NCBI GenBank assembly: GCA_902780235.1 | Contig: CACZEL010000020.1 | Span: forward strand, 1-34,427 | Length of the DNA stretch: 34,427 bases | DNA from: an uncultured Bacteroidales bacterium | Lineage (GTDB): Bacteria; Bacteroidota; Bacteroidia; Bacteroidales; Paludibacteraceae | Direction: 5' to 3' | Part shown: positions 1 through 34,427 of the stretch, in pieces | Layout of the letters: each line of letters opens with the position of its first letter | How positions within the stretch are numbered: the stretch's first letter is position 1 | Notes under the pieces: model-generated | Told to the model about the DNA's origin: nothing | Database searches by the model: none | The model's input: the letters and a program-made list of their open reading frames with translations, nothing else | Program-made: the position numbers and the translations under genes

Positions 1-36
1 CTGCCTAAGTACCGCGAACTGATGTTCATTCATTAA
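1..36 (+). CDS. 3' end of an unidentified upstream gene (partial)
   Basis: The first frame reads LPKYRELMFIH followed by a TAA at 34-36, just before the aminotransferase start. The short tail has the composition of a normal protein end and the stop sits 13 bases before the next start, matching the tight packing downstream. Eleven residues are too few to name a family, and the frame could be open by chance. Confidence 0.4.
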   Translation: MPKYRELMFIH

Positions 37-37
37 A

Positions 38-52
38 TTGAAATCTGAAATG
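38..52. repeat. Heptamer pair at the first aminotransferase start
   Basis: TTGAAAT and CTGAAAT followed by G; the final bases supply the ATG at 50. The same unit and same junction occur at 17408-17415. Confidence 0.55.
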
Positions 53-1210
53 CAGATCGCTCATAGAATACAACAGATATCGGTTTCTCAGAGCTTGGCG
101 ATGGCCGCTCGCTGTCGGGCGTTGCAGGAACAGGGAGTGGATGTAATCAATATGTCTCTTGGTGAACCCGACCAACCCACACCTTTGTTCATCCAAAAGG
201 CAGCTCAGCAAGCTATTGCGGATAACTGGTCTCATTATGGTCCTGTACCGGGAATTTCTTCCTTACGTCAGGCGATCGCCAAGCATCAAAATGCTTTTGA
301 TGGCAATGCGATAACATGGCAAGCGGAGGATGTGATCGTTTCTGTGGGCGCAAAAGCGGCTATCTTCAATGCTATCCAAACGATAATTAATGAAGGAGAT
401 GAGGTAATTATTCCAACTCCGAGTTGGGTGAGTTATGGGGAGATGGTTAAATTAGCAGGTGGAAAGGTGATAAGTATTCCTACTACTGCTCAAGAAAACT
501 ACTGTTTGACAGCAGCACAGTTACGAGATGCCATTACTTCCCATACACGTCTCATTATTCTTTGTTCTCCCAATAACCCGACAGGCACTATCTATTCGGA
601 CTCACGTATGGATGAGATAGTTGCTGTGTTGCGGGAGTATCCGGAGATATCGATTCTGTCAGATGAGATATATAACGGCTTGACGTACGGCACGACGGCA
701 CGTAGTTGGGCATATTATACGGATTTGGCGGAACGTCTTATTGTTGTGAATGGTGTCAGTAAAACCTATGCGATGACAGGCTATCGAATCGGGTGGATGA
801 TGTGCAAGAATACCTCATTTATTGCTGCATGTACCCGATTGCAGAGCCAGCAGTTTACATGCGCGACGATGATAGCTCAAAAAGCGGCAGAAGCAGCCTT
901 GACAGCAGATCAAGAAAGCGTATCGTATTTGCGAGCGGAATTTCAAGAAAGACGAGATCTTATTTGTCGCTTGGCACGCGAAGTGAAAGGATGGCTTTTT
1001 GTAGAGCCACACGGTGCTTTTTATCTTTTCCCGGATGTGAGCGCGATCGCTAATGGAGACGAGGTGGCCGAAATGTTACTGGAGAAGGCGCATGTGGCCG
1101 TTGTTTCCGGTTCTGCTTTTGGTGATCCATCGTGTATCCGTCTGTCCTTTGCTATTGGAAACGAAGCTATTATCGAAGCTATGCACCGTATTAAGACAGC
1201 ATTGGCATAA
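50..1210 (+). CDS. Class I PLP-dependent aminotransferase (aspartate aminotransferase type)
   Basis: Fold-type I aminotransferase of 386 residues, probably transferring the amino group between aspartate or a related amino acid and 2-oxoglutarate in the cytoplasm. Visible signatures in order are NMSLGEPDQPTP near the N-terminus, SPNNPTG near residue 174, SDEIY near 204, and SKTYAMTGYRIGW, whose lysine (about residue 238) is the expected Schiff-base residue for pyridoxal phosphate. I chose the ATG at 50; a TTG at 38 is in frame but lies in a heptameric repeat. The stop overlaps the pyrG start by one base (TAATG), so the two are probably cotranscribed and translationally coupled. Exact substrate is not decidable from sequence; AspC-like is most likely, another Ib aminotransferase is possible. 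Confidence 0.9.
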   Translation: MQIAHRIQQISVSQSLAMAARCRALQEQGVDVINMSLGEPDQPTPLFIQKAAQQAIADNWSHYGPVPGISSLRQAIAKHQNAFDGNAITWQAEDVIVSVGAKAAIFNAIQTIINEGDEVIIPTPSWVSYGEMVKLAGGKVISIPTTAQENYCLTAAQLRDAITSHTRLIILCSPNNPTGTIYSDSRMDEIVAVLREYPEISILSDEIYNGLTYGTTARSWAYYTDLAERLIVVNGVSKTYAMTGYRIGWMMCKNTSFIAACTRLQSQQFTCATMIAQKAAEAALTADQESVSYLRAEFQERRDLICRLAREVKGWLFVEPHGAFYLFPDVSAIANGDEVAEMLLEKAHVAVVSGSAFGDPSCIRLSFAIGNEAIIEAMHRIKTALA

Positions 1211-2805
1211 TGGAAACAAAGTATATTTTTATCACTGGAGGAGTTGCTTCTTCGTTAGGAAAGGGTATCATCTCGGCATCCTTGGGCAAGTTACTCCAAG
1301 CGCGTGGCTATCGGATAACGATTCAGAAGTTCGATCCTTATATCAATATCGACCCCGGTACGCTGAATCCGTACGAGCACGGCGAGTGTTACGTGACGGC
1401 AGATGGTATGGAGACCGATCTTGATTTGGGTCATTATGAGCGTTTCACGGGTATAGAGACCACGCGTGACAACAGTGTGACCACCGGACGTATCTATCTG
1501 AGTGTGATAGAGAAAGAGCGTCGTGGAGACTATCTGGGCAAGACGATACAGGTCGTACCGCATATTACGGACGAGATCAAACGACGTATTCTGCTAAATG
1601 CTTCCAAACAACCGTTTGACTTCGTCATTACGGAAATAGGCGGTACGATAGGCGATATCGAAAGTCAGCCTTTCTTGGAAGCTATCCGTCAGTTACGATG
1701 GGAACTTGGTCCGCAACGGGCGCTTAATGTGCACCTTACCTACGTGCCGTACTTGGCAGCTGCAGATGAGTTGAAGACCAAACCAACACAGACCAGCGTC
1801 AAGCAGTTACAGGGCTTGGGTATTCAGCCCGAGGTACTTATTTTGCGTACAGAGCATCATCTGGGCGATGAGTTGAGAACCAAAGTGGCGCATTTCTGCA
1901 ATGTAGCCACAGAGGCCGTGATTCAGAGTCAGGATCTGCCGAGTATTTATGAAGTGCCGATCAATATGTATGAGCATCATTTGGACGAGGTTATTTTGCA
2001 TAAGATGGGCATCAAACGGCCGGCAAAGCCTGATTTGAAATCATGGTTGGACTTCTTGGATTGCCGCAAACGTGCAGAGGAAATACTCCATATAGGTCTG
2101 GTGGGTAAATACGACCTGCAAGATGCATACAAGAGTATTCGTGAGAGTCTTGCACACGCGGGTACGTACAGAGGTTATAAGGTGCAGATCCATTTTATCA
2201 ACAGTGAGTTTATCACGCGCGAGAACGTATCCAAACAACTTGCCGGCATGGCAGGTATCGTCATCTGTCCGGGTTTCGGACAACGAGGTATAGAGGGTAA
2301 AATCCTAGCTGCAGAATATACTCGCACGCACGATATACCTACATTTGGTATTTGTTTGGGCTTCCAGATGATGGTGATCGAATTCGCCCGTAATGTGTTG
2401 GGCTACCACGATGCCAACAGTAGTGAGATGGACGAGTCGACCCCGCATAATGTCATTGACATGATGGCGGAACAGAAGCATGTCACACAGAAAGGTGGAA
2501 CGATGCGTTTGGGCGCCTATGCGTGTTCGCTGGTAAAAGACAGCCGCACGGTCAAGGCGTATCGCGGTAAAATGCTGATTAAAGAACGACATCGTCATCG
2601 TTATGAATTTAATAATAACTATAAGGATGAGTTTGAACGTTACGGAATGAAATGTGCAGGCATCAATCCCGATTCACAATTAGTGGAAATCATGGAGATT
2701 CCTTCATTACGGTGGTATATCGGGACACAATTTCATCCTGAATATAGTTCGACGGTCTTGCATCCGCATCCTTTATTCTTGGATTTTATAGCAGCATGTA
2801 TATGA
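1210..2805 (+). CDS. pyrG: CTP synthase
   Basis: CTP synthase, 531 residues, close to the family length. It converts UTP, ATP and glutamine to CTP, the last step of pyrimidine nucleotide synthesis. The N-terminal synthetase domain begins with FITGGVASSLGKGI, a P-loop-like ATP site. The C-terminal class I glutaminase domain carries CPGFGQRGIEGK (oxyanion region), the nucleophile in FGICLGFQ, and the catalytic His-Glu in QFHPEY. All key residues are present. It overlaps the aminotransferase stop by one base and the dapF start by four bases (ATGA), so the cluster reads as one operon. Confidence 0.97.
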   Translation: METKYIFITGGVASSLGKGIISASLGKLLQARGYRITIQKFDPYINIDPGTLNPYEHGECYVTADGMETDLDLGHYERFTGIETTRDNSVTTGRIYLSVIEKERRGDYLGKTIQVVPHITDEIKRRILLNASKQPFDFVITEIGGTIGDIESQPFLEAIRQLRWELGPQRALNVHLTYVPYLAAADELKTKPTQTSVKQLQGLGIQPEVLILRTEHHLGDELRTKVAHFCNVATEAVIQSQDLPSIYEVPINMYEHHLDEVILHKMGIKRPAKPDLKSWLDFLDCRKRAEEILHIGLVGKYDLQDAYKSIRESLAHAGTYRGYKVQIHFINSEFITRENVSKQLAGMAGIVICPGFGQRGIEGKILAAEYTRTHDIPTFGICLGFQMMVIEFARNVLGYHDANSSEMDESTPHNVIDMMAEQKHVTQKGGTMRLGAYACSLVKDSRTVKAYRGKMLIKERHRHRYEFNNNYKDEFERYGMKCAGINPDSQLVEIMEIPSLRWYIGTQFHPEYSSTVLHPHPLFLDFIAACI

Positions 2806-3578
2806 ACCTCCCTTTCATTAAAATGCACGGGCTGGGAAACGATTATATCTTTATCGATTGTTTCCCGAAGACCACAGCCGAATATATCGCCAAGGCGGAT
2901 TTAGCCGCTTTGGCATGTCGTGTCTCGGATCGCCATTTCGGAATCGGTTCGGACGGCTTGGTACTGATCCTGCCGGACCGACATGTCGATGCCCGGATGC
3001 GGATCTTCAATGCCGACGGTTCGGAGGCGGAGATGTGTGGCAATGCGATTCGGTGCGTAGCTAAATACCTGTACGAGAGCGGTTTATGTACGCATGTGCA
3101 GATGGATATCGCTACTTTAGCCGGACTCCGTTCCTTGCGTCTGCAAGTGGTTAATGACCAAGTGCATCAGGTGACGGTCAATATGGGTGTACCTCAGATC
3201 AAGCCGGCTACCATGCCCGGCAGTATGGATCCGATCGGTTATACGGCCGTCAATATGGGAAACCCGCATGCCGTCTTCTTCCGCGACTCGATCCCGCATA
3301 TGCCTACTGACACCAATGTCGAGTTTGTGCATGTGCGTAATAAGCACGAACTGGACGTGCGTGTGATTGAACGCGGTTCGGGTGAGACGCTCGCCTGCGG
3401 AACGGGCGCGTGCGCTTCGGCGGTAGCTGCTATCAATCATGGCTTGACCGAACGAGAGGTGACCGTTCATCTGCCCGGAGGCGACCTGTTGATCCTATGG
3501 AAAGATAAGACATCTCCGGTTCTCATGACCGGTCCTGCTACCGAAGTATTTAGGGGCGAAGTGAAAGTTGAAATGTGA
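2802..3578 (+). CDS. dapF: Diaminopimelate epimerase
   Basis: Interconverts LL- and meso-diaminopimelate, giving the meso form used in peptidoglycan cross-links and lysine synthesis. The 258-residue protein starts with the family-typical IKMHGLGNDYIFID. The two catalytic cysteines are visible in EMCGNAIRC (about residue 79) and in ETLACGTGACAS near the C-terminal third. Two ATGs are available, 2796 and 2802; I prefer 2802 because it makes an ATGA overlap with the pyrG stop. The last codons and the stop (3576-3578) are inside a heptameric repeat array that continues to the dapL start. Its partner DapL follows directly, so the pair forms the diaminopimelate branch. Confidence 0.96.
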   Translation: MNLPFIKMHGLGNDYIFIDCFPKTTAEYIAKADLAALACRVSDRHFGIGSDGLVLILPDRHVDARMRIFNADGSEAEMCGNAIRCVAKYLYESGLCTHVQMDIATLAGLRSLRLQVVNDQVHQVTVNMGVPQIKPATMPGSMDPIGYTAVNMGNPHAVFFRDSIPHMPTDTNVEFVHVRNKHELDVRVIERGSGETLACGTGACASAVAAINHGLTEREVTVHLPGGDLLILWKDKTSPVLMTGPATEVFRGEVKVEM

Positions 3579-3593
3579 AAGGTGAAAGGTATG
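3561..3593. repeat. Heptameric array across the dapF stop and dapL start
   Basis: Four units of the form GTGAAAG (one TTGAAAT) at 3561-3588. The dapF stop TGA lies in unit three and an alternative GTG start in unit four. Confidence 0.8.
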
Positions 3594-4754
3594 CAAGTTA
3601 ATACGCATTTACAACAACTGAAAGGCAATTATCTCTTCACTGAGATAGCGAATCGCACGCAAGCCTATCAGCAGGCGCATCCCGAAGCAAACGTCTTACG
3701 CTTGGGAATAGGCGATGTGACGCTACCTTTGCCGCCTGTCATCATCGATGCGATGCATCGTGCCGTGGAGGATCTGGCGCATGCGGAGACCTTCCGCGGC
3801 TATGGTCCCGAACAGGGCTATCACTGGCTACGACAAGCGATCATCGACAATGACTATACGCCTCGTGGTATCAACCTCACACCCGAAGAGGTCTTCATCA
3901 GTGACGGCGCCGGTAGTGACTTGGGAAACCTCAGTGAGCTGTTTGATGCAGCCAATAGTGTCGCGATCTTAGAGCCTTCTTATCCCGCTTATGTGGATAC
4001 GAACCGCATGGCAGGAAGAGAGATCATCTGGCTGCCCTGTTTGGAGGAGCATAATTTCTATCCCGATCTGCCTAAGCAAAAAGCGGATATCATCTATCTC
4101 TGTTTTCCCAATAACCCGACGGGTACGGTGCTGACGCGCGACGAATTGGCGCGTTGGATCGAATATGCCCGTACGAACCATAGCATCATCCTCATTGATG
4201 CCGCGTATGAAGCCTTTATTGAAGATCCGAATATACCGCATTCTATCTATGAGATAGATGGCGCGCAAGAGGTGGCTATCGAGATTCGCAGTTTCAGTAA
4301 GACGGCAGGTTTTACGGCGGTGCGTTGCGGTTATACCGTCGTGCCGAAAGCAACAGGATTGCAGGCCATGTGGTCGCGTAGGCAATGTACCAAATTCAAC
4401 GGCGCATCCTATATCTCCCAACGGGCTGCATTGGCTACTTATACGCCCGAAGGAAAAGCCGGTATACAAGCGAACTTGAACAGTTACAAGCAGACAGCTC
4501 GTATCTTATCGGCAGGCTTGTGTGCTTTGGGTTATACTGTCTATGGCGGCAAAAACGCACCCTATATATGGTGCAAGACACCTGATAAGATGGACTCATG
4601 GGCATTCTTCGATCGCTTGTTGAACCAATGCCAGATCGTCTGTACGCCCGGTGTCGGATTTGGGAATGCCGGACAAGGATTTGTGCGTTTTTCGGCCTTC
4701 TCTAATAGAAAAGATGTCGAAGAAGCACTAAAAAGAATGAAAACGCTTGCATAA
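3591..4754 (+). CDS. dapL: LL-diaminopimelate aminotransferase
   Basis: Makes LL-diaminopimelate from tetrahydrodipicolinate and glutamate in one step, bypassing the succinylase or acetylase routes. The 387-residue protein has YLFTEIANR at the start, RLGIGDVTLPLP, FRGYGPEQGY, CFPNNPTG, and SFSKTAGFTAVRCGYTVVP with the PLP lysine. The SFSKTAGFT..R signature separates DapL from generic aspartate aminotransferases. The start is the ATG at 3591; an in-frame GTG at 3582 lies within a heptameric array. It sits 12 bases after dapF, its functional partner. Its last codons overlap the -33 element of the glmS promoter. Confidence 0.93.
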   Translation: MQVNTHLQQLKGNYLFTEIANRTQAYQQAHPEANVLRLGIGDVTLPLPPVIIDAMHRAVEDLAHAETFRGYGPEQGYHWLRQAIIDNDYTPRGINLTPEEVFISDGAGSDLGNLSELFDAANSVAILEPSYPAYVDTNRMAGREIIWLPCLEEHNFYPDLPKQKADIIYLCFPNNPTGTVLTRDELARWIEYARTNHSIILIDAAYEAFIEDPNIPHSIYEIDGAQEVAIEIRSFSKTAGFTAVRCGYTVVPKATGLQAMWSRRQCTKFNGASYISQRAALATYTPEGKAGIQANLNSYKQTARILSAGLCALGYTVYGGKNAPYIWCKTPDKMDSWAFFDRLLNQCQIVCTPGVGFGNAGQGFVRFSAFSNRKDVEEALKRMKTLA

Positions 4755-4777
4755 TTCAAAAAAATAGTGTAATTTTG
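4747..4777 (+). promoter_or_regulatory. glmS promoter (-33/-7)
   Basis: TTG at 4747-4749 and TAATTTTG at 4770-4777, 20 bases apart, match the Bacteroidota -33/-7 consensus. The -33 overlaps the last codons of dapL. The -7 box is the left part of the palindrome TTTTGCAGCGCAAAA (4773-4787). Confidence 0.85.
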
Positions 4778-4784
4778 CAGCGCA

Positions 4785-4849
4785 AAATCGTAAATCGTAA
4801 ATGACTAAATAAATCGTACATCGTACATTATTAAATCGTACATAATTTT
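4785..4849. repeat. Heptamer-rich glmS leader
   Basis: Two perfect AAATCGT units at 4785-4798, then interrupted units AAATCGT and ACATCGT up to the ATG. The whole leader is built of this word with occasional one- or four-base slips. Confidence 0.7.
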
Positions 4850-6718
4850 ATGTGTGGAATAGTAGGATATATAGGAAAACGCAAAGCGTATCCGATCTTG
4901 ATTAAGGGTCTTCATCGGCTCGAGTACCGTGGATACGACAGTGCCGGTGTCGCGCTCATCAACGAAGCGGGACAACTCAATGTCTATAAAGCCAAAGGTA
5001 AGGTCTCTGAACTCGAGGCTTTCTGCGCCGAGAAGGATACGAACGGCTGTATCGGCATCGCCCATACGCGTTGGGCTACGCATGGTGAACCCAATACGGT
5101 CAATGCCCATCCCCATTACTCGGAGTCGGAGCGCCTGGCGATCATCCATAACGGCATCATCGAGAACTATGCGGTTCTCAAAGCCGGACTCATGGAACAG
5201 GGATATACCTTCAAGTCCGATACGGACACGGAGGTGCTCGTGCAACTCGTTGAATATACGCAGGTTAACCGCCATGTCGATCTCAAGACCGCTGTGCAGT
5301 TGGCGCTCCAACAAGTGATCGGTGCTTATGCTATCGCGATCCTCGATAAGACCCATCCCGACACGCTCATCGCTGCCCGCAAGGGTTCGCCGCTTGTGGT
5401 GGGTATCGGAGAGGACGAGTATTTCTTGGCTTCCGACGCGACACCTATCGTCGAATATACGGATCAAGTCATTTACATCGAAGACGAAGAAGTAGTCGTG
5501 TTAAGTACAAAGGACAAGGTACAAGGTACAAAGGAAGAAGGAATTGAGATAACGACGATCAATAACGTCACCAAGACCCCGGAGATCAAGCGTCTCGAGC
5601 TCTCGCTGAGTCAACTCGAGAAAGGCGGCTATCCGCATTTCATGCTCAAGGAGATCTTCGAGCAGCCGCGTACCCTGACCGACTCCATGCGCGGTCGTGT
5701 CAACGTGCGGCAGGATAATATTGCCCTCTCCGGATTCATTGATAACAAGGATCGTTTCCTCAACGCCAAACGTATCATCATCACGGCGTGCGGTACTTCG
5801 TGGCATGCCGGCCTCATCGCGATGTACGCCATCGAGGAGTTTGCGCAGATTCCGGTTGAGGTGGAGTACTCGTCCGAGTTCCGCTATCGCAAACCGGTCA
5901 TCAACAAAGACGATGTCGTCATCGCAATCTCTCAATCCGGTGAGACGGCGGATACCTTGGCAGCTATCCAACTGGCGAAATCCAAAGGTGCGTTCATCTT
6001 CTCGATTTGTAACGTAGTTGGTGCATCTATCCCGCGTGTCTCGGACAGCGGCTGTTACACCCACGTAGGACCCGAGATTGGTGTGGCGTCCACCAAAGCC
6101 TTCACGGCGCAGGTCGTTGCCCTCACGATGCTCGCCCTTTGTATCGGAAAAGAGAAGGGTACGATGACCGAAGAGCAGTACCTGCGCATTGTGCGTGAGT
6201 TAGGTCAGATACCCGATAAGATCGAACGCGTATTGGGTCAGAACAAGCGGATCTCCGATTTTGCCAAGACCTTTACCTACGCGCAGAACTTTATATACCT
6301 TGGCCGCGGATATAATTTCCCGGTAGCGATGGAAGGAGCGCTCAAACTCAAAGAGATCTCTTATATCCATGCCGAAGGCTATCCGGCTGCCGAGATGAAG
6401 CACGGACCGATCGCCCTTATCTCGCAGGAGATGCCTGTTGTGGTCGTTGCTCCGCATTGCGGTACGTATGAGAAAGTGGTAAGTAACATCCAGGAGATCA
6501 AGGCCCGTAAGGGTAGGGTGATCGCCGTTGTTACCGAAGGTGACGAACTGGTCAGCAAGATCGCCGACTATATCATCGAAGTGCCGGAAACCGAGGAGTG
6601 CCTCACGCCGCTTCTTACCGTCATCCCACTTCAGTTGTTGGCCTACCATATCGCCGTTGTCAAAGGCTGCGATGTCGATCAACCCCGTAACTTAGCTAAA
6701 TCAGTAACAGTAGAATAA
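4850..6718 (+). CDS. glmS: Glutamine--fructose-6-phosphate aminotransferase (isomerizing)
   Basis: Forms glucosamine-6-phosphate from fructose-6-phosphate and glutamine, the entry to amino-sugar, peptidoglycan and lipopolysaccharide synthesis. The 622-residue protein begins MCGIVGYIG, so Cys2 is the N-terminal nucleophile of the glutaminase domain. Further signatures are HTRWATHGEP, HNGIIENY, and two SIS sugar-isomerase domains with ACGTSWHAG, ISQSGETADT and KLKEISYIHAEGYPAAEMKHGP; it ends with DQPRNLAKSVTVE. Residues about 219-230 (STKDKVQGTKEE), in the linker after the glutaminase domain, come from an in-frame heptameric DNA array. It has its own promoter inside the end of dapL. I see no glmS ribozyme in the 70-base leader. 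Confidence 0.98.
   Translation: MCGIVGYIGKRKAYPILIKGLHRLEYRGYDSAGVALINEAGQLNVYKAKGKVSELEAFCAEKDTNGCIGIAHTRWATHGEPNTVNAHPHYSESERLAIIHNGIIENYAVLKAGLMEQGYTFKSDTDTEVLVQLVEYTQVNRHVDLKTAVQLALQQVIGAYAIAILDKTHPDTLIAARKGSPLVVGIGEDEYFLASDATPIVEYTDQVIYIEDEEVVVLSTKDKVQGTKEEGIEITTINNVTKTPEIKRLELSLSQLEKGGYPHFMLKEIFEQPRTLTDSMRGRVNVRQDNIALSGFIDNKDRFLNAKRIIITACGTSWHAGLIAMYAIEEFAQIPVEVEYSSEFRYRKPVINKDDVVIAISQSGETADTLAAIQLAKSKGAFIFSICNVVGASIPRVSDSGCYTHVGPEIGVASTKAFTAQVVALTMLALCIGKEKGTMTEEQYLRIVRELGQIPDKIERVLGQNKRISDFAKTFTYAQNFIYLGRGYNFPVAMEGALKLKEISYIHAEGYPAAEMKHGPIALISQEMPVVVVAPHCGTYEKVVSNIQEIKARKGRVIAVVTEGDELVSKIADYIIEVPETEECLTPLLTVIPLQLLAYHIAVVKGCDVDQPRNLAKSVTVE
5504..5538. repeat. In-frame heptameric array inside glmS
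   Basis: Five units around GGTACAA/AGGACAA. Bases 5519-5535 are identical to 17587-17603 in the glycosyltransferase gene. It encodes STKDKVQGTKEE. Confidence 0.8.
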
Positions 6719-6733
6719 GCGGATAGCATCCGC
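6719..6733. repeat. Small perfect hairpin between glmS and ddh
   Basis: GCGGAT and ATCCGC pair around AGC immediately after the glmS stop. No T run follows, so it is more likely an mRNA-stability or REP-like hairpin than a terminator. Confidence 0.5.
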
Positions 6734-6753
6734 ACGCAAATATACGTAGTATT

Positions 6754-7611
6754 ATGATAAAAGTAGCGATCCTTGGTTACGGCAATATTGGCCGTGCCGC
6801 CGAAGAAGCCATCAAAGCAGCGCCGGATATGGAGCTGGCAGGTATCTATCATCATAACGATTGTTTGGATTGCATCGACGCCGATGCCGTCCTGATCTGT
6901 ACGCCGACGCGCGAGGTGCAGAAATTCGCGACCGTGCTCGCTGCACGCGGAATATGTACCGTCGATAGTTTCGATATCCACGGACAGATTTGGTCGTTGC
7001 GTAGTGCCCTTGACCCGGTCTGCAAGACGAACCAAGCCGTCAGCATCATCTCCGCCGGTTGGGATCCGGGTTCAGACTCGATGGTGCGTGCTATCCTCAT
7101 GGCGCTGGCGCCGAAAGGATTGACCTACACCAATTTCGGTCCCGGTCGTTCGATGGGTCACACGGTTGCAGCAAAGGCTATCAAGGGCGTTAAGAATGCG
7201 CTCTCCATGACCATTCCTCTGGGTACGGGTATCCATCGTCGCATGGTTTATATCGAACTCGAAGAAGGCGCCGATTTCAAGACCGTGGAGGCTGCTATTC
7301 TTGCCGATGACTATTTCGCACACGATGAGACCCATGTCATTCCCGTCGAGAGCGTTGATGCCCTTAATAACGTGGCGCATGGGGTGAACCTCGTCCGTAA
7401 CGGCGTCTCGGGCGACACTCACAACCAGCGTTTTGAGTTCAATATGACGATCAATAATCCGGCTCTCACCGGTCAGGTGCTTGTCTCTTGCGCCCGTGCA
7501 GCTCTCCGTCTCAAAGAGCGCGGGGACTTCGGCGCGAAGACCATGATCGAACTCGCGCCGATTGATCTTCTCCCGGGTACAACCGAACAACTAGTAAAAG
7601 CATTGGTATGA
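6754..7611 (+). CDS. ddh: meso-Diaminopimelate D-dehydrogenase
   Basis: NADPH-dependent reductive amination of tetrahydrodipicolinate directly to meso-diaminopimelate. The 285-residue protein has a Rossmann nucleotide site at the N-terminus (VAILGYGNIGRAAEEAI), then CTPTREV, the typical SAGWDPGSDSMVR, and GPGRSMGHTVAAKAIKGVKNALSMTIP. This places it in the diaminopimelate dehydrogenase family; it is slightly shorter than the roughly 300-320 residues usual elsewhere. It is 35 bases after glmS, with a small perfect hairpin (6719-6733) between them. It overlaps the next gene by ATGA. It provides a second route to meso-diaminopimelate beside DapL/DapF. Confidence 0.94.
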   Translation: MIKVAILGYGNIGRAAEEAIKAAPDMELAGIYHHNDCLDCIDADAVLICTPTREVQKFATVLAARGICTVDSFDIHGQIWSLRSALDPVCKTNQAVSIISAGWDPGSDSMVRAILMALAPKGLTYTNFGPGRSMGHTVAAKAIKGVKNALSMTIPLGTGIHRRMVYIELEEGADFKTVEAAILADDYFAHDETHVIPVESVDALNNVAHGVNLVRNGVSGDTHNQRFEFNMTINNPALTGQVLVSCARAALRLKERGDFGAKTMIELAPIDLLPGTTEQLVKALV

Positions 7612-8669
7612 TACGAAGACTCTTAGCTCTTAGCTCTTTGCTCTTAGCTCTAAGCCTAGCGACGATGGCGGCACCGGAGGTGCAGAAGCATGTGCTCCAT
7701 TATCCGTCCATCGATCAACGTGGCGACTCGCTCACGCTCTCCGGCATGGTCACGATTCCAACTGATCGACCGGCGAAAGGCATCATCCTTATTCCACATT
7801 ATACCCTCCAGGCCGATAAGGAAGCGCCGTCGAACCAACTCATCTATGATGCCAAGTTTTACAAGGAGGATTTTGTCCTTTTGATGCCGGACTATATCGG
7901 ATATGGTATCACCCGAGACAGCGTACATCCGTATCTGGCGGGTGAACTGACGGCGCGGAACTGTATCGACATGGTGCTGGCGGCGCAGGCGATGTTGGAT
8001 ACCCTGCAACTCGGTCTTCCGCTCGATAGTATTTATATTGCCGGCTACTCGCAAGGCGGTTTTTCGGCACTCTGGACGCTTCGTGTGATTGAAGAGTCGT
8101 TTGCCGACCGGATTCATGTGAAAGGCTGTTTTGTTGGCGCAGGACCCTACGATGTGGCGGTCACCTACGATGAGACATTGACCAAAAAGAAAATCATGAT
8201 GCCGGCTCTCGTGCCGATGATGGTCATCGGTACCGATGTGGCGTACAACCTGCATCTCGATAGAAGCGAGATTCTTACGCCGGCGGCTGAGAAACTCTAT
8301 CAGCGCTATATCGCCAATAAAGACTATACCATCCTGCAGATCTATTTCAAGACCCCGAATCATAGCCTGCGTCATTGGCTTACAGATGCAGGCATGGATA
8401 AGACGCAGCCGGAGACACAACGTATGTACGAAGGTCTCAAGCGTTCAAGTATAGTAGGGGATTCTATTTGTCCGTCGTGGACTCCAAAGGCACCGCTGTA
8501 TGTCTTCCATTCCACGCAGGATGAAGTAGTCACGATCCGTTGTGCGGAGCATTTGCAAAGATGCTTCCCGACCCTGCCGAACATCACCTACGACTTCGGT
8601 AAGTACGGAAATCATATCCCCGCCTCACGCATTTTCCATAAACGCGTACGGGAGATGCTGAACGAATAG
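7608..8669 (+). CDS. Secreted alpha/beta hydrolase (lipase/esterase-like)
   Basis: A 353-residue exported serine hydrolase. The first 21 residues are a signal peptide with a leucine/alanine/serine core ending in TMAAPE, so it probably reaches the periplasm or outer membrane. The fold is shown by the oxyanion-side IILIPHY, DYIGYG, the nucleophile elbow GYSQGG (Ser near residue 148), an acid in STQDEV and a histidine in GNHIP. It resembles secretory lipase or peptidase S9-like families; the substrate is unknown. It overlaps ddh by four bases and ends one base from the convergent fbp stop. The signal-peptide core is encoded by five tandem heptamers (7620-7654). Confidence 0.8.
   Translation: MIRRLLALSSLLLALSLATMAAPEVQKHVLHYPSIDQRGDSLTLSGMVTIPTDRPAKGIILIPHYTLQADKEAPSNQLIYDAKFYKEDFVLLMPDYIGYGITRDSVHPYLAGELTARNCIDMVLAAQAMLDTLQLGLPLDSIYIAGYSQGGFSALWTLRVIEESFADRIHVKGCFVGAGPYDVAVTYDETLTKKKIMMPALVPMMVIGTDVAYNLHLDRSEILTPAAEKLYQRYIANKDYTILQIYFKTPNHSLRHWLTDAGMDKTQPETQRMYEGLKRSSIVGDSICPSWTPKAPLYVFHSTQDEVVTIRCAEHLQRCFPTLPNITYDFGKYGNHIPASRIFHKRVREMLNE
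7620..7654. repeat. Heptameric array encoding a signal-peptide core
   Basis: Five units with consensus CTCTTAG (variants CTCTTTG, CTCTAAG). Translated, they give the LLALSSLLLALSL hydrophobic core of the hydrolase signal peptide. Confidence 0.85.
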
Positions 8670-8670
8670 T

Positions 8671-10668
8671 TTAACGTTCCCGGAACGTTCCGGTGCGGTA
8701 AGCTTGAAGGAGTTGTTCGAGAGAGTGGATCTGTTCGAGCAACTCTTTTCCTTTGTCCGTATCTTTGATTCTGATACGATGACCGCTGAAATCTTGGAGT
8801 AGGGTACGGTTGTGGATATCCGATCCGGAGAGGATGGCCTGCTCGCGGGATTCGAACGATTCGTGCTCCACGAGTTGGATGCCGTGACTATTATAAATCA
8901 GCGTGTATCCGGCTATTCCGGTCTTCTCCTGATAGGGCTTCGAGAACCCTCCGTCGATCACAAACCGCTTGCCGTTGGCGCGCATGGGAGTCTCGCCTTT
9001 GATGGTGCGAACAGGCACGTGCCCATTCACGATACGTCCCGTCGCGGGATCAAGACCGAACTCTTTCAGGATTTTCTCACAGATCTTCTCATCGTCCGCA
9101 AGGCTGAAATAGGCGCCTTTATGTTCGTCCCAAGCGGGTCCCTTCGGCAGGAAATAACGCTCGAAAGTGGTCATCTTGTCCTTGTTATAAAGCGGCGAGT
9201 TGGCACCTTCCCAGAGGTAAAGCATATAGTCGAGTGCATCTTGTTTGGCTTGTCCTTCTCCGTAGTACGCTTGACGGACGATGGCGTCGGTGCAATCCAT
9301 GAGGGCCTTGCCCGAGACGCGCTGACCGAACACTTCCGTTTCGGTGAACGAACCGTCCGCATTGAGAGGAATTGCCGCGTGGTAGAGTAGGAAACCGTTG
9401 CGCACGAGATAGAGCGAACCATGCTCATAGAGCATGCGCAGATGCTTCTGCATCTTCTCGGACTTGCGGAACGAACGGGCTAACTGGTTCATCAGATCGC
9501 TCTCTTCCTGACTCAAGGCGTATGGATCAGCAGGGTCTAAAGTCGGTAAGTTTTGGTCAAGCAAAACTTGACCCTTGAATGTTAATTGTTCATTATTAAT
9601 TGTTAATTGTCCGAGCACCGCTCGGTCATCCATCTTCCATTCGGGATGCCGCAGAACCGTCTGTCCTTCGAGCTTGAACTGAATGATCGAGATCGCCTTG
9701 TGCATCTTTGCCATCAGTTGTGCCGAACGGGTCAGACGCGGGTTATTATCGAAGTCTTTGGTCTGCCAGATCGTACACGGGTCGTCGCCATAGACGGTCA
9801 TCGCGAAATTGGCAAGCGGCAACAGGTTGATACCATAGCCCTCTTCGAGCGTCTCGATATTGGCGTACCGGATCGACACACGCAGTACGGTCGCGATCAA
9901 GGCCATGTTGCCGGCCATAGCACCCATCCACTCGATGTCGTGGTTTCCCCATTCGATATCGTAGTCGCGCACGGTATCTAACACGTCGAGGATCTTGGCG
10001 GCTCCAGAACCGCGGTCGAAGATGTCACCGACGATATGCAGCGTGTCAATCGTCAGGCTGTGGATTAGATAGCATATCGCGATCAGTACTTGGTCAGCAC
10101 AGCCCGTCTCGATGATCGCATCGATGATAGCGTGGTAATAGGTGTTACGGTCGTGCTGCTCCAAATGGCTCTCGTGAAGCAACTCGCGGATGATGTAAGC
10201 ATAGTCAGGCGGAAGAAGTTTCTCCACTTTCGATCGGCTGTACTTGATCGTCACCGCACGGGCTATGTTCACCACCTGATGCAGACGCGTGCGATACCAT
10301 TCATCTAAAGATTTCAGATTGGAGATTTGAGAATTCTGATTTAAGATCCCGTCTACTTCCTCGCCGGCATAGAACCGTTTGATCAGTTCGAGCCGCTCGT
10401 CGGGGTAGTAGATCAAGGCGCAGATAGCGCGTTTCTCTTCCTCCGAGATCGTGTCGCCATAGACCTCATCCACTTTCTTGCGCACCACACCCGAGGCGTT
10501 CTTGATCATGTGAATGAACGCCATCGACGCACCGTGCAGGTCGGACACAAAATGCTCCGTCCCTTTCGGCAACGACAGGATCGCACGCAGGTTAATCAAC
10601 TCCGAGATGACCGCTTGAGAATTAGGAAATTTCTCGCTCAATAAGCGCAGGTATCGTTCGTCTTGCAT
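8671..10668 (-). CDS. fbp: Fructose-1,6-bisphosphatase, class 3
   Basis: Gluconeogenic hydrolysis of fructose-1,6-bisphosphate to fructose-6-phosphate. The 665-residue protein is of the long Firmicutes/Bacteroidota class 3 type, a metallophosphoesterase unrelated to class 1 enzymes. Metal-binding signatures run in order: LPKGTEHFVSDLHG near the N-terminus, VGDIFDRGSGAAKILD, EWGNHDIEWMGA, and IVNGHVPVRTIKGE in the C-terminal third, followed by FVIDGGFSKPYQ. Two stretches (residues about 107-120 and 354-363) are encoded by heptameric arrays. It has a clear promoter (10689-10719) and converges on the hydrolase gene with a one-base gap. Its product and that of glmS both meet at fructose-6-phosphate. 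Confidence 0.96.
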   Translation of the reverse strand: MQDERYLRLLSEKFPNSQAVISELINLRAILSLPKGTEHFVSDLHGASMAFIHMIKNASGVVRKKVDEVYGDTISEEEKRAICALIYYPDERLELIKRFYAGEEVDGILNQNSQISNLKSLDEWYRTRLHQVVNIARAVTIKYSRSKVEKLLPPDYAYIIRELLHESHLEQHDRNTYYHAIIDAIIETGCADQVLIAICYLIHSLTIDTLHIVGDIFDRGSGAAKILDVLDTVRDYDIEWGNHDIEWMGAMAGNMALIATVLRVSIRYANIETLEEGYGINLLPLANFAMTVYGDDPCTIWQTKDFDNNPRLTRSAQLMAKMHKAISIIQFKLEGQTVLRHPEWKMDDRAVLGQLTINNEQLTFKGQVLLDQNLPTLDPADPYALSQEESDLMNQLARSFRKSEKMQKHLRMLYEHGSLYLVRNGFLLYHAAIPLNADGSFTETEVFGQRVSGKALMDCTDAIVRQAYYGEGQAKQDALDYMLYLWEGANSPLYNKDKMTTFERYFLPKGPAWDEHKGAYFSLADDEKICEKILKEFGLDPATGRIVNGHVPVRTIKGETPMRANGKRFVIDGGFSKPYQEKTGIAGYTLIYNSHGIQLVEHESFESREQAILSGSDIHNRTLLQDFSGHRIRIKDTDKGKELLEQIHSLEQLLQAYRTGTFRER
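9581..9608. repeat. Heptameric array inside fbp (first)
   Basis: Four units with consensus GTTAATT on the plus strand. On the coding strand they give LTINNEQLT. A perfect 7-bp hairpin (GGTCAAG/CTTGACC, 9555-9573) lies just beside it. Confidence 0.8.
10309..10350. repeat. Heptameric array inside fbp (second)
   Basis: Six units with consensus AGATTTC on the plus strand, the last three decayed. Coding-strand product is LNQNSQISNLKS, just before DEWYRTRL. Confidence 0.8.
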
Positions 10669-10688
10669 GGTTTAATCTAAATTTGCTG

Positions 10689-10719
10689 CAAAGGTACAAC
10701 TTTTTTTGCATATATGCAA
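10689..10719 (-). promoter_or_regulatory. fbp promoter (-33/-7)
   Basis: On the minus strand TTG (10717-10719) and TACCTTTG (10689-10696) are 20 bases apart, with an A tract between them. It lies just upstream of the fbp ATG, giving a leader of about 15-20 bases. Confidence 0.85.
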
Positions 10720-10791
10720 ATATAACGGTTATTTTTTTTGTTGGATGGTATAGAAACATTGTGTATTGGTCTGTAGATTGTACCAATTATA

Positions 10792-10857
10792 ACCTACTAA
10801 CCACCTACTAATCACCTACTAATCACCTACTATTTACATACTAATCGCATACTACAC
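10792..10857. repeat. Tandem array of six 11-bp units
   Basis: Six consecutive 11-base units with consensus ACCTACTAATC; units two and three are identical, five and six more diverged. It lies in the intergenic region between fbp and mntA, outside both promoters. Confidence 0.9.
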
Positions 10858-11018
10858 TATGCTGAATGTGACTTAATCTAAAAAAGGTTGACTCGATAAC
10901 TGATGCAAAATTCAAAAAAATGAAAGCACAAAAAAAGCGAGTTACAGCCGCACATTGTGCGAATAGCAAGGCTTTTCCTCTAAAAACTCAAATAAATTCG
11001 ATTTTTACTAGCAAATCC

Positions 11019-11049
11019 TTGCATATTCCAAATAATTGTTGTAATTTTG
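11019..11049 (+). promoter_or_regulatory. mntA-hepT promoter (-33/-7)
   Basis: TTG (11019-11021) and TAATTTTG (11042-11049) with a 20-base spacer. The same palindrome TTTTGCAGCGCAAAA as in the glmS promoter lies at 11045-11059. The position decides the mntA start at 11076. Confidence 0.8.
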
Positions 11050-11075
11050 CAGCGCAAAATGTAAACAACACTATT

Positions 11076-11384
11076 ATGCCAAGCGCAGAAGTCCAAAAAA
11101 TGATTCCGCAAATCCAGGAGTATCTGGCTACGCAGCCGGTCGAACGAGCTTATTTGTTCGGCTCTTGTTCTCGTGGCGAAGAGACTCCGGAAAGCGATGT
11201 CGATATATTAGTTACATATACCGATAGCGATAGTCTTTCTTTAATGGACATTAGTCGAATGATGGTAGATCTTGGCAAGCGGATTCATCGTAGTGTTGAT
11301 TTGGTTGAAGACGAGTATTTGGCTCCTTTTGCCCGTAATAGTGTTAATCACGATAAAATTAAAATCTATGAGAGAGCGTCTTAG
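11076..11384 (+). CDS. mntA: MntA-like nucleotidyltransferase antitoxin
   Basis: Minimal nucleotidyltransferase of 102 residues, the antitoxin half of a HEPN/MNT pair. The catalytic signature GSX10DXD is complete: FGSCSRGEETPESDVDILV with Ser30, Asp41 and Asp43, plus a third acidic position in SVDLVE. In studied pairs this enzyme adenylylates the HEPN toxin and silences it. The frame is open further upstream to 10920, but the promoter -7 box at 11042-11049 lies inside that extension, so the ATG at 11076 is the start. It overlaps the toxin gene by 17 bases, the usual arrangement. Confidence 0.9.
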   Translation: MPSAEVQKMIPQIQEYLATQPVERAYLFGSCSRGEETPESDVDILVTYTDSDSLSLMDISRMMVDLGKRIHRSVDLVEDEYLAPFARNSVNHDKIKIYERAS

Positions 11385-11724
11385 AGATAAAGAGCGTTTA
11401 GTCCATATCCTTACTGCAATAGATAACCTCGTGGATGGCAGTAAACGTTATTCTGCGGAGGATGCGGAAAAAGATACCATTATTTTTTACGGTTTTGTCA
11501 AACAGGTAGAAATTATTGGAGAAGCGACCTATAAATTAACCAAGGAGTTTCGTGCAGCTCACCCTGAAACGGAGTGGGATGTAATTGAGAATATGCGACA
11601 TGTTTTGGTGCATGGCTATTATACCATTACTCCTCATAAAGTATGGCGCGTCATAAACAATGATCTCCCGCTTTTGCGTCCACAGATCGAACGTTATATC
11701 GAAGAAGAAAGCGCAAAACAATAA
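11368..11724 (+). CDS. hepT: HepT-like HEPN-domain toxin (DUF86)
   Basis: A 118-residue all-alpha HEPN protein, probably an RNase. The diagnostic RX4HXY motif is intact in MRHVLVHGYY (Arg77, His82, Tyr84); in known MntA/HepT pairs the tyrosine of this motif is the residue modified by the antitoxin. The ATG at 11368 lies within the last codons of mntA; an earlier in-frame ATG at 11272 would bury most of mntA and is rejected. The pair sits at the left part of the accessory island, where toxin-antitoxin modules are common. RNase activity is family knowledge and not shown here. Confidence 0.9.
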   Translation: MRERLRDKERLVHILTAIDNLVDGSKRYSAEDAEKDTIIFYGFVKQVEIIGEATYKLTKEFRAAHPETEWDVIENMRHVLVHGYYTITPHKVWRVINNDLPLLRPQIERYIEEESAKQ

Positions 11725-11794
11725 CCATATCGCTTCGCCGCGAGCGGAAAAGCGGCCGTCAGGTCTTAGACGTAAAATGGGATGACATAAAAAA

Positions 11795-11810
11795 GGCACA
11801 AATGTGTGCC
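11795..11810 (-). terminator. Small hairpin with T run on the minus strand
   Basis: GGCACA and TGTGCC pair around AATG. Six As precede it, so a T run follows only on the minus strand, where I see no gene to terminate. Confidence 0.35.
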
Positions 11811-11833
11811 CGAATAGCGTAATAAGCCAAAAC

Positions 11834-11967
11834 TTGATTTTCTGAAAACTGGACACTTTTAGGAAATTAACAATTCAAGCACGGTTTATGCACGCTCACG
11901 TATCAGCGTGAGTTTTCCGTGCGTAAATTTGAATTGTTAAGGTAGTCCAGAATCCTCAGAAAATCAA
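11834..11967. repeat. 134-bp nested inverted repeat upstream of the MBL gene
   Basis: Four nested perfect arms: TTGATTTTCTGA at 11834-11845 with 11956-11967 (12 bp), CTGGAC at 11849-11854 with 11945-11950, TTAACAATTCAA at 11867-11878 with 11929-11940 (12 bp), GCACGG at 11879-11884 with 11917-11922, and a tip CTCACG/CGTGAG (11895-11912). It would fold as one long hairpin. The rest of 11725-12014 shows no gene. Confidence 0.85.
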
Positions 11968-12014
11968 ATGAAGCGAACGAAAACGCACGCTTTTGTTATG
12001 TAAATAAGGACTAT

Positions 12015-13097
12015 ATGAGTAAGATCTTAATGAAAGATGTTGGCAGCGCCCAACATGTTCTTCTTGGGCCTGAGAACGGAAAAGATTCCGTTGTGGTAGA
12101 TTTTGGGATAGGGAAAGATTATCCCAATAAACAAATTATCCCGCAATGCGCTCCTTTTCCATGGCCTTTTGAGAAACTAATTATATCTCATTTCCACGAG
12201 GATCATATTAATGGCTTTAGCAAAATTTTAGGTAGTTATCCTAAGCCATATTGCTCTTTTGATACTATTTATTATCCTAAGATGCCCTGTATGGCAAATA
12301 CCAATTCTGTTTGCCCTCAATTATTGGGTCTTTTGGTAAAAGCTATTTCGCTAGGAGTTGCACAAATATTTAGCCAAACTCAATACTCAAATCTCTATAA
12401 TTTTCTTAATGATGTTATAGCAAGTAATTCTAAGATATTGCGATTTATACCTGTTTCGAGGGGATGTCAAATACCATGTGGTCAACATACTATCGAAATA
12501 ATGTGGCCGATACAAACTACCACGACAACGATTAATCGAAAAATATTGGATGATATTAATTCATTATTTCAGCAAGCGTTAGCACAAATATTGCCGCTAA
12601 ACCAAATATACTCTTTTGTGAATTCAACACTAATTAGTGCAACTGAGTCATTTCAAAATGAATTTGTATTCAGTAATGCATTCTTACGATTGTATACACA
12701 AGCATTATCTACCATAATGAACAATAAATTATCAAAAAAGCAGAAAAGCCTGATGAGCTCTGCGCAAAAGAAAATTAAAGATGTCCTTAACAAATGGTCG
12801 ATCGCATTCATGACAGATGATAATATTCTTTTTCTTGGAGATTTAATGGCAACGCAAATTAATAATGTTTGCAACAATCTTATTGTTGGCAATAAGCAGA
12901 TGATAGATGTATTAGTCGCTGCTCATCATGGAACACATAATGGATACAAACTAAAAAAACTATGTGTTCAGCATGCGATAGCATCAATAGGAAACAGACT
13001 CTTTGGAACAAAAGAAGAAGCAAAATCACGTGTTGTATATAGTACTATAGCGAATACTTATGCTACCACACATCAAATAGGTGATATAATGATATAA
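12015..13097 (+). CDS. Metallo-beta-lactamase-fold hydrolase (ComEC-like MBL domain, no membrane part)
   Basis: A 360-residue soluble protein with the metal-binding HXHXDH motif in SHFHEDHINGF (residues 59-64), a second metal ligand in NILFLGDLMA, and AAHHGTHNGYK further on. The last two segments are typical of the competence ComEC/Rec2 type of MBL domain, whose members act on nucleic acids or nucleotides. No signal peptide and no membrane helices are seen. The middle (about residues 90-260) is long and not recognisable. The gene is much richer in A+T than its housekeeping neighbours. It is preceded by a 134-bp nested inverted repeat and followed after 15 bases by the BspA-like gene. Function unknown. 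Confidence 0.75.
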   Translation: MSKILMKDVGSAQHVLLGPENGKDSVVVDFGIGKDYPNKQIIPQCAPFPWPFEKLIISHFHEDHINGFSKILGSYPKPYCSFDTIYYPKMPCMANTNSVCPQLLGLLVKAISLGVAQIFSQTQYSNLYNFLNDVIASNSKILRFIPVSRGCQIPCGQHTIEIMWPIQTTTTTINRKILDDINSLFQQALAQILPLNQIYSFVNSTLISATESFQNEFVFSNAFLRLYTQALSTIMNNKLSKKQKSLMSSAQKKIKDVLNKWSIAFMTDDNILFLGDLMATQINNVCNNLIVGNKQMIDVLVAAHHGTHNGYKLKKLCVQHAIASIGNRLFGTKEEAKSRVVYSTIANTYATTHQIGDIMI

Positions 13098-13112
13098 AAA
13101 TTTAATATACTT

Positions 13113-16100
13113 ATGAAAACAAAACTTTTTACTCTTTTCCTTGCTTTTGTCATAAGCATAGGAACAATTTTCGCTGAAGCAGTCAAAATTGGCGATTTGT
13201 ATTATAATTTAAATACAAGATCACTCACTGCAGAAGTTACTTCAAAACCAGAGACAACTGGATATGTTGGTGATATAAGTATACCAGACACTATTACTTA
13301 TAGTTCGAAGAATTATATCGTTACTAGCATTGGAGAATCTGCATTCTCTAGTGACACCCGTTTGACTTCTATTACAATTGGAAACAATATTTCTACTATA
13401 GGTTATTGCGCATTTGGCAACTGTAAAGGTTTAACTTCTGTGACAATCCCTAATAATGTCACCAGCATTGGTAAATGGGCTTTCCGTGATTGCACCAATT
13501 TGACCTCTGTGACGATTGGAAATAGCGTTACAAGCATTGGATCAGGGGCATTTTTAGGTTGTACAGGTTTGGCATCTATTAGTATTCCAAATAGCGTTAC
13601 AAGCATTAGAAGCAGTGCTTTCTCCGGCTGCACTGGTTTGGCTGCTATTGTCCTCTCCAATAGTCTCACATGCATAGATACGTGTACTTTCTATGGTTGC
13701 ACCAGTTTGACCTCGGTGACGATTCCCAATAGCGTCACGTGTATTGAATTTCGCGCATTTGATCGTTGCAGAAGTTTAAAATCTTTGGTTATGGGCAATA
13801 CTGTCTCAAGTATTGGGCAGTATGCTTTTCGATATTGCTCTGTAATTAAATCAGTAACAATAAATTCCAATGCTCTTGCTAATATGTCTTCATCTTTGCA
13901 AGTATATTTTGGTTCGCAAGTTACTGAGTATATTATTGGCGGAGACGTTTCTACTATTGGACATAATTCTTTCCGAAATTGTACCAGTTTGACTTCAGTT
14001 ACGATTGGAAATAGCGTTACAAGCATTGGAAATAATGTTTTCTCCGGTTGTACCAGTTTGACTTCAGTGACGATTAATTCAAATGCTATAATGAGAAAAG
14101 TTTATAATTGGGATGCCAGTTTTAGTTATATTTTTGGAAATCAAGTCACTCACTATACCATTGGAGATAGTGTCTCAAGTATTGGGAGTTGTGCATTCTA
14201 TGGTTGCTCTGGTATGACCTCTTTAACGATTCCCAATAGCATCACAAGTATTGGAAATCATGCTTTCCATGGTTGCTCTGGTATGACCTCTTTAACGATT
14301 CCAAATAGCGTCACAAGTATCGGAGATGGTGCATTCTATGGTTGCAGCGGTTTGACGTCAATAACACTTTCAAATAGATTGCAAGAAATAGGTGAAGTAT
14401 CATTTGAAAGTTGTGCTAATTTAAAATCAATTTCAATCCCCACTAGTGTTACCAGCATTGGTTATACAGCGTTCGGAGGATGTGCAAACTTAAAAACAAT
14501 AGTTGTTCCTAATGGTGTATCTGTAATTGGAGATTTTGCCTTTGCTCGTTGTACTAACTTAACATCGATACAAATTGGAAAAAATGTATCAAGTATAGGA
14601 GATTTTATTCTAAATGAGTGCCCCAATTTAACTTCTATTGTAGTTGATAGTAAGAATACTATGTATGATAGTCGTAACAGGTGTAATGCTTTGATTGAAA
14701 CGGCTACAAACACACTTTTATATGGGTGTAAAAATACAATTATTCCAGAAGGAATATTAAGTATAGGAGATAATGCTTTCTATGGTTGCGAAGGTTTGGC
14801 CTCTGTGAATTTTCCAGATAGTATCACTAATATTGGTATGAGGGCATTTCGTGATTGTGCCAATTTGACCTCTGTTAGTTTGCCAAATTGTATTACAAGT
14901 ATAGGAAGTGAGGCTTTCGCTAATTGCACTAGTTTGTCCTCTGTTATAGTTCCTTGTAGCGCTACTGACATTGGAACTAAATGTTTTGATGGGTGTGTTG
15001 CAATTAAATATCTATCATGGGATGGGTGTGATAGGGAAGAAAAAAAGAATTTCTTCTCTCAATCGATATCACCTGATACGATTATTTTAGGAAGTCATGT
15101 AACATCTGAAAATTTGCCAACTGCTTTTAACAAAGGATTTAATTTGGAATACGCAGAGATAAATGCAACGTTATCAGACATTTCCGTCCTGAGATATTGG
15201 AAAGCGAAGCATATAGTGTGGAATGCCAAGTCCCATGGTAAAATAAATGAGCGATACCAAGTACCATTTAGTAGTAGGGAGAATGTTGAAATATTTGAAA
15301 TTGGGGATAGTGTAGAGATTATTGGCGATTATTTATTTAGTGATTTGAAGACATTATCCACATTGAAAATTCCAGAAAAAATCTCAGAAATCGGTAAGTA
15401 CGCATTTAAAGGTTGTACCAATATAACTTCTGTAAGATGGAATGCGATAAATCCGAGTACTAGCGATGATATATTTAAAGATTCAAAAAATAGTATCAAC
15501 TCTTTTGAGATAGGAGACAAAGTAACTCATATTCCTGATTTTCTATGTGATAACATGACAATGGTAGATTCTATTATCATTCCACAATCTGTGAAACAAA
15601 TTGGAAAAGCTGCATTTCAAAATTGCAAATGTATTACTAATATTCCGGATAGTGTCATTGAGGTTGGTAAATGTTCGTTTTTAGGTTGCTCAAATCTATC
15701 AACTATCTCTTCTAATCTGCAATTTATTGGTGATAGTGCTTTTGCTGGTTGTTCAAAGTTAACGGATATTACTTTCCCATCTGAACGATTATCAATAGGA
15801 AGCGATGCATTCTTAGGGTGTAATATTATGAATGTATATATAACGGATATCGCCAAGTGGTGTAGTAGTAGATTCCCTTCTGCATACATAATGGGTGATC
15901 ACACACAACAAATTAAACTTAACGGAATAATGTTATTTAACAAAGCGACAAAACTGTATGTTAACGGGAAAGAACTTCACGATTTGGTAATTCCTGATGA
16001 ATGTTCATCTGTTACTGGAAGAGCATTTGAATCATATGCCGGCTTAAGAAGTGTTACCTTCCATGATGGGATTCGTGGTATAGGGGAAAAATCTTTTGAT

Positions 16101-16802
16101 TGTCCCAATCTGATAAAAATTACATGTTTTGCAACGAATCCGCCTAGTGCAGAGAAGATGTATGTTCAAAGGTATTATGGTGAATCAACCTATTTATATA
16201 CATTTTATGTGGAAGCATTCCCTAACGTAAAAAATAAAATAAAACTATATGTGCCCCAGAACTCTATTGAAACATATAGAGAAGCAAAAGTATGGCAGAA
16301 CTTCAATACAATTTTACCTATTCAAAACGCGTTGGAGATTAATGAGGATGACGTTAAAGCAACTCCAACTGCAAATAATAGTGTCATTGTTCAATGGCCC
16401 TCTGTTGAACAAGCTGATTCATATATAGTAGAGATATGGAAAGAAGAAGATCTTATATGCTCATTTACTTTTGATTCTCAGGGATATTTGTTACGAGTTA
16501 GCAATGCAGTGCGCGCTCATTATGGAGCAAGTAATCATAGTGCTCAAGCTGATCACATTTCAAAAGGATGGCAATATACTATTGATGGTTTAGAACCTGG
16601 AATGCAATACACATATACAATTTCAATGAAGGATAGTGAAGGCATAGATTTGTTCTCGCAATCCCTTCTGTTCTGTACATATGGAGAAGGATTGGAAGAA
16701 ATTAAATCTCGGATTAAGACGCACAAAATTATCCATAACGGGCAAATCCTAATTCTTCGAGGGGATAAGATGTATACTTTGCGAGGACAAGAGATGAGGT
16801 GA
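13113..16802 (+). CDS. BspA-like leucine-rich repeat surface protein
   Basis: A 1229-residue exported protein. Residues 1-21 form a signal peptide (MKTKLFTLFLAFVISIGTIFA). Most of the chain is LRR_5-type repeats of about 23 residues with the theme LTSVTIPNSVTSIGxxAFxGC, regular from about 60 to 660 and more diverged to about 1050. A fibronectin type III-like domain follows (about 1080-1190, with VIVQWPSVEQADSYIVEI). The last 40 residues (IIHNGQILILRGDKMYTLRGQEMR region) look like the C-terminal tails of many Bacteroidales secreted proteins and may be a sorting signal of type IX kind; that is inference. BspA proteins mediate adhesion. It is A+T-rich and likely cotranscribed with the MBL gene. 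Confidence 0.9.
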   Translation: MKTKLFTLFLAFVISIGTIFAEAVKIGDLYYNLNTRSLTAEVTSKPETTGYVGDISIPDTITYSSKNYIVTSIGESAFSSDTRLTSITIGNNISTIGYCAFGNCKGLTSVTIPNNVTSIGKWAFRDCTNLTSVTIGNSVTSIGSGAFLGCTGLASISIPNSVTSIRSSAFSGCTGLAAIVLSNSLTCIDTCTFYGCTSLTSVTIPNSVTCIEFRAFDRCRSLKSLVMGNTVSSIGQYAFRYCSVIKSVTINSNALANMSSSLQVYFGSQVTEYIIGGDVSTIGHNSFRNCTSLTSVTIGNSVTSIGNNVFSGCTSLTSVTINSNAIMRKVYNWDASFSYIFGNQVTHYTIGDSVSSIGSCAFYGCSGMTSLTIPNSITSIGNHAFHGCSGMTSLTIPNSVTSIGDGAFYGCSGLTSITLSNRLQEIGEVSFESCANLKSISIPTSVTSIGYTAFGGCANLKTIVVPNGVSVIGDFAFARCTNLTSIQIGKNVSSIGDFILNECPNLTSIVVDSKNTMYDSRNRCNALIETATNTLLYGCKNTIIPEGILSIGDNAFYGCEGLASVNFPDSITNIGMRAFRDCANLTSVSLPNCITSIGSEAFANCTSLSSVIVPCSATDIGTKCFDGCVAIKYLSWDGCDREEKKNFFSQSISPDTIILGSHVTSENLPTAFNKGFNLEYAEINATLSDISVLRYWKAKHIVWNAKSHGKINERYQVPFSSRENVEIFEIGDSVEIIGDYLFSDLKTLSTLKIPEKISEIGKYAFKGCTNITSVRWNAINPSTSDDIFKDSKNSINSFEIGDKVTHIPDFLCDNMTMVDSIIIPQSVKQIGKAAFQNCKCITNIPDSVIEVGKCSFLGCSNLSTISSNLQFIGDSAFAGCSKLTDITFPSERLSIGSDAFLGCNIMNVYITDIAKWCSSRFPSAYIMGDHTQQIKLNGIMLFNKATKLYVNGKELHDLVIPDECSSVTGRAFESYAGLRSVTFHDGIRGIGEKSFDCPNLIKITCFATNPPSAEKMYVQRYYGESTYLYTFYVEAFPNVKNKIKLYVPQNSIETYREAKVWQNFNTILPIQNALEINEDDVKATPTANNSVIVQWPSVEQADSYIVEIWKEEDLICSFTFDSQGYLLRVSNAVRAHYGASNHSAQADHISKGWQYTIDGLEPGMQYTYTISMKDSEGIDLFSQSLLFCTYGEGLEEIKSRIKTHKIIHNGQILILRGDKMYTLRGQEMR

Positions 16803-16911
16803 AAAGCGGGCAATAATATTGCCCTGTAATAGAAAAAAGAGGGCGGCGGCAGGGATGTCGCCGCCTGTTTTGATGCCGACTAGTAGTCGGCGAAAACGAA
16901 GAATCAATAGA

Positions 16912-16961
16912 CGGCGTTTTTCTATCCGCCAAGATTGGACGGATACAGGAGAAAAACGCCG
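16912..16961. repeat. Long hairpin, core family copy 1
   Basis: Outer arms CGGCGTTTTTC (16912-16922) and GAAAAACGCCG (16951-16961), 11 bp perfect; inner arms TATCCG (16923-16928) and CGGATA (16940-16945). Shares the core TCTATCCGCCAAG with copy 2. Confidence 0.85.
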
Positions 16962-17148
16962 AATGTGGGGAAGGAATATATCCGCGGGTCTGACGCCCCG
17001 CGCACATGACAAAGAGGGAGAATGACCGGCATGAGATGCCGGGCTAATGGACGAAGAGCAATATATCAACCCTAATAAACAAAAGAGGGATTAACACATC
17101 GTATAACGATGTACTTGTTTGTACTAACCGATGGCACATCCAGCGCGG

Positions 17149-17231
17149 GGCTTGCGGAGCGGGCAGGGCGGTATTGTCTATCCGCCAAGCTTGAGCGGAT
17201 TCAAGAGAGAATACCGCACGCTCCGCAAGCC
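17149..17231. repeat. Long hairpin, core family copy 2
   Basis: Outer arms GGCTTGCGGAGCG (17149-17161) and its complement (17219-17231), 13 bp perfect; middle arms GCGGTATT (17168-17175) and AATACCGC (17210-17217); inner ATCCGC/GCGGAT (17180-17200). Core TCTATCCGCCAAG at 17177-17189. Confidence 0.85.
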
Positions 17232-17338
17232 AGGAATGTCATATCGCGGAGATATGACAGCGAGGGGCTAATCTGCCTATGCCCGAGCCACCTAACGCAG
17301 CAAAGGTAATTAAAAAAGATGAAAAAACGCGCGCGGGC

Positions 17339-17369
17339 TTGCATAAATCAAAAAAATGTAGTATCTTTG
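17339..17369 (+). promoter_or_regulatory. Promoter of the glycosyltransferase gene
   Basis: TTG (17339-17341) and TATCTTTG (17362-17369), spacer 20 with an A tract. The upstream GCGGGCTTGC context is shared with the lepA promoter, as the right end of a dispersed element. Confidence 0.85.
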
Positions 17370-17386
17370 CAGCCGAAATAATAAAT

Positions 17387-17415
17387 TTGGAATCATAAAT
17401 CATCAATTTGAAATG
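17387..17415. repeat. Heptameric array ending in the glycosyltransferase start
   Basis: Four units: TTGGAAT, CATAAAT, CATCAAT and TTGAAAT; the last two bases of unit four with the next base give the usable ATG at 17413 region. Confidence 0.75.
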
Positions 17416-18381
17416 GATATTTCAATAATCGTGCCTCTGTATAATGAGGCGGAGTCGTTGCCGCATTTGTATGAATGGATCGCACGCGTGATGAAGGAGA
17501 ATAAGTTTTCCTACGAGGTTATTTTTGTCAATGACGGCAGTACGGACACGTCGTGGGACGTGATCCGTAATTTACAAAGGGACAATGTACAAGGTACAAA
17601 GGATAGTACCGTGCGTGGCATTTGTTTCCGTCGTAACTATGGCAAGTCGGCGGCGTTGTACTGCGGATTCAAGGCGGCGCAGGGCGATGTGGTGATCACG
17701 ATGGATGCCGATTTGCAGGACAGCCCGGACGAGATCCCCGAACTCTATCGGATGATCAAAGAGGACGGGTATGACCTCGTGAGCGGTTGGAAGCAGAAGC
17801 GGTACGATAACAAGTTGACCAAGAACCTGCCGTCCAAGTTGTTCAATGCTACGGCTCGTCGCGTGACGGGTATTCAGTTGCACGACATGAACTGCGGTCT
17901 GAAGGCTTATCGTCAAGAGGTAGTGAAGAATATCGAGGTGTTTAGCGAGATGCACCGTTATATTCCATTCCTCGCCAAGAACGCCGGTTTTACCAAGATC
18001 GGCGAGAAAGTGGTACAGCACCGCAAACGTGAGTTCGGTACGTCCAAGTTCGGTCTCAACCGCTTTGTGAACGGCTACCTCGACTTGATGACCTTGTGGT
18101 TCTTGAATAAGTTCGGCAAACAGCCTATGCATTTCTTCGGTCTGGTGGGAAGCCTGATGTTCTTCATCGGTTTCATCGCCGTGATCGTGGTAGGCAGCAT
18201 GAAGCTCTATGCGCTGTCGCATGGCGTGCAGGCGATGTTGGTCGGCGTCAATCCGTACTTCCATATTTCGATCCTAATGATGATTCTCGGATGTATGCTG
18301 TTCCTCGCCGGTTTCCTTGCCGAACTCATCATCCGCAACAGCCCGAGTCGTAACGATTATTTGATTAAAGAGGAGATCTGA
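17413..18381 (+). CDS. Family 2 glycosyltransferase with two C-terminal membrane helices
   Basis: Polyprenyl-phosphate glycosyltransferase of the dolichol-phosphate-mannose-synthase/ArnC type, 322 residues. The GT-A domain shows ISIIVPLYNEAESLP, FVNDGSTDTSW and the metal-binding TMDADLQDSPDE, then NCGLKAYR. Two hydrophobic helices (about 238-265 and 277-303) anchor it in the inner membrane. It probably loads a sugar on undecaprenyl phosphate for surface glycan modification. Residues about 53-66 (NLQRDNVQGTKDST) are encoded by an in-frame heptameric array and make the loop before RRNYGKSAAL longer than I expect for the family. The ATG is formed by the end of another heptameric array. Its stop overlaps the next start (TGATG). 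Confidence 0.92.
   Translation: MDISIIVPLYNEAESLPHLYEWIARVMKENKFSYEVIFVNDGSTDTSWDVIRNLQRDNVQGTKDSTVRGICFRRNYGKSAALYCGFKAAQGDVVITMDADLQDSPDEIPELYRMIKEDGYDLVSGWKQKRYDNKLTKNLPSKLFNATARRVTGIQLHDMNCGLKAYRQEVVKNIEVFSEMHRYIPFLAKNAGFTKIGEKVVQHRKREFGTSKFGLNRFVNGYLDLMTLWFLNKFGKQPMHFFGLVGSLMFFIGFIAVIVVGSMKLYALSHGVQAMLVGVNPYFHISILMMILGCMLFLAGFLAELIIRNSPSRNDYLIKEEI
17571..17606. repeat. In-frame array inside the glycosyltransferase gene
   Basis: Five units around GGTACAA, one of them eight bases long. Shares GTACAAGGTACAAAGGA with the glmS array. It encodes NLQRDNVQGTKD. Confidence 0.8.
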
Positions 18382-19604
18382 TGGCAAACGAGTTAGCGGA
18401 TCAAGTGAATACGATAGAGCGGTCTTTGGGCGAATGTATGATAGAGACCGCTTCGACTGTTATTCGTATGTGGCTCAACGAGTTGGGAGATAATAATCCT
18501 TACGAAGAAGCGCTGCAGACGATTCGTAAGACGTATCATGATTTGTTTGTTACTTGGCTGAATGTAGATGATCCGAAAGCGGAGAAAGCGCTCAATAAAG
18601 TGACGGGCGATGCCTATCAGTTGGCTGATGCCGTGTATGCGGATATCCGTCTCAAACGCGGTCTGTCGCCGCAGATGCACGGGTTCAGCAGACAGTCTCC
18701 GGACTCGATCTTGCACTATTTTGAGAATTGTATTCAGTTGCAGCCGGAGGATCTGGAATGGTTGCACGACGCGATGAACAGCGAGGAGCAAGCCTCGTCG
18801 GCTCTGATCGCCATCATGGCGCTGACACGAAATCTTCGTGAGTGCTTCTCGATCGACGCTTTCATCACGCTCATCGAAGGCATGACCTCGCAGAACGAAG
18901 TGGTCGCCGACCTATGTACCACGAACGTGATCACGCTACTCATCCATTACGATATCCGTATCGATTTCTTCCCGCAGATTCAGGAAGCTTTCCTCAATGC
19001 GCTCACCGCGATAGGCGAAGGGGATCATGTGTTCGAAGTGCTATGCGCCTTCGTGGACTGCTCCAAGAAAGCATGGTTGGAGGATTTTGCGATGGGCATG
19101 GTGCCGTTCAGTTGGATGCCGCCGGAGGTGCAGAAACTGGTGGAGATGGCGAACATGCGCGACTCCGTGGACTTGCTGCAGGAGTGGGCACCGAAGGAGG
19201 AAACGAAATACATGGAGGAGCTGGTGAATAACCTGCCGGATACGTGGTTGTACGAGGTGCTGGTGAACGGAAACGAGGCAAAAGAGAATACCTTGGCGTT
19301 TGTCGGGCTCCAATGCGGCTACCGCGATATGATGTGGAATCATCCTGAGTTAGGCGAACGGGTCTATCGCGATCTCTTGCGCAAAGGTTCGGACAAACCA
19401 CAGGACTACGTCAATTATGCGCATTGTCTGCTGCTCAAAGGCGATCGAATGATGGCGTATGAGAACTACAAGCAAGCCCGTCAGTTATGCGGCTCGTTGC
19501 GCGATTTCTATGATCTCTTCCGTCCCGATAGACGCGCGCTCGTTGAGCATGGCGTACCTTTAGACTACGTCTATGCGTTAGAAGATAATTTGGTGGTAGG
19601 CTAA
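18381..19604 (+). CDS. Hypothetical protein with TPR-like C-terminus
   Basis: A 407-residue protein that I do not recognise. It is mostly predicted helical, acidic and rich in leucine and methionine, without signal peptide or membrane helices. The last 70 residues (DYVNYAHCLLLKGDRMMAYENYKQARQL) look like one or two tetratricopeptide helices pairs. It starts on the last base of the glycosyltransferase stop with a good AGGAG ribosome site at 18371-18375, so it is coupled to that gene. A perfect 8-bp hairpin directly follows its stop. A scaffolding or helper role with the glycosyltransferase is only guesswork. Confidence 0.7.
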   Translation: MANELADQVNTIERSLGECMIETASTVIRMWLNELGDNNPYEEALQTIRKTYHDLFVTWLNVDDPKAEKALNKVTGDAYQLADAVYADIRLKRGLSPQMHGFSRQSPDSILHYFENCIQLQPEDLEWLHDAMNSEEQASSALIAIMALTRNLRECFSIDAFITLIEGMTSQNEVVADLCTTNVITLLIHYDIRIDFFPQIQEAFLNALTAIGEGDHVFEVLCAFVDCSKKAWLEDFAMGMVPFSWMPPEVQKLVEMANMRDSVDLLQEWAPKEETKYMEELVNNLPDTWLYEVLVNGNEAKENTLAFVGLQCGYRDMMWNHPELGERVYRDLLRKGSDKPQDYVNYAHCLLLKGDRMMAYENYKQARQLCGSLRDFYDLFRPDRRALVEHGVPLDYVYALEDNLVVG

Positions 19605-19605
19605 C

Positions 19606-19626
19606 GTGTTTATTATAAATAAACAC
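19606..19626. terminator. Bidirectional hairpin between convergent genes
   Basis: GTGTTTAT (19606-19613) and ATAAACAC (19619-19626) pair perfectly around TATAA. It sits between the ends of the 18381 gene and the PagL-like gene and can serve both strands, though it lacks a clean T tract. Confidence 0.55.
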
Positions 19627-20842
19627 CTAATCCGAAGGCAACGAATTCCACTTTCGTCAAGTGGGCTTTCATCACAGCATGTACGAACAGATGATAGGGC
19701 AGGCGGTACCGCAATGCTACTTGGGTGTATAACCAGCCGTCCGGATAGCCCGCGCTACCTGCATTCAGCAGGTCGTATTGATAGAAAATACCTTTCTTCG
19801 TTTTGTCTCCTTCGCGGTTCTTGATCGGGTCGTACAGATAGACGCCGAAATGGAAACCGGCGGTCAGATGCCCCATCACGAACTCGGGTTGTACACTCAC
19901 TCCGACGCGCCAACAATCCTTCATCGTCGCGCCTGTCAGGTCGGTCTTGCCGAACTTCGTCGGACGGTCGATATACGCGCCATCGTAGAACGCGTCGATA
20001 CCTCCTCCGAGACGGAAAATACGATGGGCACGCCAGTATGCGGCTACCTGCATCTCGCCGCAGAAGAAGGTCTGCTTGTCCTTATAATAGACCTGTCGCG
20101 GTGCACCCGAGAAAGCGAACTCGATCTCGCAATGCTTAGCCCGCAGTTTGTCAAAACTATACTCCTTGGTCGTCCGCTCGTCTGAGTTCTGACTGCTGGT
20201 TTCTGACGGCTGATAGCGTACTGCCAACTCACCGCCGAAAATGTTATAACCTGAATTCGGCTGTTGAATACTACCGTTACTCATGTGGTACCAACCGGCC
20301 GTCAGACCAACCGTCCAGCCTTTTTGAATCGGGAAATAGAAATAGAGCGCCTCGGGGAAATAGTAGTTGAAGACCGAACCGACCGAGCGGTTGATGTTCG
20401 GCGCTTGCAGGATCTCATATTGCTGTTCCGGCGTCGCCGTATTGAAATAGGTCTTGGTGATGAACGAGCAGCCGATACCCGGACGCAGACCCAACTCGAA
20501 ATGTGTACTCTTATATAGAGGTATCTCCGCGAACGCGTAAGGCGCGAGGGCGTGACCCATGATGTCGGCGCTGCCGAACTTCTCGCAGTTCAGCTTCCAA
20601 TAACTGAGCGCTACACCTACGCGGGCGTTGTTCCACTCCTGCAAGGACTGCCATTTGGGCGCAAAAGTAACGGCAAACTCACCGCCGGCAGCAGGGATCC
20701 AATGCCCCTTCTGACCCATCATCACATCCACTTTGCCATCGGGCATGATCATTCCTGCACGGAGCGAAAGACGATAGTCCACCTCCAGCGCGTAGGCCGT
20801 AAAAGTGCCTAAAAGAAATAGCGTTACAAAAATTTTTCTCAT
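19613..20842 (-). CDS. PagL-like outer-membrane protein (putative lipid A deacylase)
   Basis: A 409-residue exported protein with signal peptide MRKIFVTLFLLGTFTAYA and many alternating hydrophobic strands, as in an outer-membrane beta-barrel. GWYHMSNGSIQQPNSGYN (His186, Ser188) matches the HXSNG catalytic stretch of PagL acyloxyacyl hydrolases, which remove an acyl chain from lipid A. It is about twice the length of classical PagL, with a C-terminal half that looks like a further barrel or repeat. I start it at 20842 because the signal peptide begins there; an in-frame ATG at 20881 only adds a non-signal prefix overlapping the murC promoter. Residues 211-221 come from a heptameric array. It diverges from murC. 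Confidence 0.72.
   Translation of the reverse strand: MRKIFVTLFLLGTFTAYALEVDYRLSLRAGMIMPDGKVDVMMGQKGHWIPAAGGEFAVTFAPKWQSLQEWNNARVGVALSYWKLNCEKFGSADIMGHALAPYAFAEIPLYKSTHFELGLRPGIGCSFITKTYFNTATPEQQYEILQAPNINRSVGSVFNYYFPEALYFYFPIQKGWTVGLTAGWYHMSNGSIQQPNSGYNIFGGELAVRYQPSETSSQNSDERTTKEYSFDKLRAKHCEIEFAFSGAPRQVYYKDKQTFFCGEMQVAAYWRAHRIFRLGGGIDAFYDGAYIDRPTKFGKTDLTGATMKDCWRVGVSVQPEFVMGHLTAGFHFGVYLYDPIKNREGDKTKKGIFYQYDLLNAGSAGYPDGWLYTQVALRYRLPYHLFVHAVMKAHLTKVEFVAFGLGVYL
20178..20212. repeat. Heptameric array inside the PagL-like gene
   Basis: Five units ending in CTG on the plus strand (such as AGTTCTG, GTTTCTG). Coding-strand product is SETSSQNSDE, a polar loop. Confidence 0.75.
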
Positions 20843-20868
20843 TTCGGGCACAAAATTAGTAAAATATT

Positions 20869-20898
20869 TTGATATATCCAAATTTTTTTGTAACTTTG
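20869..20898 (+). promoter_or_regulatory. murC promoter (-33/-7)
   Basis: TTG (20869-20871) and TAACTTTG (20891-20898), spacer 19. It serves murC-ftsQAZ and lies between the two divergent gene starts. Confidence 0.8.
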
Positions 20899-20923
20899 CG
20901 CCCGATTTGTGTATTTACACTTT

Positions 20924-22327
20924 ATGATTAAACAGAGCGACATACAAAATCTCTTCTTTTTGGGTATCGGAGGCATTGGAATGAGTGCCTTGGCGCGTTA
21001 TTTTCATCATCAGGGTTTTCCGGTAGCCGGCTACGACCGTACGCCTTCTGATCTGACGCGTGAGTTGGAGCAGGAGGGTATCATCATCACGTACGACGAT
21101 GACCCGGATACGGTTCGTCTGGCGCCTTTCTCCAAGCAGCACACGCTCGTTGTACGTACGCCTGCTGTGCCGGAGGACAGTGTGATCTATACCTATCTGC
21201 GTGAGCAGGGTTTCGATATCCGTAAGCGTGCCGAGGTCTTGGGTCTTGTGACGCGGCAGATGAAAGCGCTGTGTGTGGCGGGTACGCATGGTAAGACGAC
21301 GACCAGCACCATGTTGGCGCATTTGCTTTATCAATCGGAGTTGAGCACCAACGCTTTCCTTGGCGGCATCAGCATGAACTACGGCACGAACCTGCTGCTG
21401 GATAAGAACAGCCCCTTCGTGGTGGTGGAAGCCGATGAGTACGACCGCTCGTTTCATCATCTGACGCCGTACATGTCGGTTGTGACGGCCGTGGATGCTG
21501 ACCATCTGGATATCTACGGCACGGAGGAGGCCTATCGCGAGGCGTTTGCCCATTATACGAGCCTCATCTCTACCGCCCTTGTCATGAAGCACGGTATCGC
21601 CTTGCAACCCAAGCTCAAGAAAGGCTGTAAGTTGTACACCTATGGTGTTGTGACGTCATTACGTCATGACGAGATGACGACATCCAAACCCGATTTCTAC
21701 GCCGACAATATTGTCGTGAACAAGGGGCAGATCCATTTTGATTTTCATACGCCGACTGAGACGATCGCGGATATGCAGTTAGGCGTGCCCGTGTGGGTGA
21801 ATATAGAGAATGCGGTAGCAGCGATGTCTGTCGCTTGGCTTAATGGCGTGACCGTCAATGAGTTACGGCACGGTATCGCTTCTTTCAAAGGCGTGTTGCG
21901 GCGGTTTAATATCCATGTCAATACGCCGCAGGTCGTTTATATTGATGACTATGCCCACCATCCCGAAGAGATCGCGACGTCCATCGATTCGATTCGGCGT
22001 CTGTATCCCGAACGGCATCTGATCGGCGTCTTCCAACCGCACCTCTATACGCGTACGCGCGATTTTGCGGAAGGATTCAAAAAGGTGCTGGCTACACTCG
22101 ACGAGTGTATCCTGCTGCCTATCTATCCGGCGCGTGAAGAGCCGATCGAAGGGGTTTCCAGCGAGATGCTTGGCGGACAGGTGGTTGAGAAAGCGGACTT
22201 GATCGCTGAGTTAAAGAAGCGAATAGCCAACAGCCAACAGCCGGTAGTTGTTCTAACCGTCGGTGCCGGTGACATCGATCGCCTTGTGCCGCAAGTCACG
22301 AAGGCACTGAAAAATTGTAAATTGTAA
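20924..22327 (+). CDS. murC: UDP-N-acetylmuramate--L-alanine ligase
   Basis: Adds L-alanine to UDP-MurNAc, the first peptide step of peptidoglycan precursor synthesis in the cytoplasm. The 467-residue protein shows FLGIGGIGMSALA at the N-terminus, the ATP site GTHGKTTT (residues about 120-127), EADEYDRSF, and DDYAHHPEEI in the C-terminal ligase domain. I use ATG 20924; a GTG at 20909 is too close to the -7 box. Residues 242-254 (VVTSLRHDEMTTS) are encoded by four octamers and lengthen the loop before PDFYADNI compared with the family. Near the C-terminus three heptamers encode ANSQQP. The stop lies inside a further array that runs to ftsQ. Confidence 0.96.
   Translation: MIKQSDIQNLFFLGIGGIGMSALARYFHHQGFPVAGYDRTPSDLTRELEQEGIIITYDDDPDTVRLAPFSKQHTLVVRTPAVPEDSVIYTYLREQGFDIRKRAEVLGLVTRQMKALCVAGTHGKTTTSTMLAHLLYQSELSTNAFLGGISMNYGTNLLLDKNSPFVVVEADEYDRSFHHLTPYMSVVTAVDADHLDIYGTEEAYREAFAHYTSLISTALVMKHGIALQPKLKKGCKLYTYGVVTSLRHDEMTTSKPDFYADNIVVNKGQIHFDFHTPTETIADMQLGVPVWVNIENAVAAMSVAWLNGVTVNELRHGIASFKGVLRRFNIHVNTPQVVYIDDYAHHPEEIATSIDSIRRLYPERHLIGVFQPHLYTRTRDFAEGFKKVLATLDECILLPIYPAREEPIEGVSSEMLGGQVVEKADLIAELKKRIANSQQPVVVLTVGAGDIDRLVPQVTKALKNCKL
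21650..21681. repeat. Octameric array inside murC
   Basis: Four 8-base units (GTGACGTC, ATTACGTC, ATGACGAG, ATGACGAC). Encodes VVTSLRHDEMTT. The word matches the ATAACGTC units after ftsZ. Confidence 0.75.
22222..22242. repeat. Three heptamers near the murC 3' end
   Basis: AATAGCC followed by two AACAGCC. The same units occur in the ftsA-ftsZ spacer at 24430-24450. Confidence 0.7.
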
Positions 22328-22345
22328 ATTGTACATTGTACATTG
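22314..22345. repeat. Heptameric array joining murC and ftsQ
   Basis: Two ATTGTAA units, two ATTGTAC units and a partial ATTG. The murC stop (22325-22327) is in unit two and the ftsQ TTG start (22343) in the partial unit. Confidence 0.85.
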
Positions 22346-23089
22346 AGTAGGGTTGGATACATAGTATGGAGTTGCATAGGGATCGCCATCATGGTAGGTC
22401 TCTTGGTGGCTGCGACGATGTGGGGCTATCAATCTCGCCCGACCGATGTGCCGTGTTCGGCGCTCGAATATATCATTTCCGATAGCGAGGATCGGTTGTA
22501 CTTGTCGGAGACCGAACTGACGGCGCTGTTGCAGCAGGAGGATATTTATCCGGTCGGACGCAAACTGAATATCGTCTCTTTGCAGCGTATCGAGAACGCG
22601 ATCAAGCGTCATCCGATGGTGCGTACGGCGGAGTGTTACCTGACGCCGCGTCAGGTGGTGCGGATCAAACTGACGCAACGCGTACCTGTGCTGCATGTGC
22701 AGACGGCTTTGGAGAACTATTTCATTGACAGCGACCGGAAGGTGATGCCAGCCCGCAATGCGATACGCGATAAGGTGCTGCTTGTTACCGGTACGGTAGG
22801 TGTACAGACGGCAGCAGGCGTGATGACGGATTTTGCGTTGTGGCTCGAGGACGAACCTTATTGGCAAGAACGGATCCATCATGTGGAGCTCAAATCGCCG
22901 CAGATGGTGTATGTCTATTATCGCGACAACGGCCGGATCGACAAAGCGGTCTTGGGAGCCATGCGTAACTACGATCGCAAACTGCGTAAGTTCCGCACTT
23001 TCCTCCAGAACCGTCCGCCGGAGATTCAAGAGAAGAACTATACCGAATATGACCTCCGTTTTCGAGGTCAGGTTATCGGAAGATACTAA
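22343..23089 (+). CDS. ftsQ: Cell division protein FtsQ
   Basis: Bitopic divisome protein of 248 residues. A short cytoplasmic tail is followed by one membrane helix (about residues 5-25, IVWSCIGIAIMVGLLVAATM) and a periplasmic POTRA-like plus FtsQ domain (YLSETELTALL, IENAIKRHPMVRTAECYL, VRIKLTQRVPVLHV). It links early and late division proteins with FtsB/FtsL. No ATG precedes the helix; the only suitable start is the TTG at 22343, which is formed by the last unit of a heptameric array. Position between murC and ftsA confirms the identity, since sequence conservation of FtsQ is weak. Confidence 0.88.
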   Translation: MSRVGYIVWSCIGIAIMVGLLVAATMWGYQSRPTDVPCSALEYIISDSEDRLYLSETELTALLQQEDIYPVGRKLNIVSLQRIENAIKRHPMVRTAECYLTPRQVVRIKLTQRVPVLHVQTALENYFIDSDRKVMPARNAIRDKVLLVTGTVGVQTAAGVMTDFALWLEDEPYWQERIHHVELKSPQMVYVYYRDNGRIDKAVLGAMRNYDRKLRKFRTFLQNRPPEIQEKNYTEYDLRFRGQVIGRY

Positions 23090-23112
23090 CTAAACTTTAA
23101 CTATTTTCAATT

Positions 23113-24396
23113 ATGGCAAGAAAACAGACAAAAAAAGCGGAAGAGCTTCCTCTGGTGGCATTGGACATGGGAAGCGACAGCGTTCGTGCTTTGGCGGCAC
23201 GGCGTATCGCGCCTGACCTGTTCCAAGTGCTGGGTGTGGAAGAGCGACCGCAGAAACAAGGCAACGTGTGTGTCGAGCAAGGCATCATCACGCAGTCCAG
23301 CAATGCCGGTTATGTGATCGCCGAGATCCTCAAACTGTTAGCGAACCGGATCGGTGAGGTCGAACTGCCGATGGCTTTTATCTCCGTGGGCGGACAGTCC
23401 ATGCAGATAGCGGCCGTCCATTCCCGTCGCGATCAGGCGCGTAAGAAAGAAGTGAGTCAGTCGTTGCTCGACGAGATGGAGCGGGAGTGCAAGCAGAAGA
23501 TCGAACTGCACAACCCCGACGTAGCCGTCTTGGGACTCGTACCTTCGTTCTTCAAGTTGGACGGGGTAGAGCAGGACGAAGTACCGTCGCCCGAACAACG
23601 GGCTGCATTGGTCGAAGCCCATTACACCGCTTTCTGCGGACGTAAGGTGATGGACACCCAGTTGCAGAAAGCGTTCTCGCAGGCCGGTCGGGTCATCGAA
23701 CATTCGTTCGTGCGTCCCGAGGCGCTGCTCTCTACCTTCGCTACCTGCGACGGAAACCATGTGCTGATGAACGGCTGTGCCGTACTCGATTTCGGCGCAC
23801 AGACCACGACCTTCACGGCCTACAAAGGCGGACAGTACCTCATCAACAAGGTCATCCCCAAAGGCGGCTATCATATTACCCGCATGTTGGAGCAGCAAGG
23901 CTTGGATTTCAATACAGCCGAGGTGCTGAAGAAACGTTTTGGCTGCGCCTCTCCGAAATGTCTGGAGAAGGTCGTTCGTCTGCGAATCCCTGCTACGCCC
24001 GAACTCGGAGGGGACTTCGTGATCTCGACGGAGGAATTAGCAGAGGCGATCGAGCTCAAGCTGCAGGAGATCCTCACGCCCGTGATGGAGGAACTGAAGA
24101 AAGTGGAGAATCGTATCTCGACGCTCTATCTCACCGGCGGAGGAAGCATGCTGCAAGGTCTTGCGGAATATATCCAGAGTCAGACGGCGGTGAAGGTGCA
24201 GTATGGTGCGCATAACTTGCTGCTACATCGCGATACGGAGGAGAAATACCTCTCGCCGCAATACACGTCCCTGATCGGAACGATCCTGCTCGGACAGGAT
24301 TTTCGCGATAACCACAAGGACCAATTGGTGCAGAAACCCGGTATCTTTGACCGCTTCAAAGAAAGTACACTCGATATGTTCATTGATCAAGAATAA
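23113..24396 (+). CDS. ftsA: Cell division protein FtsA
   Basis: Actin-like ATPase that ties FtsZ filaments to the membrane, 427 residues. The N-terminus has the phosphate-1 loop LVALDMGSDSVRALAAR; the SHS2/1C region follows (IELHNPDVAVLGL); phosphate-2 is CAVLDFGAQTTTF; the adenosine motif is STLYLTGGGSMLQG near residue 340. The C-terminus (KPGIFDRFKESTLDMFIDQE) may form the amphipathic membrane helix. It lies between ftsQ and ftsZ, the conserved order. A 65-base spacer made of seven heptamers separates it from ftsZ. Confidence 0.95.
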   Translation: MARKQTKKAEELPLVALDMGSDSVRALAARRIAPDLFQVLGVEERPQKQGNVCVEQGIITQSSNAGYVIAEILKLLANRIGEVELPMAFISVGGQSMQIAAVHSRRDQARKKEVSQSLLDEMERECKQKIELHNPDVAVLGLVPSFFKLDGVEQDEVPSPEQRAALVEAHYTAFCGRKVMDTQLQKAFSQAGRVIEHSFVRPEALLSTFATCDGNHVLMNGCAVLDFGAQTTTFTAYKGGQYLINKVIPKGGYHITRMLEQQGLDFNTAEVLKKRFGCASPKCLEKVVRLRIPATPELGGDFVISTEELAEAIELKLQEILTPVMEELKKVENRISTLYLTGGGSMLQGLAEYIQSQTAVKVQYGAHNLLLHRDTEEKYLSPQYTSLIGTILLGQDFRDNHKDQLVQKPGIFDRFKESTLDMFIDQE

Positions 24397-24401
24397 ATAA
24401 C

Positions 24402-24450
24402 GTTAGCTGTTAGCCGTTAGCTTTTAGCCAACAGCCAATAGCCAAAAGCC
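24402..24450. repeat. Seven-heptamer spacer between ftsA and ftsZ
   Basis: Seven exact 7-base units: four of the TTAGC type (GTTAGCT, TTTAGCC) then three of the AGCC type (AACAGCC, AATAGCC, AAAAGCC). Confidence 0.9.
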
Positions 24451-24461
24451 AAAGTAAATCT

Positions 24462-25718
24462 ATGGAAGACGAAGTAATGACATTGCCTTTGGAAGGCTTG
24501 ACAGAAGATAGTATCATCAAAGTGATCGGTGTAGGCGGTGGTGGCTGCAATGCCGTGAACTACATGCATAAGCAGGGACTGAAAGACGTCTCTTTCCTCG
24601 TTTGCAACACGGACCGACAGGTGCTCATCAAGAGTTCCGTGCCGAACAAACTGCAACTCGGTCCGGGTCTCGGTGCCGGTGGTGATCCGGAGACCGCGCG
24701 TCAGTACGCTGAGGAGAGTAAGGATCATATCCGCGAAGCGCTCAATGACGGCACGCAGATGCTGTTCATCACCGCCGGCATGGGGGGCGGTACCGGTACC
24801 GGTGCCTCGTCCGTGGTAGCCGAAGTGGCGCAAGAGATGGGAATCCTGACCGTTGGTATCGTGACGATCCCGTTTGCGTTCGAAGGTAAGCGTAAGATCG
24901 AGAAAGCGATGAAGGGTGTAGCTCGTCTGGCGAAGAACGTGGATGCGCTGCTCATCATCAACAATGAGAAACTCAAGCAGATCTATCCCGAACTCAACCT
25001 GCTCAACGCTTTCTCCAAATCGGATGACGTGGTAGCCAATGCCGCTCGTTCGATCGCGGAGATCATCACCGTGCCGGGCTATATCAATACGGACTTTGCG
25101 GACGTACGCAACACGCTTCGCAAGGGTGGTGTGGCGATCATGAATATCGGTCGTGCCTCCGGAGACCGTCGTATCACCAATGCGATCAATGATGCCCTCA
25201 ACAGTCCGCTCGTGAACACGAACGACGTCCATGGTGCCGAGCGCATCCTGCTGCAGTTCTATTGCTCCACCGAGCACGCAATCGTCATGGAGGAGATCGA
25301 CCAGATCAATGATTTTGTGCAGGAAGTAGGCGATGATATCGAGGTACAGTGGGGTGCATCTATCGACGAGACCCTGGGCGAAGAGGTTCGCGTGACCGTC
25401 ATCGCTACCGGCTATAAAGTGGATGGTCTTCCTTCGGAAGAAGCCGAGGACGGTAAGAAAACGATTGATGAGGCGATAAGCGACAACTATCCCCCGCAGA
25501 CACCCAAACCGATGGAAGATGAACCCGCTCAACTGATTGACTTGAGCGATACGCTCCGTGCTGAAGGAGTCGTTACGCCGACACCGGTACGCGAACGGAC
25601 CGTTTCGCCTGCAGCCGATGAGATCGTGATCAATGTGGAGGAGGAAGAGCCTGCCAAACCGGCTGAAGAAACCGAGAAACCGGCTCGCCGTCCCTTCGAT
25701 TGGATCCGCCGCAAATAA
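24462..25718 (+). CDS. ftsZ: Cell division protein FtsZ
   Basis: Tubulin-like GTPase that forms the Z ring, 418 residues. The glycine-rich N-terminal site VGGGGCNAVNYM, the tubulin signature GGGTGTGASS (residues 108-117) and the T7 loop INTDFADVRNTL (about 206-217) are intact. The globular part ends near residue 330 (VTVIATGYK). A disordered, acidic linker of about 75 residues follows, and the chain ends ARRPFDWIRRK, which takes the place of the C-terminal FtsA-binding peptide. It ends the murC-ftsQ-ftsA-ftsZ cluster. Three octamers follow the stop. Confidence 0.97.
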   Translation: MEDEVMTLPLEGLTEDSIIKVIGVGGGGCNAVNYMHKQGLKDVSFLVCNTDRQVLIKSSVPNKLQLGPGLGAGGDPETARQYAEESKDHIREALNDGTQMLFITAGMGGGTGTGASSVVAEVAQEMGILTVGIVTIPFAFEGKRKIEKAMKGVARLAKNVDALLIINNEKLKQIYPELNLLNAFSKSDDVVANAARSIAEIITVPGYINTDFADVRNTLRKGGVAIMNIGRASGDRRITNAINDALNSPLVNTNDVHGAERILLQFYCSTEHAIVMEEIDQINDFVQEVGDDIEVQWGASIDETLGEEVRVTVIATGYKVDGLPSEEAEDGKKTIDEAISDNYPPQTPKPMEDEPAQLIDLSDTLRAEGVVTPTPVRERTVSPAADEIVINVEEEEPAKPAEETEKPARRPFDWIRRK

Positions 25719-25722
25719 TGTC

Positions 25723-25746
25723 GTCATAACGTCATAACGTCATAAC
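25723..25746. repeat. Three perfect octamers after ftsZ
   Basis: GTCATAAC three times without a mismatch, beginning four bases after the ftsZ stop. Confidence 0.85.
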
Positions 25747-25767
25747 GAAATAATATAAAAAAAGAAT

Positions 25768-26709
25768 ATGGAAAAAGAGATGAATTTCTTTGACCTCTGT
25801 GTGGCTTGTGGCCGCGCTATCGGTCGTGCTTGTGTCGCTTTATGGCATGCCTTGGAGCGAATGATCCGTTTGACGTACCGCTATTGGTACATCGTCATCA
25901 CCTTAGTCGTGTTGGCCTTGGCTTGTGCTGTTTATCTGACGCGTAAGGATAATATCACGTATCGCGTCAATGCGGTCGCGATGCTCAACGGCGCTTCTAT
26001 CCAGCAGTTTGACCAGGCTTTTGCACCCCTGCAGACCAAACACTTACTTCCCTCGGAGGCTCCGATAGGGCAGTATCTGTATGCGAAACAGGCGACGCAT
26101 TTTAAGACTTTCCGTGTGATCGATGCCTTGGATGACGGAACGGCGGATTTTATCGATTTCAAGCATAAGATCAAACTGACGGATACCTTGAATGTGCCGA
26201 TGAAAGATCGTCTTTGCATCCAGTTCTGCATCAAGACGCGCGATATGGCCCTTGTGCCGGAGATTGAGCAGGCTTTGCTGGCGACGCTCAATAGCAATGC
26301 AGCCATGCAGCAGTCCTATACCACCTATCTGGAGAATCTGCGCGAGCAGGTCGCATTTGACCATCGTCAGGCCGTCAAACTGGATAGCCTCACCAGCGCG
26401 TACTATTTCCAGAACACGCTTCCGACCAATGCCAACGATCATGGGGTCTATTTCAGCGGTGACCGCCGTGTACGTCTGTTCCTCAATGAGATCTACAAGC
26501 AGCAGGAGCACATGAAACTCATGGACTATCGCTTACAGTTAGCGACCGCTCCTGTAGTCTTGGAAAACCACTTTGCCGTGGATCCCAAACCCAAGATCGG
26601 TCGCCTCACCTGTATGATCCTTTTCTTCCTGATGGGATGGATCGGAGCGTGTCTGCTTGCCGGTCTTATTGACCGCCGCAAAGAGATCAGCGCTTGGCTC
26701 AAAGCCTAA
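25768..26709 (+). CDS. Hypothetical inner-membrane protein with Wzz-like topology
   Basis: A 313-residue protein with a short cytoplasmic N-terminus, one membrane helix at about 37-56 (YWYIVITLVVLALACAVYLT), a large extracytoplasmic domain of about 220 residues with a helical segment (about 185-240), and a second helix near 285-303 before a basic tail. This layout is that of chain-length determinant (Wzz) or related polysaccharide co-polymerases, but I do not see their proline-rich motif, so the family is not assigned. It starts 49 bases after ftsZ and may be cotranscribed with it. Confidence 0.75.
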   Translation: MEKEMNFFDLCVACGRAIGRACVALWHALERMIRLTYRYWYIVITLVVLALACAVYLTRKDNITYRVNAVAMLNGASIQQFDQAFAPLQTKHLLPSEAPIGQYLYAKQATHFKTFRVIDALDDGTADFIDFKHKIKLTDTLNVPMKDRLCIQFCIKTRDMALVPEIEQALLATLNSNAAMQQSYTTYLENLREQVAFDHRQAVKLDSLTSAYYFQNTLPTNANDHGVYFSGDRRVRLFLNEIYKQQEHMKLMDYRLQLATAPVVLENHFAVDPKPKIGRLTCMILFFLMGWIGACLLAGLIDRRKEISAWLKA

Positions 26710-26723
26710 CGTGACAAAGTCAC

Positions 26724-26768
26724 CATTTTAACCGTTTAACGCGATTTATCGTCATTTAACTTTTTAAC
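26724..26768. repeat. TTTAAC-type repeat at the convergent gene ends
   Basis: Units such as CGTTTAAC, CATTTAAC and TTTTTAAC, with one interruption. The dedA stop and its last codons are within it. Confidence 0.65.
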
Positions 26769-27404
26769 GTCGAGTAGTTTGCGTATTACAAAATACGCAA
26801 CTACGAGACCTAAGAGGATGAGTATAGCTACGGATAATTCGTGGCTATATTCTTTTATCAGGTCCATCTGTCCGGCAGCTACATAGCCGAGGAGCGCCAG
26901 GATGCAGTTCCATATGAACGCGCCTAAGAACGTCCACCAGAGGAACGCACCGAAATGCATTCTACTCAGACCCGCCGGAATGGAGATCAACTGACGGATA
27001 CCCGGAATAAACCGACCGATGAACGTGGACACATTGCCTTTCTCGCGGAAATATTCCTCGGCACGCTGGATCTTCTCGCTCGACAGCAGGCACAGATGAC
27101 CGAGCTTGCTATCGGCGAACTTATAGATGATCAGACGTCCGAGCCAAACGCTCAGTCCGTAGTTGATCACTGCGCCGATCATCGCGCCTAACGTACCGAA
27201 AAGCACAATGATCATCACGTCCAAGGGATAATTACCAGTTGCACACAACACACTCTCCGGTTGACCGGCTACGAACGCTGCAGGCGGAATCACTACTTCG
27301 CTCGGAAAGGGGATGAACGAACTCTCTACAGCCATCAACGCAGTAATCGACGCATAGTTCATATGCGCCGAATACCACGTGATAATATTATCAATTAATG
27401 TCAT
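26736..27404 (-). CDS. DedA-family membrane protein
   Basis: A 222-residue inner-membrane protein of the DedA/SNARE-associated family, members of which flip undecaprenyl phosphate or other lipids. Visible signatures are ESSFIPFPSEVVIPPAAFVAG near the N-terminus, a LGAMIGAVINYGLSVWLG helix, and FIGRFIPGIRQLISIPAGLSRM, which holds the conserved GRFIPGxR. About four to five hydrophobic segments are present. The last residues (KKLNDDKSR) and stop come from a repeat of TTTAAC-type octamers shared with the convergent gene end. A 30-base spacer of pure heptamers separates it from the antiporter gene upstream. Confidence 0.9.
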   Translation of the reverse strand: MTLIDNIITWYSAHMNYASITALMAVESSFIPFPSEVVIPPAAFVAGQPESVLCATGNYPLDVMIIVLFGTLGAMIGAVINYGLSVWLGRLIIYKFADSKLGHLCLLSSEKIQRAEEYFREKGNVSTFIGRFIPGIRQLISIPAGLSRMHFGAFLWWTFLGAFIWNCILALLGYVAAGQMDLIKEYSHELSVAILILLGLVVAYFVIRKLLDVKKLNDDKSR

Positions 27405-27407
27405 TGC

Positions 27408-27435
27408 TTTCTACTTTTGTCTTTCGACTTTCGAC
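27408..27435. repeat. Heptameric spacer between the antiporter and dedA
   Basis: Four units: TTTCTAC, TTTTGTC, and TTTCGAC twice. It fills almost exactly the 30 bases between the two genes. Confidence 0.85.
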
Positions 27436-28739
27436 TAGATAAACAACAATTGAACGATGATATAAACCGGCAGGAGGATGATCAAACTGAACTTAATCAT
27501 ATAGCCGAAGAACGACGGCATATCGATACCTTCTTGCTCTGCGATCGACTTCACCATGAAGTTAGGTCCGTTGCCGATATAGGTCAATGCACCAAAGAAG
27601 ACAGCACCCATCGAGATCGCTTTCATGAACTCGGGAGCGATACCTGCCACAGCAGTAGCGGCATCAGCGGGTAGGGTAGTAGCTGTAGCATGGAACACCA
27701 TCGCGGTCGGCGCGTTATCCAAGAACGCACTCAGCGCACCTGTGCAATAAACGAACTGCCAGGGAGCATGTATCGGCAGCGGGTTCTGCTGCAGGAACAT
27801 CAACGCCGGCGTCATCGTCGCGAAGATACCGAGGAACACGCAAGCCACCTCAAGGATCGGCGTCCAGCTGTAGTTGTTCTTCACACGCGTATCTTTCGGC
27901 GTCGTGATCCAACTCAGACCGATGATGAGGATGAACGCCCATTCACGCAGTAACTTCAGATACCAAGGCGCGTCGTGCTCGCCCATCGCCGGGATATAAG
28001 TCGAGTTGATGAACATCGTCGAAGCGATCACGCAGAGCAGCCAAACGATATTGATCAGACCGCTCATCGTCAGTTTCTTCGATTCGCGTACATCGGCCAT
28101 CAGGTTCGCTGTCGGCTCTTTCCTGTAGTAATAGGTGTCGATCAGGAAATAGAGGAGCAGCAGGATAGCACCCGTTGCAGCCCACTCGGGCAGCATGTTC
28201 TGCATCCACCACATGAACGGCGTTCCTTTCTGGAACAGCAGGAACAAAGGAGGATCACCAAGCGGTGAAAGCAAACCGCCGCAGTTAGCCACAATAGCGA
28301 TGAAGAACAGCACCGTGTGTACTTTGTACTTACGCTGCTGGATCGTGCTTAACAGCAAGCGAATCAACAACATCGCTGCACCCGTCGTTCCCATGAACGA
28401 AGCCAGTACCCAACCTAAGGCCATGATGATGGTGTTGGTCGTCGGCGTCGCTTTCAGGTCACCTCGGATACAGATACCGCCGGTAGTCACAAAAAGCGCC
28501 ATCAGCAGCAAAATGAACGGCACGTAGTCGTAAATCATCTGATGCTCCAACTCATGACTCATACCGTTGACACACAGCCAGATACCTACCGGTACGCCGA
28601 GGAGCAGAGACACATACAACTTGTGCAGATTTTCTTCCCACCACTCGCCTACATGCGGTATGAGCGGCAGTACGGCAATGCATAACAGCATCACCACAAA
28701 CGGGATTAACATCCACGCAGGAATCAAATGCTCTAACAT
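27435..28739 (-). CDS. nhaD: Sodium:proton antiporter, NhaD/ArsB-type (ion transporter superfamily)
   Basis: A 434-residue inner-membrane transporter with about eleven to twelve hydrophobic segments. GCIRGDLKATPTTNT-like and LSPLGDPPLFLLF segments, and the late SAFLDNAPTAMVF, are typical of NhaD-type sodium/proton antiporters in Bacteroidota. It would exchange external protons for cytoplasmic sodium and support pH and salt balance. It lies between the STAND gene (33 bases upstream) and dedA (30 bases downstream) on the same strand, so all may share a transcript. The stop codon abuts a heptameric array. Exact ion is not decidable from sequence. Confidence 0.85.
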   Translation of the reverse strand: MLEHLIPAWMLIPFVVMLLCIAVLPLIPHVGEWWEENLHKLYVSLLLGVPVGIWLCVNGMSHELEHQMIYDYVPFILLLMALFVTTGGICIRGDLKATPTTNTIIMALGWVLASFMGTTGAAMLLIRLLLSTIQQRKYKVHTVLFFIAIVANCGGLLSPLGDPPLFLLFQKGTPFMWWMQNMLPEWAATGAILLLLYFLIDTYYYRKEPTANLMADVRESKKLTMSGLINIVWLLCVIASTMFINSTYIPAMGEHDAPWYLKLLREWAFILIIGLSWITTPKDTRVKNNYSWTPILEVACVFLGIFATMTPALMFLQQNPLPIHAPWQFVYCTGALSAFLDNAPTAMVFHATATTLPADAATAVAGIAPEFMKAISMGAVFFGALTYIGNGPNFMVKSIAEQEGIDMPSFFGYMIKFSLIILLPVYIIVQLLFI

Positions 28740-28772
28740 AATTATTAATTTATATTGAATAATGAGTATCCT

Positions 28773-31763
28773 TTATTTTTTTCCTCCTCCGAAGAAACTC
28801 GTCACTTTATTGGTAAACCGCAGTGCTTTGATCGTCGTGATCAGTTTCTTTTTCGTTTGATTGTACGGATGATCGGCTCCCAACAGCGCTACCCCGAGGT
28901 CGTACGCTTTCTGGATGTACTCGAGCGCCTCGTCGAAACTGTGCTTCTGCGCGTAGGCAAGCCCGATCGAGTGATACGCTGAGATCGTTCCGCCATATTC
29001 CTCGCCGTAGGTCGCCAAACAGATCTCCAGGTTTTTCTTGTATAGTTCAATCGCTTTGTCCCAACGGTTGAAACGCGCATGTGCGCTACCCAGTTGCATA
29101 TAGGCGCGACCGGTCTCGGGATGGATCTCGCCGTAGATGGCGAGGCGCAAATCCAGACAGCGCTGCATGTATTCGATCGCGCGCTCGTCATTGAGAATAA
29201 GGTATGCGGTCCCTATGTTGGAATAGTCAGAGGCGATCCGTCGATGCTTCTCGCCCAACAAACGAAGATTGATCTCAAGCGATTTCTGGTGATAATACAA
29301 GCTTTTCTCGCAGTCCCGTTCCGGGCGCATCATCGCTATATCGCCCAGACAACTGTATAACTGAGCCGCGCTCTCGTTGTTCTCCCCTTGTAGGGAAAGT
29401 ACGATCTCCAGGGACTGCCGGATATATTCTTCCCCCTTGTCCAGCTGCTGCAAACCGATCAGCGAGTCGCCCATGATGCCCAAGGCATAAGCGGCTTGCA
29501 GGCTCTTGGGTCCTTTCGTCCGCGCATAGAGATCATAGGCTTTTTGACCCATTTCCAGACCTTTGTGCTTATCGCCCATGTCGTCGGCGAGACGGGCTAA
29601 TTGCAGATAACTGTAAGCGATCTTACACTCGTCAGCAAGGACCTTCTCGCGGATCTCGAGCGCCTTGGTGTAATACTCCATCGTGTGCTCTTGATCAGCC
29701 AAATTATGATATTCGTCTCCGATGGCGTCGTAAGCACTCGCTAAGTCATCGGGATCCGTCTTGTCTAATTGGTTGAAAATCTCCAGACCGCGCAGTTTGA
29801 ATTTCAGACCTAATTCGAAGTCATTGAGCAGGCGGCTGGCAAAATAGCCGTAATAGAAAACAGCCATGGTTGCATCTTCCTCCTTGGCTTCATCCACCAT
29901 CTCCATGCACGCCTCAAACGAGTATTTCTCGCTGTCCTGCGCAAGTAGGGTGCGCCAATACAAGGCCAACTCGTATTCGGCCGCGCGATCGAGGTAATAG
30001 AACGCGTCGCCGTTGCGCGAGAGGTAGTTATGCAGTTTGTACCAGTTCCCTTCCTGATAGTACTGCCAAGGCACCTCTTCGTACGCTCGGTGGGTGTCGC
30101 TGTCCCAAAGCAAACCGTAGATCGCCTTACGCGACTCCGCCTCTCTCTCCTTATAACGCGCGCGTACTGCGTTAGCGATATGCGCGTGCGAGAAACACAG
30201 CAAACCGTTACGCACCATCAGGTTCTGACGGAAAGCGCAGTAGAACTGCGAGAACTGCAGGTTATTGGCTTTTGTGATGCTCTTTAACTCATCCTCCGCC
30301 ATGCCTCGACGCGAGAAACCGATCAGCGCCAAGATCTGCGCGATCAGGTCCTTGTCGAAGTCCGTCTCATAGCGCTCCAGCACGATACGGAAGAAATCCG
30401 CAGTGTCTTTGGCAGCCAGATACATCGCGATACGGTTGTCCAGCTCTTCGTGGCTTCCGAAACCGATCAACTCGTCTAACAGCGTACGCAGTACCAACGT
30501 GTTCTCCACTACGGGCGCACTGATGATACGGTCTATCTGACTGTCCGTCAGGTGTTTGCTGTAATACGCCAGATAATCGGTCGCCAACTGCTTACGCGCT
30601 TTCTTGTCCAGCGCTTTCAGCACAAACACCGGATAGTTCAGCCGCTCAAACACCTTCATCGTCGGGTCCTCGCTCAGCGTAGAGTAGAGTACCTTCACGT
30701 TGCTCGGCATCATCGGCAGCCACGTCAACTCTTTCTGATTATTGGCTTCCTGCAGTTGGTTCACCGCGTCCAGCACGATCACCAAAGGCTTCTGACCCGC
30801 TATCTGCGCTAAGGTCTGCTCGCAGATCGTCTTCGCGTCCCCTTCTTCCTTCTCCGGCGTCGGCAGATGATAAATATCCCTTATCTCACGCGTCAGGCGG
30901 GCTAAGATCGCATCTTTATTGCCATCCTCGCCGCCGTTACCGATAAAATGGAAAATGAAATTCCGGTCCGGGTCATCGATATGCGTCATCAGCCAGTTGG
31001 CGATCAACGCCGACTTACCCATTCCGCTCTCTCCGGTCACCACCAGCTGCCGTTCCTCGCCCTTCAGCCATTTGTCCAGCGTCGCGTAATGCGCCTTGTT
31101 CGGGATATAGACCTCCGTTCGGCTCATCACAAAGCTGCGTTGTGCCTGCCGCTCTTTCTCCAACTGCGACAGCGACTCGATCGGGTAGAGTTCGTTCAAC
31201 AAATCAAGGAAGGCTTTCGCTACCTGCTCGCCTAATTCCTCTACTTGCGTGTAATGACCTACCGGATAGCGTTTGTTCTTCAGGATCGCCTCACGCAGAT
31301 GCCCTAATTTCTCCGGCTCGTCATCTTGACCGCCGTCCTTGAGGAAGAAATAAGCGTTGATCCGGTCCTGCGCACGGAGTACGCCGTACTGCATCTCGAT
31401 CTCCGTCACGCTCAGTCCGTCTTTCAGGTCGCCGGACAACCAGCCGTACCGTTCCGCCAGGCGTTTGTTCTTGGTCAACTCCGTTTGGTCCGGACACCAA
31501 CCGTAACGGTTGCCCACCAGACCGATGAAGAACGGCCGCGAGTTGCGTATCTCGTCCAGACAGATCTCGATGACCTTACCGGTCTTCGATTCCTCTTCCG
31601 TCACGCCCCATCGGAGATCCAGCGGGATAATGGTCACATCGCGTTTGGCGGCTTCTGCCTTCAGGCGCGGGAACACCTTCGTGATCAGATAGTCACGCTC
31701 CGCGTTCATGTCGCGGAAGGTCGAACTGATGAAGATGCGAATCTGTCTGTTGTCTTGTGTCAT
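28773..31763 (-). CDS. STAND NTPase: DUF4062 + NTPase + TPR protein
   Basis: A 996-residue soluble protein. Residues 1-110 form a DUF4062-type effector-like domain (RIFISSTFRDMNAERDYL, PLDLRWGVTEEE, RNSRPFFIGLVGNRYGW). The NTPase core has Walker A VTGESGMGKS (about 242-251) and Walker B LVIVLDAVNQL (about 327-337). A helical arm follows, and from about 600 to 960 there are TPR repeats (AYDAIGDEYHNLADQ, YMQLGSAHARFNRWDKAIELYKK). This domain order is that of STAND signalling ATPases, several of which are antiphage or stress sensors; the eukaryotic NPHP3 has a similar plan. It begins 18 bases after the lepA stop. Function is unknown; a sensor role is inference from architecture. Confidence 0.85.
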   Translation of the reverse strand: MTQDNRQIRIFISSTFRDMNAERDYLITKVFPRLKAEAAKRDVTIIPLDLRWGVTEEESKTGKVIEICLDEIRNSRPFFIGLVGNRYGWCPDQTELTKNKRLAERYGWLSGDLKDGLSVTEIEMQYGVLRAQDRINAYFFLKDGGQDDEPEKLGHLREAILKNKRYPVGHYTQVEELGEQVAKAFLDLLNELYPIESLSQLEKERQAQRSFVMSRTEVYIPNKAHYATLDKWLKGEERQLVVTGESGMGKSALIANWLMTHIDDPDRNFIFHFIGNGGEDGNKDAILARLTREIRDIYHLPTPEKEEGDAKTICEQTLAQIAGQKPLVIVLDAVNQLQEANNQKELTWLPMMPSNVKVLYSTLSEDPTMKVFERLNYPVFVLKALDKKARKQLATDYLAYYSKHLTDSQIDRIISAPVVENTLVLRTLLDELIGFGSHEELDNRIAMYLAAKDTADFFRIVLERYETDFDKDLIAQILALIGFSRRGMAEDELKSITKANNLQFSQFYCAFRQNLMVRNGLLCFSHAHIANAVRARYKEREAESRKAIYGLLWDSDTHRAYEEVPWQYYQEGNWYKLHNYLSRNGDAFYYLDRAAEYELALYWRTLLAQDSEKYSFEACMEMVDEAKEEDATMAVFYYGYFASRLLNDFELGLKFKLRGLEIFNQLDKTDPDDLASAYDAIGDEYHNLADQEHTMEYYTKALEIREKVLADECKIAYSYLQLARLADDMGDKHKGLEMGQKAYDLYARTKGPKSLQAAYALGIMGDSLIGLQQLDKGEEYIRQSLEIVLSLQGENNESAAQLYSCLGDIAMMRPERDCEKSLYYHQKSLEINLRLLGEKHRRIASDYSNIGTAYLILNDERAIEYMQRCLDLRLAIYGEIHPETGRAYMQLGSAHARFNRWDKAIELYKKNLEICLATYGEEYGGTISAYHSIGLAYAQKHSFDEALEYIQKAYDLGVALLGADHPYNQTKKKLITTIKALRFTNKVTSFFGGGKK

Positions 31764-31781
31764 GGTAGTGAGTATGTATGA

Positions 31782-33557
31782 TTAATCCAGTTTGAGTACG
31801 GCGAGGAAGGCTTTTTGCGGCACTTCCACGTTACCGATCTGCTTCATGCGCTTCTTTCCGCGTTTCTGCTTCTCCAATAACTTACGCTTACGGCTCACGT
31901 CGCCGCCGTAACATTTCGCCAATACATCCTTGCGAACCTGCTTCACGGTCTCGCGGGCGATGATCTTCGCACCTATCGCAGCCTGTATCGCGATATCGAA
32001 CTGCTGACGCGGAAGAAGCTCTTTCAGCTTCTCGCACATGCGCCTACCGAAATCAACCGCATTGTCGCGGTGGGTGAGGGTAGAGAGTGCATCCACCTGC
32101 TCGCCGTTCAGCAAGATATCCAGCTTCACGAGGTTGGACGGACGGAATCCGTTCATGTGCCAGTCAAACGACGCGTATCCCTTACTGATCGATTTGAGTT
32201 TGTCGTAGAAATCAATCACGATCTCGCCCAACGGCATGTCGAATAGCAGCTCCATGCGGTTGCCCGATATATACTCCTGCTTCACCAGTTCACCGCGTTT
32301 GCCCAGACAAAGCGTCATGATGTTGCCGATATAGTCTGCCGTCGTGATCACCGACGCACGGATGTACGGCTCTTCGATTCGGTCTATCTCCGTCAGATCC
32401 GGCATACCGGCGGGGTTGTGAACCTCGATCATGTTGCCGTCTTTCGTATACACGTTGTAACTTACGTTCGGCACCGTCGTGATCACGTCCATGTCGAACT
32501 CGCGATCCAGACGCTCTTGGATGATCTCCATGTGCAAGAGTCCTAAGAATCCGCAGCGGAAACCAAAACCCAACGCCATCGAACTCTCCGGCTGGAAAGT
32601 CAGACTCGCATCATTCAACTGCAGTTTCTCCAGACTGGCGCGCAGATCTTCGTAGTCCTCACTCTCAATCGGATAGACACCGGCAAACACCATCGGTTTC
32701 GCTTCCTCGAATCCGTCGATCGCTTTGGCGCACGGACGAGCTACATGCGTGATCGTGTCACCCACTTTGACCTCGGTCGAAGTCTTGATACCCGAGATGA
32801 TATAGCCTACGTTGCCGGCGCTGATCTCCTTGCGCGGACTCATGTCCAGCTTGAGGATACCGATCTCGTCGGCGTCGTACTCCTTGCCCGTATTGACAAA
32901 ACGCACTTTCTCGCCGGTCTTCATCGTGCCGTTCACCACCTTGAAATAAGCGATGATGCCTCGGAAAGAATTGAAGACGGAGTCGAATACCAGACACTGC
33001 AGCGGCGCACTCGGATCGCCTACCGGCGCAGGGATACGCTCAATGATGGCGTCCAAGATCTCCGGTACACCTTCGCCCGTCTTGGCGGAGCAACGCAGGA
33101 TCTCCTCGCGTTTGCAGCCCAACAGATCCACGATCTCATCCTCCACACGTTCCGGCATCGCATTCTCCATGTCGCATTTGTTCAGCACGGGGATGATCTC
33201 CAAGTCGTGCTCAATCGCCATATAGAGGTTCGAGATCGTCTGTGCCTGCACGCCTTGCGTTGCATCTACCACCAATACCGCACCCTCACATGCCGCGATA
33301 CTACGACTCACCTCGTAGCTAAAGTCCACGTGACCCGGAGTGTCTATCAGGTTAAGGGTAAAACCCTTATGATCCATCTGAATAGCGTGACTCTTGATCG
33401 TGATGCCGCGCTCTTTCTCCAGATCCATGTCGTCCAGCACTTGGTTCTCCATCTGCCGAACATCCACCGTTCCCGTCAACTCCAACATACGATCCGCCAG
33501 CGTACTCTTACCGTGGTCGATATGCGCAATAATGCAAAAATTACGTATCTTATCCAT
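31782..33557 (-). CDS. lepA: Elongation factor 4 (LepA)
   Basis: Translational GTPase that acts on ribosomes, 591 residues, near the family length. The N-terminus [23 protein letters not shown] has the G1 loop; ERGITIKS is G2, DTPGHVDF is G3 and NKCD is G4. The LepA-specific C-terminal domain is recognisable ([45 protein letters not shown]). It is transcribed from a strong promoter at 33589-33619 that forms the end of a dispersed hairpin element. It heads the minus-strand run lepA - STAND gene - antiporter - dedA. Confidence 0.98.
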
Positions 33558-33579
33558 TCAATCCTATTTATCCAAATTA

Positions 33580-33747
33580 AATCGGGCACAAAGGTACAAC
33601 TTTTTTTTGACATACGCAAGCCCGCACGCGTTTTTTTCCTTATTTTTTTGGCAAGTACATCATCTTCGATGACGTGAGGAAACGGTCTTTTGTTGTTAGG
33701 GGATATTTTGCGCTTCGTTTATTAGCCCGGCATCGTATGCCGGTCAT
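33580..33747 (-). repeat. Dispersed hairpin-promoter element, copy B
   Basis: Minus-strand copy upstream of lepA. ATGACCGGCAT to GGGCTAAT occupies 33721-33747, the ACGAAG to ACAAAAGA block runs to about 33686, GATGTACTTG follows, then the A-rich GCGGGCTTGC promoter end. It lacks the 190-base insert seen in copy A. Confidence 0.75.
33589..33619 (-). promoter_or_regulatory. lepA promoter (-33/-7)
   Basis: On the minus strand TTG (33617-33619) and TACCTTTG (33589-33596), spacer 20 with an A tract. It forms the end of the dispersed element described at 33580-33747. Confidence 0.85.
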
Positions 33748-33763
33748 TTTTTTGCCTTTTCTC

Positions 33764-33795
33764 TTGCGTATGTCGCAAAAAAAGCAGTACCTTTG
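33764..33795 (+). promoter_or_regulatory. Promoter of the small gene at 33904
   Basis: TTG (33764-33766) and TACCTTTG (33788-33795), spacer 21. Its -33 segment CTTGCGTATGTC is the same 12 bases as in the divergent lepA promoter. Confidence 0.8.
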
Positions 33796-33796
33796 C

Positions 33797-33827
33797 ACTC
33801 GATTTCGTAAGAAGTCGAGTTTTTTTT
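33797..33827 (+). terminator. Hairpin plus T run at the start of the 33904 transcript
   Basis: Arms ACTCGATTTC (33797-33806) and GAAGTCGAGT (33811-33820) pair over ten positions with one G-U pair and a GTAA loop, followed by seven Ts. It is a textbook intrinsic terminator shape but begins one to two bases after the -7 box. Confidence 0.65.
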
Positions 33828-33903
33828 ATTGTTTAACCGCAAGGTTTTGACTTGTGCGCACACGAACGGCCGTTCACAAAGCCAAGCACTAATCTTGTTG
33901 GTT

Positions 33904-34176
33904 ATGAAAACCTATTATGATGCCATTACGGCACAAATCACAGCAGGACTCTGGGAGGACTGTATGGCGATGTTCGATCGCGCTTGGACGTTAGACTTCT
34001 ACTATCGTCTATATTGTCTCGTGCTCAAGTACGAACCTGACCGTACCTACGGTTATCAAAAACGTATCGCTTTCAACAAATCCATCATCAGTCAGATGGG
34101 CGGAGCCTATCGGGACATTGAACCCGATGCCATCAGAAAAGCCATACAGAAAATGGAGGAAGTATGTGCTGTATAA
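33904..34176 (+). CDS. Small hypothetical protein
   Basis: A 90-residue protein (MKTYYDAITAQITAGLWEDC...) that I do not recognise. It is helical in appearance, with aromatic residues in FYYRLYCLVLKYEPDRTYGYQ and no membrane helix or signal peptide. The frame is open upstream to 33829, but ATG 33904 is the first good start and lies behind a promoter at 33764-33795. The leader of about 100 bases holds a hairpin with a T run right at the expected transcription start and two perfect palindromes. A perfect 8-bp hairpin follows the stop. Confidence 0.65.
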   Translation: MKTYYDAITAQITAGLWEDCMAMFDRAWTLDFYYRLYCLVLKYEPDRTYGYQKRIAFNKSIISQMGGAYRDIEPDAIRKAIQKMEEVCAV

Positions 34177-34219
34177 GTGCCTTTGTTTGCTCGCGCGTAT
34201 ATCATTTTCTATCAAAAAC

Positions 34220-34242
34220 ATGGTGCCGATAATTGGCACCAT
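34220..34242 (+). terminator. Hairpin after the small gene at 33904
   Basis: ATGGTGCC (34220-34227) and GGCACCAT (34235-34242) form a perfect 8-bp stem with a 7-base loop, followed by a T-rich stretch. Confidence 0.55.
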
Positions 34243-34268
34243 TGTTCGTTTAAAAACCTCTACCTTTG
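34242..34268 (+). promoter_or_regulatory. Possible promoter of the partial gene at 34314
   Basis: A good -7 box TACCTTTG at 34261-34268, but the nearest TTG (34242-34244) gives a short 16-base spacer, so the -33 assignment is weak. Confidence 0.5.
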
Positions 34269-34313
34269 CATCGCTTTTCGGAGACAAACCATCCCTCCGA
34301 TTAGCGATGTATT

Positions 34314-34427
34314 ATGGTTAAACAACATATCACGCCGCTACATAAAGAAGTGCGGCAAACACACCTCTCTCGCCTTTATTTCTTATCTAAAGGCTGTAAA
34401 CAAGCGTCCCTCGAATCAACAGGCGGC
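34314..34427 (+). CDS. 5' end of an unidentified gene (partial)
   Basis: An open frame from ATG 34314 (MVKQHITPLHKEVRQTHL...) runs 38 codons off the window end. A TACCTTTG box at 34261-34268 lies about 45 bases upstream, which supports a real gene. The visible residues are basic and helical and do not identify a family. Confidence 0.5.
   Translation, partial: MVKQHITPLHKEVRQTHLSRLYFLSKGCKQASLESTGG

Follow-up and report, generated by a model that had tools for sequence, protein, structure and literature searches.

The genome of an uncultured bacterium of the Paludibacteraceae (Bacteroidales) carries a large excess of short tandem arrays with a period of 7 nucleotides, in each of which a 7-nt word is present in about four and a half copies. 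The excess is confirmed as real and is larger than first reported for the window, i.e. the whole analysed stretch of 34,427 nucleotides. The arrays are probably short insertion cassettes that are made and copied to new places by a lineage-specific process. This reading follows from the insertion of arrays of about 31 bp relative to sister species, from their recurrence and from their restriction to one clade.

Extent of the period-7 excess

The study genome is a 2.28-Mb draft, 78.6% complete, of which 834 kb were sampled for arrays. This sample contained 207 arrays of period 7, as compared with 45 of period 8, 25 of period 9 and 24 of period 11. The earlier note had proposed a scan at lag 7 against shuffled controls. 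Over 434 kb, made up of the window and 20 stretches of 20 kb each, exact-match runs of at least 9 at lag 7 numbered 96, whereas five dinucleotide-preserving shuffles averaged 2.2. The harmonics of this signal gave 81 runs at lag 14 and 52 at lag 21, and the best non-harmonic lags were lag 24 (22 runs) and lags 8 and 22 (20 each). Within 678 called genes of the 834-kb sample, called with the author's own codon-score script, 104 arrays were found at lag 7 versus none in each of five codon-order shuffles, with nine at lag 8 and 14 at lag 9. Neither a missing excess nor an equal excess at many lags was thus observed, as lag 7 dominates the non-harmonic lags, and both kinds of shuffle rule out chance low complexity as the cause.

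In the window, nine exact-match runs of at least 9 were seen at lag 7, with 0–2 at the other lags from 1 to 20, five at lag 21 and three at lag 22. TRF returned 29 rows, of which 12 had period 7 and represent 10 separate places (starts at 3561, 4785/4813, 5505, 7620, 9580, 17577, 22225, 22312, 24402/24426 and 27407). With two clear period-8 arrays and one 11-nt array, 13 places were counted rather than the "at least fifteen" claimed before; exact two-copy 8-mers at 687, 13082 and 25667 (TRF) were left out because chance can give them. The 11-nt array (10792–10854), which the earlier note had grouped with the others, was set aside as a different element. It is a 63-bp block whose copies at three sampled loci are 88.9–95.2% identical and resemble each other in their left flanks. 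The arrays of the window are listed below together with their state in two sister species, S1 and S2.

Arrays of the window and their counterparts in sister species
Feature	Positions	Strand	Location	Observations
GTGAAAG array	3561..3590	+	junction of dapF and the next aminotransferase gene	TRF score 46; same word in S1; S2 empty, net 26 bp
AAATCGT / ATCGTAC arrays	4785..4836	+	upstream of glmS	found by TRF; related but different A-rich words in both sisters
GTACAAG array	5503..5531	+	in frame inside glmS	net +24 bp versus both sisters
CTCTTAG array	7620..7655	+	start of ORF 7608-8669	TRF score 58
TGTTAAT array	9580..9610	-	inside fbp (minus-strand gene)	found by TRF; GTCCATT/GTCCAAT arrays at the site in S1/S2, net length change 0
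AAGGTAC array	17577..17599	+	inside family-2 glycosyltransferase gene	TRF score 32; other repetitive sequence of different length in sisters
Period-8 array TGACGTCA	21651..21683	+	in frame inside murC	common to S1; not in S2 (30-bp gap)
AGCCAAC array	22218..22242	+	inside murC	equal-length replacement relative to S2
AAATTGT array	22312..22345	+	over 3' end of murC	TRF score 54; gap in both sisters of 22 bp in one comparison and 20 bp in another
Paired palindromic heptamer element	24401..24456	+	between ftsA and ftsZ	TTAGCYG units, then AGCCAAW units ending AAAGT
Period-8 array CGTCATAA	25722..25747	+	directly after ftsZ	TRF score 52; related copy in S1, not in S2
31-bp AGTCRAA array	27406..27436	-	splits TAATG stop/start overlap	S1, S2 and L055 empty at the site

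The site of the paired element between ftsA and ftsZ is empty in S1 and holds a different array of about 31 bp in S2. For the array at the 3' end of murC, the automatic orthologue finder located neither sister. By alignment to solved GlmS, the glmS array falls between the glutaminase part and the SIS domains. The CTCTTAG array encodes a Leu/Ala-rich leader, judged by eye to be a signal peptide, provided that translation starts from the ATG at 7608. The gene caller placed the start of this gene at 7665.

Insertion, length and recurrence of arrays

Many arrays are insertions or replacements relative to S1 and S2, a sister being no more than a stand-in for the ancestor. These include in-frame inserts in genes such as glmS and two insertions of 31 bp into TAATG stop/start junctions. 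A period-7 or period-8 array lay inside 14 of 18, 16 of 22 and 8 of 11 insertions of 15–70 bp with both flanks conserved, and random control windows held an array of any period from 5 to 12 in 68 of 2000 cases. For this tally, indels of at least 12 bp (52, 55 and 48 before filtering) were reduced by dropping events with a flank identity below 0.6, and an event of the study genome counts in two comparisons. Site-by-site comparison covered 42 arrays with a score of at least 12 from five stretches, so that the window arrays at 4785 and 27414 (scores 11 and 10) lie outside its counts. At a given site, sisters often have different words.

Array lengths peak near 30–33 bp (about 32 bp) whatever the word, with a median of 31 bp for the 207 arrays. 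The same clustering near 32 bp was found in 183 arrays of other loci and is looser at periods of 10–11 (medians of 37.5 and 43 bp). The claim of a separate word per locus is roughly true of the window but fails for the genome as a whole, since the 207 arrays use 55 words and the commonest, AAAGGTG, occurs 26 times; the word grouping was loosened, consensus words of mixed arrays (e.g. L002:11388) being unreliable. Near-identical arrays in which unit variants follow one another in the same order were found at unrelated loci of the study genome. Thirty-nine pairs shared at least 26 identical bases including unit variants, versus 10–22 pairs in ten unit shuffles, and by eye a shared outer flank was not seen in 15 of 16 displayed near-identical pairs; in the family displays, end units match by construction. 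Words agreed in 4.4% of pairs within species versus 1.3% between species. The species-weighted agreement of 0.052 fell within the spread of 500 permutations (mean 0.015, maximum 0.079), and for the study genome the agreement with S1 (4.5%) was similar to that among its own arrays (3.8%).

Local replication slippage with a preference for 7 nt, by which arrays would grow in place at tolerant sites and words would recur through the A-rich bias of spacers and loops, is a possible but clearly less probable explanation. It would accord with the large number of words, and with sister words that at times differ by two letters (AAAGTGG versus ACATTGG at L010:17978). Among the long simple repeats of most prokaryote genomes, heptanucleotides are also reported to be the commonest class, and a polymerase register of 7 nt has been proposed (Mrazek 2007, as cited in PMC4679880). 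However, a seed of the inserted word was not found at the empty sites of 18 distinct events, a small set that was drawn from 59 events by having at least 85% of the array in the gap, with no flank-identity filter. An earlier seed test had been positive (5.94 versus 4.74) but was discarded because its flanks came from the array-bearing side, which is a bias. Slippage is also at odds with whole arrays of the same unit-variant order at unrelated loci and with a length distribution that peaks rather than falling from the detection threshold of 19. Clustered size, missing seed and word change at one site together pose constraints that simple slippage does not obviously meet.

Under the insertion-cassette explanation, a cassette would comprise about 31 bp, equal to four to five units of a 7-nt word, or take the paired 56-bp form. 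New arrays may be copies made during DNA synthesis or repair from an array already present or from its transcript, and their words may then be altered on site by slippage over 7 nt or by conversion of units. For no individual new insertion was the donor array traced.

Placement in genes and operon junctions

As described earlier, arrays occur both between and inside genes, with 102 of 207 inside genes and 86 between co-directional genes. The spacer arrays begin at the stop codon of the upstream gene, with a median overlap of 2 nt, and end a median of 8.5 nt before the next start, and 68 of the 86 contain a stop codon in their word. Surviving in-gene arrays avoid stops, and in the sister comparison the net length change was divisible by 3 in 23 of 25 cases inside genes versus 4 of 14 others. 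Orientation suits the protein, as A-rich arrays encode hydrophilic stretches internally and T-rich ones hydrophobic stretches near the N terminus, and T-rich arrays close to protein starts resemble signal-peptide cores. Surviving arrays were thereby shown to fit their place with respect to operon junctions, frame, stop avoidance and orientation, and we conclude that selection keeps array cassettes at tolerant sites.

At E ≤ 0.1, the study genome contained 42 matches to the paired element, a count that covers the element itself and some partial matches. The element folds with −24.5 kcal/mol in antisense (z −6.35) and −13 in sense (z −2.33). Its ends were unreadable in 12 of 30 cases, and some of the 18 kept overrun (lengths of 70–87). 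An ATG lies within 10 nt downstream in 11 of these 18 elements, and in none upstream on the other strand. When repeats of 2–6 nt were sought at the 18 elements, target-site duplications were not clearly above shuffled flanks (5 versus 3.0 at 2 nt, 1 versus 1.1 at 3 nt). RNA hairpins were dropped as a general explanation because, whereas the paired element stands out, the two single arrays that were folded did no better than shuffles (z −1.56 and −0.28).

It is unlikely that the arrays exist mainly for a function, for instance as translation leaders or as operon-junction spacers, and were spread by usefulness and kept by selection. Their tight setting between stop and next start, the stop codons in spacer words and the ATGs after paired elements would suit such a role, but about half of all arrays lie inside genes, sister sites are empty or carry other words, and the tested single arrays do not fold distinctively.

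Clade restriction, candidate machinery and related repeats

Named loci of the clade contained 189 arrays in 1.2 Mb, whereas a single array was found in 346 kb from six other families of the order; clade and outer loci were split by the author from FtsZ identity. Judged from these sequences, we conclude that the array-generating process is apparently lineage-specific. An assembly artefact of metagenome-assembled genomes is extremely improbable. The comparison used draft genomes, and long repeats can collapse in short-read assembly, but arrays are present in 57 of 68 named clade loci with records from several projects, those inside genes keep the reading frame, and drafts of the six other families are nearly free of them. 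The proposal of one genome-wide process making or spreading 7-mer arrays gained support from similar period and length over all 55 words, insertions, array recurrence and clade restriction.

A dedicated array-writing system is a rather doubtful further step. Here, an enzyme of the clade would make runs of about 31 bp of a short templated word and install them at breaks or nicks genome-wide; examples would be a repair polymerase with a 7-nt register or a telomerase-like reverse transcriptase. The templates of a lineage would determine its vocabulary, and the resulting arrays would be recruited by the bacterium as protein loops, signal peptides and spacers. As this reading falls within the insertion-cassette explanation as a special case, the two probabilities overlap. 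For a Y1 (REP-associated) transposase, no PF01797 match was found in the 78.6% complete draft at E ≤ 0.001, and 5 of 14 controls had matches. Ku was found in none of 25 genomes, 16 of which are the study genome and its genus, which speaks only against Ku-dependent templated end joining. The one RVT_1 reverse transcriptase gene of the study genome (C23) is retron-type by PADLOC, whose best of 85 families covers only the RT part of the protein. It was rejected as array writer, as it is retron-type and nothing links it to the arrays.

STRR repeats of heterocystous cyanobacteria are degenerate heptanucleotide tandem repeats dispersed through the genome, mainly intergenic and with few words. Going by this general description, they are a reasonable parallel for how the arrays work, insertion in essential genes being an extra trait here. 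Rickettsia palindromic elements and MITEs are small dispersed repeats that also occur in frame inside genes. The 56-bp form is likewise palindromic, with ends ACWTT/AAAGT; unlike those elements, it shows no target-site duplication above shuffled flanks, and most arrays lack a palindrome and are much shorter.

The heptanucleotide simple repeats of Mrazek et al. 2007, as outlined in PMC4679880, also form a genome-wide excess of 7-nt tandem units, and the arrays are likewise tandem heptanucleotides beyond chance for the genome. Unlike repeats of that type as outlined there, half of them lie in genes, lengths are near 32 bp, whole arrays recur at unrelated loci and a seed word was not found at the 18 empty sites. 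TAACTGA direct repeats, described in the same source for Beggiatoaceae, some cyanobacteria and five Bacteroidetes, occur in sets of 2–6 heptamers, many of them, like arrays here, directly upstream of start codons (PMC4679880). That system is described with one word versus 55 here, and TAACTGA occurred in none of the 207 arrays and in 0 of 25, 13, 18, 189 (named clade loci) and 13 in other groups. Borg tandem repeats, surveyed as perfect regions of at least 50 nt with three or more units, are described as having in-gene lengths divisible by 3 and essentially unique words (PMC9879509). According to that description they share with the arrays fast change, presence in spacers and genes, A-richness on the coding strand and frequent absence from close relatives, but the arrays differ in being about 32 bp long and degenerate, with period 7 even in genes and shared words. 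Only two regions of the surveyed Borg kind were found in 834 kb, compared with 207 arrays of median 31 bp. No earlier description of such arrays in Paludibacteraceae or Bacteroidales was found by a literature search that was partly title-level, with most subscription journals outside its scope.

Different words at the same sister site, together with new insertions between and inside genes, point to a process, so far unrecognised, by which short repeats are written into working genes. If this is right, a gut-bacterial clade is being rewritten by tiny repeat cassettes in essential genes (glmS, murC) and operon junctions. The cassettes would supply ready-made loops and signal-peptide cores, and the clade would offer a natural, countable system for the birth of short tandem repeats.

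The period-7 signal and its distribution

The draft genome that contains the window (G000; 2,278,966 bases in 58 contigs, 78.6% complete) was sampled in 40 stretches of 20 kb which, together with the window, comprise 834 kb or 37% of it. Its closest named relatives are uncultured Bacteroidales or Paludibacteraceae records, many of them ruminant-derived (FtsZ identity ≤94%). Within the window, TRF located period-7 arrays at 10 places. Exact lag-7 runs of ≥9 numbered 96 in the first 434 kb, where dinucleotide shuffles gave 2.2. Harmonics of lag 7 appeared at lags 14 and 21, and the remaining lags gave at most 22 runs. Inside genes, 104 lag-7 arrays were found and none in five codon-order shuffles. 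The excess over shuffled controls expected by the earlier note was thus confirmed, and the period-7 signal is real and genome-wide. At a score of at least 12, 207 period-7 arrays were present in 834 kb, or about 565 in the whole genome by simple scaling, compared with 45, 25, 11 and 24 arrays with periods of 8, 9, 10 and 11.

Lengths of period-7 arrays gather at about 27–34 bp with a peak at 31–32 bp, under a threshold that admits 19, and 183 arrays from other loci of the clade have a median of 32 bp. When arrays are pooled, the median is 32 bp for periods 7 and 9 and 34 bp for period 8, and it rises to 37.5 and 43 bp for periods 10 and 11. Array density per 10 kb is 2.48 in G000, 1.57 in 68 named clade loci (57 with at least one array), 1.04–1.12 in three further members and 0.62 in 11 outer loci (seven of which carry arrays). 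Across six other families of the order, one array was found in 346 kb.

The sequence form of heptanucleotide arrays is already known, and parallels include STRR repeats and Rickettsia elements. Heptanucleotides are the most abundant long-repeat class in most genomes, a finding of Mrazek summarised in PMC4679880. The TAACTGA repeat sets treated in that paper use one word only, which occurs in none of the 207 arrays sampled here. Borg repeats, as portrayed in PMC9879509, resemble the G000 arrays in their A-rich coding strand and fast turnover; they were surveyed there as perfect regions of at least 50 nt, for which two regions in 834 kb qualify.

Placement, protein context and neighbouring elements

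The proposal that arrays lie both inside and between genes also held: 102 of the 207 are in called genes, 86 in co-directional spacers, 10 in convergent and five in divergent ones, and four at edges, in a sample of which 11% is non-coding. Co-directional spacer arrays reach a median of 2 nt into the end of the upstream gene and stop a median of 8.5 nt short of the next start. A stop codon lies within the consensus word in 68/86 of them, compared with 38/102 in-gene arrays. With ties omitted (one in-gene, two co-directional), the sense strand is the A-rich one for 78 of 101 in-gene arrays (p 4e-8) and for 58 of 84 arrays in co-directional spacers (p 6e-4). Peptides encoded by the in-gene arrays have a high content of K, S, Q and N. 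T-rich in-gene arrays start within the first 30 codons in 13/23 cases, compared with 4/78 A-rich ones (p 2e-7), and 10 of these 13, judged by eye, resemble signal-peptide hydrophobic cores. One kind of sequence is retained in whichever orientation fits the protein. Function could alternatively be the main cause of the arrays, which we consider very improbable.

At E ≤0.1, the palindromic paired element between ftsA and ftsZ has 42 matches in G000, a count that includes the element itself and partial matches. Its predicted RNA fold is -24.5 kcal/mol in antisense and -13 kcal/mol in sense. Ends were readable in 18 of 30 inspected elements, of which 11 measure 56 bp and 11 have an ATG downstream on the sense strand. 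This orientation may be kept to escape a strong leader hairpin.

Features near the arrays and elsewhere in G000 (L002 is a sampled stretch, L244 a locus of G000)
Feature	Location	Remark
11-nt array, 5.7 copies, ACCTACTAATC	window 10792-10854	63-bp block
Polymerase-beta-type nucleotidyltransferase gene	window 10920-11381	beside 11-nt array
BspA-type leucine-rich-repeat protein	window 13113-16799	low-GC region (~35%)
Paired element (TTAGCYG, then AGCCAAW units)	window 24401-24456	
Spacer with short inverted repeats, GTGACAAAGTCAC	window 26709-26770	
DUF4062-AAA-TPR gene	window 28773-31763	adjoins lepA
AT-rich dispersed element, 81 bp	L002:6704-6784	50 BLAST hit rows in 834 kb
Retron-type reverse transcriptase	L244:1285-2295	sole RVT_1 match in draft G000

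The 11-nt array, first counted with the heptamer family, proved to be a separate block with copies at three loci (L008:15040, L176:19849 and L007:17397; 88.9–95.2% identical) that have a common left flank ending in ATTATA, and it is iteron-like or element-end-like. The adjacent nucleotidyltransferase gene matches the PADLOC candidate-defence entry PDC-S09 (E 5.5e-19). The DUF4062 gene is missing at the orthologous place in two sister species (S1 and S2, the genomes of L042 and L043) and in the more distant L055, where its neighbours are adjacent; it is a lineage-specific gene insertion. The leucine-rich-repeat gene contains 69-bp TRF repeats. The 81-bp element has many matches in both sister genomes, and the inverted-repeat spacer, with one copy in the 834-kb sample, is near-identical in S1 and largely absent from S2.

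Insertion and word change at orthologous sites

Comparison with the sisters covered 13 stretches together with L042 and L043, in alignable blocks that are mostly 76–88% identical. At window 27406-27436, 31 bp of AGTCRAA units lie within a gene junction that reads as an overlapping TAATG in S1 and S2 and as TAAATG in L055, and at L011:9947, 31 bp of GTGAAAG units split a second TAATG. The ftsA–ftsZ spacer holds the paired element in G000, about 31 bp of AAATCNN-like units in S2 and nothing in S1; the S2 array is degenerate, so the automatic table scores that site as empty. Relative to both sisters, the in-frame glmS array, which lies between the glutaminase part and the SIS domains, adds a net 24 bp.

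For 42 arrays (score at least 12) from five stretches, S1 offered 34 orthologous sites (five empty, 15 with no array detected, five with the same word, eight with a different one, one with period 8) and S2 offered 35 (four empty, 15 without array, six with the same word, of which the call at L002:11388 is doubtful, seven with a different one, three with another period). Insertions of 15–70 bp with conserved flanks contained a period-7 or -8 array in 14/18, 16/22 and 8/11 cases in three comparisons. Many arrays are thus insertions relative to the sister species. Against empty or array-free sisters, the net length differs by a multiple of three in 23/25 cases inside genes and 4/14 elsewhere, and arrays are filtered by frame, stops and protein context.

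Words also differ at one site. At L010:14161, three species carry AGCTAAC, GGTGAAA and AGAATTC arrays in one gene at similar length (33–40 bp between anchors); L010:12970 has AATTAAA in G000 and S2 and GGTGAAA in S1, and the fbp site has TGTTAAT in G000 and GTCCATT/GTCCAAT in the sisters. Either old arrays were rewritten or a permissive site was refilled; some same-site words are only two letters apart, which fits rewriting.

Origin and vocabulary of the arrays

Arrays might have their source in local slippage, a reading that we regard as unlikely. At 18 distinct clean events, no seed of the inserted word was found at the empty sister sites (match 4.72/7 compared with 4.89 at exchanged sites; p 0.88). 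An earlier version of this test had the opposite outcome and was set aside, its flanks having been taken from the array-bearing side.

Whole arrays recur. Among array pairs, 39 share exact stretches of at least 26 bases that include two or more unit variants, compared with 10–22 in ten unit-order shuffles, and 96 share stretches of at least 22 bases, compared with 36–60. The AGCYAAN family supplies the longest of these stretches. The outer flank is not shared in 15 of 16 displayed pairs (by eye), one example being the 35 bp common to L004:7471 and L016:17440, inside two genes; the L178/L190 pair has some left flank in common. In 834 kb, 21 members of the AGTCRAA family were counted: 13 have four units, and eight have three, in several cases with a degenerate fourth behind them; end-unit agreement in the family display is by construction. 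Genome-wide, its pattern gave 70 matches with at most one mismatch (41 exact, some overlapping), compared with 15 for the reversed control.

Words agree in 4.4% of 2335 pairs within species and 1.3% of 20,000 sampled pairs between species. Species-weighted agreement (0.052) is above the permutation mean of 0.015 and within the permutation range (maximum 0.079), and words of G000 agree in 4.5% with S1, 3.8% with itself, 1.6% with S2 and 0.4–1.4% with three others. The array vocabulary therefore follows the lineage and is not strictly tied to the species.

The arrays insert, cluster in size, have words and whole arrays in common, and change word. No earlier description of clustered size combined with whole-array recurrence, in-frame gene entry and same-site word change was found in the literature searched. 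A search of 25 genomes found no Ku, and no Y1 transposase was found in the 78.6% complete draft of G000. The earlier note had proposed one genome-wide process that makes or spreads 7-mer arrays; we consider copying and conversion the probable route. New arrays would be copies of existing arrays, made while DNA is synthesised or repaired, and a slippage register of 7 nt would keep their units alike.
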